From NCBI RefSeq assembly GCF_030297175.1, contig NZ_AP028070.1, forward strand, positions 2,852,001 through 2,916,000: a stretch of 64,000 nt of DNA. The letters are read 5' to 3'. This stretch comes from Marinobacter sp. LA51. GTDB lineage: Bacteria; Pseudomonadota; Gammaproteobacteria; Pseudomonadales; Oleiphilaceae. The notes under the pieces were generated by a model. The model made no database searches. It was not told where the DNA came from and saw only the letters and a program-made list of their open reading frames with translations. Position numbers and translations under genes: made by a program. Positions 1 through 64,000 of this stretch are shown piece after piece (the first letter of the stretch is position 1; every line of letters begins with the position of its first letter).

Positions 1-299
1 AGATCAGCCAGAAGTTCAGCCAACTTGATGAACTCCCCGCCCGTTTCTACTCCTCCAGCTCGCTGGCCGCCTGTCGCCGGCTGACCATCGACGGCATTGG
101 CGTGTCGACGCTGCCCCTGAGTGTTATCGCCGATGAGCTGAAAAACGGCCAACTGGTTCGGCTGGATACCGCGTGGACACCGTCCCAACTGGAATTTACT
201 GCGTCCTACCCAAATGTGCCCTTCAACCCGGTTGCAGAGCTGGCCGCCAACCTGGCCGTGGGCATCTCCAAGGCCTACTCAGAGCCACCTGATAACTAA
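1..299 (+). CDS. LysR-family transcriptional regulator, C-terminal fragment (cut by window start)
   Basis: The open frame enters from base 3 and ends at TAA 297-299, giving about 98 residues without an N-terminus. The sequence resembles the last part of a LysR effector-binding domain: a C-R-R-L-T-I-D-G-I-G-V-S-T-L-P stretch (the usual 'G-x-G-I-x-x-L-P' turn before the final helices), then a beta strand and an amphipathic C-terminal helix. The HTH lies outside the window. The gene runs in the same direction as the oxoproline operon, 102 bases upstream, so it is a candidate regulator of that operon, which is inference from position only. Confidence 0.75.
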   Translation, partial: ISQKFSQLDELPARFYSSSSLAACRRLTIDGIGVSTLPLSVIADELKNGQLVRLDTAWTPSQLEFTASYPNVPFNPVAELAANLAVGISKAYSEPPDN

Positions 300-343
300 T
301 TTTTATAGCTAAACCCAAAAAACCATAATTAGATTTTTTCAAC

Positions 344-372
344 AGGAGGCATAACCTGTGAACAACAACTAA
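344..372 (+). promoter_or_regulatory. Strong Shine-Dalgarno before a four-codon micro-ORF
   Basis: In the AT-rich leader of the oxoproline operon a perfect AGGAGG (344-349) sits eight bases before GTG 358, which opens GTG-AAC-AAC-AAC-TAA (stop 370-372). The next gene has its own weaker GGGAG before ATG 401. It may be a leader mini-ORF for translational coupling or attenuation, or just chance in AT-rich DNA. Confidence 0.2.
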
Positions 373-400
373 ATTAATAATTCAATCGGGAGTTCCCGCC

Positions 401-1216
401 ATGCCCATAGGTGATTATTCGGAGTTCAAGATCAACCTGCTTGATCAGGCGGCCCCGCTGCGCGCCAGCATTCGTTCCGGAGCTCACACCGGCACAACCA
501 GCGGCATGGCGCCCAGCCTGGTTCAGGGCAACGTGGTTATCCTGCCTGCGGACTGGGCCGCCGACTTCCTGATGTATTGCCAGAGCAATCCGGTGGCTCT
601 GCCACTGATCGCAGTATCGGAACCCGGCAACCCGGCACTGCCAGACCTCGGCCATGATCTGGATATCCGCACCGACATCCCCGAATACCAGGTATTCCGG
701 GACGGCGAGCGTGCCGAAACCGTGACCGACATCCGGGATCTCTGGCAAGGCGACTTCGTTACCTTCGTGCTCGGCTGCTCCTTTTCCTTTGAAGACGCCC
801 TGACTCGTGCCGGCCTATCGATCCGGAACGTTGAGCAACAGGCAAACGTCTCCATGTATCGCTCCAACATCGCCACCCGGCCAGCCGGCCGGTTCCACGG
901 TGACATGGTGGTGTCCATGCGCCCCTTCAATGCCGCTGACGCCATACGCGCCATTCAGGTCACCACACGACTGCCAAAAGCCCATGGCGCCCCCGTGCAC
1001 ATCGGCGATCCGCGCCTGATCGGCATCAGCGACATCAGCATTCCGGATTTTGGCGATCCGGTGACGGTCAAAGGCGATGAATTACCACTGTTCTGGGCCT
1101 GCGGCGTGACGCCTCAAGTGGCCCTGGAAAACGCTCGGCCTCCAATTGCGATCACCCACGTACCGGGCAAGATGCTGCTCACTGAGCGGTTAAATGAAGA
1201 ATTGGCGGTGCTTTAA
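401..1216 (+). CDS. DUF1445 / D-glutamate cyclase-family protein (YcsI-like putative hydro-lyase)
   Basis: A 271-residue soluble protein, close to the usual length of the DUF1445 family. Recognisable family stretches include the N-terminal '[11 protein letters not shown]' motif (about residues 26-36), '[10 protein letters not shown]' (about 122-131) and the C-terminal 'W-A-C-G-V-T-P-Q' (about 229-236). The same domain forms the N-terminal part of the mammalian D-glutamate cyclase, which makes 5-oxo-D-proline from D-glutamate. Bacterial members are often annotated only as putative hydro-lyases. It is the first gene of a seven-gene operon ending in 5-oxoprolinase, so a role in forming or equilibrating 5-oxoproline is an attractive inference. 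Start ATG 401 has GGGAG eight bases upstream. Confidence 0.85.
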
Positions 1217-1269
1217 CAGCCGCCCATCCACGACCAAAGCAACAAGAACGAAAGAACGGGAGAATTACT

Positions 1270-2235
1270 ATGTTCAAGCAACTTGCAACAGCCACACTCC
1301 TGACCGGGGCGTTCTTCACCTCGGCAGTTAGCGCTGATCAATGGCATATGCCGACCCCTTACGGTGATGCCAACCTGCCCACCAAGATTGCCTATGAGTT
1401 CGCTGAGAACATCAAGGACGGCACCAATGGCGACATCGAAGTCACCGTCCACTCCGGCGCCTCACTGGTCAAGCACCCGGAGATTCCGCGCGCGGTTCGC
1501 ACTGGCCAGGTTCAGATGGGCGAGATCTTTATCGGTATCATGGGTAACACCCACCCCGTGTTCAAACACGACAACATCCCGTTCCTGGCGACCAACTTCG
1601 ACGACGCCCGGAAATTGTGGGAAGCGGCCAAGCCCGAAGTTGAGAAGCAACTCGATAAAGAGGGCATGGTGCTGCTGTATTCCGTACCCTGGCCGGCCCA
1701 GAGTCTGTATACCAAGGCTCCGGTCAACAGCATGAGCGACCTTGAAGGTCTGAAGATGCGTGCCTACAGCCCGTCCACCTCACGCCTTGCCGATCTCATG
1801 AACACCACACCGACCACGGTGCAGGTACCGGAAATCCCGCAGGCATTCAGCACCGGCATCATCGACGCGATGATCACCTCGCCCTCCACCGGTGCCAATG
1901 GCCAAGCCTGGGACTACCTGTCCCACTACACGGACATCAAGGCCTGGATTCCCAAAAACGTTGTGGTTGCCAACAAGCGCGCCTTCCGTCGGCTCAGCGA
2001 TGAGCAGCGCCAGGTCATCCTGAAGGCTGCCGCCGAGGCTGAAGATCGGGGTTGGACCGGAGTGCGCGTCACCGCCGCAGAAGACACCGCAATCCTGGCG
2101 GAAAACGGCATCACGGTGTCCGAGCCTTCTGAGGAGCTGATGCAAGAGTTCCAGAAGATTGGCGACGTCATGATCAAGGAATGGGAACAGGAAGCGCCCA
2201 AAGAAGTAGGCGCCATTCTCGAAAACTACCGCTAA
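1270..2235 (+). CDS. TRAP transporter substrate-binding protein (DctP type)
   Basis: A periplasmic solute receptor of 321 residues. A signal peptide covers about residues 1-22 (cleavage after V-S-A). The mature part has the DctP fold signatures, including L-K-M-R-A-Y with Arg164, the arginine that normally pairs with the ligand carboxylate, and an 'I-P-Q-A-F-S-T-G' segment. It lies 53 bases after the DUF1445 gene and upstream of matching DctQ and DctM membrane subunits, separated from them by a strong hairpin. Next to oxoprolinase genes the likely ligand is 5-oxoproline (pyroglutamate) or a similar amino-acid-derived carboxylate. The ligand is inferred, the family is clear. Confidence 0.92.
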   Translation: MFKQLATATLLTGAFFTSAVSADQWHMPTPYGDANLPTKIAYEFAENIKDGTNGDIEVTVHSGASLVKHPEIPRAVRTGQVQMGEIFIGIMGNTHPVFKHDNIPFLATNFDDARKLWEAAKPEVEKQLDKEGMVLLYSVPWPAQSLYTKAPVNSMSDLEGLKMRAYSPSTSRLADLMNTTPTTVQVPEIPQAFSTGIIDAMITSPSTGANGQAWDYLSHYTDIKAWIPKNVVVANKRAFRRLSDEQRQVILKAAAEAEDRGWTGVRVTAAEDTAILAENGITVSEPSEELMQEFQKIGDVMIKEWEQEAPKEVGAILENYR

Positions 2236-2252
2236 CGCTGGACGTACAAGAC

Positions 2253-2281
2253 GCCCTCCGCCGGTCTGTTCCGGGGAGGGC
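2253..2281 (+). promoter_or_regulatory. Intra-operon stem-loop between the TRAP binding protein and membrane subunits
   Basis: GCCCTCC (2253-2259) and CCGG (2261-2264) pair with CCGG (2271-2274) and GGAGGGC (2275-2281), leaving one bulged G and a six-base loop. No T-run follows. It begins 17 bases after the binding-protein stop. A hairpin in this position commonly protects the upstream message so that the binding protein is made in excess over its membrane partners. That role is inferred. Confidence 0.6.
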
Positions 2282-2301
2282 CGACTTGGGAGGCACCTGA
2301 C

Positions 2302-2820
2302 ATGAGCTCTATTCGCGACAAGTTTTATCTGGCATCCGGTTACGCCGCCGGCTTCTGCATCGCACTGATCATGGTGGTCATACTGCTGCAGATCGTTGGC
2401 CGGATTTTCGGCTTTATCATTCCGTCTGCCGAGGACGTGTCCGGGTACGCGCTCGCCGCCTCCACCTTCTTCGGCCTGGCCTATACCTTCCACGAGGGTG
2501 GCCACATCCGGGTTACCCTGGTTATCCAGAAGTGGCCTGCCAAGGCCCGCTTCATCCAGGAACTGCTCGTGCTTCTGTTCGGTCTCGGTCTGGCCTGCTA
2601 CATGACTTACTACTGCTGGCACATGGTGTACGAATCCTACATTTTTGAGGAAGTATCCCACGGCTATATTCCGATCCCGATCTGGATCCCGCAGATCCCG
2701 GTAGGGCTGGGCATGCTGGCCCTTAACATCGCTATCCTGGACGATCTGGTTGCGGTCCTACGCAAGCAGACACCGTCCTACCAGCAGCACGAAAGCGACA
2801 TCAACCTGGAGGAAATCTGA
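2302..2820 (+). CDS. TRAP transporter small membrane subunit (DctQ type)
   Basis: A 172-residue inner-membrane protein with four predicted hydrophobic segments, the usual layout of DctQ. The family 'E-D-V-S-G-Y-A-L-A-A-S-T-F-F-G-L-A-Y-T' segment (second helix) and 'H-I-R-V' following it are present. GGGAGG lies eight bases before ATG 2302. Its stop overlaps the start of the large subunit by one base (TGATG), so the two membrane subunits are translationally coupled. It works with the DctM subunit to import the ligand captured by the upstream binding protein using a sodium or proton gradient. Confidence 0.9.
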   Translation: MSSIRDKFYLASGYAAGFCIALIMVVILLQIVGRIFGFIIPSAEDVSGYALAASTFFGLAYTFHEGGHIRVTLVIQKWPAKARFIQELLVLLFGLGLACYMTYYCWHMVYESYIFEEVSHGYIPIPIWIPQIPVGLGMLALNIAILDDLVAVLRKQTPSYQQHESDINLEEI

Positions 2821-4127
2821 TGGATACCACTTTACTTTCCATCATCCTCGCCGTATCGATGATCCTGATGCTCGCCGTGGGCGTCTGGGTCTCACTGACC
2901 CTGGTTGGCATCGGTGTTCTGGGCCTTTTACTGGCTGGCAACGACCAGATCGGCCTGCTCTTTGCCACCTCCAGCTGGGGCGCCAGCACTGGCTGGTCAC
3001 TGACCGCGCTGCCCATGTTTATCTGGATGGGTGAGGTGCTGTTCCGCACCCGCCTGTCTGAGGACCTGTTCAAGGGGCTTTCCCCTTGGATGGGTGGCTT
3101 GCCGGGCAAACTCCTGCACGTGAACATTCTGAGCTGCGGCATTTTTGCGGCGGTATCCGGCTCTTCTGCCGCCACCGCCGCCACCATCGGCCGCATGACG
3201 CTACCAGAGCTGAAAGCCCAGGGTTACAGCGACCGCATGGCAGTGGGCACACTGGCCGGCTCCGGCACCCTGGGGCTGCTGATTCCGCCGTCGATCATCC
3301 TGATCGTCTACGGGGTTGCCGCCGAGGTGTCCATTGGCCGTCTGTTCATCGCCGGCGCCCTGCCCGGACTGATGCTGGTGGCCATGTTCATGGGTTACAC
3401 CATGATATGGGCCAAGCTCAATAAAGACGAGATGCCCGTACACAAGAAGGAGCAAATCTCCTTCGCCGCCAAGATCAAAGCCTTGCGCATGCTGCTGCCA
3501 ATTGTCGGCCTGATCGTCTTCGTGCTGGGTTCAATCTACGGTGGCTTTACCACCCCAACCGAGGCGGCCGCCCTGGGTGTCTTTGGTGCCCTGCTGCTGG
3601 CCTTGGCCACGGGCTCCCTGACCCCGTCAAGCTTCAAGGAAAGCCTGCTCGGTGCGGTGAAGAGCTCCTGCATGATCGGCCTGATCCTGGTGGGTGCGCA
3701 CTTCCTCACCCTCGCCATGGGTTTCCTGGGCATCCCCCGGGAACTGGCCGAATGGATCGGCGGCATGTCCCTGTCCTCGTTTGAGCTGCTGGTGTGCCTG
3801 ACCGCGCTGTTCGTCCTGCTGGGCTGCTTCCTGGATGGTATTTCCGTGGTGGTTCTGACGGTGGCGGTGGTCATGCCGATGGTGCAGCAGGCCGGTATCG
3901 ACATGCTCTGGTTCGGTATCTTTATCGTTCTGGTGGTGGAAATGGCGCAGATCACACCGCCGGTCGGCTTTAACCTGTTTGTTATCCAGGCTCTGACCGG
4001 CAAAGACATTCTGTACGTCGCTCGTGCGGCTCTGCCCTTCTTCCTGCTGATCATGGCGGCGCTGTTCCTGATCGGCTGGTTCCCGGAAATTGTCACCTAC
4101 CTGCCTCAAACCATGAGTCAGGGCTAG
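2820..4127 (+). CDS. TRAP transporter large permease (DctM type)
   Basis: A 435-residue polytopic protein, normal for DctM. It shows repeated long hydrophobic helices and family stretches such as 'G-S-S-A-A-T-A-A-T-I-G', 'S-G-T-L-G-L-L-I-P-P-S', 'T-P-T-E-A-A-A' and 'Q-I-T-P-P-V-G-F-N-L-F-V'. It forms the transport channel with DctQ. It starts on the stop codon of dctQ and is followed 31 bases later by pxpA with its own AGGAGG. Because the transporter is embedded between DUF1445 and pxpABC, its substrate is most likely 5-oxoproline or a close precursor. Confidence 0.93.
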   Translation: MDTTLLSIILAVSMILMLAVGVWVSLTLVGIGVLGLLLAGNDQIGLLFATSSWGASTGWSLTALPMFIWMGEVLFRTRLSEDLFKGLSPWMGGLPGKLLHVNILSCGIFAAVSGSSAATAATIGRMTLPELKAQGYSDRMAVGTLAGSGTLGLLIPPSIILIVYGVAAEVSIGRLFIAGALPGLMLVAMFMGYTMIWAKLNKDEMPVHKKEQISFAAKIKALRMLLPIVGLIVFVLGSIYGGFTTPTEAAALGVFGALLLALATGSLTPSSFKESLLGAVKSSCMIGLILVGAHFLTLAMGFLGIPRELAEWIGGMSLSSFELLVCLTALFVLLGCFLDGISVVVLTVAVVMPMVQQAGIDMLWFGIFIVLVVEMAQITPPVGFNLFVIQALTGKDILYVARAALPFFLLIMAALFLIGWFPEIVTYLPQTMSQG

Positions 4128-4158
4128 GGCACGACACGCACGTTTCAGGAGGATTCCA

Positions 4159-4893
4159 ATGAAACTCAACTGTGACATGGGCGAAAGCTTCGGTAGCTGG
4201 ACCAAGGGTATGGATGCCGACGTAATGCCCTTCATCGACATGGCCAACATTGCCTGCGGCTTTCACGCGTCTGATCCGCTTACCATGGACCAGACCGTGC
4301 GCATGGCCATCGCGGAAAACGTAACCATCGGTGCCCACCCGGGCTACCCGGATCTGCTCGGCTTTGGCCGACGCGATATCGACCTGCGCCCGGACGAACT
4401 CAAGGCCATTCTGGTGTATCAGATGGCGGCTCTGGATGGCATCTGTCGCACCCACGGCACTGCTATCCAGCACGTAAAACCTCACGGTGCGCTATACAAC
4501 AAGATGGCCGTTGACCACACCACCCTATCGGTGGTGATGGCCGCAGTCCGGGACTATGCGCCTCACTGCCCACTGGTAGTCATGGCCACACCCGACGCCG
4601 ACGATGTGCTCGACCGCGCCAAAGAATTCGGTATCGATGTCTGGTTTGAGGCATTTTCCGATCGCGCATACAGCGACGAGGGCCGGCTGGTGAAACGCTC
4701 GGTGCCGGGTGCGGTGCACGAATCCACCGAGGCCATCGAAAAACAGGTCACGCAGATCATCAAGGAGGGCACGGTGACCTCTATTTCCGGCAAGCGTATC
4801 CCGATCCGGGCCGACACCATCTGCATCCACGGTGACAGCACCCACGCCGTTGAGGCCGCCCGCCATATGCGCCAGGTCGTACAAGCGCTATGA
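4159..4893 (+). CDS. pxpA: 5-oxoprolinase subunit PxpA (LamB/YcsF family)
   Basis: A 244-residue LamB/YcsF protein, full length. Hallmarks: N-C-D-M-G-E-S-F-G at residues 4-12, A-C-G-F-H-A-S-D-P around 33-41, G-A-H-P-G-Y-P-D-L followed by G-F-G-R-R, and V-K-P-H-G-A-L-Y-N. With PxpB and PxpC it forms the ATP-dependent bacterial 5-oxoprolinase that hydrolyses 5-oxoproline to L-glutamate in the cytoplasm. AGGAGG precedes ATG 4159. Its last four bases (ATGA) overlap the start of pxpB, indicating tight coupling. Confidence 0.95.
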   Translation: MKLNCDMGESFGSWTKGMDADVMPFIDMANIACGFHASDPLTMDQTVRMAIAENVTIGAHPGYPDLLGFGRRDIDLRPDELKAILVYQMAALDGICRTHGTAIQHVKPHGALYNKMAVDHTTLSVVMAAVRDYAPHCPLVVMATPDADDVLDRAKEFGIDVWFEAFSDRAYSDEGRLVKRSVPGAVHESTEAIEKQVTQIIKEGTVTSISGKRIPIRADTICIHGDSTHAVEAARHMRQVVQAL

Positions 4894-5582
4894 GAATCGA
4901 GGGCATCAACGAAAGCACCTGCATCGTCTACTTCGGGGATACCATCTGCGATGAGACTGCGGGACTGGTGAAGCAGGCGACCGACAACATCCGGTCGGCG
5001 CTGTCGGATGTCATCACCGACCTGGTGCCCTCTTACACCTCGGTGATGGTCTGTTACGACCTCGAACGCATCGACCGGTTTGGCATCCACACCCGTCTGC
5101 GCCAGGCCCTGGAAGGCGGAGCCGAAAAAGCACAGGACGACGCCGCAGCCCAGACCCTCGAACTGCCGGTCTACTATGGCCCCGAGGTTGCCCTGGATCT
5201 CAAGGATGTCTGCGAGTTCTCCGGCCTGTCCACCGACGAGGTCATTCGCATTCACAGCGAGCAGACCTATCGGGTTTACGCCATTGGTTTCAGCCCGGGC
5301 TTTGCCTTTCTCGGCAGTACCGACCAGCGCATTGCCATGCCCCGAAAATCAACACCGCGGCTGAAAGTGCCGGTGGGCAGCGTGGGTATTGCCGGGTCAC
5401 AAACCGCCATTTACCCCAGCGCGACACCGGGCGGCTGGCAGATCGTCGGGCGCACCCCCAGCAAGATGGTGGATTGGGACAGCGAGTCGCTGGCCCTGGC
5501 GCAGATTGGCGACCGGATCAAATTCCGCTCGATCGACCGGGAAGAATTTATCAGCCTCGGGGGCCAATTCGATGAGCTTTGA
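4890..5582 (+). CDS. pxpB: 5-oxoprolinase subunit PxpB (KipI-like)
   Basis: A 230-residue protein of the carboxyltransferase-domain C/D family (KipI in Bacillus, PxpB in E. coli). Diagnostic motifs are G-F-S-P-G-F-A-F-L-G, 'R-K-S-T-P-R-L-K-V-P-V-G-S-V-G-I-A-G' and 'T-P-G-G-W-Q-I-V-G-R-T-P'. It overlaps pxpA by four bases and pxpC by eleven, so the three subunits are made from one coupled message. It provides part of the ATP-driven oxoprolinase complex. Confidence 0.94.
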   Translation: MRIEGINESTCIVYFGDTICDETAGLVKQATDNIRSALSDVITDLVPSYTSVMVCYDLERIDRFGIHTRLRQALEGGAEKAQDDAAAQTLELPVYYGPEVALDLKDVCEFSGLSTDEVIRIHSEQTYRVYAIGFSPGFAFLGSTDQRIAMPRKSTPRLKVPVGSVGIAGSQTAIYPSATPGGWQIVGRTPSKMVDWDSESLALAQIGDRIKFRSIDREEFISLGGQFDEL

Positions 5583-6513
5583 AGTATTGGATCCGGGCAT
5601 GCTGACGCAGGTTCAGGATATGGGCCGGCTTGGTTACCAGCACATTGGTGTCACCACTGGTGGTCCCATGGATGAGCACGCCTTTCTGTGGGCCAACCGC
5701 CTGCTTAACAATCCCCTGAACGCGCCACAGCTGGAAATCACTTTCGGCCGTCTGAGCCTGCTGGCCCACAGCGATACCAGCATTGCCCTGACCGGGGCGG
5801 ACCTGGGGGCACGCCTGAACGAACGCCCGATTGCCCCCTGGCAAACCTACGAAATCAAACAGGGCGACCGGCTCAGCTTCAGTATGCCGGTGGTGGGTTT
5901 ACGAGCCTACCTGGCGGTGAGCGGTGGATTGGACGTGCCGGCCAGACTGGGTAGCGCGGCTACCGTCAGCCGGGAACAGCTTGGCGGCCTGGATGGCACC
6001 GGCGCCAAACTAGCCAAGGGTGACCGTATACCGCTGGCGCCGCCATCGGCTGTTGCCAAGGCGAGCGTGCCCTACAGTGAAATTCCGGATTACCGGAAAC
6101 CTTTACGAGTAGGCGTGATTCCCGGCTACCAGTACCGACATTTTCCACGCTCGGCCCGGGCCCGCTTTTTCACTTCGGAATATCAGGTCAGTCAGAATAT
6201 CGACCGCATGGGGTATCGATTGTCGGGGGAAGCCATCCACGGCGACCTGGACGGCATTATCTCGGAAGGTATTGCCTATGGCTCTATCCAGATTCCCACC
6301 GATGGCCAGCCCATCGTCCTGATGAAGGATCGACAGACCATTGGCGGATATCCGAAGATCGGATCATTGAGCGCCCTGGGAGCAGGCCAACTGGCCCAGC
6401 GGGCACCCGGTGCGTCCGTGAGCTTCTACCTCACCGATGTGGCAGAGGCGGAAGCCCGACGCATGATCTTCAATCACCGGTTACGGCAGGGAGCACCCGG
6501 CACCACCGGCTGA
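5572..6513 (+). CDS. pxpC: 5-oxoprolinase subunit PxpC (KipA-like, biotin-dependent carboxyltransferase domain)
   Basis: A 313-residue protein starting at ATG 5572 inside the end of pxpB. An open frame continues further upstream, but that part is out-of-register translation of pxpB and lacks family similarity. Family signatures from the chosen start: 'G-M-L-T-Q-V-Q-D-M-G-R-L-G-Y-Q', G-G-P-M-D, L-T-G-A-D-L-G and the C-terminal 'Q-T-I-G-G-Y-P-K-I-G'. It completes the PxpABC oxoprolinase. It ends in a double stop TGA-TAA inside a hairpin shared with the convergent putA gene. Confidence 0.93.
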   Translation: MSFEVLDPGMLTQVQDMGRLGYQHIGVTTGGPMDEHAFLWANRLLNNPLNAPQLEITFGRLSLLAHSDTSIALTGADLGARLNERPIAPWQTYEIKQGDRLSFSMPVVGLRAYLAVSGGLDVPARLGSAATVSREQLGGLDGTGAKLAKGDRIPLAPPSAVAKASVPYSEIPDYRKPLRVGVIPGYQYRHFPRSARARFFTSEYQVSQNIDRMGYRLSGEAIHGDLDGIISEGIAYGSIQIPTDGQPIVLMKDRQTIGGYPKIGSLSALGAGQLAQRAPGASVSFYLTDVAEAEARRMIFNHRLRQGAPGTTG

Positions 6514-6530
6514 TAAGCCCGCGGTGCCGG
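6497..6530. terminator. Convergent stem-loop between pxpC and putA
   Basis: CCGGCACC (6497-6504) pairs with GGTGCCGG (6523-6530). The loop contains the pxpC stop codons and a small inner GGC/GCC stem. There is no T-tract, so this may be a processing hairpin or a weak bidirectional terminator between the two convergent transcripts. Confidence 0.4.
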
Positions 6531-6538
6531 ATCGGGCG

Positions 6539-9500
6539 TCACTCAGACGCCGCGATCAGGCTTGCGTTACCACCGGCTGCAGTAGTATCCACACACAGGT
6601 GGCGCTCGATCACGAAACGCTGGTCCAGCCTGTGCTCGGTGATCAGCGGCAGCAGTGCGCCTTCGCGCTTGGCCAGGGCCAGGCGATAATCACGCAGCAA
6701 CTCCTGCTGGGCACAGCTGACCACGGCCTCAAAGCCATTGGCAGTTGCCAGCGCTTCTGGCTCCAGCTGGCCGTCGATACCCACGATCGGCAGACCGGCC
6801 TTGGCCGCCTCGTTGACCTTGACTTCAACGCCTGGCGCAACCACGACCACCTTGTTGCCCTGAGACAGCGCCACACCGGCCTGCTCCAGCGCAGTTGCCT
6901 GATCCGGCCCGAGACACAGCACCACGCCACGGGCATGGTTGGTCAGGCGATTCAGCTCGCCGGTTGGCCCCGGCATTTCCTCAGCGTGGGCGTCCAGTGG
7001 CGCCGGAAGGTCACCGAAGATCGGCTTGAGCAGGGCCATGCGGTCATCTGGCTTCTGGGTTTTCAGTGAATCCAGCTTGCCGATCAGGCTCTGCAGCTTC
7101 TTGGCATCCACCGACTTACCACCGGATTGCGCCGGCACTTCGACGGTATTGCCTTTGATGAAGCGACGCACGTACTGCGGACCACCGGCCTTCGGACCAG
7201 TGCCCGACAACCCTTCACCGCCAAACGGCTGGGAGCCAACAATGGCGCCAATCTGATTCCGGTTCACGTAGGTGTTACCCACCTTGATACGGCTGGCAAT
7301 CCGATCCACCCGGCGATCAACCCGGCTGTGGATACCGAAGGTCAGGCCGTAGCCTTTGGCGTTAACACTATCCACCACCTTGTCGATGTCCTTGGCTTCA
7401 AACGTCGCCACATGCAGCACCGGGCCGAAGATTTCCTCTTCCATTTCCTCGATACCAGATACCTTCAGTACCGCCGGAGACACGAACAGACCGTTATCCG
7501 GCACTGGCAGTTTCTTCAAGAGCTTGCCGTTGCGCTCGAAGTTGTCGCAATGATCGACAATCTTCTTGCGGGCGGTTTCATCGATGACCGGACCGACATC
7601 GGTGGACAACAACCAGGGGTTGCCAATGCCCAGTTCTTCCATGGCTCCGTAGAGCATTTCCAACAGGTGATCGGCGATGTCCTTCTGCACATACAGCATG
7701 CGCAAGGCGGAACAACGCTGACCGGCGCTCTGGAACGACGACGCCAGCACATCCCGGACAACCTGCTCCGGCAATGCCGTGGAATCCACGATCATGGCGT
7801 TCATGCCGCCTGTTTCCGCCACCAGCGGAGCGTCCGGCGCCATGTTCTCGGTCATCACCTTGTTGATGCGCTGCGCGGTCGCGGTGGAACCGGTGAAGCA
7901 GACACCGGAAACCCGGGAGTCGGAAGTCAGTGCGGCACCGACAGTAGCGCCGGTACCCGGCAGCAGCTGCATCGCGTCTTTAGGAATACCGGCCTCGTAC
8001 ATCAGCTCCACGGCGCGGATTGCCAGCAAGGAGGTCTGCTCCGCCGGCTTGGCCAGCACGGTGTTACCGGCGGCCAGGTTGGCCAGGATCTGACCGGTGA
8101 AGATGGCCAGTGGGAAGTTCCACGGCGAGATGCAGCACATAACGCCACGGGCATCGCCGGCGTCTTTGTAGCGGACCGCTTCGTTGGCGTAGAACTCGGC
8201 AAAGTCCACCGCCTCACGAATCTCAGCAATTGCGTCCAACAGCGACTTGCCCGCCTCGCGGGTGGTCAGCGCGAACAACTCGTAGGCGTGCTCCTCGTAA
8301 AGCTCACCGACCCTGCGCACGCAGGCAGCGCGCTCTTCCGCAGACTTGGCAGACCAGGCTTTGAAGCCTTCCTGGGCCGCCGATACAGCAGTATCAACGT
8401 CAGCATCGGTTGCCTGGGTAACGTGGCCTACCAGATCTTCCGGATCGGCCGGGTTACGCACCACCTGAACTTCGGTACCGGATACCTCGCCTGCAATCAG
8501 CGGGCCGCCTTTCCAGCGGTGACTGCGGAAAGCGTCGCGGCCGGCATCGATTTCCTGCACGGTGACCGGATCGGTGATGTCCCAGCCCTTGGAATTGCGG
8601 CGCTGGTCCCCGAACAGCTTGAACGGGTGCACGATGGCTTTGCTGGAGATGTTATCGCCCATTTCACGGACCGCATCGATCGGGTCCTTGGCGATTTCCT
8701 CCGGGGTAATGCTCTTGTCGACGATCTGGTTCACGAACGAGCTGTTGGCACCGTTTTCCAGCAGACGGCGAACCAGGTACGCCAGCAGATCCTTGTGCGG
8801 CCCGACCGGGGCATAGATGCGGCACGGAACACCGCTCGCCTTCAGGACCTCGTTGTGCAGGGACTCACCCATGCCATGCAAACGCTGGAACTCGTAACTG
8901 CTCACGCCCTTGAGCTTGGCCAGCTCCAGGATCGTGGACACCGAGTGGGCGTTGTGGGTGGCGAACTGTGGGTAAATCCGGTCCGTCATGTTGATCAGTT
9001 TGGTCGCGCAGGAAACGAACGACACGTCACTGCACGCTTTGCGGGTAAAGACCGGGAAGCCGTCCAGACCCATGACCTGGGCACGCTTGATCTCGGCATC
9101 CCAGTAGGCGCCCTTAACCAGACGCACCATGAACCGGCGGTCGTACTTCTCGGCCAGGCCGTAGAGCCAGTCCAGGGTAAAGGAAGAGCGCTTGCCGTAG
9201 GCCTGCACCACCACGCCAAAGCCATCCCAGCCGGCCAGCTCAGGATCGGCCACCAGCTCCTCAATGACGTCCAGGGACAGATCCAGGCGGTCCTGCTCCT
9301 CGGCATCGATGTTAAAGCCCATGTTGGCAGCGGCGGCTTTCTTGACCAGGGTACGGGCGCGGGGCAGCAATTCATTCATCACCCGCTCTTTGTTGCCAAA
9401 CTCGTAGCGGGCCAGTAACGCGGACAGCTTCACCGAAATGCCCGGGTTCTTGCGCACATCGCCCTTGCACGCCTTGGCAATGCTGTCGATCGCGTTGGAA

Positions 9501-10168
9501 TAGGAGTCGAAATAGCGCTTGGCGTCATCGTCGGTACGCGCGGCTTCACCCAGCATGTCGTAGGAATAGGTGTAGCCTTTGGCCATGTACTCTTTGGCTT
9601 CGTCCTGGGCTTCTTCGATGTCGCGACCAAGCACGAACTGACGACCCATTTCCTTCATGGCCTGGCCAGCCACGGTGCGGATAACCGGCTCGCCAAAACG
9701 CTTGAGCAGCTTACGCAGGGTATCGCCGATGCTGTTGCGCTCGGATTCCTTCAGCAGGTTGCTGGTCATCAACAGGGCGATGGTGGCGGTGTTGATCAAC
9801 TGGGACGAAGCTTTACCCAGGTGGGTGCCCCAAGCGCCGGACGTAACCTTGTCCTCGATCAGATCGTTGATGGTCATGCTGTCGGGAACCCGCAACAGGG
9901 CTTCGGCCAGACACATCAGCGCTACGCCTTCTTTGGTAGTCAGACCATACTCGGCGAGGAATTTTTCCATAATGGTGGGCTTGGCGTTTTTACGCACACT
10001 ACGCACCAGATCAGCGGCGCGGGCCGAAATCGCTTCGCGCTCACTCGGCGACAACTGTGCGCCCGCAATCATCTCATGGACGACCTTATGCTCGTCAGCA
10101 AGGTAGTAATCACGAATGGCCAGCCGGCTGTCGACCAATGTCGGCGTCTCTGATTGCTGCGGTCTCAT
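6539..10168 (-). CDS. putA: Bifunctional proline dehydrogenase / delta-1-pyrroline-5-carboxylate dehydrogenase PutA
   Basis: A 1209-residue PutA that oxidises proline to glutamate in two steps. The proline dehydrogenase barrel spans about residues 180-490, with the flavin-site stretch R-L-V-K-G-A-Y-W-D at 349-357 and Y-E-F-Q-R-L-H-G-M-G at 425-434. The aldehyde dehydrogenase domain follows (about 560-1010), with catalytic Glu785 in A-E-T-G-G and nucleophile Cys819 in S-A-G-Q-R-C-S. A C-terminal ALDH-like domain closes the protein. There is no ribbon-helix-helix DNA-binding domain at the N-terminus, so unlike E. coli PutA it cannot repress its own promoter directly. The divergent Lrp-type gene is the likely regulator. 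Start ATG 10168 has GAGGG upstream. Confidence 0.97.
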   Translation of the reverse strand: MRPQQSETPTLVDSRLAIRDYYLADEHKVVHEMIAGAQLSPSEREAISARAADLVRSVRKNAKPTIMEKFLAEYGLTTKEGVALMCLAEALLRVPDSMTINDLIEDKVTSGAWGTHLGKASSQLINTATIALLMTSNLLKESERNSIGDTLRKLLKRFGEPVIRTVAGQAMKEMGRQFVLGRDIEEAQDEAKEYMAKGYTYSYDMLGEAARTDDDAKRYFDSYSNAIDSIAKACKGDVRKNPGISVKLSALLARYEFGNKERVMNELLPRARTLVKKAAAANMGFNIDAEEQDRLDLSLDVIEELVADPELAGWDGFGVVVQAYGKRSSFTLDWLYGLAEKYDRRFMVRLVKGAYWDAEIKRAQVMGLDGFPVFTRKACSDVSFVSCATKLINMTDRIYPQFATHNAHSVSTILELAKLKGVSSYEFQRLHGMGESLHNEVLKASGVPCRIYAPVGPHKDLLAYLVRRLLENGANSSFVNQIVDKSITPEEIAKDPIDAVREMGDNISSKAIVHPFKLFGDQRRNSKGWDITDPVTVQEIDAGRDAFRSHRWKGGPLIAGEVSGTEVQVVRNPADPEDLVGHVTQATDADVDTAVSAAQEGFKAWSAKSAEERAACVRRVGELYEEHAYELFALTTREAGKSLLDAIAEIREAVDFAEFYANEAVRYKDAGDARGVMCCISPWNFPLAIFTGQILANLAAGNTVLAKPAEQTSLLAIRAVELMYEAGIPKDAMQLLPGTGATVGAALTSDSRVSGVCFTGSTATAQRINKVMTENMAPDAPLVAETGGMNAMIVDSTALPEQVVRDVLASSFQSAGQRCSALRMLYVQKDIADHLLEMLYGAMEELGIGNPWLLSTDVGPVIDETARKKIVDHCDNFERNGKLLKKLPVPDNGLFVSPAVLKVSGIEEMEEEIFGPVLHVATFEAKDIDKVVDSVNAKGYGLTFGIHSRVDRRVDRIASRIKVGNTYVNRNQIGAIVGSQPFGGEGLSGTGPKAGGPQYVRRFIKGNTVEVPAQSGGKSVDAKKLQSLIGKLDSLKTQKPDDRMALLKPIFGDLPAPLDAHAEEMPGPTGELNRLTNHARGVVLCLGPDQATALEQAGVALSQGNKVVVVAPGVEVKVNEAAKAGLPIVGIDGQLEPEALATANGFEAVVSCAQQELLRDYRLALAKREGALLPLITEHRLDQRFVIERHLCVDTTAAGGNASLIAASE

Positions 10169-10563
10169 TGCTACACCCTCTTCATTAATTGTCTTACCGG
10201 CATTCTACCGAGAACGACAAAGACATTTTCTCTTTAAAAACGAAACTCACGAGGCGTTCTGTCTTTTTTTCGCGGGAAAAATTTATTAATTTGCTTTAAG
10301 ATTTCGATGTTCTAGCCAAACTTCCTTCGCCCACGCGTTCCTGGCCAGTACAGAATGACGTCACGTTCGCAATGGATTGTGACTTGAGGCTGTTACCGAT
10401 GAAAATTTCCAGTGCCATAAACACGCCTACGTCCTGAGAACGTCAGAAGATCATTTCGCCTACAAAACCAGACAGCCGAATTGGCTAAGAAGTTTCCATA
10501 CACAGGTTTTTTGATTATATTCAGGCGCAAAACAGGCCATTTACACACTCAGGAACGGACCCT
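10169..10563. other. Divergent putA / Lrp intergenic region (395 bases)
   Basis: No coding region is apparent. The putA-proximal part (10190-10310) is AT-rich with long A and T runs typical of bent DNA bound by Lrp/AsnC proteins. The middle part has ordinary composition. A candidate promoter for the Lrp gene lies at 10493-10521. No clear sigma-70 promoter was found for putA. Confidence 0.5.
10493..10521 (+). promoter_or_regulatory. Candidate sigma-70 promoter of the Lrp-family regulator
   Basis: TTTCCA (10493-10498; 4 of 6 to TTGACA) and TATATT (10516-10521; 5 of 6 to TATAAT) are separated by 17 bases and sit 42 bases before ATG 10564. The -35 is weak, which would fit a regulated or autoregulated promoter. 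Confidence 0.4.
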
Positions 10564-11016
10564 ATGGTCGAACTGGATAGAATCGATCACTCCATTATTC
10601 GCGAACTCCAGAAAAACTCCCGGATAACAGTAACTGAGCTGGCATCCCGCGTAGGCCTCTCCAAGACGCCCTGTCAGGTGCGCATGCGGCGGCTTGAGGA
10701 GCAGGGCTATATCACCGGCTACACGGCGCTGGTCAATCAGACCAAACTCGGCCTGTCTCACATCGCCTTTGCCCAGGTTACCCTCGACGACACCAGCAGC
10801 AATGCCCTGGCCGCCTTCAACCATTCAGTTAAGCAGATTTCCGCGGTGGAGCAATGTCACATGATTGCCGGCAACTTCGACTACCTGCTGAAAGTGCGCA
10901 CCCGGAACATGGCGGAATACCGGCAGGTGCTGGGCGAGCAGATCTCTGCTCTGCCCCATGTGCTGCAGACCAGTACTTTTGTGGTGATGGAAAACGTTAA
11001 GGACGCGGAGCTTTAA
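10564..11016 (+). CDS. Lrp/AsnC-family regulator, likely controlling proline utilisation (PutR-like)
   Basis: A 150-residue Lrp/AsnC protein: N-terminal winged HTH (about residues 3-60, with V-T-E-L-A-S-R-V-G-L-S as the recognition region) and a C-terminal RAM ligand-binding domain (about 65-145, ending in T-S-T-F-V-V-M-E). It is divergent from putA across a 395-base region. In several proteobacteria a divergent Lrp-type PutR activates putA in response to proline. This assignment rests on family plus position. AGGA lies nine bases before ATG 10564. Its last 20 bases overlap the 3' end of the convergent downstream gene. Confidence 0.88.
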   Translation: MVELDRIDHSIIRELQKNSRITVTELASRVGLSKTPCQVRMRRLEEQGYITGYTALVNQTKLGLSHIAFAQVTLDDTSSNALAAFNHSVKQISAVEQCHMIAGNFDYLLKVRTRNMAEYRQVLGEQISALPHVLQTSTFVVMENVKDAEL

Positions 11017-11773
11017 CCTGGGTGAAGCGCAAACCCAGCTCTTCGCGGTAAAGCGCATTGCCAATGCCCAGCACGATGTTGTCGACGGAAAAATCAGCCG
11101 GAATGGCCGCCTGCGCCGACGGCGACGTCTCAAGCACGTGCACCAGGCGGAGCAGGTCCAGTAACCGGACCACCAGGTCCAACACCCCGAAGTTCTCAGG
11201 TGCGTCCGCACGGGCCTGTTCAACGAAGGCTTTAGCGGCTTCAACGATACACGCCGAGTGAACATTCAGGTGCGCGGTGGAGAGCCCCTTTACTGACGCT
11301 ATTCGCCGCTCGCGCTCCAGCCGTATTGCCTCCATGCACAGTTCACGAGAATGATCGGGCGAGCTGTCTTGTCGCAACACTCCCGCCAGGTGCAGGTCCA
11401 CAGTTCCATCCCGGCACTGATCCCGGTATTCCTTCTCCACCGACTGTCGGGCGTGAGGGAGGAATTTCTGGATGGCCTGTTCCCGGGCCTGCGCCAGCTC
11501 CTCCATGGAGGCGGAATTCACCATCTCAGTCATCACCTGCACGCAATAAATCAGGTGCGGCCACAGCCCAGGCGCAATGTTTTTCGGCTCGGTTGGGAGC
11601 ACCCGGTTTACGGAAACGAATTCGAAGTAGAGGGTAGTGACTTCCCGCTCGGTAAAGCTGGAAGTCCGAATGATGTGCGGCAACCCCAACTCCTCAATGT
11701 CCCGGATTAGCCTCGGGATCAGCATGAGGATGTAGTGTTGGGCGCCTATGGGCAGGGGCTTGATCTGATCCAA
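10997..11773 (-). CDS. Conserved hypothetical protein, mostly helical
   Basis: A 258-residue soluble protein that I do not recognise. The start appears to be TTG 11773 with AGG seven bases upstream; the next in-frame ATG, at codon 17, would remove a conserved-looking segment. It is rich in charged helices, with no signal peptide, membrane span or obvious catalytic motif. The C-terminal segment 'V-D-N-I-V-L-G-I-G-N-A-L' is the most distinctive. It overlaps the Lrp gene tail-to-tail by 20 bases and is followed by a thioesterase on the same strand upstream. Codon use resembles the neighbours, so it is probably a real lineage-conserved gene. Confidence 0.65.
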   Translation of the reverse strand: MDQIKPLPIGAQHYILMLIPRLIRDIEELGLPHIIRTSSFTEREVTTLYFEFVSVNRVLPTEPKNIAPGLWPHLIYCVQVMTEMVNSASMEELAQAREQAIQKFLPHARQSVEKEYRDQCRDGTVDLHLAGVLRQDSSPDHSRELCMEAIRLERERRIASVKGLSTAHLNVHSACIVEAAKAFVEQARADAPENFGVLDLVVRLLDLLRLVHVLETSPSAQAAIPADFSVDNIVLGIGNALYREELGLRFTQVKAPRP

Positions 11774-11863
11774 ACTGAAACCTGCTGGCTGCTCATAACT
11801 ACGACTTCAGTTATCAGTGTAGACCGCATTCCAGTAGCTGGAAATGTGCGATTGGCGCCCGGA

Positions 11864-12364
11864 TCAGCGGCTGGCGAGTTTCTCACGCGTTTTCAGGCGA
11901 CCGTCGCGACGCACTTGGGCGTTCGCGAATCGCCGCGTTTGTTCATCCGTCTCAGGCATCACCTCGGGCACATCCACCGGCTTGTCGTTTTCATCCAGGG
12001 CTACAAAGGTAAAGAACGCTGACAGGATATGACGGGTATCGCCGGTGTAGCTGTTCTCGGCCTCCACCCGCGCACCAATCTCCATGGACGAGCCCCAGCT
12101 GCGATTCAACGACAGGCTGAACAGCAGGGTGTCGTTGCCTTTGGCAGGCGCACGAAAATGAATGGAATCCACCGCCGCGGTCACGCACACGTGGGCAGAA
12201 TGCCTTTCGGCAACTACCAGAGCGAGACGATCACATTTGGCCATGATCATGCCCCCGAACACCGTGTTGTGGGCGTTCATATCGTTCGGGAACACTTTGT
12301 AGACGTGTTGTTCGATGGCCGAGGCCGATACGGGCTTCGAGCCTTGGGAGTGCTTTGCGGTCAT
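11864..12364 (-). CDS. Acyl-CoA thioesterase, hot-dog fold
   Basis: A 166-residue single hot-dog domain protein of the YciA/BACH acyl-CoA hydrolase type. The region 'N-D-M-N-A-H-N-T-V-F-G-G-M-I-M-A-K-C-D' (about residues 27-45) carries the N-x-x-G-x-x-F-G-G pattern and the acidic residue (Asp45) typical of the active site. 'T-A-A-V-D-S-I-H-F-R-A-P' is the second conserved strand. It should hydrolyse acyl-CoA to free acid and CoA in the cytoplasm. AAGGA lies nine bases before ATG 12364. Together with the short-chain fatty acid carrier encoded just downstream of it, on the same strand, it suggests fatty acid handling. Confidence 0.85.
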   Translation of the reverse strand: MTAKHSQGSKPVSASAIEQHVYKVFPNDMNAHNTVFGGMIMAKCDRLALVVAERHSAHVCVTAAVDSIHFRAPAKGNDTLLFSLSLNRSWGSSMEIGARVEAENSYTGDTRHILSAFFTFVALDENDKPVDVPEVMPETDEQTRRFANAQVRRDGRLKTREKLASR

Positions 12365-12490
12365 TCAGGTACTTCCTTCTTGCTGGGCCTGTCTATCGGG
12401 AACGATCTTTCGGAGACTAGCCCACACCTTACCGCATTTGCGGGCATCCGGGCGCGTCAACGCCCGGCTGCCCGCTCTGGTGGGCGGTGA

Positions 12491-13804
12491 TCAGGGCAAA
12501 AACATCAGCCCGAAACCCAGCACCACGCCGGTAACCAGCAACACGATCAGACAGTAGCCCATAACATCCTTGGCAGACAGACCGGCAATCGCCAGCGCCG
12601 GCAATGCCCAGAACGGCTGAATCATGTTGGTCCAGGCGTCACCCCAGGCCACGGCCATGGCCGTGCGGGCGGGCTCGACACCCAGTGCGGCGCCAGCTTC
12701 CAGCATGATCGGTGCTTGCACCGCCCACTGACCACCACCAGACGGCACGAAGATATTCACAATACCGGCACTCAGGAAGGTAAACAGCGGGAAGGTGGTC
12801 GGGTTGGCAACACTGGCAAACCAGTTGGACAGACTGCTGGCCAGCCCGGAATCCACCATCATCGCCATGATTCCCGCGTAAAACGGAAACTGGATGATGA
12901 TACCGGTAGAGCCTTTAACCGCCTCGCTGGCACTTGCGATGAAGCGTGACGGCCGACCGTGCAGGATGATACCCAGGATCAGGAACATGAAATTGACGAT
13001 GTTCAGATTCAGGGAACCACTGCGCGCCAGGAAGTAGTAACCAGCAAAAATCACCCCCATTACCCCAATGGCCTGGGCCAGGATGAGGCTGTTTTCCAGC
13101 TTTTCGGCCGGGCGATCGTTCTGCAGCGGTGGCAGTGGGGCTTCGTCACCCAGCTTGGTGGCGTCAACGTGCTTGTCATCGTTACCCATCATCATCCGGT
13201 TCACCACCGGTATGACAATGAACATGGCCAGCACCAGCAGCAGGTTAAACGGCGCAAAAATGGTCTCACTGGTGGGAATCACGCCGATCATGTCGGCAGT
13301 AAAGTGGCCTTCGGTGGCAATCACCAGGGGCACCGAACCGGCCAGGCCGCCGTGCCACACCATGAAGCCACTGTACGCGCTGGCAATCAGCAGCGGATAG
13401 TTCACGTTAGGCACTGTCCGCGCCACCTGACGAGCAAACAGCGCCCCGATCACCAGGCCAAAGCCCCAGTTGATCCAGGCTGCCGCCAGCGACACCAGTG
13501 TGACCAGGATAACCGCCTGGCCGGGAGATTTAGCCAACCGGGCCAGGGCCTTGAGGATTGTGCGGAAAAATGGGGTGCTGGCCAGAACAAAGCCGGTGAC
13601 CAGAACCAGGACCATCTGCATGGCGAAAGTCAGCAGGTTCCAGAAGCCATCGCCCCAGTACTGCACCATTTGCAGCGGCGATTGGCCTTCAAAAACGATA
13701 GCGGCTACGAACACCACTAGCGATAGCAGCAGGACCAGTACGTAGGGATCGGGCAGGTAACGCTCGACCAGTTTCACTGAGCCGTTGGTCAGTCTCTGCA
13801 ACAT
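12491..13804 (-). CDS. Short-chain fatty acid transporter (AtoE family)
   Basis: An integral membrane protein of 437 residues with about 12 hydrophobic segments. ATG 13804 is preferred because GAGGA lies seven bases upstream and family similarity begins at M-L-Q-R-L. An upstream in-frame ATG at 13861 would add 19 residues with no support. The AtoE-family hallmark 'P-S-G-G-G-Q-W-A-V-Q-A-P' is present near residue 370, as is the F-G-L-V-I-G-A segment. AtoE members import short-chain fatty acids such as butyrate or acetoacetate. It is a single-gene unit here, without the atoDAB CoA transferase genes. Confidence 0.88.
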   Translation of the reverse strand: MLQRLTNGSVKLVERYLPDPYVLVLLLSLVVFVAAIVFEGQSPLQMVQYWGDGFWNLLTFAMQMVLVLVTGFVLASTPFFRTILKALARLAKSPGQAVILVTLVSLAAAWINWGFGLVIGALFARQVARTVPNVNYPLLIASAYSGFMVWHGGLAGSVPLVIATEGHFTADMIGVIPTSETIFAPFNLLLVLAMFIVIPVVNRMMMGNDDKHVDATKLGDEAPLPPLQNDRPAEKLENSLILAQAIGVMGVIFAGYYFLARSGSLNLNIVNFMFLILGIILHGRPSRFIASASEAVKGSTGIIIQFPFYAGIMAMMVDSGLASSLSNWFASVANPTTFPLFTFLSAGIVNIFVPSGGGQWAVQAPIMLEAGAALGVEPARTAMAVAWGDAWTNMIQPFWALPALAIAGLSAKDVMGYCLIVLLVTGVVLGFGLMFLP

Positions 13805-13945
13805 AGAATGTCCTCGCGGTATTGTTATTGGTGTTAACGCAAAAACGCCAACCGATCCCAACCCCGAATGCCGGGGCGGATGAGCTGGCGTTCTCTAATT
13901 TTCACTGTAACGATAGTCTCTTATGCACCCGCAGGGGATTAGATC

Positions 13946-14314
13946 TTAGTCGGCACCGGCATCAAGCCGCCGGCTGACCCAGGCGTGGTAGAGCCGGGCG
14001 AGGCCCGGTCGTATCAAAGGCAGGCCAATTAGCCAGGCCAGGGGTCTCAGCACCGGCACGCGGGACATCAACAAAATGTAGGCATCCATCTCGCGATGAA
14101 TCCGGCCCTGGGCGTCTTTCACGTGCAATTCTCTCAGGGCCCGGTAGGGATCGATACCTTCACTGCGCAGCTCATCATCACGACCGGTAATATCCAGCCA
14201 CTCAACCGATTCGCCGGTTTTACCCGCCAGCTTTTCGTACCAGCGCCGGTCCTTGATACAGGCCGGGCAGGAGCCGTCGTAAAAAACCACCAGCTTGGCA
14301 TTCGAATTGGTCAT
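13946..14314 (-). CDS. DCC-family thiol-disulfide oxidoreductase-like protein (DUF393)
   Basis: A 122-residue protein with the family motif F-Y-D-G-S-C-P-A-C at residues 11-19, a C-x-x-C redox pair where the family is named for D-x-x-C-x-x-C. The rest matches DUF393 in length and in its 'V-P-V-L-R-P-L-A-W-L' C-terminal region. Function of the family is not established; a thioredoxin-like redox role is predicted. ATG 14314 has AGGAGG directly upstream. It follows efpL by 19 bases on the same strand and may be cotranscribed with it. Confidence 0.88.
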   Translation of the reverse strand: MTNSNAKLVVFYDGSCPACIKDRRWYEKLAGKTGESVEWLDITGRDDELRSEGIDPYRALRELHVKDAQGRIHREMDAYILLMSRVPVLRPLAWLIGLPLIRPGLARLYHAWVSRRLDAGAD

Positions 14315-14333
14315 TCAGCCTCCTAGAACAAGC

Positions 14334-14900
14334 TCAGGCACGGCTCAGGAATTTGCGTTCCTCCACATTCACCTTGATCCGATCGCCCGTGGAGATGTGC
14401 TCCGGCACCTGCACTACCAGTCCGGTCGACAAGGTGGCCGGCTTGGTACGCGCGGTCGCGGAGCCGCCCTTGATCGAAGGATCGGTCTCGCTGATGTCTA
14501 ACTCCACCGTCGGCGGCAAGGCCAGGGATACCGGCGCGTCGCTGACCAGAACCACCATCAGGCCCTGGGTGTCTTCGCTGATGAACAGAAGCTCATCGGC
14601 GATGGCCTCACGGTTCAGGCTGTACTGGGTGAAGTCCTCGTTGTCCATGAACACGACCTCTTCGCCGTCGGCGTAGGAGAAGGTGGCCGGCCGGCGGGTA
14701 AGATCCGCCAGATTCAGCATATCTGAATCCTTGAAGGTTTCGTCAATCTTGCTGCCGGTTACAACGTCGTACATGCGCATGCGATACAGGCTGCCTCCAG
14801 CCCGCCCCTGAGGCACCGAGCGCTCGATATCCTTCACGAAATACACCCGGCCATCGTAATCCACTGCAGAATTCTTTTTGATTTCACTTGCTCTTGGCAT
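14334..14900 (-). CDS. efpL: Elongation factor P-like protein EfpL (YeiP)
   Basis: A 188-residue three-domain EF-P paralogue with the YeiP start M-P-R-A and the family ending '[13 protein letters not shown]'. EfpL relieves ribosome stalling at polyproline and other difficult motifs. It carries an arginine, not a modified lysine, at the tip of the first-domain loop: Arg33 lies at the expected position in V-P-Q-G-R-A-G-G. No modification enzyme is therefore needed. Start ATG 14900 is preceded by GGGAA. It heads a probable two-gene unit with the DCC protein. Confidence 0.93.
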
Positions 14901-15032
14901 TGCTAGGTTCCCAAAAATGTTGAGCTAAACAGGTTAGCTGATATACCACGAAGAGCGAAAACTAGCGACCGTAACTTGCAGATGGAACGGGGTGAAACGA
15001 AACAGGCGGAGGAAAATTTGGAGCAACGCAAT

Positions 15033-15713
15033 CTAGATAGGCCAACTGGCAATCGCATCTCCGAACAACAGCAGTAAAATTGGGATCGGCGAAATAGCCA
15101 CGGCAACCAGAAGCACAAAAGCGAACGGCGAAAAAAGCCGGCTCATACCAGCCATCATCGCCAGCCCTCCCCCACCGCCCACGACCATGTTACCGGGCAG
15201 ATTGATCGCAACCAGCAGCGTGACATAGCGATGCCGAACCAGCCAGGGTAACCACTTTCGGGGAGTGCGTTCCGTCAACCTGACAATACGCTGCTCGGGC
15301 GTGAGCCCCTCAAACCCGGCAAGAAATTTCGCCGCTCTTTCCAACCGCACCTCCCGAAGAAACTGAGCAATGCTCGACTCCGGTACCAGTCGACCAATCA
15401 GGTAAGCCAGACATAACGAAGTGAGCGTGCAGATAAACACAAGAGGCACAATTTTTGGGCCAAGAATCATCATCAAGGCCAGACCTATCTCAACCCCTGG
15501 TACGAAGGGAATCGCCATCAGCAAGATATAAGCTGCCATGGATATCATGATGATACGGTGCAACGCCGGCTCGTTGGAGGGTCGAATATTGAGATCGAGC
15601 CCATCGATGACACCCCGCGTCATCAGATTGCCAACCACAACGATGGCGACGAACACGCCGAGCTTCAGAAAACCGACCAACCGCCGGTGTTCCGGCACCG
15701 TCGGCAACATCAT
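15033..15713 (-). CDS. Integral membrane protein of unknown function
   Basis: A 226-residue protein with about five or six hydrophobic segments. A glycine-rich 'N-L-P-G-N-M-V-V-G-G-G-G-G-L-A' element near residues 170-185, followed by a terminal hydrophobic pair, is loosely reminiscent of DedA/VTT-type membrane proteins, which contain re-entrant G-x-x-x-P loops; the match is weak. It overlaps the upstream gene by four bases (ATGA), so the two are coupled. Tandem ATG codons at 15713 and 15710 could both serve as starts. Confidence 0.7.
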   Translation of the reverse strand: MMLPTVPEHRRLVGFLKLGVFVAIVVVGNLMTRGVIDGLDLNIRPSNEPALHRIIMISMAAYILLMAIPFVPGVEIGLALMMILGPKIVPLVFICTLTSLCLAYLIGRLVPESSIAQFLREVRLERAAKFLAGFEGLTPEQRIVRLTERTPRKWLPWLVRHRYVTLLVAINLPGNMVVGGGGGLAMMAGMSRLFSPFAFVLLVAVAISPIPILLLLFGDAIASWPI

Positions 15714-16198
15714 GGCTGCTGTCCCTTGACTAGCCGGCCCTTGAACCAGAGCTCTTTTTCAAAGGTCCAGTACCAGCGTTTATTGACCCAGATAATCGAC
15801 CCTTCGATTTCGTCTCCCCTGACAGTGCCACGCCAATACATAACCGCACCAGACTCGGTACAGGGAACATCGGCCCGCATCTGGACAGCATCACCCTCTG
15901 CTCTGACCCAGTACTCCACCTTGGCGTAACCGCACCTGCGCTCACACTCCTCCGAAACGAATTCACCGTCATCGAACACCAGCAGGTCGTCAATGTCCCC
16001 AGGCGCGCCTTTAACACCAAGCTGACTTTGGAATGTTTTCCCATCTAAAACCGCATGGAGATCTGTGGACGAGTCGGCGAAAACGGGTTGGGCAAAAGGC
16101 GTCAGCAGAATAGCGACGCACAAAGACAGGAGACAACAAAGGCGTTGCGGCAGAAACTCAACACTGGGTTGATGGGCGCGGTCTGGGTCGGTTTCCAT
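15710..16198 (-). CDS. Exported hypothetical protein
   Basis: A 162-residue protein from ATG 16198 (a TTG two codons earlier is also in frame). A hydrophilic N-terminus of about 18 residues leads into a hydrophobic core and a signal-peptidase-like 'P-V-F-A-D' site, so it is predicted to be periplasmic. The mature part has a C-E-x-x-C pair and a third cysteine near 'V-P-C-T-E-S-G', and several Trp/Tyr-rich beta strands ending in 'Y-W-T-F-E-K-E-L-W-F-K-G'. I do not recognise the family. It is translationally coupled to the downstream membrane protein, suggesting the two work together at the envelope. Confidence 0.65.
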   Translation of the reverse strand: METDPDRAHQPSVEFLPQRLCCLLSLCVAILLTPFAQPVFADSSTDLHAVLDGKTFQSQLGVKGAPGDIDDLLVFDDGEFVSEECERRCGYAKVEYWVRAEGDAVQMRADVPCTESGAVMYWRGTVRGDEIEGSIIWVNKRWYWTFEKELWFKGRLVKGQQP

Positions 16199-16304
16199 GG
16201 GCAAAGCCCCGGTGCCAAAAACCTAATTAAAGTCTAGCTCAGACACCGGCAAAAGAAAGAACCGCGCTGTCCGTCCCCGAGGTCATCGCCGGCGGAAGTT
16301 TGTG

Positions 16305-17336
16305 TTAACGCACCAGTTCACGAACATCAGCTACAAACTGATCCACGCGTTCGGTTGTGGTTGCCCAGGAACACATCAGGCGGGCCGAGCCACCGATGAA
16401 ATTATAGAACCGCCAGCCTTTGGCCCGCAGCGCCGCCTGCACCGGTTCGGGCATTTCCACGAACACGCCATTCACCTGCCGGGGATAGCGCAGCGAAACG
16501 CCGGGCAGGCCTTCCAGCCCGCTGGCCAGCCGTGCGGCGCAGGCGTTGGCGTGCCGGGCATTGTGCAACCAGACATCGTTGTCCAGCAGTCCACACCAGG
16601 GCGCCGAAATGTAGCGCATCTTGGACGCCAACTGACCGGCTTGCTTACAACGCCATTCGAAATCTTCGGCCAGCTGTCGATTGAAAAACACCACGGCCTC
16701 ACCGAGAGCCAGGCCATTCTTGGTGCCAGAGAAACACAGAACATCCACGCCGGCTTTCCAGGTGATCTCCGATGGGTGCACGTCCAGCGCCGCCACTGCG
16801 TTGGCAAACCGGGCGCCATCCATATGGATGCTCAGGTTGTACTTATCCGCCATGGCCCGGATCGCGCGTAATTCTTCAGGGGTGTAGAGGGTGCCAACTT
16901 CTGTGGCCTGAGTCAGGCTCAGGGCTTTCGGTTTCGGGTAATGGATGTCGGTGCGCTTGGTGACCAGGTGCTCGATACTCTCAGGCGTGAGCTTGCCATC
17001 CGGCCCCTGCCCCAACAGCAGCTTCGCGCCGTTGGAAGCGTATTCCGGCCCTCCGCATTCGTCGGTCTCGATGTGCGCCAGCTCGTGGCAGATGACACTG
17101 TGAAAGGATTGCCCAATAGAGGCCAGGGCCAAGGAGTTGGCCGCGGTGCCGTTGAACACAAAAAAGACATCGCAGTCGGTATCAAACAGCGCCCGAATGT
17201 CATCAGCGGCCCGCTGGGTCCAGCTGTCTTCACCATAGGCGGCTTCGTCCATGCGGTTTGCCGCGGCCATAGCCTCCCAGGCTTCGGGACATACACCGCT
17301 GTAGTTATCACTGGCAAACTGCTCGTACTGGGACAC
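16305..17336 (-). CDS. Threonine aldolase-family PLP enzyme (first of two in the window)
   Basis: A 343-residue fold-type I PLP enzyme of the beta-eliminating lyase / threonine aldolase family. It should cleave L-threonine or allo-threonine to glycine and acetaldehyde, or a related beta-hydroxy amino acid. Lys206 in F-S-G-T-K-N-G is the predicted Schiff-base lysine, Asp173 in H-M-D-G-A-R binds the PLP ring nitrogen. Start is GTG 17336 with GGAGG six bases upstream. It differs clearly from the second aldolase at 36103, which has the canonical S-K-G-L-G-A-P-V motif. A LysR regulator lies directly upstream on the same strand. Confidence 0.9.
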   Translation of the reverse strand: MSQYEQFASDNYSGVCPEAWEAMAAANRMDEAAYGEDSWTQRAADDIRALFDTDCDVFFVFNGTAANSLALASIGQSFHSVICHELAHIETDECGGPEYASNGAKLLLGQGPDGKLTPESIEHLVTKRTDIHYPKPKALSLTQATEVGTLYTPEELRAIRAMADKYNLSIHMDGARFANAVAALDVHPSEITWKAGVDVLCFSGTKNGLALGEAVVFFNRQLAEDFEWRCKQAGQLASKMRYISAPWCGLLDNDVWLHNARHANACAARLASGLEGLPGVSLRYPRQVNGVFVEMPEPVQAALRAKGWRFYNFIGGSARLMCSWATTTERVDQFVADVRELVR

Positions 17337-17409
17337 GCTGGACCTCCGGATTTTGTAATAAAGAACTGATTACTTTCTGAAAACTGCACACCTTCTGAAT
17401 CTTTCCAAA

Positions 17410-18312
17410 CTACACCATTCCGGGCGAATCGCCAGCACTCAGATCCAGCCCTTCGCGCATAGCATCGATAACGGTGCTGACCCGATTGGGCAGAGGCTGG
17501 TTGCGACGAAAGCCCAGAAACAGGGTTTCACTGGCTGGTGTTGCCAACCGGTGGGTTTTTACTGTCTCTGGCTGCTGGAACGCTTCGATGGCGTAAGCCG
17601 GCAATACGGTAAACCCCAAGCCCCGGCTGACCGGCTCGAGAATCAGGCTGATCTGGTTGGAAAAACCGGCCGACGGGAACTGATTGCTATGATGGAACTC
17701 GCTGTAGTTAGCCCCCAGCAGCAAGCCCGCATGGTGAGCCCCGTCCGGATGATTGATGAACCCGAGCGCCATTAACTGGTCCCAGCTGGGTTCATCCATC
17801 CCCTCAGGTGTCACCAGCAACAAGGCCTCTTCGCCCACTGGCTTGAAACCAACCTCATCCAGGGCTGCGGGCTTTGTCATGATACCCACATCCACCCGGT
17901 ATTCGGCAATGGCCCGCTCAACGTCAGAGTTGGGCGCAAAGCGGTAATCGATGACCAGACCCGGATGCTGCGTTTGCAAAGTCAGCAGGTGCGGATACAG
18001 CTTCAGCCCCACACTGCCGGGCGACATGATTCTGACCAGGCCTTCGAAGGCCGGATCCGCGCCAACCCGCCGTTCAAGATCGGACAGCGACTCGACTATC
18101 ACATTGGCCTCGCGGTACAGCCGCTCACCGGCATCGGTCAGGGTGAACTGCTTGCCCTGACGAACCAGCAGAGACAGTTCAAGCTGCTCTTCCAACTTTC
18201 GCACATGCTGACTGACACCCGATTGCGTCATGTGCAGGCGCTCTGCGGTGCGCGTGAAATGGCCAACCTCCACCAGAGTGCAGAAGCTACGTAACCAGAC
18301 GGGATTCATCAT
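17410..18312 (-). CDS. LysR-family transcriptional regulator
   Basis: A 300-residue LysR protein: HTH at about residues 4-63 (T-A-E-R-L-H-M-T-Q-S-G-V-S-Q-H recognition region), then a two-lobed effector-binding domain. It is transcribed divergently from the VOC gene at 18412 with 99 bases between them, the classic arrangement for LysR control of the divergent gene. The threonine aldolase follows it on the same strand after 73 bases. The regulated target is most likely the VOC gene; the inducer is unknown. Tandem ATG codons occur at 18312 and 18309. Confidence 0.9.
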   Translation of the reverse strand: MMNPVWLRSFCTLVEVGHFTRTAERLHMTQSGVSQHVRKLEEQLELSLLVRQGKQFTLTDAGERLYREANVIVESLSDLERRVGADPAFEGLVRIMSPGSVGLKLYPHLLTLQTQHPGLVIDYRFAPNSDVERAIAEYRVDVGIMTKPAALDEVGFKPVGEEALLLVTPEGMDEPSWDQLMALGFINHPDGAHHAGLLLGANYSEFHHSNQFPSAGFSNQISLILEPVSRGLGFTVLPAYAIEAFQQPETVKTHRLATPASETLFLGFRRNQPLPNRVSTVIDAMREGLDLSAGDSPGMV

Positions 18313-18411
18313 TACGATTCATACTCGAACACATTAAAAATGATAATTTTACGTGATCAATCAGGCTTTGTAACCTAGTTGCACAGTCACAGAGGCAAGA
18401 GGTAACAGCAA

Positions 18412-18912
18412 ATGAGCAACGTTTACCCAAGAAACTTTTCACACATTGGCATTTCCGTACCCGACCTGGAAGCAGCGGTGAAGTTCTACACCGAAGTCAT
18501 GGGTTGGTACCTGATCATGAAGCCGACCGACATCGAAGAAGACGACAGTGCCATCGGCGAAATGTGCACCGACGTGTTTGGTCCGGGCTGGGGCAACTTC
18601 CGCATTGCCCACATGTCCACCGGCGACCGGATCGGCGTTGAGCTGTTTCAGTTCAAAAACCAGGAAAATCCGGAGAACAACTTCGAGTACTGGAAGACCG
18701 GTGTATTCCACTTCTGCGTTCAGGATCCGGACGTTGAAGGGCTGGCAGAGCGTATCGTTGCTGCAGGTGGTAAGAAACGCATGGAAAAGCCGCGCTACTA
18801 CTACCCGGGTGAGAAGCCGTACCGCATGATCTACATGGAAGATCCGTTCGGCAACATCCTCGAGATCTACAGCCACAGCTACGAGCTGATCTACAGCGAA
18901 GGTGCTTACTAG
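18412..18912 (+). CDS. VOC-superfamily (glyoxalase-like) protein
   Basis: A 166-residue single-chain VOC protein with two beta-alpha-beta-beta-beta units. 'F-S-H-I-G-I-S-V-P-D-L-E' near residue 9 and 'F-H-F-C-V-Q-D-P-D' near residue 99 provide the paired histidines of the metal site. The acidic ligand in 'D-P-F-G-N-I-L-E-I-Y-S-H' is near residue 150. Lactoylglutathione lyases, dioxygenases and isomerases share this fold, so the substrate cannot be named. It is divergent from a LysR gene. GAGGT lies upstream of ATG 18412. Confidence 0.82.
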   Translation: MSNVYPRNFSHIGISVPDLEAAVKFYTEVMGWYLIMKPTDIEEDDSAIGEMCTDVFGPGWGNFRIAHMSTGDRIGVELFQFKNQENPENNFEYWKTGVFHFCVQDPDVEGLAERIVAAGGKKRMEKPRYYYPGEKPYRMIYMEDPFGNILEIYSHSYELIYSEGAY

Positions 18913-18951
18913 GGCCCGCTCGGAACCCGGCTGTTTGCCCGATGTACTGCT

Positions 18952-19599
18952 TTACTTTTTGATCGAGAAATCCATCTTCTGGTGGGCCAACTTGTCTTCA
19001 TCACCGGTCCAGGCATAAGCCAACAAGGTTGGCTCGAAATCACCCGTGGTCATTCGATGGGCGCGTTTCGGTGGATTGAACAGCAACGACCCCGGCGTGA
19101 ACACGCTGTAGTTGCTGTCCGACACCGACCCACTGAGGCAGATATACGATTCGCTGATACCGTCGTGGCTGTGCTCAGGATAGGTGCATCGGGGGGCAAA
19201 AAGGACAAGGCCGAGAATAAGCTTCTTGCTAATCACGGGACCATTTGGCCCCATCAGCTCCGAGTAGGCGTATTTGCGCGCCAGACCCTTTCGCATGCGT
19301 TCGTAGCCATAGCGCCAGGTCAGTTGATCGATAACCCGGGCAAGTGAACGCACCAGTGGTGCTGTGGGTTCATTGAGCCCCTGATCCATGGCCCTTCCCA
19401 ACCAGGCACACACCGGCAAACTGTTGGGTTGATCAAACGCAACTTCAGGATTGATTTCAAGCTCCGCATTCAGGCGATTGCGGACGTCTTTCAGGTGCGA
19501 ACGAATAACACTGTTACCGCCGGCCGATCCGAAACGGTAAAGGTTCCAGTACTCCCGAAAGACATACTGCCAGTCAACATGATCTGCAAGTCTGCGCAT
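18952..19599 (-). CDS. dddL: Cupin of the dimethylsulfoniopropionate (DMSP) lyase type, DddL-like
   Basis: A 215-residue protein. ATG 19599 with GGAGA six bases upstream is preferred over TTG ten codons earlier. The N-terminal half is helical. The C-terminal half is a small cupin with the metal-site cluster Y140-P-E-H143-S-H145, Glu150, Tyr152, and a second-motif His181 in P-K-R-A-H-R. This layout matches cupin DMSP lyases, which cleave DMSP to dimethyl sulfide and acrylate in the cytoplasm. Spacing between His145 and Glu150 is four residues rather than the three I expect in DddQ/W/K, so some doubt remains. A crotonase gene lies 51 bases upstream on the same strand and could act on an acrylate-derived CoA ester, which is inference. 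Confidence 0.6.
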   Translation of the reverse strand: MRRLADHVDWQYVFREYWNLYRFGSAGGNSVIRSHLKDVRNRLNAELEINPEVAFDQPNSLPVCAWLGRAMDQGLNEPTAPLVRSLARVIDQLTWRYGYERMRKGLARKYAYSELMGPNGPVISKKLILGLVLFAPRCTYPEHSHDGISESYICLSGSVSDSNYSVFTPGSLLFNPPKRAHRMTTGDFEPTLLAYAWTGDEDKLAHQKMDFSIKK

Positions 19600-19650
19600 T
19601 GCGGGTCTCCATGCCCGATCAGATTCCAATCATCAATGGCCGCAAAAAGC

Positions 19651-20349
19651 TTAGCCCGCCAGCCCAAGGTGCTCGGAATCCTGCTCAATGCAGCGATCCA
19701 TCAGCGCTAGGTACTCGGCCTTGGCTTTGCGCTTGGTTTCCTTGTGCGCCCGCATGTTCAGCTTTTTGAACTGTTGTGCCAGCTCATTGGCGCGAGTACT
19801 GAGTTCAGACGGGGCCACAATCTCATCCAGGAAACCTGCGTCCACCGCGCCCTGGGGCCCGTATATTTCCGCGTTCACTACGGAACGTTGGAAGTGGGCA
19901 GGCGTCAGGCGGTGCCGGGCAATTTCGATGCCCGCGCGGTGCATGGTCATGCCAATGGCCACTTCATTAAGGCCCAGCTTGAAGTCTCCCTCAACGCCGA
20001 TGCGGTGATCCACTGACAACAGGATAAAGGCACCCTTGGCAATGGCGTGGCCGCTGCAGGCGCCAATCACCGGAAACGGGAAAGCCGACAGCCGACGGGT
20101 CAGCTTGGAACCCACCGTCACCAGCGCAGAGGCCTCGCTGGCGCTCTTCTGCATCTCCTTCAGGTCATACCCACCAGAGAAAATGCCCGGCTGACCGGTC
20201 AGGATAACCACGGCCTCGTCCGATTCCGCCCGGTCCAGGGCCGCATTCAGCGCTTCAAACACCTCATGGCTCAGGGCATTGGCCTTGCCATTGGTAATGG
20301 TAATGGTCGCAACGCCGTCATTTAGTTGGTAATCGACAAGATCTGTCAC
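19651..20349 (-). CDS. Crotonase / enoyl-CoA hydratase-isomerase family protein
   Basis: A 232-residue crotonase-fold protein, about 25 residues shorter than typical hydratases. The CoA-binding and oxyanion segments are visible (I-F-S-G-G-Y-D-L-K-E near residue 57 and A-C-S-G-H-A-I-A-K-G-A near 98). The first catalytic glutamate of classic hydratases, normally in 'G-G-G-x-E-L', is replaced by A-F-I-L, while 'L-N-E-V-A-I-G-M' keeps the second. It may therefore be an isomerase, hydrolase or other crotonase variant. It is upstream of and probably cotranscribed with the DddL-like gene. Confidence 0.8.
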   Translation of the reverse strand: MTDLVDYQLNDGVATITITNGKANALSHEVFEALNAALDRAESDEAVVILTGQPGIFSGGYDLKEMQKSASEASALVTVGSKLTRRLSAFPFPVIGACSGHAIAKGAFILLSVDHRIGVEGDFKLGLNEVAIGMTMHRAGIEIARHRLTPAHFQRSVVNAEIYGPQGAVDAGFLDEIVAPSELSTRANELAQQFKKLNMRAHKETKRKAKAEYLALMDRCIEQDSEHLGLAG

Positions 20350-20452
20350 CGGCTTTTCCTCTTACTGTGATTGTTCGATAGGAGTGGTGAACTGTGCCAG
20401 TTTCCGGAGCCCGAGACCACTCCCCGAAGAGGCCTTTTCAACAGCGCCATGA

Positions 20453-20527
20453 TTACCCACAAAAACTGTGGATAACTGTGTTAGCAGAGCAAGGACAGAG
20501 CGCCCCAGCCCACGAGAACAGGGCGCT
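20453..20527 (+). repeat. Intergenic repeat copy A (paired DnaA-box-like 9-mers plus GC hairpin)
   Basis: TTACCCACA (20453-20461), five bases AAAAC, then TGTGGATAA (20467-20475), the exact reverse complement of the DnaA box TTATCCACA. It continues C-T-GTGTTAGCA, four bases, AAGGA, and ends in AGCGCCC (20499-20505) paired with GGGCGCT (20521-20527). Two other copies occur at 25262-25337 (inverted) and 37169-37244. It lies between the crotonase and GST genes. Confidence 0.75.
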
Positions 20528-20560
20528 GACGATTCTTGGACACTAAATGACCGTACTCAA

Positions 20561-21193
20561 TCACTGGGGGATAAGATTGTCGTCCAAAGCCTTTGCCGCT
20601 GCCAGTGCAGGCCGGTTTGCCAGCTTTTCCACATAGGCCTCGAATTCCGGTCGTTTGGGAATCGAGCCGAACTCCATACCCCACATGATGTGGGAGCCCA
20701 CATAGACGTCAGCCGCGGTGAACCGGGAGCCGGCGATGTAGGGTTTGTTTGATACCGCCTGCACCAGGGTATCAATGGTGTGATCGTAGGTGCCGTAGCC
20801 CACCATTTTCTCCAGGTCGCTGGTGACTTCGGCCTTGAGTACCCGATCCATTACCGCCGCCTCCAGAGGGCCTGCTGCAAAGAACAGCCACCGGTAATAG
20901 GCCGCCCGATCAGCCAGGTCAGGCGCCAGGCCCGCGTTCGGGAAGGCATCGGCAAGATAGGCACAAATGGCGGCAGATTCGGTTACCACCTGGCCACGGT
21001 GCATCAAGGCAGGCACTTTACCCATGGGATTGATGGCGAGATAGTCATCGGCTTTCATATCGGTTTCATAGGCGAGCAAAACCTGGCGATAGTCGGCGCC
21101 GACCTCTTCCAGCATCCAGCGCACAATGCGCCCTCGAGACATGGGGTTGGTGTAGAAAATGAGATCGCAGTCAGCAGAATCGGTGATAGGCAT
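20561..21193 (-). CDS. Glutathione S-transferase family protein
   Basis: A 210-residue GST from ATG 21193 (GGAG nine bases upstream); a TTG eleven codons earlier is less likely. The N-terminal thioredoxin-fold domain (about 1-85) has F-Y-T-N-P-M-S-R-G-R, with a serine in the usual catalytic region, then N-P-M-G-K-V-P-A-L and the glutathione-contacting T-E-S-A-A-I. The C-terminal helical domain contains F-T-A-A-D-V-Y-V-G. It probably conjugates or reduces electrophiles with glutathione; the substrate is unknown. It stands alone, downstream of a divergent aminopeptidase gene. Confidence 0.88.
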   Translation of the reverse strand: MPITDSADCDLIFYTNPMSRGRIVRWMLEEVGADYRQVLLAYETDMKADDYLAINPMGKVPALMHRGQVVTESAAICAYLADAFPNAGLAPDLADRAAYYRWLFFAAGPLEAAVMDRVLKAEVTSDLEKMVGYGTYDHTIDTLVQAVSNKPYIAGSRFTAADVYVGSHIMWGMEFGSIPKRPEFEAYVEKLANRPALAAAKALDDNLIPQ

Positions 21194-21343
21194 GGTGGGA
21201 TGCTCCGAGGCAAAGGGGATCTTCAAAGACTAGCCCAATCCACAGCCTGCTCAAGGGTTCTTTTCCGGGTGCTGAGGTATTCCCCGGGGAATACAACTAT
21301 CCTTAAACGAGGCTGCACTCGAAACCGTTTGGAGCACCCCACC

Positions 21344-22831
21344 ATGAAGCCAGAACTCCCTAAATTACCGGACCTGAAACTGGATGTGGACCACCGCATT
21401 CCCGCCTCCTGGGACTTCGATACTGGCGTGGGATTGATACTACTGGTTCCTGACCTCCACCGGGAGGTTATGGACAAGGCGCCCTGGGCCGATTACCTGA
21501 AACTGCGCCTGGCCGATTTCCCGAAAGCGACCAATCCGATACTGATATCAGGCCCCCGAGGCACCCGCACCAGTATCGGCTTTGTCTCGACTGACGTCCG
21601 CGGTTTCAAGGCCCTGAGCCAGGCCCGGGCCCTGCTCGCGCCATTGATGGCAGAACGCTGCCGCAAGATCAACGTGATCTCACTGCTCGAGCAGCCCGGG
21701 ATCGCCTGCATTTTGGCCGAAGCCCTGGTTTCGGCCGCCTATGCCGCCCTGTTCCAGCTGCCAAGACTCTCGGACAAGGCCGAAGAAAAGCCTCAACTGG
21801 CCGCTATGAATTTCTTTGGTGAGTTTGAAACCGCCGACTTCCGTTACGCCAAGGCAACCGCCGAGGGCAACAATCTTGCACGCTGGCTGACTCAGTTGCC
21901 GGGCAACTACCTTACCCCGACGATCTACCGGGAATACGCGGAAGCTCTGGCCCACCAGGAAGGCTGGGAGGCGGAGTTCTACGATTGCGACCAGTTGGAA
22001 CAGATGAAAGCGGGTGCCTTTTTATCCGTGGTTCAGGCCAGCCCCAACCGGGATGCGGGCATCCTGCAACTGAGGTATCGCATGACCGGCGCCGAGGAAC
22101 GGCCACTGGCCCTGGTAGGCAAAGGTATCTGTTTCGACACCGGCGGCAGTAATCTCAAGACCGGCGGCAGTATGCTGGGAATGCACGGAGATATGCAGGG
22201 CAGTGCGGTCGCGCTGGGTACCCTGCTGGCCCTCACCCGGCTTAATTTCCCGGCACCGGTGGACTGCTGGCTGGCGCTGGCCGAGAACCACATCGGCTCA
22301 AGGGCCGTGAAATGCAACGATGTAGTAACCGCCCTCAATGGCACCACCATTGAATTGATCAATACCGATGCCGAGGGCCGCATGGTTCTGGCCGACACCC
22401 TGGCCCTGGCCTGCCGGAAACCACCACGCGCCATTCTCGATTACGCCACCCTCACCGGGGCCGTGGTCTCAAGCCTTGGCAATCGCATGGCCGGCGCCCT
22501 CACCAATCGACGCCACTGGGTAGAACCCATCATTCAGGCCGGTGAACATTGTGGCGAGCGGGTGTGGCCATTTCCGTACGAGGACGATTATGACGACGAT
22601 CTGAAATCCGAGGTCGCCGACACCTTACAGTGCCGGACCGCCGGCGCAGGCGATCACATATACGCCGCGCGGTTTCTAGGGCGTTTTGTGGATAAAGACG
22701 TGGGCTGGCTCCACGTCGACATGGCGTCCACAGGCACTCACAAGGGCGGGCTGGGGCACATCCCCTCGGACATCCAGGGTTTCGGAGTTCGGTTCGGCGT
22801 GGAGTGGTTCAAGCGAGTCATCGCGGAGTAA
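21344..22831 (+). CDS. Leucyl aminopeptidase (M17 family)
   Basis: A 495-residue cytosolic M17 metallo-aminopeptidase. ATG 21344 (GGAG nine bases upstream) is chosen; the frame stays open 188 codons further upstream but that part is the antisense of the GST gene. Two-metal site residues are in place: Lys260 and Asp265 in G-K-G-I-C-F-D-T-G-G, Asp283 in H-G-D-M, and Asp342/Glu344 in N-T-D-A-E-G-R-M-V-L-A-D, with Lys272 and Arg346 as catalytic partners. It releases N-terminal amino acids from peptides. The antiporter gene begins 28 bases later and may be cotranscribed. Confidence 0.94.
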   Translation: MKPELPKLPDLKLDVDHRIPASWDFDTGVGLILLVPDLHREVMDKAPWADYLKLRLADFPKATNPILISGPRGTRTSIGFVSTDVRGFKALSQARALLAPLMAERCRKINVISLLEQPGIACILAEALVSAAYAALFQLPRLSDKAEEKPQLAAMNFFGEFETADFRYAKATAEGNNLARWLTQLPGNYLTPTIYREYAEALAHQEGWEAEFYDCDQLEQMKAGAFLSVVQASPNRDAGILQLRYRMTGAEERPLALVGKGICFDTGGSNLKTGGSMLGMHGDMQGSAVALGTLLALTRLNFPAPVDCWLALAENHIGSRAVKCNDVVTALNGTTIELINTDAEGRMVLADTLALACRKPPRAILDYATLTGAVVSSLGNRMAGALTNRRHWVEPIIQAGEHCGERVWPFPYEDDYDDDLKSEVADTLQCRTAGAGDHIYAARFLGRFVDKDVGWLHVDMASTGTHKGGLGHIPSDIQGFGVRFGVEWFKRVIAE

Positions 22832-22859
22832 TTAGCCCAGGACAGGGAGATCAGAGCTG

Positions 22860-24107
22860 ATGGAAACCCACGCGAGTTTCCCCGAAACACTCGGCGGGTT
22901 TGCGGTGTTGCTGCTGGTGCTGGCGGCGCTTCGGGTGTTCGCACGGTCTTCCCGCCTGCCGGCGGAATCCTGGATTCTGATTTCTGGCCTGCTGTATGGC
23001 CTGACCCTGAAATCGTTCCCTTCGCTGCCGATACTCGAGCTATCTCCGGACCTGGTGATCCTGTTGCTGTTACCAGCGCTGATTTTTTCCAGCGCCCGGG
23101 AGCTGTCACCCCAGCACCTGAAATCGGAGGGCCGACCAATCCTGCTGTTCGCTACCGTGGGCGTGGTCTGCACCCTGTTCCTGATTGGGGTACCTCTGTA
23201 TGCCGTAACCGTGCTGCCCCTCGGCGATGCGCTTCTGTTCGCTGCAGCAGTCGCCGCCACCGACCCCTCGGCGGTCTCCGCCATTTTCCAGCGCTTCCAC
23301 GTGCCTCATAAGCTTGCAGCGCTGATTGAAGGCGAATCCCTGTTCAACGACGGCACCGCCATTTTGCTGTTCTTTACCATGGCCTCACTGGTGATCGGAA
23401 TGGAAACCTTCAGCCTCACCAACACCGCCCTGACCTTCGGCTGGATGGTTCTGGTGGCTGTGTTGCTCGGCTCGGCCCTGGGTTGGTGTGCTGGGCGCCT
23501 GATCCGCTATTGGTCGGTACAGAATCAGTTTTCGGGCATCTCGATCACCCTGGCGCTGGTTTACGGCGGCTTTCTGGTGGCCGAAGAGCTACTGCACGTG
23601 TCGGGTGTGATCACGGTGATGTTCGCCGCCTGGATGTTCGTGTTTCAGCGCCGGCCCGCCGCTTCCGAAGACACCAAGCCCGTGACGCCTATAGCGGGCC
23701 ACCCGGAATTTTTCGTCGGCTTTTGGGATTACATCAGCCAGCTGGCCGGCGGCATCCTGTTCTTTGCCCTGGGGGTCACCGTGGGCCGGCACGACTTCCC
23801 CTTCACCTGGTTGATCCCAGGCAGCATTGCCGTACTCCTGATCGCCCGAATGTTGGTCATCTACGGCGGCAGTCTGCTGCTGAAGCTGAGCAAGGATCAC
23901 GTACCCATGGCCTGGCAGCACGTTCTCGTGTTGGGCGGCCTGCGCGGTGCCGTCTCTGTGGCCCTGCTACTGATGCTGCCTGAGGACTACATCTATCGCG
24001 AATACATGCTGTGCCTGGCACTGGTGCTGTGTCTGTATACCCTGGTGATTCACCCGCTGATCTTACAGGCGTTCCTGAAGCGCCAGAATTTGGAGGAGCA
24101 GGGTTGA
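22860..24107 (+). CDS. Na+/H+ (cation/proton) antiporter, CPA1 family
   Basis: A 415-residue membrane protein with about 12-13 hydrophobic segments. CPA1 hallmarks are A-A-T-D-P-S-A-V-S-A (the ion-binding aspartate helix, near residue 138) and E-G-E-S-L-F-N-D-G-T-A (near 160), plus a late G-G-L-R-G-A-V-S-V-A segment. It exchanges cytosolic Na+ or K+ for protons at the inner membrane, useful for a marine organism. GGGAG lies upstream of ATG 22860. There is no C-terminal TrkA or cNMP regulatory domain. Confidence 0.93.
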   Translation: METHASFPETLGGFAVLLLVLAALRVFARSSRLPAESWILISGLLYGLTLKSFPSLPILELSPDLVILLLLPALIFSSARELSPQHLKSEGRPILLFATVGVVCTLFLIGVPLYAVTVLPLGDALLFAAAVAATDPSAVSAIFQRFHVPHKLAALIEGESLFNDGTAILLFFTMASLVIGMETFSLTNTALTFGWMVLVAVLLGSALGWCAGRLIRYWSVQNQFSGISITLALVYGGFLVAEELLHVSGVITVMFAAWMFVFQRRPAASEDTKPVTPIAGHPEFFVGFWDYISQLAGGILFFALGVTVGRHDFPFTWLIPGSIAVLLIARMLVIYGGSLLLKLSKDHVPMAWQHVLVLGGLRGAVSVALLLMLPEDYIYREYMLCLALVLCLYTLVIHPLILQAFLKRQNLEEQG

Positions 24108-24193
24108 ATGATCCGGTTACCCCCACAATCTGTAGTCATGGAGCTAGCGACTGATTAACCGACATTAAACCGACCAAACGGGAGCACCCTGGA

Positions 24194-25201
24194 ATGAAAC
24201 GCATAACACTGAGCAAACCGGGCGGACTGGACCAACTGCAGCTGAGTGAGGCTCCAGAGCCAGGCCAACCCGGACCGGGCGAGATTCGCGTTCGCGTCCG
24301 TGCCAGCTCACTCAACTTCCACGATTACGCCGTGGTGGTCGGTGCTATCCCAACCGAAGACGATCGCATTCCCATGGCCGATGGCGCAGGTACCGTTGAG
24401 GCCGTGGGCGAAGGCGTCACCGAATTCAAAACCGGCGATAACGTGGTATCAACCTTTTTCCCCCAGTGGCTGGATGGCCCAGCCCCCATCGATAACTTCT
24501 CCACCACACCCGGGGATGGTCAGGACGGCTATGCCCGCGAGCTGGTTGTCCGTCCCGCCAACTGGTTTACCCACGCGCCCAAAGGCCACAGCCACGCCGA
24601 AGCGGCAACTCTGACCACCGCCGGCTTGACCGCCTGGCGCGCACTGGTGGTGAACGGTGGCCTGAAAGCCGGTGATACCGTGCTGACTCTGGGCACCGGA
24701 GGTGTCTCCATCTTTGCCTTGCAGTTCGCCAAGATGATGGGCGCCACGGTGATCTCGACGTCGTCGTCGGATGACAAGCTGGCGCGCTTGCGTGAGCTGG
24801 GTGCAGACCACACCATCAACTACAAGACTACTCCGGCCTGGGGTGCGAAGGTGCAGGAACTCACCAACGGTGAAGGTGTAGACCATGTCATTGAAGTCGG
24901 TGGTCCGGGCACCCTGCCGGAATCCATCGATGCCGTGCGCATTGGCGGGCATATCTCACTGATTGGTGTATTGACCGGCCGTGAGGGCGAGGTGCCTACC
25001 GCTAAGCTGATGGCCAAACAGGCTCGCCTGCAGGGATTGATCGTGGGCAGCCGCGCTCATCAGCAGGAAATGATCCGGGCGATCGAGGCCAATGACATGC
25101 ACCCGATCCTCGATCAATCCTTTGGGCTTGAGGATATTGCCGACGCTTTCCGACACGAAGAATCCGGGCGTCACTTTGGCAAAATATGTCTTGAGTTCTG
25201 A
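24194..25201 (+). CDS. NAD(P)-dependent alcohol dehydrogenase / quinone oxidoreductase-like MDR protein
   Basis: A 335-residue medium-chain dehydrogenase/reductase. The nucleotide-binding domain begins near residue 160 with T-L-G-T-G-G-V-S-I-F-A. The catalytic-zinc cysteine and the G-H-E motif of zinc alcohol dehydrogenases are missing; 'N-F-H-D-Y-A-V-V-V-G' stands there instead, as in zinc-independent quinone-oxidoreductase-like members. The substrate is unknown. GGGAG lies nine bases before ATG 24194. It is followed by repeat copy B and a convergent gene. Confidence 0.87.
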   Translation: MKRITLSKPGGLDQLQLSEAPEPGQPGPGEIRVRVRASSLNFHDYAVVVGAIPTEDDRIPMADGAGTVEAVGEGVTEFKTGDNVVSTFFPQWLDGPAPIDNFSTTPGDGQDGYARELVVRPANWFTHAPKGHSHAEAATLTTAGLTAWRALVVNGGLKAGDTVLTLGTGGVSIFALQFAKMMGATVISTSSSDDKLARLRELGADHTINYKTTPAWGAKVQELTNGEGVDHVIEVGGPGTLPESIDAVRIGGHISLIGVLTGREGEVPTAKLMAKQARLQGLIVGSRAHQQEMIRAIEANDMHPILDQSFGLEDIADAFRHEESGRHFGKICLEF

Positions 25202-25261
25202 CGGGAAACCAGGGTGGCCGGCAGCTTTGCCAACACCGGTCAATTAACGGTCACATTTCCA

Positions 25262-25337
25262 GAGCGCCTGGTATCAGGCGCTCCAAGCTACCTATCCTTG
25301 CGTTGCCAACATAGTTATCCACAGTTTTTGTGGGCAA
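25262..25337 (-). repeat. Intergenic repeat copy B (inverted orientation)
   Basis: Read on the minus strand it begins TTGCCCACA (25337-25329), AAAAC, TGTGGATAA (25323-25315, perfect DnaA box), then A-C-T-A-TGTTGGCA, four bases, AAGGATAGG. It ends with the hairpin GAGCGCCTG/CAGGCGCTC (25283-25262), nine perfect pairs around four loop bases, the best-preserved hairpin of the three copies. It lies between two convergent genes, where the hairpin could also end transcription, though there is no T-run. Confidence 0.75.
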
Positions 25338-25352
25338 GTTTTTGTCCACACT

Positions 25353-26318
25353 TCACCGACCCTGAGCACCTCGGCGCAACCAACCGTGAACAAACGCCAG
25401 TTTTCGTTGGGCCGCTTGCGACAAAACGAAGGGATACAGATCCGACAGCCCCATGGAGCGGTTGATGTGATTAACCCGTATGGCCAGTGACGCAGCCACA
25501 TTGATCAAGCGTGCAGTGTCCGGTTCCGAATACGGGTCCCATTGGGAAGCGGGCATCTCCTCGGACGATAGGCCCGAGGCAACGGCACTGTCCGTAATGT
25601 CGGTCAGGTGCAGTAAATGGGCTGCGGTTTCAGCCCAATCTTCGTGCGGATGGGCAGAGGCATAGGAGGTCAGGTAGGACGTCCGCCAATCCGGCGGTGC
25701 GCCATCGTGGTAATGACGCTGTAGTGCCGCTGTATAGTCAGCACGTTCATCACCAAACTCCGCGCGGAATGACTCCAGGAAGTCCTCCCGCAGACTGAGC
25801 CGCCACCAGAGCATGTGTGCAATCTCATGGCGCATGTGGCCCACCATCGTTCGGTAGGGTTCCTGCAGGGCCTCCCTCCGGCTGGTTCGCACCACCGGAT
25901 CTGCCTCGGCTACGCCGATCGTCACCACACCATTGGCATGGCCCATGGCGACCGGGGTCAGGCCTTCGGCCAACATGTGGAAGATCGGGCGAGTTCCGGG
26001 ATCTTCCGGGCGGAACCAATGCCAACGGCCCAGGTTGTCGAGCACCCAGCGTTTGGCGGCTTCGGTTTCCGCCCAGTTATGCATGGCGTTGGGAATGCTC
26101 GGATCCGGCGCCAGCGCCGTCATGGCACAGGAGCGGCAGAAAGCGCCCTCTTCCGGCGCAATCCAGTTGCAGCCGATGACCTCCCGGTTCGCACAGAACG
26201 GCCGTACCGGCAGGAAGGCCCTGGCCTGGGGATCGTAGCCAACGGGCGTACCCTCGGCCGTGGCCAGATTATCGAACCAGAGTGAGCCGGAACCCACGGG
26301 ATTGGAGAAAACCAGCAT
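25353..26318 (-). CDS. Putative zinc-binding metallopeptidase with N-terminal zinc-ribbon region
   Basis: A 321-residue protein of the 'putative zinc-binding metallopeptidase' family. The H-E-I-A-H motif at 164-168 is the metal site, with P-H-E-D-W-A-E-T further on as the probable third-ligand region. Family members normally begin with two C-x-x-C knuckles. Here the first pair is absent (V-F-S-N-P-V-G-S-G-S region), while Cys42, Cys50, Cys61 and Cys64 remain, enough for one zinc site. It is predicted to be cytoplasmic as no signal peptide is seen. Its proteolytic substrate is unknown. AGGAG lies ten bases before ATG 26318. Confidence 0.82.
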   Translation of the reverse strand: MLVFSNPVGSGSLWFDNLATAEGTPVGYDPQARAFLPVRPFCANREVIGCNWIAPEEGAFCRSCAMTALAPDPSIPNAMHNWAETEAAKRWVLDNLGRWHWFRPEDPGTRPIFHMLAEGLTPVAMGHANGVVTIGVAEADPVVRTSRREALQEPYRTMVGHMRHEIAHMLWWRLSLREDFLESFRAEFGDERADYTAALQRHYHDGAPPDWRTSYLTSYASAHPHEDWAETAAHLLHLTDITDSAVASGLSSEEMPASQWDPYSEPDTARLINVAASLAIRVNHINRSMGLSDLYPFVLSQAAQRKLAFVHGWLRRGAQGR

Positions 26319-26363
26319 GCTGCCATTACTCCTGAATAGGGACTGATCCCAGTGTAGGCGGCT

Positions 26364-26747
26364 TTAGAAGTTCGACAACTCGTCCTGGAGGTCGCGCTTC
26401 AACTCTTCCGGCTCGGTGATCCACAGGGTGTCATCTGCACCTGGGAACACCCCGATTTCCAAGCCGTCTTTGGTCAGGCCCGGCACCCACTTCTTGAAGA
26501 AGTCAGGCAGGGAGATGCTTTTAGGCGACAGGTCGTCGGAATCATTGCCGTACGCCGCTGCAAAAACCGCGCTGGGCCAAACCGGCAAATACGCCACACC
26601 TTCGTCTTCTGACTCCAGCTTCAGGAAGTGGCTGTCACCATTGACCAGAATCCAGATCTCGCGCTCTTCGAGCACTTCATTCAGGAAGTAGTCGTAACGT
26701 TCTTCGCCATTCATTTCGAGAACTTGCTCTAACGGATCGCTGCTCAT
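26364..26747 (-). CDS. DUF2750-family protein
   Basis: A 127-residue acidic cytoplasmic protein resembling DUF2750: an N-terminal helix with 'E-R-Y-D-Y-F-L-N-E-V' followed by W-I-L-V-N, a central 'Y-L-P-V-W-P' strand and the C-terminal region containing 'G-L-E-I-G-V-F-P'. The family has no established function. It is 45 bases upstream of the metallopeptidase gene on the same strand and may share its transcript. Confidence 0.78.
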   Translation of the reverse strand: MSSDPLEQVLEMNGEERYDYFLNEVLEEREIWILVNGDSHFLKLESEDEGVAYLPVWPSAVFAAAYGNDSDDLSPKSISLPDFFKKWVPGLTKDGLEIGVFPGADDTLWITEPEELKRDLQDELSNF

Positions 26748-26981
26748 GATCGTCTTTTAACTCCGGGACGTTAGGTAGGAATGCGTATGCGGCGGAGCCT
26801 ATCACGTATCTCCGCCAATCACGTCTGGGACAATGCCTACAAGCTGGCTGCACCTTTATAATTCTTAATCTTTTCCCGCTCGACCTTTTAAATTCCACAA
26901 CTAGGCTAGCAGTGGGCATCTATGGAAGCTGTGTTGCCCCCATTGAAACCAACAATAAACTCCCAGGATTGGAGAATATCA

Positions 26982-28604
26982 ATGCGACTCAACACCGCAA
27001 GCCACATGCTGGCTTTGGGATCTCTTTGCTTCACGATAACTGCACAGGCCTCACCTGGCCAGCAATCCACCGCCGACCTGCTCAACGAATTCTGGAGCCC
27101 AGATCGTTTGCGCAGCTACGAATGCAGGTTTGGCATTCTGAACAGCTCGCCGCTCGGACTTCCTCGCTGCATGCAGGCCAGCAACATCCAGTATCACCTC
27201 GACAGATTCTATGGCATTGCCCAGGCGAACGACGGCAATCGTGCCGCCGGACGGCCAGGCTACGATGCCTCCGTAGACTATATTCGGTCGACACTGGAAA
27301 GCGCCGGGTACGAAGTTACTGTACAGCCCTTCCCATTCAACGCCTTCTATCCCATCGGCGACGGCACCCTTCAGGCTCTGGCGCCCACCCCCGTGGACTA
27401 CCAGTGGGAAGAGGACTTCACCTATTTGTCGCAAACCGAGCCAGGTGACGTATCCGGTTCGGCTATTGCTGTAGATGTTGACCTGGGGCCGGACAATGCT
27501 TCCACAAGTGGCTGCGAACCGGAGGACTTTGCCGGCTTCCCGGCCGGTGCCATCGCCGTGGTCCAGCGCGGAGCCTGTGCCTTTGGCCAGAAAGCCACCA
27601 ATGCGGCCGACGCGGGCGCCTCGGGTGTGGTTATTTTCAACCAGGGCAACACCGAGGATCGCAAAGGCCTGCTCAACGCCACGCTGGGCGGTGACTATGC
27701 CGGCGGTGTTCCCGTGGTCTTCACCACCTATGGCATTGGTGCCGGCTGGGTTGATCAAAACGACCTGCAGCTCCGCGTGGTTGTTGATGTGGTCCGAGAG
27801 CAGACCGAAACCTTCAACGTGATTGCGCAAACGCAACGCGGCAATCCGGACAATGTCGTGATGACCGGCGCGCACCTGGACTCCGTATTCGAGGGTGCTG
27901 GGGTTAACGACAATGGGTCGGGTAGCGCCGCTCTGATTGAGCTGGCCCTGCAAATGAAGAAGGCCCGACCCCGCAATCAGGTTCGATTCGCCTGGTGGGG
28001 TGCCGAAGAAGCGGGTCTGGTTGGCTCGACGTACTACGTCAACAATCTGAGCGAAGAAGAGAAAGCCAAGATCAAGGTGTACCTGAACTACGACATGATT
28101 GGTTCACCGAACTTCGGCAACTTCATCTACGACGGCGATGGCTCTGACTTTGATCTGGAAGGGCCTCCCGGCTCTGCGGCCACCGAAGCGCTGTTCGAAA
28201 AGTACTTTGAACTGAGAGACATTGCGTACGAGGGCACCGAAATCAGCTTCCGGTCGGACTACGCTCAGTTCTTCGAGGATGGCATTGCCTTTGGCGGGCT
28301 GTTCACTGGTGCCGAAGGCATCAAAACCGAGGAACAGGCGGCCAAGTTTGGCGGCGACGCCGGTGTGGCCTACGACCCGTGCTATCACTCCGGGTGTGAC
28401 GACATTACTAACGTCGACGAAGTCGCCCTGGAAATCAACGGCGATGCTGCTGCCTTTGTAACCAGCTGGCTCTCGCTATCAACTCGGGTTATTGATGAAC
28501 AGATTGCGGCGGCGGAAGCCCCGGAATCCACCATTGGCCTTCGCTCCATCCAGGCGGAGAAGGAGCGTGATATCACACATTGGGGAGACAAGTGGATTAA
28601 GTAG
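26982..28604 (+). CDS. Secreted M28-family aminopeptidase with PA domain
   Basis: A 540-residue exported zinc peptidase. ATG 26982 is chosen since GGAGA lies six bases upstream and a signal peptide (about residues 1-23, cleavage after A-Q-A) starts there; an upstream ATG at 26922 would bury it. A PA (protease-associated) domain occupies about 130-270. The M28 domain follows with ligands His298, Asp310 (V-N-D-N-G), Glu342/Glu343 (W-G-A-E-E), Asp371 (N-Y-D-M-I-G) and His469 (C-Y-H-S-G-C-D-D). It probably removes N-terminal residues from external peptides. It ends at a strong bidirectional terminator. Confidence 0.93.
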   Translation: MRLNTASHMLALGSLCFTITAQASPGQQSTADLLNEFWSPDRLRSYECRFGILNSSPLGLPRCMQASNIQYHLDRFYGIAQANDGNRAAGRPGYDASVDYIRSTLESAGYEVTVQPFPFNAFYPIGDGTLQALAPTPVDYQWEEDFTYLSQTEPGDVSGSAIAVDVDLGPDNASTSGCEPEDFAGFPAGAIAVVQRGACAFGQKATNAADAGASGVVIFNQGNTEDRKGLLNATLGGDYAGGVPVVFTTYGIGAGWVDQNDLQLRVVVDVVREQTETFNVIAQTQRGNPDNVVMTGAHLDSVFEGAGVNDNGSGSAALIELALQMKKARPRNQVRFAWWGAEEAGLVGSTYYVNNLSEEEKAKIKVYLNYDMIGSPNFGNFIYDGDGSDFDLEGPPGSAATEALFEKYFELRDIAYEGTEISFRSDYAQFFEDGIAFGGLFTGAEGIKTEEQAAKFGGDAGVAYDPCYHSGCDDITNVDEVALEINGDAAAFVTSWLSLSTRVIDEQIAAAEAPESTIGLRSIQAEKERDITHWGDKWIK

Positions 28605-28619
28605 GACGGTTTCTCGCAT

Positions 28620-28651
28620 AAAAAAGACGGCCGCTCGCGGCCGTCTTTTTT
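28620..28651. terminator. Strong bidirectional rho-independent terminator
   Basis: A perfect 14-pair stem: AAAAAAGACGGCCG (28620-28633) and CGGCCGTCTTTTTT (28638-28651) around a CTCG loop. A-run and T-run make it symmetric, ending both the M28 peptidase transcript (+) and the fasciclin transcript (-), whose stop codon is 20 bases away. Confidence 0.93.
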
Positions 28652-28670
28652 GTTGGGTCAATGCTTGGCG

Positions 28671-29225
28671 TTACGGCATCAATACCGTGTCGATGACGTG
28701 AACGACACCATTCGACTGCATCATGTCGGCCTTGATCACCTTGGCCTTATTACCTTTGGCATCTTCGATCATCAACGAGCCACCTTCCATCATCAGCGTA
28801 AAGGTGCCGCCTTGTACTGTGGTTACTTCGTGCATACCACCATCGTCTTCAACCATCTGCATGGCGGCCGAGGACGTGGCCTTTGCTGCCACCACGTGGT
28901 AGGTCAGGATCGACTTCAGCTGATCCTGGTTTTCCGGCTTCAGCAGAGCTTCCACAGTGCCATCAGGCAGTTTCGCGAAGGCCCCATTGGTGGGCGCGAA
29001 CACCGTGAAGGGGCCTGACCCCGATAGCGTTTCAACCAGGCCTGCGGCTTTTACTGCGGTCACCAGGGTACTCAGATTGTCGGCTTTGGCAGCAGCATCA
29101 ACGACCGTCATCATCTCTTTTTCGCCAGCCTCGTGATGCCCGGCCAGCGCTGGGAGCGCAGAAGCGGCACAAAACACAAACAACATGGAGACCAGCATTG
29201 ATTTGATTAGTCCTGAAGATTTCAT
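28671..29225 (-). CDS. Secreted fasciclin (FAS1) domain protein
   Basis: A 184-residue protein from ATG 29225, chosen because GAGAGGTG lies just upstream and a good signal peptide (about residues 1-28, ending A-L-A-G) begins there; the frame is open 57 codons further but without support. One FAS1 domain fills the mature part: 'G-P-F-T-V-F-A-P-T-N-G-A-F' is the H1 motif, 'L-T-Y-H-V-V' the middle and 'G-V-V-H-V-I-D-T-V-L-M-P' the H2 end. FAS1 proteins mediate cell-surface adhesion. It is a single gene with its own promoter region. Confidence 0.93.
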   Translation of the reverse strand: MKSSGLIKSMLVSMLFVFCAASALPALAGHHEAGEKEMMTVVDAAAKADNLSTLVTAVKAAGLVETLSGSGPFTVFAPTNGAFAKLPDGTVEALLKPENQDQLKSILTYHVVAAKATSSAAMQMVEDDGGMHEVTTVQGGTFTLMMEGGSLMIEDAKGNKAKVIKADMMQSNGVVHVIDTVLMP

Positions 29226-29447
29226 CGTGTTCACCTCTCTCAGTGATCCCCGTAATGGGTGGTAAGAGTCTTTTACGCGGGGACCTGACGCACAGATGCT
29301 TGCTTTAGCCGCGACCTGATTAAATTTTGTACACACTTGTGCGCATCGATGGCATCCACGTTGAGCCATGCTGAACTTACCCACTAACATACGCACCTCT
29401 CAAAGCGCGCTAAACTCAGATCCAGCAAGCAGGGAAAGGATTCAGAA

Positions 29448-30623
29448 ATGAACGATGGGAGAAGCACGGATCAGAGCAATGGCAACGGCAAGATAGAACC
29501 CGATGCTCAGCGGTCGCAAGCACCATTGATCGGCGCCATCAGCATTCGAAGCGTGGCGCTTATCGTGCTGGCCAGTATTGCCACACTCTATTTCATCGAC
29601 TGGGCCCAACCTGTCCTGCTGCCCCTGGTCGTAGCAGTTTTGATCAGTTATGCACTGGATCCGGTAGTTTCACTGCTTGATCGGATTCGTGTTCCTCGTC
29701 CTCTCGGCGCTGCCATCGTCATGGCATCTCTAATTGGCATCATTGCGGCCGCAGGCGCGCCCCTGAAACAGGAAGCCATGGCCATGCTGGATAAGGTTCC
29801 GGTCGCCATTCAGGAGTTCCAGCGCAAAGAAGCCCGCAGCGGCGACACTGAAGAAAGCATCATGGAAAAAGCGCAAACGGCCGCCAAGCAGATCGAAGAA
29901 ACCGCGGCCGAGGACCAACAAAATGCCATCTCAAATCAGCCCGGCATCACGCCAGTGCGGGTGGTGGACAAGCCCATGGATATCCAGGCTTACGTCATCA
30001 GGGGCTCGCCTGCCGCCCTGATTCTCATCTCGCAGTTTTTCTCAGTGTTGCTGCTGGTGTATTTCCTACTTGCCGTTGGCTCACTGTACCGGCGCAAGGT
30101 GGTGCGGATATCGGGCCCCTCATTTGGCCGTATGCGCAAGGCGGCAAGAATCATGGATGACCTGCACCACCAGATCCGCCGGTTCCTGTTCGTGATGGTG
30201 ATCGGTGCTCTGTTTGTTGGGATTTTGACCTGGCTGGCGTTTCTCGGCCTGGGCGTCGAACAGGCGGCCCTGTGGGGTGTGGTGGCCGGTATCGCCAGCG
30301 GGGTACCCTACTTAGGACCATTCCTGGTATTCATTGGCACCGGTGTCGCCGGATTCATCCAGTTTGGTGCGTTAGATAACGCCATCATTATCGCAGGCAC
30401 CTCGCTGCTGATTACCAGCATTCAGGGCAACCTGCTTACGCCCTGGCTGACCAGTTACATTTCCAGTCTTAACGCGGTCGCCATCTTTATCGGCTTGCTG
30501 TTCTGGGGCTGGCTTTGGGGCCCCGTTGGTCTGATTGTGGCCACCCCGATTCTGATGATCACCAAGTCCCTGTGTGATCACGTTGTCAATCTACGCGCGA
30601 TCGGCGAATTGCTGGGTAAGTAA
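29448..30623 (+). CDS. AI-2E family transporter (PerM-like)
   Basis: A 391-residue inner-membrane permease of the UPF0118/AI-2E family. It shows the usual layout: two N-terminal helices, a long charged linker (about residues 100-175, rich in Glu/Gln), then a helix cluster with the family's 'G-V-V-A-G-I-A-S-G-V-P-Y-L-G-P' motif and a final 'I-F-I-G-L-L-F-W-G-W-L-W-G-P-V-G' stretch. Family members export small solutes; some act as sodium/proton antiporters, so the AI-2 name should not be taken literally. AAAGGA lies upstream of ATG 29448. Confidence 0.9.
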   Translation: MNDGRSTDQSNGNGKIEPDAQRSQAPLIGAISIRSVALIVLASIATLYFIDWAQPVLLPLVVAVLISYALDPVVSLLDRIRVPRPLGAAIVMASLIGIIAAAGAPLKQEAMAMLDKVPVAIQEFQRKEARSGDTEESIMEKAQTAAKQIEETAAEDQQNAISNQPGITPVRVVDKPMDIQAYVIRGSPAALILISQFFSVLLLVYFLLAVGSLYRRKVVRISGPSFGRMRKAARIMDDLHHQIRRFLFVMVIGALFVGILTWLAFLGLGVEQAALWGVVAGIASGVPYLGPFLVFIGTGVAGFIQFGALDNAIIIAGTSLLITSIQGNLLTPWLTSYISSLNAVAIFIGLLFWGWLWGPVGLIVATPILMITKSLCDHVVNLRAIGELLGK

Positions 30624-30642
30624 CTCGACCGAGAGGAGCTTT

Positions 30643-31440
30643 ATGACTACAGCGGCCGGACACGCCATCTCCATTATGGCGAGGATGGGTTATGCCGCCC
30701 GTGGCATTGTTTACCTGCTGGTGGGCGGCCTGGCAGCCGTTGCGGCGGTTGGCCAGGGCGGTCAGACCACCGGAAGCCGAGGTGCCCTGGAACGGCTCTT
30801 GGCCGCGCCTCTGGGGCACGTGCTGTTGGCTGCACTGGCACTGGGGCTCATCGGGTACGCCCTATGGCGTTGTGTTCAGGCGATCAAAGACACCGATGAT
30901 CACGGCCTCGGGCCGAAAGGCGTCACCATTCGGCTAAGCCTGCTGGTGAGTGCCATCACCCACACACTGCTCGCGGTATTTGCCATCAGCCTGACCATAT
31001 CCATTGGCGATGATTCCTCGAGCGACAACTCTCGAAGCCTTGCCAACTGGCTTATGCAACAGCCGTTTGGCCGATGGATGGTGGCTGCTATCGGAGCGGT
31101 CATGCTGGGTGCGGGATTCGGCCATGCCAAGAAAGGCGCCACGGCGCAGTTCCACCAGCATTTCGACATGCCATCGCTGGTGCAGGTTTGGGCCTATCCG
31201 ATCTGCCGGTTCGGCCTGGCGATACGTGGGCTGGTGTTCCTGATCACCGGAACCTTCTTTGTGATCGCCGCTTACCAGATCGACCCCGATGAGGCGGGCG
31301 GCATGACCGAGATGTTTGACGCCTTCCGCAGCAGCCCGTTTGGCACGTGGCTGATTGGTTTTGTGGCACTTGGGCTAGTGGCCTTCGGTACCTACAGCCT
31401 GCTGGAGGCTATTTATCGGAGGGTGGAGCCAGATTCCTGA
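30643..31440 (+). CDS. DUF1206 membrane protein
   Basis: A 265-residue protein from ATG 30643 (GAGAGGAG upstream); the frame also reads 23 codons back into the preceding gene, which is not supported. It contains three repeats of a two-helix unit, each starting near an 'R-x-G-Y/L-A-x-R-G-x-V/I-F/Y' segment (about residues 11, 100 and 190), the pattern of the six-helix DUF1206 family. Function is unknown. It begins 19 bases after the AI-2E permease gene and is likely cotranscribed. Its 3' end overlaps the convergent gene by 28 bases. Confidence 0.88.
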   Translation: MTTAAGHAISIMARMGYAARGIVYLLVGGLAAVAAVGQGGQTTGSRGALERLLAAPLGHVLLAALALGLIGYALWRCVQAIKDTDDHGLGPKGVTIRLSLLVSAITHTLLAVFAISLTISIGDDSSSDNSRSLANWLMQQPFGRWMVAAIGAVMLGAGFGHAKKGATAQFHQHFDMPSLVQVWAYPICRFGLAIRGLVFLITGTFFVIAAYQIDPDEAGGMTEMFDAFRSSPFGTWLIGFVALGLVAFGTYSLLEAIYRRVEPDS

Positions 31441-31976
31441 TCGGCCGTGCCGGGTGCAGCGGCCGCTGTATCTTCGGGTTCTGACTCGGGCTGAGTTGGC
31501 TCGGACTGAGATTTTGGCTCGGACTGAGAATGTGCATCGGCTTCCGCTTCTTTCATCAGTTCCATACCACCCTTCATTAACAGGGACCGGAGGCGTGGAT
31601 CGCCTTGCTGGGCAACACCAACCACAAAGGCAGTCAATGCCGCCTCCAGAGGGTTATTGCGAATCAACCCCCGCAAAGCCTCAACTGAGGATTCGCCGCG
31701 CGAGTCCGTGCCTTCCTTTTTCGCGGAGGCACTGGGGGTGCTGGTCATACGCCAGAAGAACACCCCCAGCAAAAACATGCACAAGACTCCGACCGTGGCC
31801 ATTGCCCCAGCCTCGCCAATGAATGGCGACAGTGCCAGGATGGCGGCCTGAATCAACAGGTAAAACCCGGTGATGAGCAGGGCCGTCAACAATACCATCG
31901 ACAGCACAAATGCTGTCAGCGCAGCAATTGCCTTGCGTACGGCCCCCTGCAGTTTCGCTTGGGCGGAGTCAAGCAT
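31413..31976 (-). CDS. YqjE-like (holin-X superfamily) membrane protein
   Basis: A 187-residue protein with an amphipathic N-terminus, two hydrophobic spans (about 20-50 and 55-78) and a long hydrophilic tail ending in Ser/Glu/Pro-rich repeats (S-Q-S-E-P-K-S-Q-S-E-P-T). The two-helix part resembles the phage-holin-like family that includes E. coli YqjE. It starts two bases after the stop of a DUF883 (YqjD-like) gene with no Shine-Dalgarno of its own, so it depends on coupling. The same yqjD-yqjE order exists in E. coli. It overlaps the DUF1206 gene tail-to-tail. Confidence 0.75.
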   Translation of the reverse strand: MLDSAQAKLQGAVRKAIAALTAFVLSMVLLTALLITGFYLLIQAAILALSPFIGEAGAMATVGVLCMFLLGVFFWRMTSTPSASAKKEGTDSRGESSVEALRGLIRNNPLEAALTAFVVGVAQQGDPRLRSLLMKGGMELMKEAEADAHSQSEPKSQSEPTQPESEPEDTAAAAPGTADQESGSTLR

Positions 31977-31978
31977 GG

Positions 31979-32302
31979 TTAGCGATCAAGCAACTTACCA
32001 ACCAGAACCCCGGCCAGAAACATGAGAACAACGCTCAGGAAGGGGCGCTCTTCTATCTTGTGCTCAACGTCGTGCACGGCTTTGTCGCCGGCATCCCGGG
32101 CCCGATTAAAGGCGTCGTTGCCCTTCTGTCGAACCTGATCAAACGCCTCGCGGCTTTCCCGCCGGATCTCGTCCCGGAGACTGCTGATGTTGCTCTTTTG
32201 ACCTTCAGATACTGCCTTGGTGAGAGTCGCCAAATCTTCACGCAGCTGCTGCAGATCTTTCTTAACCTGGTTGTATTCGTCCTGACTGGATTTCGCTTCC
32301 AT
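31979..32302 (-). CDS. DUF883 (ElaB/YqjD) inner-membrane anchored protein
   Basis: A 107-residue protein from ATG 32302 with AGGAGG seven bases upstream; an open extension of 36 codons lacks similarity. It has a long coiled-coil helix (about residues 5-85) and one C-terminal transmembrane span close to the end (F-L-S-V-V-L-M-F-L-A-G-V-L-V-G). In E. coli YqjD, this tail anchors the protein in the membrane and the N-terminal part binds ribosomes in stationary phase. First gene of a coupled pair with the YqjE-like protein. Confidence 0.88.
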   Translation of the reverse strand: MEAKSSQDEYNQVKKDLQQLREDLATLTKAVSEGQKSNISSLRDEIRRESREAFDQVRQKGNDAFNRARDAGDKAVHDVEHKIEERPFLSVVLMFLAGVLVGKLLDR

Positions 32303-32534
32303 TGTGAGGCCTCCTGAACCATTGGTTTTTCGATCATCGTAAACACCTAACAGGACGACAGTCACTGTGGAGCCTGTCATTCGGCTGGCGCTAGAAAATA
32401 AGCGTAGCACACTCGATTGGAGCCAAAACCACGATTTTGGCTGTGCTCAGTTAGATTCCTGTAACGTTTGGGGGGCTGAGTGAAGCTGCGCTCGGCACCC
32501 ATGGGCAGGTCTTCCGGGTCGTATCCGGCGCTCC

Positions 32535-33662
32535 TTATTTACGATTGATCTCTTCAGGCCCCTGCCCGGGTTCCGGCACGTCGTGTTTGCTGGCACCTTG
32601 CTCGCGGGCCAGCTCCTTCGCCCATTGATCATCATCTGTGTTGCCTTTCAGCGGCTCCTGATCCTGACCCCGCACTGGGGCATAGCGCAGGCTGGTGAGC
32701 AATGGAAAATGATCAGAACCGATGGATGGCAGACGCTGGATCGACACCAGGGTGAAATGCTCACTGTGGAACAGATGATCCAAGGGCCAGCGCAGCACCG
32801 GATAGTCCGCATGAAAGGTACTGTGAAACCCCCGCCCCACACGCGGATCCAGCAGGCCACTGACCTTGCGAAACAGGCGCGTGGTCGGCGACCAGGCCAC
32901 GTCGTTAAGATCTCCGGTGACAATCACCGGCTCGTCAGTGTCGGCAACACTGCGACCGACAATCACCAGTTCCGCGTCCCGTTCTGCCGATTCCGGATTT
33001 TCGGTCGGGCTTGGAGGTGCCGGATGCAGGAAATGAATCCGGACCTTTTCACCAGAACGCAGCTCCACCAGAGCGTGCATTGATGGCACATCGTCTTCGA
33101 TCAGGAAACGACACTCTGCCTCAATCAGCGGCAAGCGTGAGAACACGTGCATGCCGTAAAGATTGTCCAGCGGACACTGGATGGTATAGGGCATGCGGGA
33201 TATCAGCACCGCCAGCTGATCCTCCCACCACTGATCCGACTCCAGAGTGACCAGCACATCCGGCTGGTGCTTCTCCACAAGGCTGATCAGGGCGCCGACG
33301 TTGCGATTTGATGTCAGCACATTCGACGTCAGGATGGTGATTGTGCGCTCCGGATCACCACGACGGGCGGCTTTAACCTCTCGGGGCCAGAGCATTGTAT
33401 AGGGCAGAATCCACCACAACTGGCAGCCAAGGCTGAACGCAGTTGCCGTGGCCAAAAACCAACTCAAAGAACGATCCAAGTCCAGCAGGGCAAGCTGCAG
33501 CACCAGAGTTACCAGTGCGACCGCAGCTAACTGCAGCCGGGGAAAATCGAAGCCCCGAATGACCCAGTGCGGGTGGCGTAGCATCGGCAACAGCGTCGCC
33601 AAAACCACGAGCACCGTGAGTAACGCCAATCCCCAAAGTATGAAAACGTCCACTGTCGCCAT
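32535..33662 (-). CDS. Membrane-anchored endonuclease/exonuclease/phosphatase (EEP) family protein, YafD-like
   Basis: A 375-residue protein with two or three N-terminal hydrophobic helices (about residues 5-95), then an EEP domain. Its motifs are 'L-T-S-N-V' near 112, 'V-T-L-E-S-D' (catalytic Glu), 'V-T-G-D-L-N-D-V-A-W-S' near 245 and 'G-S-D-H-F-P-L' near 315, the canonical Asn/Glu/Asp/His set. The substrate could be nucleic acid, inositol phosphate or lipid phosphate. AAGGA lies nine bases before ATG 33662. Confidence 0.87.
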   Translation of the reverse strand: MATVDVFILWGLALLTVLVVLATLLPMLRHPHWVIRGFDFPRLQLAAVALVTLVLQLALLDLDRSLSWFLATATAFSLGCQLWWILPYTMLWPREVKAARRGDPERTITILTSNVLTSNRNVGALISLVEKHQPDVLVTLESDQWWEDQLAVLISRMPYTIQCPLDNLYGMHVFSRLPLIEAECRFLIEDDVPSMHALVELRSGEKVRIHFLHPAPPSPTENPESAERDAELVIVGRSVADTDEPVIVTGDLNDVAWSPTTRLFRKVSGLLDPRVGRGFHSTFHADYPVLRWPLDHLFHSEHFTLVSIQRLPSIGSDHFPLLTSLRYAPVRGQDQEPLKGNTDDDQWAKELAREQGASKHDVPEPGQGPEEINRK

Positions 33663-33692
33663 GACATTGCATCCTTTACGGCGCGGCCGTTG

Positions 33693-34016
33693 TCAGTCGA
33701 AGTAGTCCTGAATCCAGGCAACCAGGGTCTGAACCGTCACATCGGTCAGGGCCATACTCTGGAAACTGTCCCCCACCTCATCCTCAATGGTCACGAACTG
33801 GTACAACAGGGTGCCCGGCTGCTCGTCATGGAGAATCAGGGTGATCCGCCGGCGGGTGCGCAGGCAGTCGATGGTCATGACATCGGCCGGAATACCGGCG
33901 TCACGCATGCCGCGACGCACTTCCACCACCGGATTGATGTGTTCATGGGCGGCCTGGATTCGCGCATGGGCATCACTGGCCATATCGGATAATGCTTTCA
34001 GGGGATCTTCAGACAT
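33693..34016 (-). CDS. Small conserved hypothetical protein
   Basis: A 107-residue soluble acidic protein of unrecognised family. It has an N-terminal helix, then strands with 'R-R-R-I-T-L-I-L-H-D' and 'L-L-Y-Q-F-V-T-I-E-D', ending in an aromatic helix. Its gene lies 30 bases upstream of the EEP gene on the same strand and could be cotranscribed with it. ATG 34016 has no strong Shine-Dalgarno. Confidence 0.65.
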   Translation of the reverse strand: MSEDPLKALSDMASDAHARIQAAHEHINPVVEVRRGMRDAGIPADVMTIDCLRTRRRITLILHDEQPGTLLYQFVTIEDEVGDSFQSMALTDVTVQTLVAWIQDYFD

Positions 34017-34058
34017 TGAGGCTGGCCTGGAATCGGCTGAATGGAGTGGGTGAGACGG

Positions 34059-34433
34059 TCATTGAAGTCTAGCAGACTGCGGCACGAGGCAATTCATGGC
34101 GGAGATAGCAAGATCGCGAAATACCGGCTCTGAGGTGATCATACCGGGAAACCGGTCGGCCATGGCTCGGCGACAAGTGGGCTCCCGCTTTTCGCTGCGT
34201 TTCGTGCAGTCAGTGTGGGCATCGGAACCCAGGGCGGCGTCGAAGGCGTCTTCGCACAGCTGCGGAACCTGATCGGCAGCCCAATCCACCACCGTACCGC
34301 GCTCGACCGGATTGGCTGCAAGATTGGTAAACCGACTGGGATCAACCGGCCCCGGCTTTTCCTGTGATTGGTCCCAGACCACGTAAATCAGTGCCGCTGT
34401 GACCAGCGTGACAGTAACCACAGGAAACTTCAT
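34059..34433 (-). CDS. Small membrane-anchored or exported hypothetical protein
   Basis: A 124-residue protein from ATG 34433, where a hydrophobic N-terminal segment (M-K-F-P-V-V-T-V-T-L) begins; the frame is open 24 codons upstream without support. The N-terminus is a signal anchor or signal peptide. The rest is hydrophilic with four cysteines (in L-C-E-D, D-C-T-K, T-C-R-R, N-C-L-V), which suggests disulfides in the periplasm. Family unknown. Confidence 0.6.
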   Translation of the reverse strand: MKFPVVTVTLVTAALIYVVWDQSQEKPGPVDPSRFTNLAANPVERGTVVDWAADQVPQLCEDAFDAALGSDAHTDCTKRSEKREPTCRRAMADRFPGMITSEPVFRDLAISAMNCLVPQSARLQ

Positions 34434-34680
34434 GGGCGCGTCCGTATCGGAAAAATGAGCACTGGATGTTAAAGACTCTGCCGCACCCTGCCAACCCGGC
34501 CGCACTCGCTAACGCGAATGAATTCTGGTCCGGAGAAAAAGTGCGGGCCGTTTCGAATTATAGGGTCATCCGAGGACTTAGTAGCGTTTTGTAGTTTTTA
34601 GTGTCGTGAGCTAGCGCAGCGGCTACTTATTTTCTACTCTCGAATTCCAACGATGGACAATCACGAAAAGGACTTTCGCT

Positions 34681-35979
34681 ATGTTTGTTGTCAAACGACG
34701 CCAGGACGAAACCCGCCTCACCGAAACCCTCTCCAACCAGGACCACTACATCCAGGCAATCAAGAACTGCAATGCAGTGATTGAGTTCACCCCAGACGGA
34801 ACCATTGCCGATGTGAACCAGAACTTCCTTGATGTCGTCGGCTACACCAAAGAAGAAGTGGTCGGTCGCCACCATGCCATGTTCTGCGACAGTGATTACG
34901 TTAAAGGCAGCGAGTATCGTTCCTTCTGGGAAGCCCTGCGCCGCGGCGAACCCCAAAATGGAGAATTCGCGCGCTTTACCAAGGCTGGCGACAAGGTGTG
35001 GCTGCAGGCCAACTACTTTCCGGTAATGCAGGCCAGTACCGTGGTTCGGATTGTGAAATTTGCCTCGGATATCACCGAATCCACCAACAAACGCATAGCA
35101 GACGCGGCTGTCTTCGACGCACTGAACCGCTCCCTCGCCGTGATCGAGTTTACCCCCGAAGGCCACATCCTCAGCGCCAACGACAATTTCCTGGCCGCCA
35201 CCGGCTATGCGCTCAGAGACATCAAGGACCAACACCACCGGATGTTCTGTTACGAGGACTTCTACCGGGAAAATCCCAAATTCTGGGAGGAGCTGGCCAA
35301 AGGCAACTTCCGCTCGGGGCAGTTTCAGCGGCGCCACCAGAATGGCAACGAAATCTGGCTGGAAGCCACTTACAACCCGGTTTTCGACACCGCTGGCAAG
35401 GTCATCAAGGTCATTAAATTCGCCAGTGATATCACTGCAAAAGTACGACAAACAGAGTCCTTGCGGGCCATCACCGAAGCCGTTACTCAGGCCGCTGACA
35501 ACACCATCGCCAAGGCAGAATCAGGTACCGAAACCCTGCAGGCCGCTGTGGAGGCTGCCAATCAATGCTCCTCGGCAGTAACCACGTGTGCTGCGCTGGC
35601 GGAACAGTTGATGTCACAGTCTAAAAACATCACCGATATCGTCGGGACTATCAGTAGCATTGCCGAACAAACCAACCTGCTGGCTCTTAATGCTGCCATT
35701 GAGGCGGCCCGAGCAGGCGAACACGGGCGCGGATTTGCGGTGGTGGCTGATGAAGTCCGTCAGCTTGCTGCCCGGGCGCAGCAGTCGACCGTTGAGATTG
35801 GCAATCTGGTAGAAACCAATCATGACCTCACTGGCCAGATGACGAGCCAGATGGATCAGGTGCAACAACACGCCGAATCGGGCGCCGGCCAAGTGGAACA
35901 AGCATCCAGTGCGTTCCATGATGTCCGGGATGGCGCGGTGTCATTGTCCGAAATCATCCGCGACAGCCAACATCGCTGA
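34681..35979 (+). CDS. Soluble double-PAS methyl-accepting chemotaxis protein (BdlA/Aer-like)
   Basis: A 432-residue receptor with no transmembrane segment. It has PAS domain 1 (about 21-130), PAS domain 2 (about 141-255) and a short MCP signalling domain (about 260-432). Its hairpin tip is the conserved [16 protein letters not shown] block at 329-344. Both PAS domains share the 'V-I-E-F-T-P-x-G' start and the 'F-A-S-D-I-T' end, suggesting a duplication. The layout matches Pseudomonas BdlA, a cytosolic sensor of biofilm dispersal, and related redox/oxygen sensors. No C-terminal CheR-docking pentapeptide is present. AGGA lies eight bases before ATG 34681. Confidence 0.9.
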
Positions 35980-36102
35980 CCGCAGAGGTAAGCGCCCAAC
36001 TTCGCAGCAGATTGGCCTGAAGGGCACCAAGGCGATAACATCGCTCGTAGGCTGGAGAAGCTATCTGGCCACTATCTAACGAAGAGCCTGGGAGCTGGCA
36101 CC

Positions 36103-37125
<1,023 letters not shown>

Positions 37126-37168
37126 GCCTTTCCCGCCTGTGTTCATAACTCCCCTTCGACGCGCCAAA

Positions 37169-37244
37169 TTACTCACAACATCTGTGGATAACTGTGTTAG
37201 CACATGAAGGATAGGTGGCCGGGAGCCCCTGAAACCGGGCACTG
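37169..37244 (+). repeat. Intergenic repeat copy C
   Basis: TTACTCACA (37169-37177), ACATC, TGTGGATAA (37183-37191, perfect DnaA box), C-T-GTGTTAGCA, four bases, AAGGATAGG. It ends in a degenerate hairpin (37223-37244) that keeps most of the copy B sequence but only about six of nine pairs. It lies between ltaE and the DUF3185 gene. Confidence 0.7.
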
Positions 37245-37385
37245 CCAGAATCTGATGGCAAATTGATCGAAAAAGCCGAATCGTAAGAACTTACTACAAT
37301 GTTCTTGCTGCAAAATCACTGAGATGACAAGCTCCAAGGGTTTTCCAAGGGACACATTCCACAAACTCCAGATAAGGAACTCGAT

Positions 37386-37589
37386 ATGGGAAGCTCGAAA
37401 CTCGTTGGTGTAGTTTTGCTCGTGGTCGGTATTGCCCTACTCTTCTTCGGCTACCAGTCCACTCAGTCGGTTGGCGGAGAAATTTCCGAAACCCTTACGG
37501 GCCAATACACAGATGAAACCATGTTGTTCCTGATTGGCGGTGCCGCTGCCGCTGCCGCTGGCGCGTTCCTGACGTTTTTCAGGAAATAA
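37386..37589 (+). CDS. DUF3185 small membrane protein
   Basis: A 67-residue protein with two hydrophobic helices (about 5-24 and 45-63) around a polar loop containing 'G-G-E-I-S-E-T-L-T-G-Q-Y-T-D-E-T'. This matches DUF3185, a small two-helix family of unknown function. The second helix contains an alanine run. A hairpin lies 20 bases after the stop. Confidence 0.85.
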   Translation: MGSSKLVGVVLLVVGIALLFFGYQSTQSVGGEISETLTGQYTDETMLFLIGGAAAAAAGAFLTFFRK

Positions 37590-37608
37590 GGGCCTCGCTT
37601 GTTGTATG

Positions 37609-37636
37609 GGGGGAGCACACTGGCATGGGCTCCCCC
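37609..37636 (+). terminator. Stem-loop after the DUF3185 gene
   Basis: GGGGGAGC (37609-37616) pairs with GCTCCCCC (37629-37636) around a 12-base loop, 20 bases after the stop. No T-run follows, so termination efficiency is uncertain. Confidence 0.5.
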
Positions 37637-37674
37637 ACTCCTGCCCTTTCCTAGCAATCTGTTAGGAGCAAAAC

Positions 37675-37690
37675 CGTCAACTTCTTTTAC
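37675..37690 (+). promoter_or_regulatory. Candidate activator site upstream of the small PEP-CTERM gene
   Basis: CGTCAACTTCTTTTAC, located 53 bases before the -24 element. Near-identical sequences precede the other two PEP-CTERM genes (55207-55222 and 42202-42187), which makes it a candidate binding site for a sigma-54 activator such as PrsR. Confidence 0.5.
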
Positions 37691-37741
37691 ACCACCTCTC
37701 CCAACAGAATTTAATTTACTGATTTTCCGTGCTTTATAATC

Positions 37742-37758
37742 TGGGTGCGGATGTTGCT
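37742..37758 (+). promoter_or_regulatory. Sigma-54-like (-24/-12) promoter of the small PEP-CTERM gene
   Basis: GGGTGCG (37743-37749), four bases, TTGCT (37754-37758), against the consensus TGGCACG-N4-TTGCW. The invariant GG and GC are spaced by exactly ten bases. The GTG start codon follows 37 bases after the GC. Confidence 0.6.
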
Positions 37759-37794
37759 TAGGTATCGGGGAACCCACGAAAGGGAGTTCTTACT

Positions 37795-37959
37795 GTGAAA
37801 ATCCTAACAACCTTAGTGCTCTTATCACTGGTCGCTACCTCAGCAATCGCCGGTGATGTTTATGTCCCACCACCGACGTCGGTGCCTGAGCCAGGTGTTC
37901 TCGGCCTGTTTGCCACCGCAGGTGTCATGCTGTTTCTTGCAAGAAAGTTTCGTAAGTAG
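37795..37959 (+). CDS. Minimal PEP-CTERM sorting-signal protein (54 aa)
   Basis: A tiny exported protein starting at GTG 37795 (AGGGAG eight bases upstream). Residues 1-19 form a signal peptide (M-K-I-L-T-T-L-V-L-L ... A-I-A). Then come about eleven residues rich in proline (V-Y-V-P-P-P-T-S-V), the P-E-P motif at 31-33, a hydrophobic span (about 35-49) and the basic end R-K-F-R-K. This is a complete PEP-CTERM tripartite signal with almost no cargo. It should be processed by an exosortase, which is not in this window. A sigma-54-like promoter and shared upstream motif precede it. Because it is so short it is easily missed. Confidence 0.75.
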   Translation: MKILTTLVLLSLVATSAIAGDVYVPPPTSVPEPGVLGLFATAGVMLFLARKFRK

Positions 37960-38033
37960 GTCAGCGCTGCGGGGTGCGAGCTTTGGCTGTATCGCATTCC
38001 GCGGGTCGATGAGACTGTTCGGCGAGGGGCTTC

Positions 38034-38789
38034 ATGGGAATTTATGGGCTGGTAACACTGGTCGGAGTCGTTCTGCTGCTGGCGCTTGAGCCCATCCTTG
38101 CCAGAAATTCTCTACATTATTCCCGTCTCGACCGCTGGTGCAATAACATTGGGCTTGCCTTTACCAACGAGGTGATTCGCTTCTGTTTGCCGCTGGCGTT
38201 AGCACTGGTCGCAGTCGACGGGCCTTGGCAGGCCTTTAATGCCAGCTCCCTTGGACTACTGTGGGGCACACTGCTGGCCTTTATCATCATGGACTTCAGT
38301 CTGTACTGGGTGCACCGTTTCAGTCATGAACTGCATTGGTTGTGGCGTTTGCATCGCACCCATCACAGCGACCTGGACATGGACGTCACCACGTCTTTCC
38401 GGCACCACCCTGGCGAGGTTGGCTTGAAACTCATCCTGATGACTGGGTTTATTGGCCTATTGGGTTTCACTCCCGCTCACCTGCTGACGTACGTGCTTTT
38501 ACACCGGTGCTTTGCGCTCTGGTCGCATTCAAATGTCCGCATGCCTGAAAGCCTGGAAAAGCAACTCGCGAAAGTGCTGGTCACCCCAAGAGTGCACCAG
38601 ATTCACCACTCGGCCTGTCAGCCGGAGACTGACAGCAATTACGGGCAGGTTCTTACCCTTTGGGATCGCCTGTTCAAAACCTACCTCTCACCGAATCAAG
38701 TGCCCTGCCCGGCACGCTTTGGCCTGGATGACTTTCGCTCGGATGAAGACCAACGCCTGAGCGCACTCTTCGCCCAGCCCATTCGTTAG
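38034..38789 (+). CDS. Sterol desaturase / fatty acid hydroxylase family membrane enzyme
   Basis: A 251-residue di-iron membrane oxygenase with four or so hydrophobic helices. Histidine clusters typical of the superfamily: H94-R-F-S-H98, H107-R-T-H-H111, F-R-H-H-P (124-125) and a late H-Q-I-H-H. Members hydroxylate or desaturate lipids, sterols or carotenoids; the substrate here is unknown. GAGGGG lies four bases before ATG 38034. It follows the small PEP-CTERM gene by 74 bases. A second, larger member of the superfamily is at 53106. Confidence 0.88.
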   Translation: MGIYGLVTLVGVVLLLALEPILARNSLHYSRLDRWCNNIGLAFTNEVIRFCLPLALALVAVDGPWQAFNASSLGLLWGTLLAFIIMDFSLYWVHRFSHELHWLWRLHRTHHSDLDMDVTTSFRHHPGEVGLKLILMTGFIGLLGFTPAHLLTYVLLHRCFALWSHSNVRMPESLEKQLAKVLVTPRVHQIHHSACQPETDSNYGQVLTLWDRLFKTYLSPNQVPCPARFGLDDFRSDEDQRLSALFAQPIR

Positions 38790-38820
38790 CCCCTTCATTA
38801 GCCCAACAGGCTCTGCCGAT

Positions 38821-39675
38821 TTACCTGAGACTCTGAAACGCGCCTTTTACATGGCTGGCAAGGGCATCGTTTAGAGGGTTGGACCCACGGCGAACCAGGG
38901 CCAATTGGTAGGAACCGATATCCGGTAAGTCATCGCTGACTATCTGCTTCAAAGGAGGCCGAACCAGGCTCTTGGGGAACGGCGCCACCGCCAGATCAGC
39001 CACCATGGCCGCCTCCTGCCCGGAGCAATGTTCACAGGTATAGGCAATGCGGTAGGGTTTACCGACACGGTCCAGAGCCCGGAGCGTCATCTGGCGCCAG
39101 GCACAACCCTCGTGCGCCAGGGCAATGGGAAGCGGCGTCCGAAGAAATGCAGAACTGCCTTCCCGGCCGGCCCAGACTAACGGCTCATCGTGAACCACCT
39201 CGCCACGGCTTTCCCGCCCCTCATTGGCGACCGTAACCAGCACCATGTCCAAGTCCCCGGAATCCAGGCGGGCCAAGTTCTGCTTGCTGGAGCCGACCAC
39301 CACATCCACCAGAACTGCCGGATAGGAACGAGCGAACTGAGCTAGGACCTCCGGCAGAATCCGGGTTCCCACATCATCCGATGTGCCGATTCCCACTTTG
39401 CCCTCCAGCGAGGGGGCAATAAAGTGCTGTACCGCCTCCTGATTCAAGCGGAGCAATCGTCGGCTGTAATCCAACAGCACCTCGCCCTCTGCCGTCAGAG
39501 TGACCTGTCGGGGCGCCCGGATAAACAGGCTTTTGCCAAGGTTCCGTTCAAGCTGCTTGATCTGCATGCTCAGTGCAGAAGGAGTGCGGTGGACCATCTT
39601 GGCGGCTTCGGTGAAGGTGCCGCATTCCGAGATAGCTACGAAGGTTCGGAGTACGTCATTATCGAGCAAGGGCAT
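38821..39675 (-). CDS. LysR-family regulator paired with a DUF1127 gene
   Basis: A 284-residue LysR protein. ATG 39675 begins the conserved HTH (M-P-L-L-D-N-D-V-L-R-T-F); an ATG 14 codons upstream is less likely. The HTH has 'T-F-T-E-A-A-K-M-V-H-R-T-P-S-A-L-S' and the effector domain contains an unusual C-E-H-C-S-G pair. It is divergent from the small DUF1127 gene at 39869, an arrangement seen often in proteobacteria, and it probably regulates that gene. Confidence 0.88.
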   Translation of the reverse strand: MPLLDNDVLRTFVAISECGTFTEAAKMVHRTPSALSMQIKQLERNLGKSLFIRAPRQVTLTAEGEVLLDYSRRLLRLNQEAVQHFIAPSLEGKVGIGTSDDVGTRILPEVLAQFARSYPAVLVDVVVGSSKQNLARLDSGDLDMVLVTVANEGRESRGEVVHDEPLVWAGREGSSAFLRTPLPIALAHEGCAWRQMTLRALDRVGKPYRIAYTCEHCSGQEAAMVADLAVAPFPKSLVRPPLKQIVSDDLPDIGSYQLALVRRGSNPLNDALASHVKGAFQSLR

Positions 39676-39868
39676 GTTCACGTGCCTCGCCTCCCGTGGT
39701 GAAGGGTGAAATCTCACTTAAGCATAACTGAAGGCAAACTTAAATTCTTTTCGTTTGATTGAACGCATCATGACAGCCATCCTAGTGTTTCGAAGCGCTG
39801 GTAAGACTGTAAGACGCGAAAAACCAAGCGCGTACCAAGGGCTAACTGCTAACCGACAGGTGACGACC

Positions 39869-40123
39869 ATGCTGGCATTCAAGAACCATCATCAATCTGC
39901 CCCGTATCAGCCGTTTACCGCCTGGATGGAGAGTTATTCGCGGCGCCAGAATTTCCGGCGCATGGCTCGGTCACTGCTGGCGGAGCGGGACGAGATATTG
40001 TCTGACCTGGGATATAACCGTTACGACCTGCTCGACGCTTTACACCTGCCCCTTCATAGCGATGCGATGCAGTATATCGAGGCCCGACGGTCAAGGCGGA
40101 AGCAGCAGAACCGGACGGACTGA
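39869..40123 (+). CDS. Small DUF1127-like protein
   Basis: An 84-residue basic protein from ATG 39869 (AGGTGA upstream); the frame extends 38 codons further but that part lacks family character. The central 'R-R-M-A-R-S-L-L-A-E-R-D-E-I-L-S-D-L-G' followed by 'Y-D-L' matches the DUF1127 core (an arginine-rich helix-turn-helix-like hairpin). Related proteins bind RNA or modulate phosphate and carbon metabolism in alphaproteobacteria; function here is unknown. It is divergent from a LysR gene. Its stop is three bases from the stop of the convergent methyltransferase gene. Confidence 0.72.
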   Translation: MLAFKNHHQSAPYQPFTAWMESYSRRQNFRRMARSLLAERDEILSDLGYNRYDLLDALHLPLHSDAMQYIEARRSRRKQQNRTD

Positions 40124-40126
40124 CTG

Positions 40127-41035
40127 TCAGTCCTGCCCAGGCAGTTGTGAAAACCGAACAAGAGTGAACTCGTCGGCCAGAGAATCCGCAATGTGACGGA
40201 TGTGGGCAGGTGTGATTTCGCAGCAGCCACCGACCACACTGGCACCATCCGCCAGCCAATGACGAACCTCTTCGGTATAACTGCCCGGGGAAACGTCAGG
40301 CCTGGCCTCCAAGGCATCAACTGAGCCGCCACGCGCCATAGCCTCCACCGACTTGAAGGCGTTGGCGTAACCGCCAACGTGGGGATACAGGCCTACGAGC
40401 TCTGGCATGGCAGCGGTGACCAGTTCGGGGTCACAGCAGTTCAACATGACCGCCGTGGGGGTATAAGCTGCGACGGCAGCAATGGCCTCTGAAAGACTTT
40501 CGCCAGACTTCAGTTTGCCATTGCCCTCCAGGCGAAAGGCCACGCCATAGGGCTTGCCTGAAGCCTGAGCCGCAGCGCAGGCGGCCTTCGCTTCCAGTGT
40601 ATTGGTCATCGTTTCGATGAGAAGAACGTCGGCACGAGACTGGAGTCGGGCGAGGGTATCGTATTCGGCTTTCAGATCGTCGAAAGTGCGATCTGGCTGA
40701 ACCTTATAACTGCCAACCAAAGGCCCCAAACAACCGGCAATGTCCACGTCGACGCCGGCAGCCTTAATCGCCTTTTCCAGCACATTGAAGGCCTGCTGAT
40801 GAATCGTTTCCAGACGATCCAGCATCCCCTGCTCTCGCAACCGGGTTGGCGTGGCCGCATAGGTATTGAGCGACAAGGTTCGGGCCCCGGCCCGGATGAA
40901 ATCCTCATGCACACTGGTCACCACCTCCGGCTGTTCCAGCATGACGGCGACCGACCACAGCGGAGAGCTCAGCTCGCGGGCGCGCCGGTATATTTCCTGG
41001 CCAAGACCACCATCAAGAAGAGCAACAGATCGCAT
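40127..41035 (-). CDS. Homocysteine S-methyltransferase family protein
   Basis: A 302-residue single-domain TIM-barrel methyltransferase. The zinc-binding cysteines are in place: Cys200 in M-L-N-C and the G-G-C-C pair at 269-272. 'L-L-D-G-G-L-G-Q-E' at residues 7-15 is the family start. Such enzymes transfer a methyl group to homocysteine from S-methylmethionine, betaine or another small methylated compound, giving methionine. In a possibly DMSP-using organism, a sulfonium donor is conceivable, but nothing in the sequence proves it. Confidence 0.88.
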   Translation of the reverse strand: MRSVALLDGGLGQEIYRRARELSSPLWSVAVMLEQPEVVTSVHEDFIRAGARTLSLNTYAATPTRLREQGMLDRLETIHQQAFNVLEKAIKAAGVDVDIAGCLGPLVGSYKVQPDRTFDDLKAEYDTLARLQSRADVLLIETMTNTLEAKAACAAAQASGKPYGVAFRLEGNGKLKSGESLSEAIAAVAAYTPTAVMLNCCDPELVTAAMPELVGLYPHVGGYANAFKSVEAMARGGSVDALEARPDVSPGSYTEEVRHWLADGASVVGGCCEITPAHIRHIADSLADEFTLVRFSQLPGQD

Positions 41036-41079
41036 AAGACGTTTGGTTCCTTAAAATTCATTGTGAGACTATTGTCATT

Positions 41080-41379
41080 ATGACAGCGAATGTGAAAACC
41101 CGAATCCTCCTTCGGTCGAAACGACTGAATATTTATCTTGTGCGCTACCCGGAAGGCCATAAGGTGGGCCCCCACCTGGACATGATTGCCAAGGGGCGCC
41201 TATATAAACTCAATTGCGTACTGGTTAAACCAAAGGTGGGCGGGGAGTTCATCTGTGATCGGAATTTGTTTAATCTGGCAGGGCGGATCGTTCTGTTTCG
41301 CCCAGACCTTCACCAGCATCGCGTCGAGAAAATTCAACGCGGAAACCGCTGGCTGCTGAGCTTCGCGCTAACAGTTTGA
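41080..41379 (+). CDS. Small 2-oxoglutarate/Fe(II) oxygenase-like core protein
   Basis: A 99-residue protein containing only the iron-binding core of a 2OG oxygenase: P-H-L-D (His/Asp pair at about 32-34), a beta hairpin 'G-G-E-F-I-C-D', a distal histidine in 'H-Q-H-R-V-E-K-I' near 80 and an arginine ten residues on. It is roughly half the size of usual prolyl-hydroxylase-like members. Reading frame and codon use look normal and a start ATG is present, though no Shine-Dalgarno is seen. It may be a minimal enzyme or a shortened relic. Confidence 0.62.
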   Translation: MTANVKTRILLRSKRLNIYLVRYPEGHKVGPHLDMIAKGRLYKLNCVLVKPKVGGEFICDRNLFNLAGRIVLFRPDLHQHRVEKIQRGNRWLLSFALTV

Positions 41380-41442
41380 GGCGGCATAGACGAACCCGCA
41401 TCCCGTGAAGAATGCTTCACAGAAAACTGAATCTTGCAGCTA

Positions 41443-42087
41443 TTAGCTGGGCAACACTTTCTTAGAGGGACGCCTCACCCACACAAAGAGCAGCCCGGTT
41501 AACAGCGTCACTACCGATGAGGGGCCAGGTACGACCGAAGCGCGCATCGAAGTAATCACCCCAGTCAAACCATACATGGTGATACTGTCGTTAACCCAGG
41601 CCAAGTCGATGGCAGTAGAAAAGCGTCCCCCGATAAAATCTTCAATTGGAAAATGATCTGGCCCGAAAGCGAACGGCGAGCCGCTAAAATCGAGATCCAT
41701 GCTTACTACGTCAGGGCCGTATCCTCCCAGGGGGACTTCGTCAGCGTATACAAATGAGTTACTTAAAAAGTTCAGATAGTGGAAGGCGCCGCCTGCATTG
41801 TGGTAAGTCAGACCGAGCGTCGAAAACGCCCAGGATAGAACCTCACCCCGGCCAGTGCCTCCGGCCCCGCTGCGCGTCGCCATCGGATCAAACACGATTT
41901 GACCACTCATGAACGCATTGCCGTTGGTTATCACCAAACCATCATCTCGAATTAAGGCGCTCCGTGGATCTAAATCACCGACGTTAGAAAGAATTCCCGT
42001 CGTGTGACCTTCAAAGATATACGTGATGGGTGCGGCCCACCCTATCGAGCAGGCCATTGACAGGAAAACCAAAATGAAAAAGCGCAT
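41443..42087 (-). CDS. PEP-CTERM-type exported protein with a P-G-P variant motif
   Basis: A 214-residue protein with a signal peptide (about 1-18, ending G-W-A-A), a mature beta-rich domain starting 'I-T-Y-I-F-E-G-H-T-T-G-I', and a C-terminal P-G-P-S-S (187-191), hydrophobic span and basic tail. This follows the PEP-CTERM architecture with Gly replacing the Glu of P-E-P. The N-terminal domain resembles those of other PEP-CTERM proteins. It has its own sigma-54-like promoter and upstream motif. AAGGA lies ten bases before ATG 42087. Confidence 0.75.
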   Translation of the reverse strand: MRFFILVFLSMACSIGWAAPITYIFEGHTTGILSNVGDLDPRSALIRDDGLVITNGNAFMSGQIVFDPMATRSGAGGTGRGEVLSWAFSTLGLTYHNAGGAFHYLNFLSNSFVYADEVPLGGYGPDVVSMDLDFSGSPFAFGPDHFPIEDFIGGRFSTAIDLAWVNDSITMYGLTGVITSMRASVVPGPSSVVTLLTGLLFVWVRRPSKKVLPS

Positions 42088-42126
42088 GGCACCAAGTTCC
42101 TTTTGAGGCGAAGAAAAGAGTGCTCA

Positions 42127-42142
42127 AGCATTATTAATGCCG
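42127..42142 (-). promoter_or_regulatory. Sigma-54-like (-24/-12) promoter of the P-G-P/PEP-CTERM gene
   Basis: On the minus strand: CGGCATT, four bases, ATGCT, with GG (42141-42140) and GC (42129-42128) separated by ten bases. The fit to TGGCACG-N4-TTGCW is moderate. The start codon follows 40 bases downstream. Confidence 0.45.
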
Positions 42143-42186
42143 ACGCTTTGCAGACAAGCAGTTAGCTCAGCCTACGCGCCGATAGT

Positions 42187-42202
42187 GTTTAAAAAGCTGA
42201 CG
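42187..42202 (-). promoter_or_regulatory. Candidate activator site of the P-G-P/PEP-CTERM gene
   Basis: On the minus strand CGTCAGCTTTTTAAAC, 45 bases upstream of the -24 GG. It matches the sites before the other two PEP-CTERM genes at 12 to 13 of 16 positions. Confidence 0.45.
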
Positions 42203-42260
42203 CTATTCGAGCGACGACGGCAGGTTTTTCGGAATAGGGGGCAGGCTTCGCAATCAGGCT

Positions 42261-42569
42261 TCATCCAACCGGCTGACACCCTCGAATAGCCAACGCAATA
42301 TTGGCGCTGGCTTCAATCTGTTCGTAGTACTTGGAGGCGGAATTAACGCCCATCTCGGCGTAACTACCCGCTTCCGGGCTGACGAGAGTACTTAGCTGCG
42401 CCAGAGCCTCTGCGGACTGGCGGTCACGATCGTAGGCATTGAAAGCCTGGTAGATTTCACTGCAGGTAACACCATCGCCATCAGTCGCCGCAGACGACAT
42501 ATAGGTCGAGGTTTGGCAGCCAGACAACAGCGTGATGGCGGCGATGGCAAACAGGAAAGAACGCTTCAC
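42261..42569 (-). CDS. Small lipoprotein
   Basis: A 102-residue lipoprotein. GTG 42569 gives M-K-R-S-F-L-F-A-I-A-A-I-T-L-L-S-G-C, with lipobox L-L-S-G-C, lipidated at Cys18. A TTG two codons earlier is also possible. The mature part is helical, contains two further cysteines and no recognised domain. It is probably anchored in the outer membrane. Family unknown. Confidence 0.72.
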   Translation of the reverse strand: MKRSFLFAIAAITLLSGCQTSTYMSSAATDGDGVTCSEIYQAFNAYDRDRQSAEALAQLSTLVSPEAGSYAEMGVNSASKYYEQIEASANIALAIRGCQPVG

Positions 42570-42627
42570 AGGCAAGAGACTCCACGATTAGACGGGTGAT
42601 TTAAACTTGCCCGCATACTAACAGATG

Positions 42628-43059
42628 CTACTTCGCCATGTGTGCCGCAAACGCGACGACAAACGCGGACTCCTGAAACACCTTCAAGCCGGTCTCCGAA
42701 AAGGTGATCGGCAGCGGATTTGCAGCCAGCGTGGATTTGATCTGCGCTGGCGACAACAGTGTCACTTCCACGTCGACCTCCGAAATCAGCTGAATGGTTG
42801 CTTCCAGTTTGAAACTGATGGCACCGCCCGCAAACTTCCCCTTCGGCATCCGCTCCTTGATCGCGACTTTTTGCACGTTATAGTCGGAAAGCAGCTTCGC
42901 GAACGAGGCCTGAAATTCCTGCAGGTCTGCTCTGGTGTGATTCTTCTTAAGCGTAAGCTTGCGCACCTTGCACTCAGGAAGACTGAACTGCCCCTGATCC
43001 AGGTTCAGCAAACACACCACCGCATCGCTGCCGCTCAGTTCAACACCGCAAATAATCAT
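42628..43059 (-). CDS. DUF3010-family protein
   Basis: A 143-residue protein from ATG 43059 with GAGGTG five bases upstream. 'I-C-G-V-E-L-S-G-S-D-A-V-V-C' at the start and the 'K-E-R-M-P-K-G-K-F-A-G-G-A' centre match DUF3010, a RuvC/ribonuclease-H-like family with no known biochemical role. It sits 19 bases after the SEC-C motif gene on the same strand and is very likely cotranscribed with it. Confidence 0.83.
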   Translation of the reverse strand: MIICGVELSGSDAVVCLLNLDQGQFSLPECKVRKLTLKKNHTRADLQEFQASFAKLLSDYNVQKVAIKERMPKGKFAGGAISFKLEATIQLISEVDVEVTLLSPAQIKSTLAANPLPITFSETGLKVFQESAFVVAFAAHMAK

Positions 43060-43078
43060 CAATTCACCTCAATTGCTG

Positions 43079-43423
43079 TCAGCCGCAGCATTTCTTGAAT
43101 TTAAGCCCGCTACCGCACGTGCATGGGTCGTTACGAGACGGCAATTTCTCCGCGGTGACCGTATTGCCTTTGTTCAGAATGACAGTCAGCTCGCTGATGG
43201 ATTCAGTGGCGCCTTCGCGGGTATCAAGAGCTACGTTTGCGTACAGCCCGGCCTCGGCCACCTGTGTCTCGATCTCTTGTTTGCGCGCTTCACTGGTAAC
43301 CACCAGCGACAGCGGGAACTTCCGGGTTCCGCTCTTCTGGCTTGCGTTGGTCTGAAAACCGCCGTAACGGGTGTGATGCTGACGCGCATCCTGACGGCCT
43401 TTGTAGAAAAATTTGTCTGACAT
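43079..43423 (-). CDS. SEC-C motif (PBPRA1643-type) metal-binding protein
   Basis: A 114-residue protein from ATG 43423 (GGGATGA upstream). The N-terminal half has the family-specific 'F-F-Y-K-G-R-Q-D' and 'Y-G-G-F-Q-T-N' elements. The C-terminus ends in the zinc-binding SEC-C motif R-N-D-P-C-T-C-G-S-G-x-K-F-K-K-C-C. SEC-C tails also occur on SecA, where they bind zinc and SecB. This stand-alone family has no known partner. It precedes a DUF3010 gene. Confidence 0.88.
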   Translation of the reverse strand: MSDKFFYKGRQDARQHHTRYGGFQTNASQKSGTRKFPLSLVVTSEARKQEIETQVAEAGLYANVALDTREGATESISELTVILNKGNTVTAEKLPSRNDPCTCGSGLKFKKCCG

Positions 43424-43686
43424 ATCGTCATCCCGATTGGTTGAGAAAGACACAAGGCTCACGAAGATCTGCGCAGGCCGCTGTCGAGGCCGCGAGTTTT
43501 AGCACGCTTCCCGGAGTTTCTGTTAATGCTTTTTAGTCAGGAAATCCAGACACCCCGTCCGACATCCCGGCCACTTCGCCCAACCGGCCACAAACCAAAA
43601 CCAATAAATTCAGATAGTTACATAGCTGGCACGAAACTTCCTTGGCATTACCCGCCGAAAAATAAATCCAATAAAAGGAGCATTCG

Positions 43687-45429
43687 ATGATCACACGTTC
43701 ATCCCTATCACTGCGCGTTGGCACCGCGCTGTCGACACTCATGCTGTCAGCCCTGCTGATGGCTCCAGCTGCGCCCTCCTCTGCGGGCCAAACCTACTCC
43801 TATTCCCTGCCACAACAACCCTACAGCCAGTCCCGCGCCCGGGACTACAAAGTGTATGTGCCGGATAATGTCGCCTCACCCGCCCCAATGGTGATGGCGC
43901 TGCATGGCTGCAAACAGACCAACAATGATGTGCTTAACGACTGGGGCCTGACCGCCGCTGCCGACAACTACGGATTCATTCTGGTGGCTCCGTTTATCAC
44001 CACTTACGACGGTCTACGAAACGAGAACTGTTGGGGATTCTGGTTCGACCACCATCGTCACGAAGGCGCCGGCGAGACGGAGGACCTGCACCAGATCGGC
44101 CTTGCCGTTGAGGCCAACTACAACATCGATCCCAACCGCCGATTCATCACCGGCTTATCCTCCGGCGGCGCCATGACCATTGTTGCCGCGGTAACTCATA
44201 ACGAATACTGGGCTGCTGCTGCACCCGCGGCCGGTTTGCCTTACGGCGAAGATGCCGGATCGGTGTCGCTGTCCGGCCAGTGTCCGGGGAGCGCCAATTT
44301 TCACAGTGTTTCCCGAGTGGTCTCGGATATGCAGAACGAACTGGATGACAGTTACCCCATTCCGCTGATGGTGCTGCAAAACGAGAATGACTGCACCGTG
44401 CTGAAAACGGCAGCGGATAACACTCGCGATGCACATCTCAAGGTTTTCGGCACGCCCGCCTATGACACCACCAGCGAGGCCCAGGCGTCATCCACCGCGT
44501 GTGCGCCCTACTACCAGAACAACTACAGCTGCCAACACATCCGATATACCGAAGACGGTACTGTCGGCACCCGCTCGGTGGTGGAGACCATTTACCTCGA
44601 TGGCCCTTTATCCACCCCCAATACCCAGGACACGAATCACGGGCACTACTGGGTTGGCGGCGCCAATGGCAACAACGGCAAATGGTCTGTGAAAGTCGGC
44701 CCCAGCTACCCGGACCTCATCTGGGACTTCTTTGACCGCCATAGCCGTGATGGCTCCCAGCCCGAGGGTTTTCCGGTCATCACGTTGATTGGCGACAACC
44801 CGATGAACGTGGCCGTTAACACCACCTTCACCGACCCGGGCGCCACCGCTGACGACGCGGAGGACGGTTCGGTCACTGTCACGGCCGATTGCAGTGCGGT
44901 GGATACCTCTACCATCGGGTCCTACACCTGCACCTACTCAGCCACCGACAGTGACAGCAATACCACTTTGAAAGACCGCGAGGTGGTGGTCTATGACCCT
45001 AATGCCCCGACCGAAACCTGTGAGCAAGCCACGGCCTCGCCCAACGCGCACATCTCCGCAGGCCGCGCTTATGCCGGCGGTGCCTACAACTACCGCACGT
45101 TCGCCAATGGCGACGACGTCGACATCGGCGCGTCCTATGACACCTGGAACAGCGTCACTCTGTACGAAGGGGATCCGGGGCTCTGGTACGCCAGCGAACC
45201 GACCGCGTGCAGTGGTGGTGGCGATGGTGGAAACGGAGGTGGCGGTGAGCCCCCTGCCTGTCAGGACTGGAACGACACCAACCTCAACCACGACAACGCA
45301 GGCCGCGCTTACTACGCCGGTGGCTACTATTCGACGGGAGGGGATGACTTCCTCGGCTCCGTATCCGGGATCTATACCTGGGTAAAGGAAACCGGCGAAG
45401 GGTTCTATGAGGCAGGTCAGTGTAACTGA
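43687..45429 (+). CDS. Extracellular polyhydroxybutyrate depolymerase-family esterase with Ig-like and repeat domains
   Basis: A 580-residue secreted esterase. A signal peptide covers about residues 1-33. The alpha/beta-hydrolase domain runs to about 345, with oxyanion 'A-L-H-G-C-K-Q' (His73) and nucleophile Ser158 in the lipase box G-L-S-S-G. An Ig-like DUF5011/HYR domain follows (about 356-437, starting P-V-I-T-L-I-G-D-N-P). Then come two homologous C-terminal units, each containing 'A-G-R-A-Y', separated by a Gly-rich linker, probably carbohydrate- or polymer-binding. It would degrade external PHB-like polyesters. AAGGAG lies before ATG 43687. Confidence 0.9.
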   Translation: MITRSSLSLRVGTALSTLMLSALLMAPAAPSSAGQTYSYSLPQQPYSQSRARDYKVYVPDNVASPAPMVMALHGCKQTNNDVLNDWGLTAAADNYGFILVAPFITTYDGLRNENCWGFWFDHHRHEGAGETEDLHQIGLAVEANYNIDPNRRFITGLSSGGAMTIVAAVTHNEYWAAAAPAAGLPYGEDAGSVSLSGQCPGSANFHSVSRVVSDMQNELDDSYPIPLMVLQNENDCTVLKTAADNTRDAHLKVFGTPAYDTTSEAQASSTACAPYYQNNYSCQHIRYTEDGTVGTRSVVETIYLDGPLSTPNTQDTNHGHYWVGGANGNNGKWSVKVGPSYPDLIWDFFDRHSRDGSQPEGFPVITLIGDNPMNVAVNTTFTDPGATADDAEDGSVTVTADCSAVDTSTIGSYTCTYSATDSDSNTTLKDREVVVYDPNAPTETCEQATASPNAHISAGRAYAGGAYNYRTFANGDDVDIGASYDTWNSVTLYEGDPGLWYASEPTACSGGGDGGNGGGGEPPACQDWNDTNLNHDNAGRAYYAGGYYSTGGDDFLGSVSGIYTWVKETGEGFYEAGQCN

Positions 45430-45454
45430 GCTGAGAGAATTCCAAGGAGATAAC

Positions 45455-45482
45455 GAGCCCGCCGCGAATGATCGGCGGGCTC
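45455..45482. terminator. Convergent stem-loop between the depolymerase and AbrB-like genes
   Basis: A perfect ten-pair GC-rich stem: GAGCCCGCCG (45455-45464) and CGGCGGGCTC (45473-45482) with an eight-base loop, between two convergent stops. There is no long T-run, so it probably ends both transcripts with modest efficiency. Confidence 0.7.
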
Positions 45483-45492
45483 CCAAAATCAT

Positions 45493-46560
45493 TCAGTCCC
45501 CAACACGCCTCAAAAACGCCACGAGCGCCGGCATCAACAGAATTAAAATGGTGATGCGCGCCAAGTGATGCGAAGTGACAAAAGCCGGCTCAATTCCCAG
45601 GGAAAGTGCGACCAGACTCAGCTCGGGAGCGCCACCCGGCATATACGCCAGCAGTGCCGCTGCCAGTGAGAACCCGGTCGTCACGTGTGCAATCCAGGCG
45701 GCGACGATGGCAATAACCAGCAGCACCACAGCCTGAACCAGGGCAATCACGACGCTAGAGCCTACCGACGCCAACGACACCCCAACAAACCGGGCGCCAA
45801 CTGACACCCCAATTACAATCTGGGCCAGAGCAATGATCACCGGCGGAATTGTCGCTTCACTAAGACCACTCACATGCAGCGCGCCAGATAACAGCACGGG
45901 CCCGAACAGCAACGGATTTGGCAGCCGCAGGCACTGGCCGAGCCAGGCGCCCGCAACACCCGCGATCACCAGCATCAGCGCTTCGTCAAAGCCTGGAAAC
46001 GCCAGCCACTGCGTAAGTGTCATGCTGGGCTGCTGAAGGCTAACGTGCTCAGACCACTGCATTAAGGGCGGAATCACCAGCAACACCACCAGAATGCGAA
46101 CCCCGTGGGTCAGTCCGACGATCCGCAAATCGGCACTGCTGTCGGCGGCCATCAGGGTGACGGAGGAGATACCACCGGGAACGCCGGAATAGATAGCGGT
46201 TTCAATGGAGTTTCCGGCAACTCGGCGGCTAAGCCAAACCGAGACCACGATCATGACTGCCGTAGCCATGAACATGATGGACAGGCTGATACTCCAGAGC
46301 GCAAGGTTCGCGGCCAGATCTGGCGTGAAGGCACCGCCCAGCATGACACCAATTACCACCAATACTGCTTTGCGTGAGTTGGTGGGCGCCTGCAGCCGAA
46401 CGCCAGCGAGGCTGAGCACCGTGGTCGCAATCAAGGCACCCAGCAACCAGGGCAAGGGCATGTGAACGGCGTAGGCCAGACCTCCGCCTACGCCGCCAAT
46501 CGCGAGCGCGGGCAGCAGTCTGCCACCCGCGATGCAACGCTCTTTGATCAGGGCGATCAA
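45493..46560 (-). CDS. AbrB-family membrane protein
   Basis: A 355-residue polytopic protein of the membrane 'AbrB' family, built of two similar halves of four or five helices. Halves carry 'L-P-W-L-L-G-A-L' (near 33) and 'A-G-V-A-G-A-W-L-G-Q' (near 205). The name derives from a supposed regulator of aidB; most are probably transporters. Start is TTG 46560 with GGGGAT upstream. It is 19 bases after tctA on the same strand, so it is the last gene of the tct operon. Confidence 0.85.
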   Translation of the reverse strand: MIALIKERCIAGGRLLPALAIGGVGGGLAYAVHMPLPWLLGALIATTVLSLAGVRLQAPTNSRKAVLVVIGVMLGGAFTPDLAANLALWSISLSIMFMATAVMIVVSVWLSRRVAGNSIETAIYSGVPGGISSVTLMAADSSADLRIVGLTHGVRILVVLLVIPPLMQWSEHVSLQQPSMTLTQWLAFPGFDEALMLVIAGVAGAWLGQCLRLPNPLLFGPVLLSGALHVSGLSEATIPPVIIALAQIVIGVSVGARFVGVSLASVGSSVVIALVQAVVLLVIAIVAAWIAHVTTGFSLAAALLAYMPGGAPELSLVALSLGIEPAFVTSHHLARITILILLMPALVAFLRRVGD

Positions 46561-46579
46561 CGCTGAATCCCCAGGCCCA

Positions 46580-48085
46580 TCATGCCGTTACCGGCGACTT
46601 GCGGGAAAATGCCCGAGACAGCATCCATGGCAACACCAACAGCATCACGGCGGCAATCCACAAGCCAACAGAGATCGCTGAATTCCACAGAATGCCAACT
46701 TCCCCGCCGCTGATGGAAAGCGCCCGGCGCAGATTATCTTCCATCAGTCCGCCCAGCACGTACCCCAGAATCACGGGCGCCAGTGAGAAGCCGAGTTTGC
46801 GCAAGGCATAACCGAAAACACCAATGATCAGCATCAGGTAAATGGCCATCAGATCGGAATGCAGCTGATACACACCAACAAACGCCAGAATCGCAATTCC
46901 CGGCACCAGTACCCAGCGTGGCATGGTGAGGGTCTTGGCAAACAGGCCCGCAAGCGGAAGGTTGAGCGCCAACAGCACCAGGTTGCCGATATAGAGTGAG
47001 GCAATCAGGCCACCGGCCACTTCAGGGCGCTCGGTAAACAGCATGGGGCCGGGCGTGATGTTGTAGAGCATGAGCGCGCCAAGCAGAACCGCAGTGGTTC
47101 CTGAGCCCGGAATGCCGAGCGTCAGCATCGGTACAAAAGAGCCAGCAGCGGAGGCATTATTACCTGCCTCGGGGGCGGCCAGGCCGCGCATATCGCCGGT
47201 ACCGAAGGTGTTGTGCTTATCGGACAGACGCTTCTCAGTGGTGTACGTGACGGCACCTGCTACAGAGGCCCCTGTGCCTGGCAACACACCCACGATGAAA
47301 CCGATCACACCGCTGCGCAGCATCGCCCACTTGCAGTAAAGCAATTCTTTGGCGCTGACCATCACACGGCCCAGTGGCGGTATTTCCTGGTTCGCGTTCT
47401 TGCCGTGGGCATGCTCCAGCATCAGCAGGATCTCGCTGATAGCGAACAGGCCGATGATCATCACCACAAAGTCGATGCCGTCGTACAGCTCAGCCATGCC
47501 GAAGGTGAACCGCATCACCCCAGTACCGGAGTCGACGCCGACCATGGCAATCAGCACACCGAGCACGGCTCCAATGCCGGTTTTGATCGGGTCGTTACCC
47601 ATCATCACCGACATGGATGCAAAGGCAAAAACCATGAGTGCGAAGAACTCGGCCGGGCCAAACATTACGGCCACTTCCGCCAGCAGCGGTGCGAACAACG
47701 TCAGGCCAATGATGGCAATGGTTGCGCCCACGAACGAACTGACCGCAGAGAGTCCCAACGCCGGCCCAGCCAGTCCCTTCTTGGCCAACGGATGGCCATC
47801 AAGGGTAGTCATCACCGCGCCGGCGTCGCCCGGCACATTTAGCAGAATGCTGGACATACGTCCGCCATATTCTGCCCCCGTGTAAACACCCGCCAGCAGG
47901 ATCAGCGCGGACTCCGCAGGCAACCCGAGGGTGTAGGCCAGCGGCATCAGAATGGCAATGCCATTGATAGGGCCGATGCCTGGCAGCGCGCCAAACAACG
48001 TACCAAGTAGTGCCCCAAGAAAAGCCAGCCCCAGATTCATGGGGCTGAGGGCAACGTCAAAACCTTGAATCAGAAAATCGAACAT
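46580..48085 (-). CDS. tctA: Tripartite tricarboxylate transporter large permease TctA
   Basis: A 501-residue membrane subunit. ATG 48085 with GAGGTG six bases upstream is preferred over an in-frame start 17 codons earlier inside tctB. Family signatures: 'G-A-L-P-G-I-G-P' near 39, the 'G-A-E-Y-G-G-R-M-S-S-I-L-L-N-V-P-G' loop and 'V-L-P-G-T-G-A-S'. With TctB it imports the carboxylate delivered by TctC, powered by an ion gradient. Order is tctC, tctB, tctA, then the AbrB-like gene. Confidence 0.95.
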   Translation of the reverse strand: MFDFLIQGFDVALSPMNLGLAFLGALLGTLFGALPGIGPINGIAILMPLAYTLGLPAESALILLAGVYTGAEYGGRMSSILLNVPGDAGAVMTTLDGHPLAKKGLAGPALGLSAVSSFVGATIAIIGLTLFAPLLAEVAVMFGPAEFFALMVFAFASMSVMMGNDPIKTGIGAVLGVLIAMVGVDSGTGVMRFTFGMAELYDGIDFVVMIIGLFAISEILLMLEHAHGKNANQEIPPLGRVMVSAKELLYCKWAMLRSGVIGFIVGVLPGTGASVAGAVTYTTEKRLSDKHNTFGTGDMRGLAAPEAGNNASAAGSFVPMLTLGIPGSGTTAVLLGALMLYNITPGPMLFTERPEVAGGLIASLYIGNLVLLALNLPLAGLFAKTLTMPRWVLVPGIAILAFVGVYQLHSDLMAIYLMLIIGVFGYALRKLGFSLAPVILGYVLGGLMEDNLRRALSISGGEVGILWNSAISVGLWIAAVMLLVLPWMLSRAFSRKSPVTA

Positions 48086-48095
48086 ACCAGGCACC

Positions 48096-48545
48096 TCAGT
48101 TGAAGTCGGGCAGCCAGTGGCCGCCTGGCAAAGCAATACCCAACCCGAGGGTAAACAGGTAATAGCTCCCCAGGGTCATCAGCACTCCAGCGATCACGGC
48201 TTTTTTCCAGGAGGCCTCAAAAAGGCGGGCCAGGGACAGCACGGTCAGGAAGGTCATGACGACATAGCCCAGACGGGTAAACAGCAAGGCATAAACCAGG
48301 AGCACTCCCAGAACGGCTAACAGCTTCAGGGTTACTCGCTTGTCGGGCCAGTCACCGTTCTCGCCGGGCCGGAACACCAGCACCAGTGACAAGGTGGCCA
48401 GAATGGCCGATAGCAGGATAGGGAATGCTTTCGGCCCAACGGGCTCGTAGCTGAAGTTCACCTGAAACTGTGAGGCATTAAAGGCGGCGAATGCCGCCAA
48501 ACCGATCAAGGCAAGCCCCAGAATACGGTCGGCGGCAATTCTCAT
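48096..48545 (-). CDS. tctB: Tripartite tricarboxylate transporter small permease TctB
   Basis: A 149-residue protein with four predicted helices, normal for TctB, ending in the common 'L-G-I-A-L-P-G-G' loop. It overlaps tctC by four bases and ends ten bases before tctA. Small permease partner of TctA. Confidence 0.92.
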   Translation of the reverse strand: MRIAADRILGLALIGLAAFAAFNASQFQVNFSYEPVGPKAFPILLSAILATLSLVLVFRPGENGDWPDKRVTLKLLAVLGVLLVYALLFTRLGYVVMTFLTVLSLARLFEASWKKAVIAGVLMTLGSYYLFTLGLGIALPGGHWLPDFN

Positions 48546-49528
48546 TGTGTCAGCCCAACTTCTTTAGCCAATTCCTTGAACTGGACAACCATCTCTTTCA
48601 CGTATGTGTCGAAGTTGTCGCCATAGCGCTCCATGGGAAACAGGCCACGCGCGTCACGCATCTCGGCAAACTTCTCGGTACCCGCCAATTCTTCCAGTCG
48701 CGCCACCCAGGCGTTGTATGCCTCATCACTCACGTTCGGCCCCATGTAGTAACCACGCCAGATCGGCCATTGCACGTCGTAACCCTGCTCTTCCGCGGTA
48801 GGAATATCGGCGTAAGGGCCACCCACACGTTCTTCGGCCAACGCAGCCAGCACGCGCACTTTGCCGGAATCCAGGTGTGGGCGAAGTTCAGAGAGGTCGC
48901 CGGTGAACACATGGATGTGCTCGCCCAGAAGTGCCGCCAGAGATTCACCGCCACCTTCAAAGGCCACATAGCGCAAATCCCGGGGTGAAACATCGGCTGC
49001 CTTGGCGGTAAGCGCTGCCTTCATCCAGTCCTGACTGCCAACAGTACCACCGGCACCAAAGACGATCTTGCCAGGCTGTGTCTTCAGATCCTGGGCCAGC
49101 TCTTTCAGGTTCTGCCAGGGGGCATCAGCTTTCACCACGATGGCGCCATAATCCACACCCAGGGCACCCAACCAGCGCACTTCGTCGGCGTCATACTGGC
49201 CAAATTTGCCCAGTGCCAGATTAACGGCAGCGCCGGTACTGGCGGCAACGATGAGGTTGGGGTCGTCCTTACGAACACCGTTGACGTGGTTGTAGGCGAC
49301 GGCTCCGATACCGCCAGGCATGTAGCTGACCATCATGGGCTGGTCGATCAACCCTGTTTCCTGCAGGGCATTGGCGGCAAGACGGCACGTGAGGTCATAA
49401 CCACCGCCTGGTTTGGCAGGTGCGATACATTCGGTGGGTTTGGCGAAGGCCTGAACGGATCCGGTCATCAAGGCAGCGCCCATAACAGCGGCTGCAGACC
49501 GGCGAAGGAATGCGGTGTTGAATTTCAT
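48542..49528 (-). CDS. tctC: Tripartite tricarboxylate transporter substrate-binding protein TctC
   Basis: A 328-residue periplasmic receptor with a signal peptide (about 1-29). 'C-I-A-P-A-K-P-G-G-G-Y-D-L-T-C-R' (about 33-48) is the family's ligand-carboxylate loop, with a notable cysteine pair at its ends, and 'Y-M-P-G-G-I-G' near 69 is the second. It captures a citrate- or tricarballylate-like acid. AGGAG lies six bases before ATG 49528. It is divergent from tctDE, which should control its expression. Confidence 0.93.
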   Translation of the reverse strand: MKFNTAFLRRSAAAVMGAALMTGSVQAFAKPTECIAPAKPGGGYDLTCRLAANALQETGLIDQPMMVSYMPGGIGAVAYNHVNGVRKDDPNLIVAASTGAAVNLALGKFGQYDADEVRWLGALGVDYGAIVVKADAPWQNLKELAQDLKTQPGKIVFGAGGTVGSQDWMKAALTAKAADVSPRDLRYVAFEGGGESLAALLGEHIHVFTGDLSELRPHLDSGKVRVLAALAEERVGGPYADIPTAEEQGYDVQWPIWRGYYMGPNVSDEAYNAWVARLEELAGTEKFAEMRDARGLFPMERYGDNFDTYVKEMVVQFKELAKEVGLTQ

Positions 49529-49680
49529 GTCGAACTCCTGTTGTATTTGTTTTGAGCGGAGCGCAGCGACGCGCCTCCGCCACCCATCGTATCGATGGCC
49601 AGAGTTATCCTATGGACACAACCTGTCATTAACCTGTCAGCCATCGATAATCGCTGTCCGCCACTTTCAAGAAACCCGCC

Positions 49681-50349
49681 ATGCGTCTGCTGATCGTTGA
49701 AGATGACCCGTTAATTGCCGACTCTCTGCATCAGGGCCTGGCACCCCTGGGCAACACGGTGGAGGTATTCACCAGCCTTAAGGAGGCGCGCGCTGCACTG
49801 GCGCACAACCAGTTCGACCTGGTGGTACTGGACCTGGGTCTGCCGGATGGCAGTGGGCTTTCGTTACTGGAGGAAATTCGCGAGCGACGCGATACCACAC
49901 CGATCATGATCCTGACGGCCCGCGACGGCGTAGCAGAGCGGGTTAAAGGCTTGGACCTGGGTGCCGACGATTACCTGACCAAACCATTTTCCCTACCGGA
50001 ACTCCAGGCCCGGGTGCGGGCCTTGCTTCGCCGGAGCCAGCAGCGCATCGACAATCATCTCCGCTTTGGCCCCCTGTGCTTTGATCCCGCCTCCGGCCAC
50101 GCCACTTTGTTCGGTGAGCATCTGGACCTACCGCCCCGGGAGCTGGGATTGATAGAGGGTTTGCTCCTGTACGCAGGGCGTATTGCCCCGCGTGAGCACC
50201 TGATTAACCGGCTGTTCGGCTTTGGTGAGGCCGGCCCCAATGCCTTAGAGGTCTACGTCAGCCGACTGCGCAAACGCTTGCAAGGCAGCGGCGTGCGCAT
50301 CCGCACTCTGCGCGGCCTGGGATATCGCCTCGAGGATGATCCGGAGTGA
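49681..50349 (+). CDS. tctD: OmpR-family response regulator TctD
   Basis: A 222-residue two-domain regulator: receiver (about 1-115) with phosphoacceptor Asp51 in V-L-D-L-G-L-P-D and the 'L-T-K-P-F' lysine near 100, then a winged-helix DNA-binding domain ending 'T-L-R-G-L-G-Y-R-L'. It is divergent from tctC across about 150 bases and overlaps the kinase gene by four bases (GTGA). It likely activates the tct transporter genes when its kinase senses the substrate. Confidence 0.94.
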   Translation: MRLLIVEDDPLIADSLHQGLAPLGNTVEVFTSLKEARAALAHNQFDLVVLDLGLPDGSGLSLLEEIRERRDTTPIMILTARDGVAERVKGLDLGADDYLTKPFSLPELQARVRALLRRSQQRIDNHLRFGPLCFDPASGHATLFGEHLDLPPRELGLIEGLLLYAGRIAPREHLINRLFGFGEAGPNALEVYVSRLRKRLQGSGVRIRTLRGLGYRLEDDPE

Positions 50350-51746
50350 TCGTTGTTAAGGGCACCCTGAAACAGCGGCTAGGTGCCTGGCTGCTCGCAG
50401 CGTTTGGCGTTCTTGGCACATTTCTGCTGATTGAGGCATACACCAGCGCGGAGCGGGCAGCAGATCGTGCTTATGACAGTTTGCTAAAGGCGGCCAGCCT
50501 GACAATCGGCGAAGCGGTCCAGTGGCAGGGCGGCCAGCCAGTGGTGGAGATACCCGCCGCCGCCTTTCAGATGCTCGCAACCGGGCAGCAGGAGCGGGTG
50601 TTTTATGCGGTTGTGGACAACGACGGCCAGTCGGTGACGGGCAATCTGGATGCGGCGACTTTGGAGACACTGCATCACCATGCGTCACGTCAGTCTGAGC
50701 CGGTTTGGAGCTTCCTTCAGTATGCCGGCGCACCCATCAGGGTTCACGGCCGCCAATTGAAATCCGCTGGCTGGGAATCCGTAGAGCCCTTGCAGATCTG
50801 GGTCGGCCACACCCTTTCCGGCCGGGAATCCCTGACTCAAGACCTGTTCACCAAGGCTCTGATCCGGTTTGTTGTCATGGTTATGCTGACCGGGCTGCTA
50901 ATGTTGGTGGCCATTCGAACGGCATTGGGCCCGGTCCGGCGCCTGCGACAGCTCATCCGCCAGCGCAAAGCTGATGACGTCAGCCCCCTGAACGCGGAAG
51001 TGCCGGGCGAGCTGTACGACATGGCGGAAACTCTGAACGCTCTTTTCGAACGACAGAGGGAAGGCCGCAATGCGCTACTGCGCTTCAGCGCCGATGCCAG
51101 CCACCAGCTGAAAACACCTCTTGCAGGGCTGCAAAGCACGAGCGAACTGGCACTGCAAAGCAACCAGCCGGAGGACTGGCGTAAGGCGCTTCAAACCGTT
51201 CATGACAGCAGCGCACGCACCAGCCGCCTTGCCGGGCAACTGCTCAGCCTGTCACGCCTGCGCCACGCCGAGGCCAGACCAAAGACGCAGATCGATCTGT
51301 CGGACCTGTTGCGCGAAACGATCACCGAGTGGGCCGATCGCAACGTCGCAAAACATCACGATTTAGGCATGGCTGCCCTGCCCGACGCCCCAGTTTATAT
51401 TCAGGGCGAACCCTGGTCTCTGCACGAATTGATCGGCAACCTTATTGACAACGCTCTGCGCTATACCCCGGCTGGCAGCGAGATCACCCTGAGCCTGACC
51501 AAGCAGGAAAGCACGGTGGAACTGCGGATTCAGGACAACGGCCCTGGCGTAGACTCAGAGTTGCTGGACCGTCTGCACCAGCCTTTCGAGCGCGGCGGGC
51601 GCCAGGACACCGAGGGGTCCGGGCTCGGCCTTGCTATCGTCAACTCCATCGTGCAACGGCATCAGGCAACATTCGAAATTCACAGCGAGCCGGGCCACGG
51701 TCTGTGCATATGCATTATATTCCCAGTTCTGGCCGAGGAAACCTGA
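50346..51746 (+). CDS. tctE: Sensor histidine kinase TctE
   Basis: A 466-residue membrane kinase. Two helices (about 13-30 and 171-190) flank a periplasmic sensor region; the phosphoacceptor is His253 in A-D-A-S-H-Q-L-K-T-P-L. The ATP-binding region has N-L-I-D-N-A-L-R-Y-T-P (N box), D-N-G-P-G-V and G-S-G-L-G-L-A-I-V. Start is GTG 50346, overlapping tctD. It phosphorylates TctD. The gene after it encodes a periplasmic binding protein that could present ligand to this kinase. Confidence 0.94.
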   Translation: MIVVKGTLKQRLGAWLLAAFGVLGTFLLIEAYTSAERAADRAYDSLLKAASLTIGEAVQWQGGQPVVEIPAAAFQMLATGQQERVFYAVVDNDGQSVTGNLDAATLETLHHHASRQSEPVWSFLQYAGAPIRVHGRQLKSAGWESVEPLQIWVGHTLSGRESLTQDLFTKALIRFVVMVMLTGLLMLVAIRTALGPVRRLRQLIRQRKADDVSPLNAEVPGELYDMAETLNALFERQREGRNALLRFSADASHQLKTPLAGLQSTSELALQSNQPEDWRKALQTVHDSSARTSRLAGQLLSLSRLRHAEARPKTQIDLSDLLRETITEWADRNVAKHHDLGMAALPDAPVYIQGEPWSLHELIGNLIDNALRYTPAGSEITLSLTKQESTVELRIQDNGPGVDSELLDRLHQPFERGGRQDTEGSGLGLAIVNSIVQRHQATFEIHSEPGHGLCICIIFPVLAEET

Positions 51747-51747
51747 C

Positions 51748-52806
51748 ATGAAACGCTGGTTGTGGGCGCACTTTTCGGCACCTTTGATAACACTGCTATT
51801 GGCGGCGGGCCTACTGCCATCCGCGGCAATGGCACAGAATAAAACCACGCTCGAAGTTGATGCCGCCCTGGATCTGCCCGTGGTGGCGCCATTGCTTGCA
51901 GCATTTGAACAGGCCCATCCGGAAATTGAGGTGTCCTTCCAGGACCAGTCCACCCTTGAGGTGGATGAACGGGCCCGAAACGCCTCACCAGCCCCCGATG
52001 TGGTCATCAGCTCGGCCATGCCCTGGCAGATGGCCCGGGTAAATGACGGCCTCGCCCAACCACTGGACAGCAGCGCCGCCCGAGAGTGGCCAAGCTGGGC
52101 CAAATGGCGCAACGAAGTGTTTGGGTTTACCTTCGAACCCATCGTGACCGTGTACCGGCTCGATCTGGCCCGCCACATGCTGCCACCCCAGACCCATGCC
52201 GACCTCCACACCATCCTGAACACCCATAAGGATATGCTCCGTGGCCGGGTCACAACCTATTCCCCCTCCGGAAGCGGCATCGGCTATACCCTGTTCCAGC
52301 AAGATGCCCGCTATTCCCCTCGATTCTGGGATCTGGTTGCCGCCCTGGGCGCGGCCGACGTGCACCTTGAAAATTCCACTCAGAAGATGCTCGAGGGGCT
52401 CACCGATGGGCGCTATTGGGTCGGCTACAACCTGCTGGGCTCTTACGCTATCCAGTGGGCCCGCAGCCATCCCGAGCTTATTGTGCAGATCCCTCAAGAC
52501 TATTCATTGGTGATGATGCGCATGGCGTTCATCCATCGCGATGCGCCCAACCCCGAGGCCGCCCGTACATTCATGAATTTCTTGCTGAGCGCCGACGGCC
52601 AACAGATTCTCGCCGGCGAAACGCCGTTGTTCAGTGTGCTGCCGGATGTGGTCGGTCCCTACACCTCGCAGCGGCTGCGGGATCAGGTTGGCGAGCGCCT
52701 ATACCCAATTCCCATTGATGCCTCACTCCTGGCATTCGTGGATCCCATGCGTCGCGATGTGTTCATGAACCGGTGGCGGCGGGAAATACAGATTCTAAGT
52801 CCGTAA
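51748..52806 (+). CDS. Periplasmic ABC-type substrate-binding protein coupled to the TctDE system
   Basis: A 352-residue exported binding protein (signal peptide about 1-29, ending A-M-A). ATG 51748 starts one base after the tctE stop with GAGGAA upstream. The open frame continues upstream inside tctE but that is spurious. The mature protein resembles iron/thiamine/phosphonate-type binding proteins: 'P-D-V-V-I-S-S-A-M-P' near 88, 'S-P-S-G-S-G-I-G-Y' near 169. No ABC permease or ATPase gene is adjacent, so it may act as a sensory ligand receptor for TctE instead of feeding a transporter. Confidence 0.85.
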   Translation: MKRWLWAHFSAPLITLLLAAGLLPSAAMAQNKTTLEVDAALDLPVVAPLLAAFEQAHPEIEVSFQDQSTLEVDERARNASPAPDVVISSAMPWQMARVNDGLAQPLDSSAAREWPSWAKWRNEVFGFTFEPIVTVYRLDLARHMLPPQTHADLHTILNTHKDMLRGRVTTYSPSGSGIGYTLFQQDARYSPRFWDLVAALGAADVHLENSTQKMLEGLTDGRYWVGYNLLGSYAIQWARSHPELIVQIPQDYSLVMMRMAFIHRDAPNPEAARTFMNFLLSADGQQILAGETPLFSVLPDVVGPYTSQRLRDQVGERLYPIPIDASLLAFVDPMRRDVFMNRWRREIQILSP

Positions 52807-52877
52807 AGGTCTCACGCTGGACAGGGTGAAAGAGGCGGGCTGACCTCAGTATCCCGAACGGAAATCGCAAGCGGGCC

Positions 52878-53027
52878 TTATTGTCCGACCACAGTCACCG
52901 GCCCTGTGGCATGCCGGACCACTTTTTCACTGACACTGCCAAGCAGCAGAGTGCCCACCGAAGATTTCTCGTAGGGGTACACCGTTAGCAACTGCAGGGG
53001 GAGTCTTTGTCCACGGTGACACCTCAT
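52878..53027 (-). pseudogene. Remnant of a universal stress protein (UspA family), C-terminal end only
   Basis: The minus-strand frame reads a typical UspA C-terminus: L-L-T-V-Y-P-Y-E-K-S-S, then L-L-G-S-V-S-E-K-V-V-R-H-A-T-G-P-V-T-V-V-G-Q and stop TAA (52880-52878). G-S-V-S-E-K-V-V-R is the family's signature ATP-binding segment. An ATG at 53027 opens the frame, but only 49 codons exist where about 140-300 are normal, and the sequence before the match is unrelated. It is best read as a decayed fragment left by deletion or rearrangement. Confidence 0.75.
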
Positions 53028-53105
53028 AAGCGTTACAATGCGTCACCTCATTATCCCCTCCGCCAGATCTGGAGGGTTGACCCGGATCGACGGAGGCATT
53101 GGCTT

Positions 53106-54266
53106 TCAGCCCAGAGCCGTTGCGCCCCAAAGGCTTGCGGCGAACCAGACCAGAAGTGGCACTCTCACCCACTCGAGCCACTGAAAGCGGGTCCGGTTTT
53201 CCAACAGATCCCCGGCAATGACCAGCCCGCCGATCACCAGCACCGTTCCCGTAGCTACCTGCCACCCGGGCAGTTGTGGCGAGAAGAAGATAAACGCGGT
53301 GCAGACGATAAATGTCAGCATCATGGAGCAGCCCACATAGAGCTTTTTGCCAGGAGTGGTCTGTGGGTCGTACTTGGGCCGGTCGCTGCAACCGGTTTTC
53401 TGCATGCCCGGATCAGCGGCGTCCATAGCCAGGCAATCCGCCGGGCGCCAGCCAGTGGGCCGAAACCACAGCGATACCTTGTCCTGCCAGCGCGCGGTGT
53501 TGATGGTGTCGCGGGCCAGCATCGACCAGTGCTGCAGGTTGGCGCGAACCGGGTTCAGGGTATCCAGCGGACGGGTTGTCCCGTAATGGCACGGCTCGTC
53601 CGCCAGCTCCGGCTGCCAGGTGCCAAACAGACGGTCCCAGATCACCAGGGTGCCGCCGTAATTGCGATCAATGTAGATCGGGTTCTTGGCATGATGTACA
53701 CGGTGGCTAGACGGCGTAGACATCACCCCTTCAATTATCGGAATGCGGTTAATGGACTGGGTATGCAACCAGAACTGGTACATCTTGAGCACCACGAACT
53801 GAACCACGAAGACCACCGGCGGACAGCCCAGCACCGCCAGAGGCAAGTAGAACACCCAGGAAAAAGCGTACTGGAATGCACTCTGGCGCAACGCCGTGGT
53901 GAAGTTGTATTCCTCACCCTGGTGATGACCCACGTGCGCGCCCCACAGGAGGTTGATCTGGTGGGCGATGCGATGAAACCAGTAGTAACAGAAGTCGACG
54001 CCCAGAAAGAACACCAGCCAGGTGATCGGATTCTCCACCTGAAAATCGATCAACCGATGGTTCTGCCACAGCCAGATAAATACCGCGAAGGTATAGGCTT
54101 TCAGCAAGGCATCGGAAATGAGCAACAAAAGGCCCATGGACAGGCTGTTCACACTGTCGTTAAAGCGGTGCAAACTGCGACCCTGCAGCCGCAACACGCC
54201 GTACTCCACCAGCATCAGTATGAGGAATAGCGGAATGGCCAGGCCATTGATGTTGTAGTCGCTCAT
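53106..54266 (-). CDS. Sterol desaturase-family membrane oxygenase, alkylglycerol monooxygenase-like layout
   Basis: A 386-residue protein from ATG 54266. The N-terminal part (about 1-260) carries the di-iron histidine clusters: H-R-I-A-H near 98, H-V-G-H-H near 112 and H-R-V-H-H-A-K-N near 192. A C-terminal section with three more hydrophobic helices follows, giving a length and layout like eukaryotic alkylglycerol monooxygenase. The substrate is probably an ether lipid or sterol-like lipid. It is larger than the relative at 38034. Confidence 0.85.
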   Translation of the reverse strand: MSDYNINGLAIPLFLILMLVEYGVLRLQGRSLHRFNDSVNSLSMGLLLLISDALLKAYTFAVFIWLWQNHRLIDFQVENPITWLVFFLGVDFCYYWFHRIAHQINLLWGAHVGHHQGEEYNFTTALRQSAFQYAFSWVFYLPLAVLGCPPVVFVVQFVVLKMYQFWLHTQSINRIPIIEGVMSTPSSHRVHHAKNPIYIDRNYGGTLVIWDRLFGTWQPELADEPCHYGTTRPLDTLNPVRANLQHWSMLARDTINTARWQDKVSLWFRPTGWRPADCLAMDAADPGMQKTGCSDRPKYDPQTTPGKKLYVGCSMMLTFIVCTAFIFFSPQLPGWQVATGTVLVIGGLVIAGDLLENRTRFQWLEWVRVPLLVWFAASLWGATALG

Positions 54267-54424
54267 ACTGTCGCCTCGACCACTGGGCACGAATTAAAAT
54301 GAGACATTTGATGTTGTCCTTGTTATTTCATTAAGAGCCTAACAAAGAGCAACGCATGAGGCCTCGAATATGTTCCGTCCTGCACTGATCGAGGCCTGAA
54401 AAGATAGACTGCCAAGGAGCACCG

Positions 54425-54988
54425 ATGACTTCCCCACACCGCATCTACCTCGCCGGCCCGGAGGTCTTTTTTCCGAAACAGGAACACCGGGCCATCGTGG
54501 CCGAGAAAAAGCGACTGCTCCGGGAGCATGGATTTGAGGGTGTCGACCCACTGGATACTGATCTGGCGTTCCCCGAGCACGAATCGAAGCAGGATCAAGG
54601 CCTGCGAATCTACCGGGCAAACCGGGAGCTAATGGACAGCTGCGATGCCATTATCGCCAACCTGACTCCGTTCAGGGGCATTAGCGCGGACCCGGGTACG
54701 GTGTTCGAAGTGGGCTATATGATCGGCCAGGGCAAGCCCGCGTTCGGGTTTACCATGAACAGCCAGAGCTATCACGAGCGCGCCGGTTCCGGCAGCCGGG
54801 ACGAGCTTGGCCACGCCATTGAGGACTTCGAGCTCAGCGACAACCTGATGATTGACTGTGGCATTACCGAATCCGGCGGCGGCTTATTTATTGCGAAGGG
54901 CCCAGAGGATCACAGCCATTTTTCCAGTGAAGTCTTCAGTGACTGCGTGAGCGCTTTGGCGTGTTGTCCGACCACCGCAACCGCCTAG
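54425..54988 (+). CDS. Nucleoside 2-deoxyribosyltransferase
   Basis: A 187-residue protein of the nucleoside 2-deoxyribosyltransferase family, which exchanges bases between deoxynucleosides for purine/pyrimidine salvage. Features: I-Y-L-A-G-P-E-V-F at the N-terminus (substrate loop), the D-S-C-D-A-I-I-A-N-L-T-P-F-R-G segment and the catalytic glutamate in G-T-V-F-E-V-G-Y, near residue 98. AAGGAG lies before ATG 54425. It is a single gene. Confidence 0.9.
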   Translation: MTSPHRIYLAGPEVFFPKQEHRAIVAEKKRLLREHGFEGVDPLDTDLAFPEHESKQDQGLRIYRANRELMDSCDAIIANLTPFRGISADPGTVFEVGYMIGQGKPAFGFTMNSQSYHERAGSGSRDELGHAIEDFELSDNLMIDCGITESGGGLFIAKGPEDHSHFSSEVFSDCVSALACCPTTATA

Positions 54989-55206
54989 CGTTGCCTGACT
55001 CTGGGGTACGCCGCAAGGTAAGGCGTCTACACACGGCCCACCCTCGATTCATCGCAGTGTCCATATTTCTTACAAGTCGCATTCCACTTCAGAAATAACC
55101 ATACAGTCTGCTCCCACTGCAGGCCCCGAGCGAACAACGGGAGCAATTGATATTCCACGCCAGTTGTTAGCTGCAAATGTTTTTTGAACGGGGTCACGCA
55201 GATTGA

Positions 55207-55222
55207 CGTCAGGTTCTTTTAC
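55207..55222 (+). promoter_or_regulatory. Candidate activator site of the third PEP-CTERM gene
   Basis: CGTCAGGTTCTTTTAC, 62 bases before the -24 GG. It differs from the site at 37675-37690 in only two of 16 positions. Confidence 0.5.
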
Positions 55223-55283
55223 TTTTCTATTGCAAAAAACTTACAACCTTAATTAATGCCAATAAAAACAATGCATTAATTAT

Positions 55284-55299
55284 TGGTCTGTATCTTGCT
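55284..55299 (+). promoter_or_regulatory. Sigma-54-like (-24/-12) promoter of the third PEP-CTERM gene
   Basis: TGGTCTG (55284-55290), four bases TATC, TTGCT (55295-55299). GG and GC are exactly ten bases apart. The best fit of the three to TGGCACG-N4-TTGCW. ATG follows 45 bases after the GC. Confidence 0.65.
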
Positions 55300-55343
55300 C
55301 ACATGCAGCCGTGCGAGAAAACAAATAACTCTAGGGAAAGAGT

Positions 55344-56015
55344 ATGAAAATAATAACCTTCTTAGTGGCTAGTATTATGTGTGCGAGCTTGGCGAAGGCC
55401 GGGCTGATAACCGAAGGCACCATCCAACGGCTCGGTGAAACTCAATCCTCCATCGATCTATGGGGATTTTCGACCTCAGGTGGCGATGTCACGTTTGACC
55501 TTCTCTCATGGGAAATCGAGGCAACTACCGGCTTGGCCCGGGATGTAAATGGCGACGGCGAGCTGGCGTTCCTCGACACCTATATTTACCTTTTGAAAAA
55601 CGATGGCGTTCTAACCCAAGACGACAAGATCAATCGCAATGACGACTCCCCAACCACTCTCGGCTCCGACGGTTCAATTCACTACTACGACTCTTTCATG
55701 TCATCCAATCTGACCGCCGGCGATTACTTTCTTGCTGTCGGTGCGTTTGGTCTCTCTATGAACGAGATACTGGCCGGAATCAATGAGTCGGCTTTCTACC
55801 CTGACTCCTGTGCCGATGGAATTGGCGAGGAATGCGACAGAGTTCGATCGGACCACGGCGACTACCGAATCACCTGGACCGGCGATGTTTCGCTCACCCA
55901 GAATCCCGGGGTGGTAATCAGCGCTCCCGAACCAGGGACCTTGGCTTTGCTGTCGCTGGGGCTTCTGAGTGTCGGCCTTTCCCGCAAAATTAAGCGCAGT
56001 CAGAACACTCGATAA
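55344..56015 (+). CDS. PEP-CTERM sorting-domain protein (DVUA0089-like)
   Basis: A 223-residue exported protein: signal peptide about 1-19 (A-K-A-G), a beta-rich domain with calcium-loop-like 'D-V-N-G-D-G-E' (68-74), 'L-K-N-D-G-V-L' and 'L-T-A-G-D-Y-F-L-A-V-G', and a canonical P-E-P-G-T-L at 195-200 followed by a hydrophobic span and basic tail (S-R-K-I-K-R-S). The middle resembles the DVUA0089 family of surface proteins. It should be exported by Sec, processed by an exosortase and released or attached to extracellular polysaccharide. GGGAAAG lies upstream of ATG 55344. Confidence 0.87.
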   Translation: MKIITFLVASIMCASLAKAGLITEGTIQRLGETQSSIDLWGFSTSGGDVTFDLLSWEIEATTGLARDVNGDGELAFLDTYIYLLKNDGVLTQDDKINRNDDSPTTLGSDGSIHYYDSFMSSNLTAGDYFLAVGAFGLSMNEILAGINESAFYPDSCADGIGEECDRVRSDHGDYRITWTGDVSLTQNPGVVISAPEPGTLALLSLGLLSVGLSRKIKRSQNTR

Positions 56016-56204
56016 CCTTCACACAACAGGTCGCCACTGAGACCCAGTATCGGCCTGCTTCATTTTTTCGCCGACTCCTTGCAACACCCGGCTTGAAACT
56101 CGTCTGTACAACCGCTACACACGCGTCGGCTTCGACTTGTCCACCAACCCCGCACAGCGCTGTTACGTTGTGTACGATTCCTTCCGTGGGCCCGAAGCTA
56201 GCGA

Positions 56205-56501
56205 TTAACGCGTAAAATCCTCGATCTCATCATAGGCCTGAACGGAAAGCTGCGTACCCAGCTTTCGCATGCCCTCCATCTGCTCCGGGTTTTGAGCCCC
56301 CCAGAACGCCTGCCAGGCCTCCAGCGATTCCCACTTTGCGATCGTTAGAATTTCTTCCTCGGCCTCTGAGGCCTTAAGCATGAAACTGCCCAAAGCGCCG
56401 GGAACTTGCTCATGAATTTGGTTGGTTGTATGACGCCAGGCGACCTTGAAGGCCTCAAAGTTCTCCGACGACACTCGCCAGCGATAAATGACCCTGATCA
56501 C
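56205..56501 (-). CDS. Antibiotic biosynthesis monooxygenase (ABM) domain protein
   Basis: A 98-residue ferredoxin-like fold protein of the ABM family: 'Y-R-W-R-V-S-S-E-N-F-E-A-F-K' at the start, 'L-T-I-A-K-W-E-S-L-E-A-W-Q-A-F-W-G' in the centre. Members include heme-degrading and quinol-forming enzymes and many of unknown role. Start is GTG 56501 with AGGGGG four bases upstream. It is downstream of the nitroreductase gene on the same strand. Confidence 0.85.
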   Translation of the reverse strand: MIRVIYRWRVSSENFEAFKVAWRHTTNQIHEQVPGALGSFMLKASEAEEEILTIAKWESLEAWQAFWGAQNPEQMEGMRKLGTQLSVQAYDEIEDFTR

Positions 56502-56584
56502 ATTTCCCCCTTATATCGTCCTGATGCTCACCGACGCGATCACTGCTTCCCGGTTTCAGCGGTATGGGTTCCGGTTCACAATTC

Positions 56585-57211
56585 CTAGCGTCGAATCACG
56601 AAGTCGTCAAAATCGAAGCGGACCTTGGGTAAATCCGAGCTATGGTCTCTCGGGCTCCGGAGCCCCAGCGCGACAATGGCGCTGGTTTCCAGCCCTAGAT
56701 CGTTGAGCCCCAGAATCTGGTTATAGGCACGGGCGTCAATCCCGGTCATGGGACAACTGTCAATTCTCATAGAAGCCGCTGCCGCAAGCAGCGTCCCGAG
56801 CGCAATGTAGGCTTGTTGATGCGCCCAACCCGTCTGTTCCGCTTCCGATTTTGCGGCTAAAGCCTTTTTCATATGATCGGCGTAACCCGCAATATCTGAA
56901 TAAGAAACATCCCTGACGTTCTGGTACTTCGTGATGTAACGATCAACGGTGTGGTCACCAACGCGAGTCTCTACGGCAAAGACGATCAAATGAGAACAGT
57001 TCAGAACCTTATGCTGTCCATAGGAGTGCGGCAGCAAATCCCTGCGCAGATCCTGAGATTCGATCATGATTACTTTGTAAGGCTGAAGGCCGTAGGAGGA
57101 AGCACTTTTGCGCGTGGCGTCCAGTAGGTTTTCAACGATTTTGGTATCCAGTTTCTCCGGAGAAAACTCACGGACGGCGTAGCGCCAATCCAGAGCGGAG
57201 TGGATATCCAT
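56585..57211 (-). CDS. Nitroreductase-family NAD(P)H oxidoreductase
   Basis: A 208-residue flavoprotein. ATG 57211 is chosen because GGGGGAG lies five bases upstream; the frame is open 35 codons further. 'A-L-D-W-R-Y-A-V-R-E-F' with the FMN-binding arginines is at the N-terminus and 'S-S-Y-G-L-Q-P-Y-K' is near 37. 'I-D-S-C-P-M-T-G-I-D' near 147 and 'V-A-L-G-L-R-S-P-R-D' near the end complete the family pattern. It reduces nitro compounds, quinones or similar acceptors. A LysR gene lies upstream on the same strand. Confidence 0.9.
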   Translation of the reverse strand: MDIHSALDWRYAVREFSPEKLDTKIVENLLDATRKSASSYGLQPYKVIMIESQDLRRDLLPHSYGQHKVLNCSHLIVFAVETRVGDHTVDRYITKYQNVRDVSYSDIAGYADHMKKALAAKSEAEQTGWAHQQAYIALGTLLAAAASMRIDSCPMTGIDARAYNQILGLNDLGLETSAIVALGLRSPRDHSSDLPKVRFDFDDFVIRR

Positions 57212-57420
57212 TATTTCTCCCCCTTTAAAGGGATGGTGACCGGACGGCATCGTGATCTGGGGCACTACTGAATAACGTTTCATGGATCTCACCTCGTTTG
57301 GATAGGAGGTTTTCACTCTATGAAACAGGCCAACACTAATAAACGGACAGTATGGAACTTTATACTTTCCATTTTTGAAACAATCAGGCCGAAACCGATT
57401 AACGCCTTGCCATCAAGACG

Positions 57421-58317
57421 CTACTCCCAATAGGGCTTTTCCCCCAAATGCTGATCCACATGCTCCAGCAAAAGGCGGACTTTCGTTGGCTGTTTCCGCC
57501 CAGGAGGGAAGATGGCAAACACGGTGTAAGGCTTGGGAGGAAATTCCTCAAGCAACGGAACCAGCGTCCCGTTTTCTATATCCGTCTGTACCAGAAAGCG
57601 CGGGAGAAACCCCACCCCCAAACCTCGCAACAGGCTCTGACGAATGGCCAGGCTGCTATCAGTTCTGAAATTGCCATTAACCGTGACTTGTTTCTCTCCC
57701 AGCTCCCAGACTCTGGGACGATCATGATGGGTAAAAGCCAGGCAATTGTGCTGGACAAGATCAGTAGGGCGTTTGATCTCCGCGGCATTTGCAAGATACC
57801 CCGGTGACGCGCAGACAATATTCCGCGACTGCCGCAAAGGCTTGGCGAGCATGCTCGAGTCAGGGAGCGCACTACGGACCCGAATCGCGATATCAACACC
57901 CTGCTCGACAAGATCAACCATCTGATCGCTGAGCTGAAGGTCCACTTCTATTTCCGGGTAACGAATGAGAAAACTATCGATGGCCTCGGTAATGTGAGTC
58001 AGACCGAATGACATAGGCACGTTGATCCGGATGATCCCCTTGGGCTCAGCCTGAAATCCTCTGGCCTCCAACTCCGCTTCCTCAAGATCGTCCAGAATGG
58101 CCTGGGTTCGCTTCAGAAACGCCAGCCCCGCATCGGTCAAATGCATGCGCCGTGTCGTCCGGCTGATTAGTCGAGTACCTACGTCTTGTTCCAGGAAAGC
58201 GATGTGCTTGCTGACCGTCGCAGCGGTTACACCCAGATCGTCTGCCGCTCGGGTGAAACTGCCCACTTCCGCAACACGCCGAAAAACCTTCATGGCAACC
58301 AGTTTGTCAGTGGCCAT
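57421..58317 (-). CDS. LysR-family regulator (CrgA/AaeR-type)
   Basis: A 298-residue LysR protein from ATG 58317 (AGGAG five bases upstream). HTH 'S-F-T-R-A-A-D-D-L-G-V-T-A-A-T-V-S-K-H' near residues 20-38, then the CrgA-type effector domain with 'G-V-D-I-A-I-R-V' and 'G-L-G-V-G-F-L-P'. It is divergent from the EamA exporter (126 bases between starts) and upstream of the nitroreductase, so it could control either or both. Confidence 0.9.
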   Translation of the reverse strand: MATDKLVAMKVFRRVAEVGSFTRAADDLGVTAATVSKHIAFLEQDVGTRLISRTTRRMHLTDAGLAFLKRTQAILDDLEEAELEARGFQAEPKGIIRINVPMSFGLTHITEAIDSFLIRYPEIEVDLQLSDQMVDLVEQGVDIAIRVRSALPDSSMLAKPLRQSRNIVCASPGYLANAAEIKRPTDLVQHNCLAFTHHDRPRVWELGEKQVTVNGNFRTDSSLAIRQSLLRGLGVGFLPRFLVQTDIENGTLVPLLEEFPPKPYTVFAIFPPGRKQPTKVRLLLEHVDQHLGEKPYWE

Positions 58318-58442
58318 AGTTGCTCCTGAATAGTTTCCAAAGTGGAACAAGTATTATTCGAATAGACCCAGTTATCAAATGAATAGTATCAGGCAGACTG
58401 AGCATCAGATATTTCACCCCCGCACACTTTAGGAGGCGGACC

Positions 58443-59393
58443 ATGACTGCCCTGATCGCGAACCGACCGTTGCCACCCAAGGCAATTATCTGGGGTTTAC
58501 TGCTGGCTAATGGTTTCCTCATTGCACTGATGCTGGCCTTGGCAAAAGCGGCTACAGCTCAGGGGGTTCCAGCTATCACCTATGCGTTCTGGCAAACACT
58601 CATAGCAGGCGCGGTTCTGCTTCTTTGGCCCGGGCGGCCTTGCGCTATTTTCAAGCGGCGGCTGACCAAGTATTTTCTGATTAGCGGTCTGACCGGCATA
58701 GCCATTCCCAACGCCATCGCGTTTTATCTGGTGACCAAACTGGGCGCCGGCTTCACCGGCATCATGTATGCCCTGCCGCCCATATTCACATTCCTCATTG
58801 CGACTACAATGGGATTGGAATCCCGGAACTGGGCAAAGCTCACAGGTCTGGCAATTGCGGTCTCTGCTTGCGCCTGGATTGTGCTCCAGCGACATACGGA
58901 GATGCATCAACCTAGTGGGCTCTGGTTCGCCCTCGGCCTTTTGATTCCAGTCTCACTATCCATCGGTAATGTCTATCGTTCAGTGGCGTGGCCAACCGAC
59001 ACCATGCCCATGACGTTGGCCGCCGGCACTCTGCTCGCCTCTGCCGTGACTCTGGGTGCGCTGGCTGTGGCACTCAGAACGCCTTTGGTCTCAACAGAGT
59101 ACGGGACACAGTTTCTTACCATCATTATTCCTCAAGGCCTGCTGACCGCTCTGACTTACTACTGCGCATTCGAGCTACAAAAACGTTCCAACCCTGTGTT
59201 CTATAGCCAGCTTGGCGCCGTCGCGGCGATGTTTGGGCTGGCCATCGGCGTCGTCTGGTTTGACGAACGCTATTCCATGGCCATCTGGCTGGGGGCACTG
59301 ACGGTCATTGCAGGTCTTCGTATGAGTAACCGTGAACGTCAGCCTGAGAGTTCGCGAAACCGGGTTACCTCGGTCAAACTGAGAAATAGCTAA
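58443..59393 (+). CDS. EamA/DMT-family transporter
   Basis: A 316-residue membrane protein with ten predicted helices in two EamA repeats (about 12-150 and 165-298); 'Y-A-L-P-P-I-F-T-F-L' ends the first and 'F-Y-S-Q-L-G-A-V-A-A-M-F-G' is in the second. Drug/metabolite transporters usually export amino acids, metabolites or toxic compounds. AGGAGG lies six bases before ATG 58443. It is divergent from a LysR gene and ends in a stem-loop. Confidence 0.92.
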   Translation: MTALIANRPLPPKAIIWGLLLANGFLIALMLALAKAATAQGVPAITYAFWQTLIAGAVLLLWPGRPCAIFKRRLTKYFLISGLTGIAIPNAIAFYLVTKLGAGFTGIMYALPPIFTFLIATTMGLESRNWAKLTGLAIAVSACAWIVLQRHTEMHQPSGLWFALGLLIPVSLSIGNVYRSVAWPTDTMPMTLAAGTLLASAVTLGALAVALRTPLVSTEYGTQFLTIIIPQGLLTALTYYCAFELQKRSNPVFYSQLGAVAAMFGLAIGVVWFDERYSMAIWLGALTVIAGLRMSNRERQPESSRNRVTSVKLRNS

Positions 59394-59408
59394 GACGATC
59401 ACAGGCGT

Positions 59409-59445
59409 AAGTGACTGGACTGGGCTAGGCTCATTCCAGTCACTT
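59409..59445 (+). terminator. Stem-loop after the EamA transporter gene
   Basis: AAGTGACTGGA (59409-59419) pairs perfectly with TCCAGTCACTT (59435-59445) around a 15-base loop, 15 bases after the stop. There is only a weak T content after the stem, so it may be a terminator or a message-stabilising hairpin. Confidence 0.55.
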
Positions 59446-59475
59446 AGCAGAGAAGAAACGAGGGCATAGCTGAAC

Positions 59476-60213
59476 ATGACCCACACATCACCACCGGCCA
59501 GACTCGGCTTCCTCTACCCCGGCCACGCCGCCGAAGACGACTACCCACGGATGGGCTCCATGACAGAGCCGCATGCCGAGATTCATCTCGTTCACACGGA
59601 GTTTCAGGAAGATGCCCACACAGTGGAAGCGCTCAGTGAAATGGGCAGTGTCGGGAGGCTGACAGCCGGGGCTGGGGCGCTTGCAGGCTCCGGCATTGAG
59701 TCGGTGCTATGGACCTCTACCAGTGCCAGCTTCGTGCTTGGCCTGGACGGCATTCGCCAGCAGATCGACACCCTGGAGAAACTCCTCGGCGTACCTGCAT
59801 CAACCACCGCTATGGCATTCGCCCGGGCTGTGAAGGCAATCGATGCGAAAACCGTGGCCATTGCAGCGACCTACCCCGAGGATGTGGCGCAACGGTTCCA
59901 CCAGTTCCTGAATCATTTCGACATCGACGTGGTGCACCTATCCAGCCAGGGCATTGCCACTGCCGCCGAGGTGGGCACCTTGGGCAGGCAAGATGTGATT
60001 GATTTCGCCATCACCAACACACGCGAGAAGGCAGACGCCTTACTCATTCCCGACACCGCGCTGCATTCCGCCGCCTGGCTGACGGAGTTGGAGCAGGCCA
60101 TTGGTAAACCCGTTCTGACCGCCAATCAGGTCAGTTTTTGGGAAGCCTTGCGACTGTGCGGAAAATTGAAGCCACAAACCGGTCTGGGCAAGCTATTCAA
60201 AGTGGTTGAGTAA
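59476..60213 (+). CDS. Arylmalonate decarboxylase / maleate isomerase-like protein lacking the catalytic cysteines
   Basis: A 245-residue protein of the Asp/Glu racemase superfamily, closest in layout to arylmalonate decarboxylase. 'W-T-S-T-S-A-S-F' (79-86) aligns with the oxyanion-hole 'M-G-T-S-L-S-F', and 'N-Q-V-S-F-W-E-A-L-R-L-C-G' (217-229) with the C-terminal signature. The catalytic cysteine of the second lobe, expected in 'S-C-G-G', is Asp193 in I-P-D-T, and the first-lobe cysteine of racemases and maleate isomerase is also absent. Its activity is therefore uncertain; it may bind or transform a dicarboxylate by a different mechanism. Confidence 0.8.
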   Translation: MTHTSPPARLGFLYPGHAAEDDYPRMGSMTEPHAEIHLVHTEFQEDAHTVEALSEMGSVGRLTAGAGALAGSGIESVLWTSTSASFVLGLDGIRQQIDTLEKLLGVPASTTAMAFARAVKAIDAKTVAIAATYPEDVAQRFHQFLNHFDIDVVHLSSQGIATAAEVGTLGRQDVIDFAITNTREKADALLIPDTALHSAAWLTELEQAIGKPVLTANQVSFWEALRLCGKLKPQTGLGKLFKVVE

Positions 60214-60225
60214 AGGGGAAAACGA

Positions 60226-60681
60226 TCAAAGGACCAGCGACAGCCCGCCGGTGACGATGGCAAACAGAACCGACAGCCAGATCAAAGTCATCCAGGGGAA
60301 CGGCGGCGGAGGCGGCTCCACCGCCAACTGTTCTTCCAGATAGTTTCTCAGCAAGCGGGTGTTGCGGGTATTGGCCTTGAAGATGGCATCAAAGGCGTCG
60401 CCTACCACAGGCAGCAGGCCGCCGAGAAAATCGATGCCCATGTTGCGCAGCATCCGCAGCTTCACGTCCTTGCTGGCTCCCGCTCGTTGCGCCTCAACCA
60501 GCACGTACCCAGACAACACCAGTCCGGCCATGTCACCCACTACCGGCAACAGGCCGATGACGGCTTCGGCGCCAATCTTGAATTTGGTGAAGGGAATGCC
60601 AATGCTGCTGTCGGTAAAGCGACTGAACTTGTCCAATCGCTCAAGGATCGCCCGCTGCCTGGCTTCACTTGGCTTCGTCAT
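60226..60681 (-). CDS. DUF4112 membrane protein
   Basis: A 151-residue protein. Its core, 'F-T-K-F-K-I-G-A-E-A-V-I-G-L-L-P-V-V-G-D' followed later by the related 'G-G-L-L-P-V-V-G-D-A-F-D' and 'K-A-N-T-R-N', is the DUF4112 signature, an internally repeated G-x-x-P-x-x-G-D hairpin. A C-terminal hydrophobic span (about 128-148) anchors it. Function unknown. It overlaps the MFS gene by four bases (ATGA). Confidence 0.88.
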   Translation of the reverse strand: MTKPSEARQRAILERLDKFSRFTDSSIGIPFTKFKIGAEAVIGLLPVVGDMAGLVLSGYVLVEAQRAGASKDVKLRMLRNMGIDFLGGLLPVVGDAFDAIFKANTRNTRLLRNYLEEQLAVEPPPPPFPWMTLIWLSVLFAIVTGGLSLVL

Positions 60682-61961
60682 TGTGGTTCCTTTTCGGGGC
60701 CGTCGGCCGGAGTGTCGTAGCTGTAGGGTTCACCCTCATCATCTTGAAGCTGATAGTCATACGCCGCTTGCAAGCCAGTTTCTTCCTCCACAGCCTCTCC
60801 AGTCTCCTCAGCAATGTAATCCGGATACAGGGGCGACAGCAGCGCCACCAGAATGCCAATCACACAGAAGATGGCAAACGCGTCACTGTAACCGAAATTG
60901 TTTACCAACACGCCCACAATAGGCGAACCGACGGCTTGGCCAAGGGAGACGGCCAGGAAAGGCAATACGGGGCCCATCGACAACCGGCCCGGCAACAGCC
61001 GGATGCCGGTCATCAGGTACAGGCCAGTCAGACTCATATAGGCCAATCCGAAAACCATCGCGGAAAAAGCAGACAGAATCAGTTGGTCGGGACTGGCTGC
61101 CAGCAGCGCGAGGCTCGTCGCCAGCATCATCAGCATCAGCGCCTGTGTAATAGGCGGGTTGTTGCGATCTGCAAGGTCAGCTATCACGGCACCGCCAAGT
61201 CCGGCGATGCCTACTGCCAGCCATAACCACCCGGTCGCGCTGGGAGGCATCTCGCCTAGGCTGACTACCAGATCCGGAGCAAAGATCCAGTACGCGGCCG
61301 AGACAAAGCCCATCGCAAACGCAAACAGCGAAAGCCTGAATAGCCGCCACCATTGCACGGTGGTGATGGGCGCAGGCGGCGCCGCATCCGATGGTGTAAC
61401 CCGAGACACCGAGGGAATTACATACCAGGCACCAACCATTCCTATCACCGCCAGAATAGCGAACACCATGTACGCGTACCGCCAGATTCCGGCCAGAAAC
61501 AGGACCGCAGGCACTGCACAGGCGACACCAATACTGGTGCCCGCATTCATCACAGAACTGACCCGCCCGTGTACGCTTCGGTCCACAAGTACCTGCATGG
61601 CCGCGGTCAGGGCAGGCATCATCAAGCCCGTACAGATACCGCAAGCGAAAACACCGATGCCCAACGACCAAGCCCCAGCAGCCTGACTTATCAAGGCCAG
61701 CCCGGCCGCACCGAAAGCGCCCGATAACACGGCAGTATTGCGGGCACCAAGACGCACAGCTGCCAAAGGCGCAATCAAGGTCGACAACACGAAACTAATC
61801 AGCGGCAGGGCACCGATAACACCGATCAAATCCGGGGACAACGCCAAGTCGGCGCGGATAGGTGGGACAAACAAGCCGAAAGCAAAGCGCGCAAGCCCGT
61901 AGCTGATCGCAATCAGTGCAGCGCCAAAAAGAGCAAATTTTGTGCTCGATATGGACGTCAA
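60678..61961 (-). CDS. MFS transporter
   Basis: A polytopic protein of 427 residues from TTG 61961, chosen for GAGAGG five bases upstream and because the first helix begins directly after it; an ATG 25 codons upstream (62036) is an alternative. Twelve hydrophobic segments, with 'L-A-A-V-R-L-G-A-R' after helix 2 and a YbfB/CynX-like character. The C-terminal tail is long and acidic (Glu/Tyr/Asp-rich). It likely exports or imports a small organic compound. Coupled to the DUF4112 gene. Confidence 0.85.
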   Translation of the reverse strand: MTSISSTKFALFGAALIAISYGLARFAFGLFVPPIRADLALSPDLIGVIGALPLISFVLSTLIAPLAAVRLGARNTAVLSGAFGAAGLALISQAAGAWSLGIGVFACGICTGLMMPALTAAMQVLVDRSVHGRVSSVMNAGTSIGVACAVPAVLFLAGIWRYAYMVFAILAVIGMVGAWYVIPSVSRVTPSDAAPPAPITTVQWWRLFRLSLFAFAMGFVSAAYWIFAPDLVVSLGEMPPSATGWLWLAVGIAGLGGAVIADLADRNNPPITQALMLMMLATSLALLAASPDQLILSAFSAMVFGLAYMSLTGLYLMTGIRLLPGRLSMGPVLPFLAVSLGQAVGSPIVGVLVNNFGYSDAFAIFCVIGILVALLSPLYPDYIAEETGEAVEEETGLQAAYDYQLQDDEGEPYSYDTPADGPEKEPQ

Positions 61962-62054
61962 AACGACCTCTCCGACAGCTCTAACATCAGTCTCGGTCAG
62001 CGTAACATGACAATGTCGGCGCGCAACCAGCCCCATACTGACCAGGGGATCAGG

Positions 62055-62582
62055 TCACTTTTGTATGGGCTTGGGTGCCTTGGAATATACCTTGTGCAAT
62101 TGGGAATCCCGCTCAGCCATGATCGACACCATGGTGATAACGGTTCTGGCCATACCCCGGACCAGGTTTAGCAACATCAGGCCAAAAACGTCCGGCTCTT
62201 TTTGCTGCAAGTCCAGGAACTGGCCGCAACTGATTTCGAGGACAACCGAATTAACTTCGGCCTGGGTGCTGGCTGGCCGATCAACCAGCGCAATCATCGG
62301 TACAAAGCCCATATCGTCGCCGGGCTCATGGCAACGGGCAAGCGTCCAGCCGCCGTCTCGCCTCGGCATCCAGGAATTCATCCTGCCACTGAGAACAATG
62401 TAGAACTCTTCACTGCTCTCACCCTTGGAGTAGAGGCGCTCGCCGGCCTCAAGGCTGATAACGCGGCCTTTCTGGAGCATGCGCAACACCGCTTCGTCCG
62501 GTAATGCACCGAAAGTGGAAAGCTCACGGAAATAGTCGGGGCCCTGGCCGTGCCAATAGTCGAGGGCGTCATTCTCGCGCAT
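62055..62582 (-). CDS. Cyclic nucleotide-binding domain protein
   Basis: A 175-residue protein made of one cNMP-binding beta-barrel (about residues 28-140). 'E-A-G-E-R-L-Y-S-K-G-E-S-S-E-E-F-Y-I-V-L-S-G-R' is the canonical start. The phosphate-binding cassette is poorly conserved (G-D-D-M-G-F near 88, lacking the usual R-x-A), so cAMP binding is doubtful. The DNA-binding HTH of CRP-type regulators is absent; a helix follows instead. AGGTGG lies upstream of ATG 62582. Confidence 0.85.
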   Translation of the reverse strand: MRENDALDYWHGQGPDYFRELSTFGALPDEAVLRMLQKGRVISLEAGERLYSKGESSEEFYIVLSGRMNSWMPRRDGGWTLARCHEPGDDMGFVPMIALVDRPASTQAEVNSVVLEISCGQFLDLQQKEPDVFGLMLLNLVRGMARTVITMVSIMAERDSQLHKVYSKAPKPIQK

Positions 62583-62737
62583 GGAATTGCCACCTGACCG
62601 TGTTATTGCTCTCTAATTATAGCGCGGAATCCCATCATGCGGCTTGGAGGTGCTAATCTCCTCAACTGGCCCATGACCCCAGGTCTGCGGATGTCGCGGC
62701 CATATGGACACCATTACAAGAAAACAGGAGGTAGGCA

Positions 62738-63190
62738 GTGTTTGAGAGCGAAATTCCGTTTATGCAGATGGCCATCCGGCTTCTGGCAGCGGCCGGTTTA
62801 GCCCTGCTGCTGGGGCTAGAGCGAGAACTGCGGGGTAAACCGGCGGGCCTGCGCTCTCACATGCTGGTATCGCTGGGCGCTGCCTCATTCATCATCATGG
62901 GCATGCACATCCTGCTTGCCACCGCTGAGGGCGACCCATCCGCCCGTATCGACCCCACCCGCATCGTGGAAGGCATCATCGGCGGCATCGGTTTTCTGGG
63001 TGCGGGCTGCATTATCCAGAGCCGTGGCAATGTTCAGGGCATCACCACTGGAGCTTCCATCTGGATCGCGGGTGCCATCGGTGTGGCCTGCGGCATCGGC
63101 ACCCTGGCACTGGCGGGCATGGTGACTTTGCTAGCCCTCATCATCGTGACCGTACTTGGCCGATTCGAGCGCGAAGTCATCGAGGGTTAG
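62738..63190 (+). CDS. MgtC/SapB-family membrane protein
   Basis: A 150-residue protein with four hydrophobic helices: 'L-G-L-E-R-E-L-R-G-K-P-A-G-L-R-S-H' near residue 27 is the strong MgtC signature and 'G-G-I-G-F-L-G-A-G' near 80 another. It lacks the C-terminal ACT-like domain of MgtC. Start is GTG 62738 with AGGAGG eight bases upstream. MgtC members help cells cope with low magnesium or acid by acting on F1Fo-ATPase or transport; the role here is not known. Confidence 0.9.
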   Translation: MFESEIPFMQMAIRLLAAAGLALLLGLERELRGKPAGLRSHMLVSLGAASFIIMGMHILLATAEGDPSARIDPTRIVEGIIGGIGFLGAGCIIQSRGNVQGITTGASIWIAGAIGVACGIGTLALAGMVTLLALIIVTVLGRFEREVIEG

Positions 63191-63205
63191 CGCATCGGGC
63201 ACGAT

Positions 63206-63239
63206 CGGTTGAGCGGCCTCACCTACAGCCGCTCAACCG
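63206..63239. terminator. Stem-loop shared by the convergent MgtC and SRPBCC genes
   Basis: CGGTTGAGCGGC (63206-63217) pairs with GCCGCTCAACCG (63228-63239), 12 perfect pairs around ten bases. The stop codon of the minus-strand SRPBCC gene lies in the loop and its last codons form one arm. It is likely a bidirectional terminator. Confidence 0.65.
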
Positions 63240-63657
63240 CCTTCAGCAAGGAATTGAACGCCTTGATAAACGTGCGCTCGGCAAACCGATCCAACAGCCG
63301 GCCCAGTACCGGAACCCGCACTCGGCCCTCGGATATCCAAGTCACCCTGGTATGCTCGCCCACCGGCTGCAACTGAATCTCGCCCTTATCATGCTGTACC
63401 GAGAACGGGCTCGATTGCTCAATGCGGTAGTGCATCAGCGTCGGCCGTTCAAACCGGGTAATGCGTTCGTACAGCTCCAACGGCCCAGCGCCAATAATCC
63501 GCAGCGCACCGGCGCCATTCTTCTCCTGCGAGCCATGCTCTACCAGTACTGACTTATCAACACCGGGAAACCGCTCGTAGCGGGCATGGTCGGTAATGGC
63601 CTCAAAAACAGCATCGATGTCCTTGGCGAGCGTGCGTTCAACCTGAATGCGAAACAT
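63223..63657 (-). CDS. SRPBCC-family (polyketide cyclase/START-like) protein
   Basis: A 144-residue single-domain helix-grip protein: 'V-E-R-T-L-A-K-D-I-D-A-V-F-E-A-I-T-D' at the start, a central beta sheet with 'T-R-V-T-W-I-S-E-G-R', and a long amphipathic C-terminal helix. Such proteins bind lipids or small hydrophobic molecules. GAGGAG lies five bases before ATG 63657. Ligand unknown. Confidence 0.87.
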   Translation of the reverse strand: MFRIQVERTLAKDIDAVFEAITDHARYERFPGVDKSVLVEHGSQEKNGAGALRIIGAGPLELYERITRFERPTLMHYRIEQSSPFSVQHDKGEIQLQPVGEHTRVTWISEGRVRVPVLGRLLDRFAERTFIKAFNSLLKAVERL

Positions 63658-63820
63658 GGAGACTCCTCTTGGGTGAAGTCAAAAGCTTACCAAACGCACA
63701 GCGACCAAAGTATGATAATCTGCTGATCACGGGTAATACCCTGATAGATCATCAGGTGGTGCATGAGGCAAGGGATCGGCTCGAAGATACCGCAATCCAG
63801 AACTCAAGCAGGACAAGACT

Positions 63821-64000
63821 ATGATGTACTTTGCCCACGAGATGAGCCGCGCAGCGCTGATGCCCATGCGCATGATGAGCGCCACCCAGAGCACCTTGCT
63901 ACAACACCGGCTAAGCCCCTTTTCCCGGCTTCCCGGCGCCCGCAGCGTTGCCTCGGCCTACGAGGTGTTCAACGACCTCACCCGCCGCTACCCCAAGCCA
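63821..64000 (+). CDS. phaZ: Intracellular polyhydroxyalkanoate depolymerase PhaZ, N-terminal fragment (cut by window end)
   Basis: The last 60 codons of the window form the start of a protein beginning M-M-Y-F-A-H-E-M-S-R-A-A-L. This resembles the intracellular PHA depolymerase start (M-L-Y-x-x-H-E-x-x-R-A), and 'P-F-S-R-L-P-G-A-R' and 'A-Y-E-V-F' follow as in the family, where the next segment leads into the alpha/beta-hydrolase. AGGA lies seven bases before ATG 63821. The catalytic part is outside the window. It would mobilise stored PHB. Confidence 0.78.
   Translation, partial: MMYFAHEMSRAALMPMRMMSATQSTLLQHRLSPFSRLPGARSVASAYEVFNDLTRRYPKP

Follow-up and report, generated by a model that had tools for sequence, protein, structure and literature searches.

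Three PEP-CTERM-type genes in the window

The window analysed here, a 64,000-nucleotide stretch of Marinobacter sp. LA51 DNA, contains three scattered genes for PEP-CTERM or PEP-CTERM-like proteins, each preceded by a sequence box and a sigma-54-like -24/-12 element (Table 1). An earlier note on this DNA had described all three as PEP-CTERM genes. This holds for the two on the plus strand; the minus-strand gene is better termed PEP-CTERM-like, since its product ends in a P-G-P tail and neither TIGR02595 nor PF07589 matches it. The note mentions neither this tail variant nor the probable second box before 55344, nor the putative sRNA outside the window. The microprotein comprises a signal peptide, a 10-residue linker and the PEP-CTERM tail. 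Noncoding DNA extends for about 205 and 355 nt upstream of two of the genes, and for 173 nt upstream of position 42087 provided that the open reading frame at 42261-42575 is real.

Table 1. Coordinates of the window features and of the putative sRNA gene.
Feature	Location	Strand	Remarks
PrsR-type box (motif 1) of microprotein gene	37675..37691	+	held-out matrix rank 1 of 127,964
-24/-12 sigma-54 element GGGTGCGGATGTTGCT	37743..37758	+	microprotein gene 37795..37959
54-residue PEP-CTERM microprotein	37795..37959	+	TIGR02595 and PF07589 over cut-off
PEP-CTERM-like secreted protein, VPGPSS tail	41443..42087	-	no TIGR02595 or PF07589 match
-24/-12 sigma-54 element CGGCATTAATAATGCT	42127..42142	-	PGP-tail gene; in 8/8 family loci
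PrsR-type box of PGP-tail gene	42186..42202	-	held-out matrix rank 3 of 127,964
Probable second box copy, upstream of main box before 55344	55057..55075	+	held-out matrix rank 4 of 127,964
PrsR-type box of DVUA0089-family PEP-CTERM gene	55207..55223	+	held-out matrix rank 2 of 127,964
-24/-12 sigma-54 element TGGTCTGTATCTTGCT	55284..55299	+	DVUA0089-family gene 55344..56015
PEP-CTERM protein, DVUA0089 family (NF038127)	55344..56015	+	TIGR02595/PF07589 tail over curated cut-off
Putative sRNA, ~80 nt	G000 C1:2043121-2043210	+	outside window, 16 kb upstream of prsR

All three boxes match CGTCARSTTYTTWWAC exactly, at 37675-37690 (+), 42202-42187 (-) and 55207-55222 (+); two copies finish AAACA and TTACT rather than TTTACA. 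The GG-N10-GC elements lie where the earlier note had placed them, and its GC-to-start distances of 37, 40 and 45 bases were reproduced. Its caution that a lone -24/-12 match is weak evidence also proved sound: a score of at least 7 out of 11 arises in ~10% of random 55-nt spans. Common by chance and showing no enrichment in the window (108 sigma-54-like sites observed, 128 expected), -24/-12 matches alone were dropped as a criterion.

The shared box is another matter. Allowing up to two mismatches, CGTCARSTTYTTWWAC finds four matches in the window against 0.22 expected, and none of 100 shuffles reaches four, a test that is circular because the consensus was derived from the same three sites. 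A fairer test used a matrix trained on seven sites from elsewhere in the genome, which had been collected in part with a pattern relaxed by eye once upstream regions had been viewed; it placed the three window boxes first, second and third of 127,964 positions. Single -24/-12 matches being so common, a coincidental sharing of the motif by three upstream regions might be considered; the held-out ranking, together with the conservation in relatives of two of the window genes described below, argues decisively against it, and we regard it as vanishingly improbable.

A proposed regulon spread over the chromosome

The genome was scanned with the box pattern without a gap term, each locus then being read. 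In the step nearest to an a-priori test, the window pattern with one position loosened to N and at most one mismatch occurred at five genome places (three for the reversed control), two of them outside the window: one before a PEP-CTERM gene and one inside an open reading frame. The loosened pattern GTCRRNTNNTTTTACA matched exactly at five places (control 1), every one upstream of a PEP-CTERM gene (four genes). With one mismatch, it matched at 21 places (control 7), nine of which lie upstream of eight PEP-CTERM or PEP-CTERM-like genes. The downstream open reading frames listed for the remaining 12 places include no PEP-CTERM gene, and 11 of these places fall inside frames of at least 90 amino acids.

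Box and GG-N10-GC element were found before all seven PEP-CTERM genes that score over cut-off and before two look-alikes, one of the latter having been discovered through its box. The -24/-12 element follows the box in each of the nine genes, across gaps of about 44 to 86 nt, and scores at least 7 of 11 in all save one (6 of 11). The scan supports, at the level of sequence, placing the three window genes in a nine-gene PEP-CTERM/PEP-CTERM-like regulon spread over the chromosome. Box-like sites at window position 53985, at C1:2399984 and at C1:2110421, as well as weak ones near 3572764 and 2047688, lie in coding sequence and were rejected. So were PlsY at 598829, whose tail hit is below cut-off, and boxes before the EPS transferase gene EpsB2 (G003 and G017), where the sole GG-N10-GC within about 200 nt sits at the start codon. 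Across the genus, 29 of 125 box sites were examined, one per genome.

Two of the window genes have relatives carrying the same promoter. Among 120 genus genomes, 12 carry the microprotein family, at 13 loci altogether (two of 15 places, being ordinary long PEP-CTERM proteins, were excluded), and its members, of 49-56 residues, combine a conserved tail with a variable middle of 5-12 residues. The box is present in 13/13 of these loci and GG-N10-GC, at -51 to -72, in 12/13, our own included in both counts. The PGP-tail family, again with our own locus included, has the box and the GG-N10-GC element in 8/8 loci, and PEP is absent from all seven readable tails; proteins with PGP/PSP-type tails form a conserved subfamily under the same box. 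The box is precise enough to catch members that tail models miss, namely this subfamily, a protein with a TEPSS tail and a putative RNA gene.

AgrD provides a precedent for a short peptide released from a precursor. The microprotein could be processed in an AgrD-like manner, with signal peptidase and exosortase A cutting a short variable peptide free, an idea that we consider highly improbable and much less likely than the two-layer role of the regulon discussed below. In the portion of the small-protein and EppA literature covered, nothing on PEP-CTERM was found.

A proposed PrsK/PrsR/sigma-54 switch

PrsK, PrsR, PrsT and exosortase A are encoded by consecutive genes, all over cut-off, with bit scores of 659, about 672.6 (cut-off 502.6), 396.1 and 231.6, respectively. 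Across the genus, 111 of 120 genomes encode a PrsR that scores above its cut-off. Together with the genome scan, the presence of this machinery supports the earlier proposal of a dispersed PEP-CTERM regulon with the box as candidate PrsR site; the sites, their conservation and the machinery can be read directly in the genomes. In the 60 kb scanned, no box scoring above 15 with a -24/-12 element precedes the PrsK, PrsR, PrsT or exosortase genes, the sole such combination being the promoter of the putative sRNA.

In the proposed mechanism, PrsK would detect a signal and phosphorylate PrsR, which would bind an imperfect dyad of ~17 bp, roughly GTCR-N7-TKACA, situated around 45-90 bp upstream of the -24 GG. 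Once bound, PrsR would activate sigma-54 RNA polymerase at the -24/-12 element. The regulon products would be secreted precursors for the exosortase A encoded beside PrsK, PrsR and PrsT. Through the putative ~80-nt sRNA, which has a box and promoter of the same kind, the switch would also have a riboregulatory output. We consider it very likely that a PrsK/PrsR/sigma-54 switch serves the nine dispersed genes and that the same kind of promoter stands at the putative sRNA.

A conserved putative sRNA under the same type of promoter

Matches to the putative sRNA (E<=0.01) occur in 106 of 120 genus genomes. Leaving aside the matches of G004 and G096, both with E near 0.004, and the second hits of G005 and G079, 104 loci were read. 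The box, at -99 to -127, and the -24/-12 element are present in 101 of the 104; GG-N10-GC near the 5' end scores at least 7 in 100, the element of G020 being the 101st, and the box scores at least 10 in 97 (reversed control, 4/104). At the level of sequence, promoter, hairpins, terminator and core are all present. In G303, from the same family, the core is kept and the box is only weak. Four order-wide candidates (E 2.5e-4 to 9.5e-4) were rejected as terminator-like matches lacking both box and core.

Across genomes the sRNA box mostly reads TTTGACA, not TTTTACA, so another activator could bind there. More generally, the protein that binds the box might not be PrsR but one of the roughly 11 further NtrC-like regulators that could serve as sigma-54 activators, and the genome does hold twelve long NtrC-type matches. 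The sRNA and its promoter also occur where PrsR is not over cut-off, in seven genomes (G032, G035, G040, G042, G106, G107 and G108). Two of these cases are explained, PrsR being split over two frames in G035 and cut by a contig end in G108; in G040 and G042, both 99% complete, no PrsR was present in the stretches read and neither explanation applies, box and sRNA being retained there without a PrsR over cut-off. Conversely, 13 genomes have PrsR and no sRNA match under strict filters. Against another activator stand the near-ubiquity of PrsR in the genus, the matching phylogenetic profiles of PrsR and site given in the available text of Haft et al. 2006 (PMC1569441), and the Desulfovibrio regulator predicted for PEP-CTERM genes which, in the part of that report consulted, enriched all five of its predicted targets (PMC3333781). 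We judge it improbable that the activator is other than PrsR.

The putative RNA combines a 5' hairpin and an intrinsic terminator with a single-stranded core, AUGCCGAGCUU, that hardly varies. Among 100 distinct sequences that carry the promoter, 95 have the core ATGCCGAGC. At the three promoter-less loci, excluded from the core and reading-frame counts, it is broken in every case, a correlated decay that amounts to about two events because G068 and G119 are nearly identical. Paired cells make up 93.1% of the sRNA alignment, compared with 35-55% when it is slid. The alignment holds 44 of 54 sequences, and the omission of ten, several with longer loops, favours the pair counts. The covariation score exceeded 500/500 shuffles, with two of five measures, those least inflated by relatedness, not above the shuffles (112 of 500 for pairs changed on both sides, 134 of 500 for further pair types). 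Fold z-scores were -4.0, -4.2 and -2.1.

The locus, lying between convergent genes, could do no more than terminate transcription and be conserved for that role: RNAalifold, run on the 44-row alignment, retained the terminator helix alone, and in our own genome the 5' hairpin also resembles a terminator for the minus-strand gene next to it. Against this, the minus-strand T-run is missing in G056 and G067, and the single-stranded core, 11 nt that belong to neither hairpin, is nearly invariant. A plus-strand terminator, moreover, requires plus-strand transcription, and the intergenic stretch of our own genome has such a terminator and no sigma-70-like promoter. The retention of box and -24/-12 element at almost all loci and the breakage of the core at all three that lost the promoter, two of them near-identical, likewise argue for an RNA gene, and a terminator role alone seems unlikely.

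The AUG of the core, intact as ATG in 95 of 100 distinct sequences, might instead start a short peptide, making the RNA a tiny mRNA. No conserved reading frame was found: the distance from core to terminator arm falls in all three frames (69, 16 and 15 of 100), and in our own genome the frame runs through the terminator. We hold this to be very improbable.

We return to the putative sRNA as a regulator. Qrr, GlmY/GlmZ and CrcZ are sigma-54-dependent trans-acting sRNAs, and the putative Marinobacter RNA would resemble them in being short, with a sigma-54 promoter, an NtrC-type activator and an intrinsic terminator. It is essentially single-copy and genus-wide, and we infer action by base-pairing with the 11-nt AUGCCGAGCUU as proposed seed; a search of roughly 195 kb of this genome's sequence found no antisense match longer than 10 nt. 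The Marinobacter switch probably drives two layers, the mRNAs of exosortase cargo and a genus-wide sRNA that retunes other mRNAs while the surface programme is switched on. If so, this would be a post-transcriptional arm for exosortase systems and, as far as the literature searched shows, the first riboregulator tied to one. Rfam 15 gave no match at gathering score at three sRNA loci (L113, L116 and L137) and only sub-threshold ones at our own; the best of these, to sraL on the opposite strand, reached 25.2 bits where 39 are required. The literature and Rfam searches yielded no description of the RNA, and the conserved ~80-nt putative sRNA gene under a regulon-type promoter appears new.

Comparison with known systems

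For PEP-CTERM genes in Marinobacter, literature judged by titles included no work on these promoters. Elsewhere, DVUA0057 of Desulfovibrio vulgaris (PMC3333781) is, similarly, a response regulator predicted for PEP-CTERM genes, and its five predicted targets were all enriched in vitro by DAP-chip; the sRNA target mentioned in the part of that report consulted belongs to another regulator, DVU0679. The pepA gene of Aquincola tertiaricarbonis (PMC9850573) has a mapped start with a -24/-12 element, RpoN1 dependence and a predicted upstream enhancer. That case concerns one gene, with no sRNA mentioned in the text available, in contrast to the Marinobacter regulon with its putative sRNA.

The promoter and regulator model is itself already known from Haft et al. 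2006 (PMC1569441), whose available text describes the site before PEP-CTERM genes and proposes PrsR as regulator. It gives a 17-nt motif 1 ending TTTACA and sometimes repeated, a spacer of 32-92 nt (mean 62.8) and a motif 2 with -24 GG and -12 GC, before genes that stand singly and have upstream noncoding DNA longer than 200 nt. Motif 1 (compared by its text description), spacer, motif 2, scattered genes and PrsK/PrsR/PrsT/exosortase are common to both systems, and the regulon bears out this 20-year-old prediction in Marinobacter. It differs from the system described there in that the site is found before a conserved putative noncoding RNA as well, and in that some cargo tails lack the PEP glutamate or the first proline.

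Regulon members and the window boxes

The genome is a single contig (C1) of 3,774,518 bp, of which the window is C1:2852001-2916000. Seven genes encode PEP-CTERM tails over cut-off, and two look-alikes, the PGP-tail protein of the window and a TEPSS-tail protein elsewhere, have tails that are sub-cut-off or unscored. The box (motif 1, a putative PrsR-type site of around 17 bp) followed by GG-N10-GC (-24/-12) precedes each of these nine genes (9/9). The TEPSS-tail protein, with no TIGR02595 match and PF07589 under cut-off, was detected only via its box. The exact pattern, a loosened box consensus, has five matches before four of the genes, the remaining boxes differing at one or more positions; one gene has two boxes, 62 bp apart.

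Coordinates of the features discussed (plain numbers refer to the window; L052 and L053 are loci read)
Feature	Coordinates	Remark
Microprotein gene	37795-37959 (+)	54 residues
PGP-tail gene	41443-42087 (-)
DVUA0089-family gene	55344-56015 (+)	third window gene
Candidate second box	55057	150 bp upstream of third window box
Fatty-acid hydroxylase genes	38034-38789; 53106-54290	PF04116, weak OlsE similarity
TGGCACG-N4-TTGCW near-match	43627-43642 (+)	TTCC replacing TTGC
Gene with two boxes	C1:1886112
Putative sRNA: promoter	C1:2043003
Putative sRNA	C1:2043121-2043210
UGCCGA-GCUU-UGCCGA	L053:18167-18184	in putative sRNA
PrsK	C1:2056682
PrsR	C1:2058940
Fused exosortase A/EpsI	C1:2063149
ORFs of 2197 and 2148 codons	L052:2898-9491; 9498-15944	about 2.068-2.081 Mb
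TEPSS-tail PEP-CTERM-like protein	C1:2113006-2113509 (L047:8006-8509)	adjoins 2-methylcitrate (prp) genes

The positions that the earlier note had assigned to the window's boxes and -24/-12 elements agreed exactly on re-examination. Seven boxes from elsewhere in the genome were used to build a matrix, which ranks the window boxes 1, 2 and 3 among 127,964 positions. Rank 4 falls upstream of the third window gene and is probably a second box of that gene; repetition of motif 1 in some cases is described by Haft et al. (2006; PMC1569441). In the same study, 99 of 167 proteobacterial PEP-CTERM genes carry the site upstream, PrsR being proposed to bind it; in Aquincola, transcription of pepA requires rpoN1 from a start site consistent with -24/-12 (PMC9850573). 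The arrangement in the window therefore belongs to an already published kind.

PrsK, PrsR, PrsT and a fused exosortase A/EpsI are encoded by consecutive genes, with two large adjacent ORFs downstream of the exosortase. Within the window, both fatty-acid hydroxylase genes are neighbours or near neighbours of a PEP-CTERM gene, and the closest TGGCACG-N4-TTGCW match (one mismatch) lies roughly 45 bp upstream of an ORF of 580 codons.

Conservation across the genus

Relatives of the microprotein occur in 12 of 120 genus genomes, its own included, at 13 loci (L054-L065 and L068, a count leaving out two further matches that are ordinary long PEP-CTERM proteins); the best three named matches belong to Marinobacter sediminum, M. 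similis and M. alexandrii, on which ground the genus is taken as Marinobacter. Family members have 49-56 residues, comprising a signal peptide, a variable middle of 5-12 residues and a conserved tail near VPEPG[VIM]LGLFA...RKFRK. The tail is less changed than the signal peptide (pN/pS 0.20 versus 0.56 as sums across all pairs, synonymous sites being close to saturation). In genome G048 a second PEP lies inside the linker. All 13 loci are preceded by a box (scores 12.4-26.7), and 12 by GG-N10-GC. The PGP-tail family was found in eight of 120 genomes (L098-L105), with box and -24/-12 in 8/8; in the seven readable exosortase-type tails the sorting site never reads PEP, and its glutamate is absent throughout: four have PGP and one each PSP, SGP and PTP.

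Across the 120 genomes the exact pattern occurs 125 times, against 52 for a reversed control. Among 29 such loci read outside the own genome, 21 have a -24/-12 element scoring at least 6 within 120 nt (about 35% by chance). A regular expression identified a PEP-CTERM-like gene at 15 of the 29; at least one more, L084, has such a gene beyond the limits of that count. At two loci (L087 in G003, L096 in G017) an exact box lies upstream of EpsB2 (TIGR03013), an XrtA-associated glycosyltransferase, with no recognisable -24/-12 between box and start codon.

A putative small RNA behind the same kind of predicted promoter

In 60 kb around prsR, a single strong box with -24/-12 (9/11) has no gene behind it; two exact-pattern loci of the genus indicate the same place. 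The region that follows, referred to here as a putative sRNA, has a conserved core between a hairpin and a terminator. When a covariance model based on three sequences was run against the 120 genomes, 106 gave a match (E<=0.01), one per genome except in G005 and G079. Of the 104 loci read from these 106 genomes, 101 have a box at -99 to -127 and GG-N10-GC near the 5' end, the latter scoring at least 7 by scan in 100, with G020, the 101st, read separately. Box scores of at least 10 were obtained at 97/104 loci versus 4/104 for reversed sequence, using a matrix that included no sRNA site. The promoter is absent at three loci (G068 and G119, almost identical, and G070), and in all three the core is altered. 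The own intergenic stretch yielded no sigma-70-like promoter and contains one terminator on each strand. Order-wide, the sRNA was matched in 15 of the 16 genus genomes shown; outside the genus, a single further genus of the same family has a match, where the box is weak.

Seven genomes have box and RNA with no PrsR over cut-off: a split frame accounts for this in G035 and a contig end in G108, three (G032, G106, G107) are poorly complete, and no such explanation covers G040 and G042; conversely, 13 genomes with PrsR have no sRNA match. These mismatches weaken a strict assignment to PrsR. Searches confined to the open-licence literature in PMC turned up no small RNA assigned to either an exosortase or a PEP-CTERM regulon.

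Structure and proposed mechanism

Fold z-scores are -4.0, -4.2 and -2.1, and the 5' segment has a median fold of -17.6 kcal/mol versus -10.6 for shuffles. Stem pairs are kept in 93.1% of cells versus 35-55% when slid. The covariation score and the cells changed on both sides exceed 500/500 shuffles; two further measures, the number of pairs with both sides changed and the number of pair types, fall short of this, with 112/500 and 134/500 shuffles reaching them, and RNAalifold retains the terminator only. No conserved reading frame was found in the sRNA, and no Rfam family reaches its gathering score. Among 100 distinct promoter-bearing sequences the core is ATGCCGAGC in 95, ACGCCGAGC in four and ATACCGAGC in one.

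The dyad-like box is conserved and common to both classes, as TGTC...GACA before most sRNAs and GTCR...TTACA before most PEP-CTERM genes; its distance from -24/-12 is similar across members, and a matching two-component system is encoded, all of which the sequence itself shows. In the proposed mechanism PrsR would bind the box, sigma-54 would transcribe from -24/-12 and the exposed core would base-pair. The best reading is that the sRNA may be an output adjusting other mRNAs once the surface-protein programme is on. The core UGCCGA recurs as the terminator's 5' arm, so that pairing of the core with the 3' arm of the terminator is another possibility.
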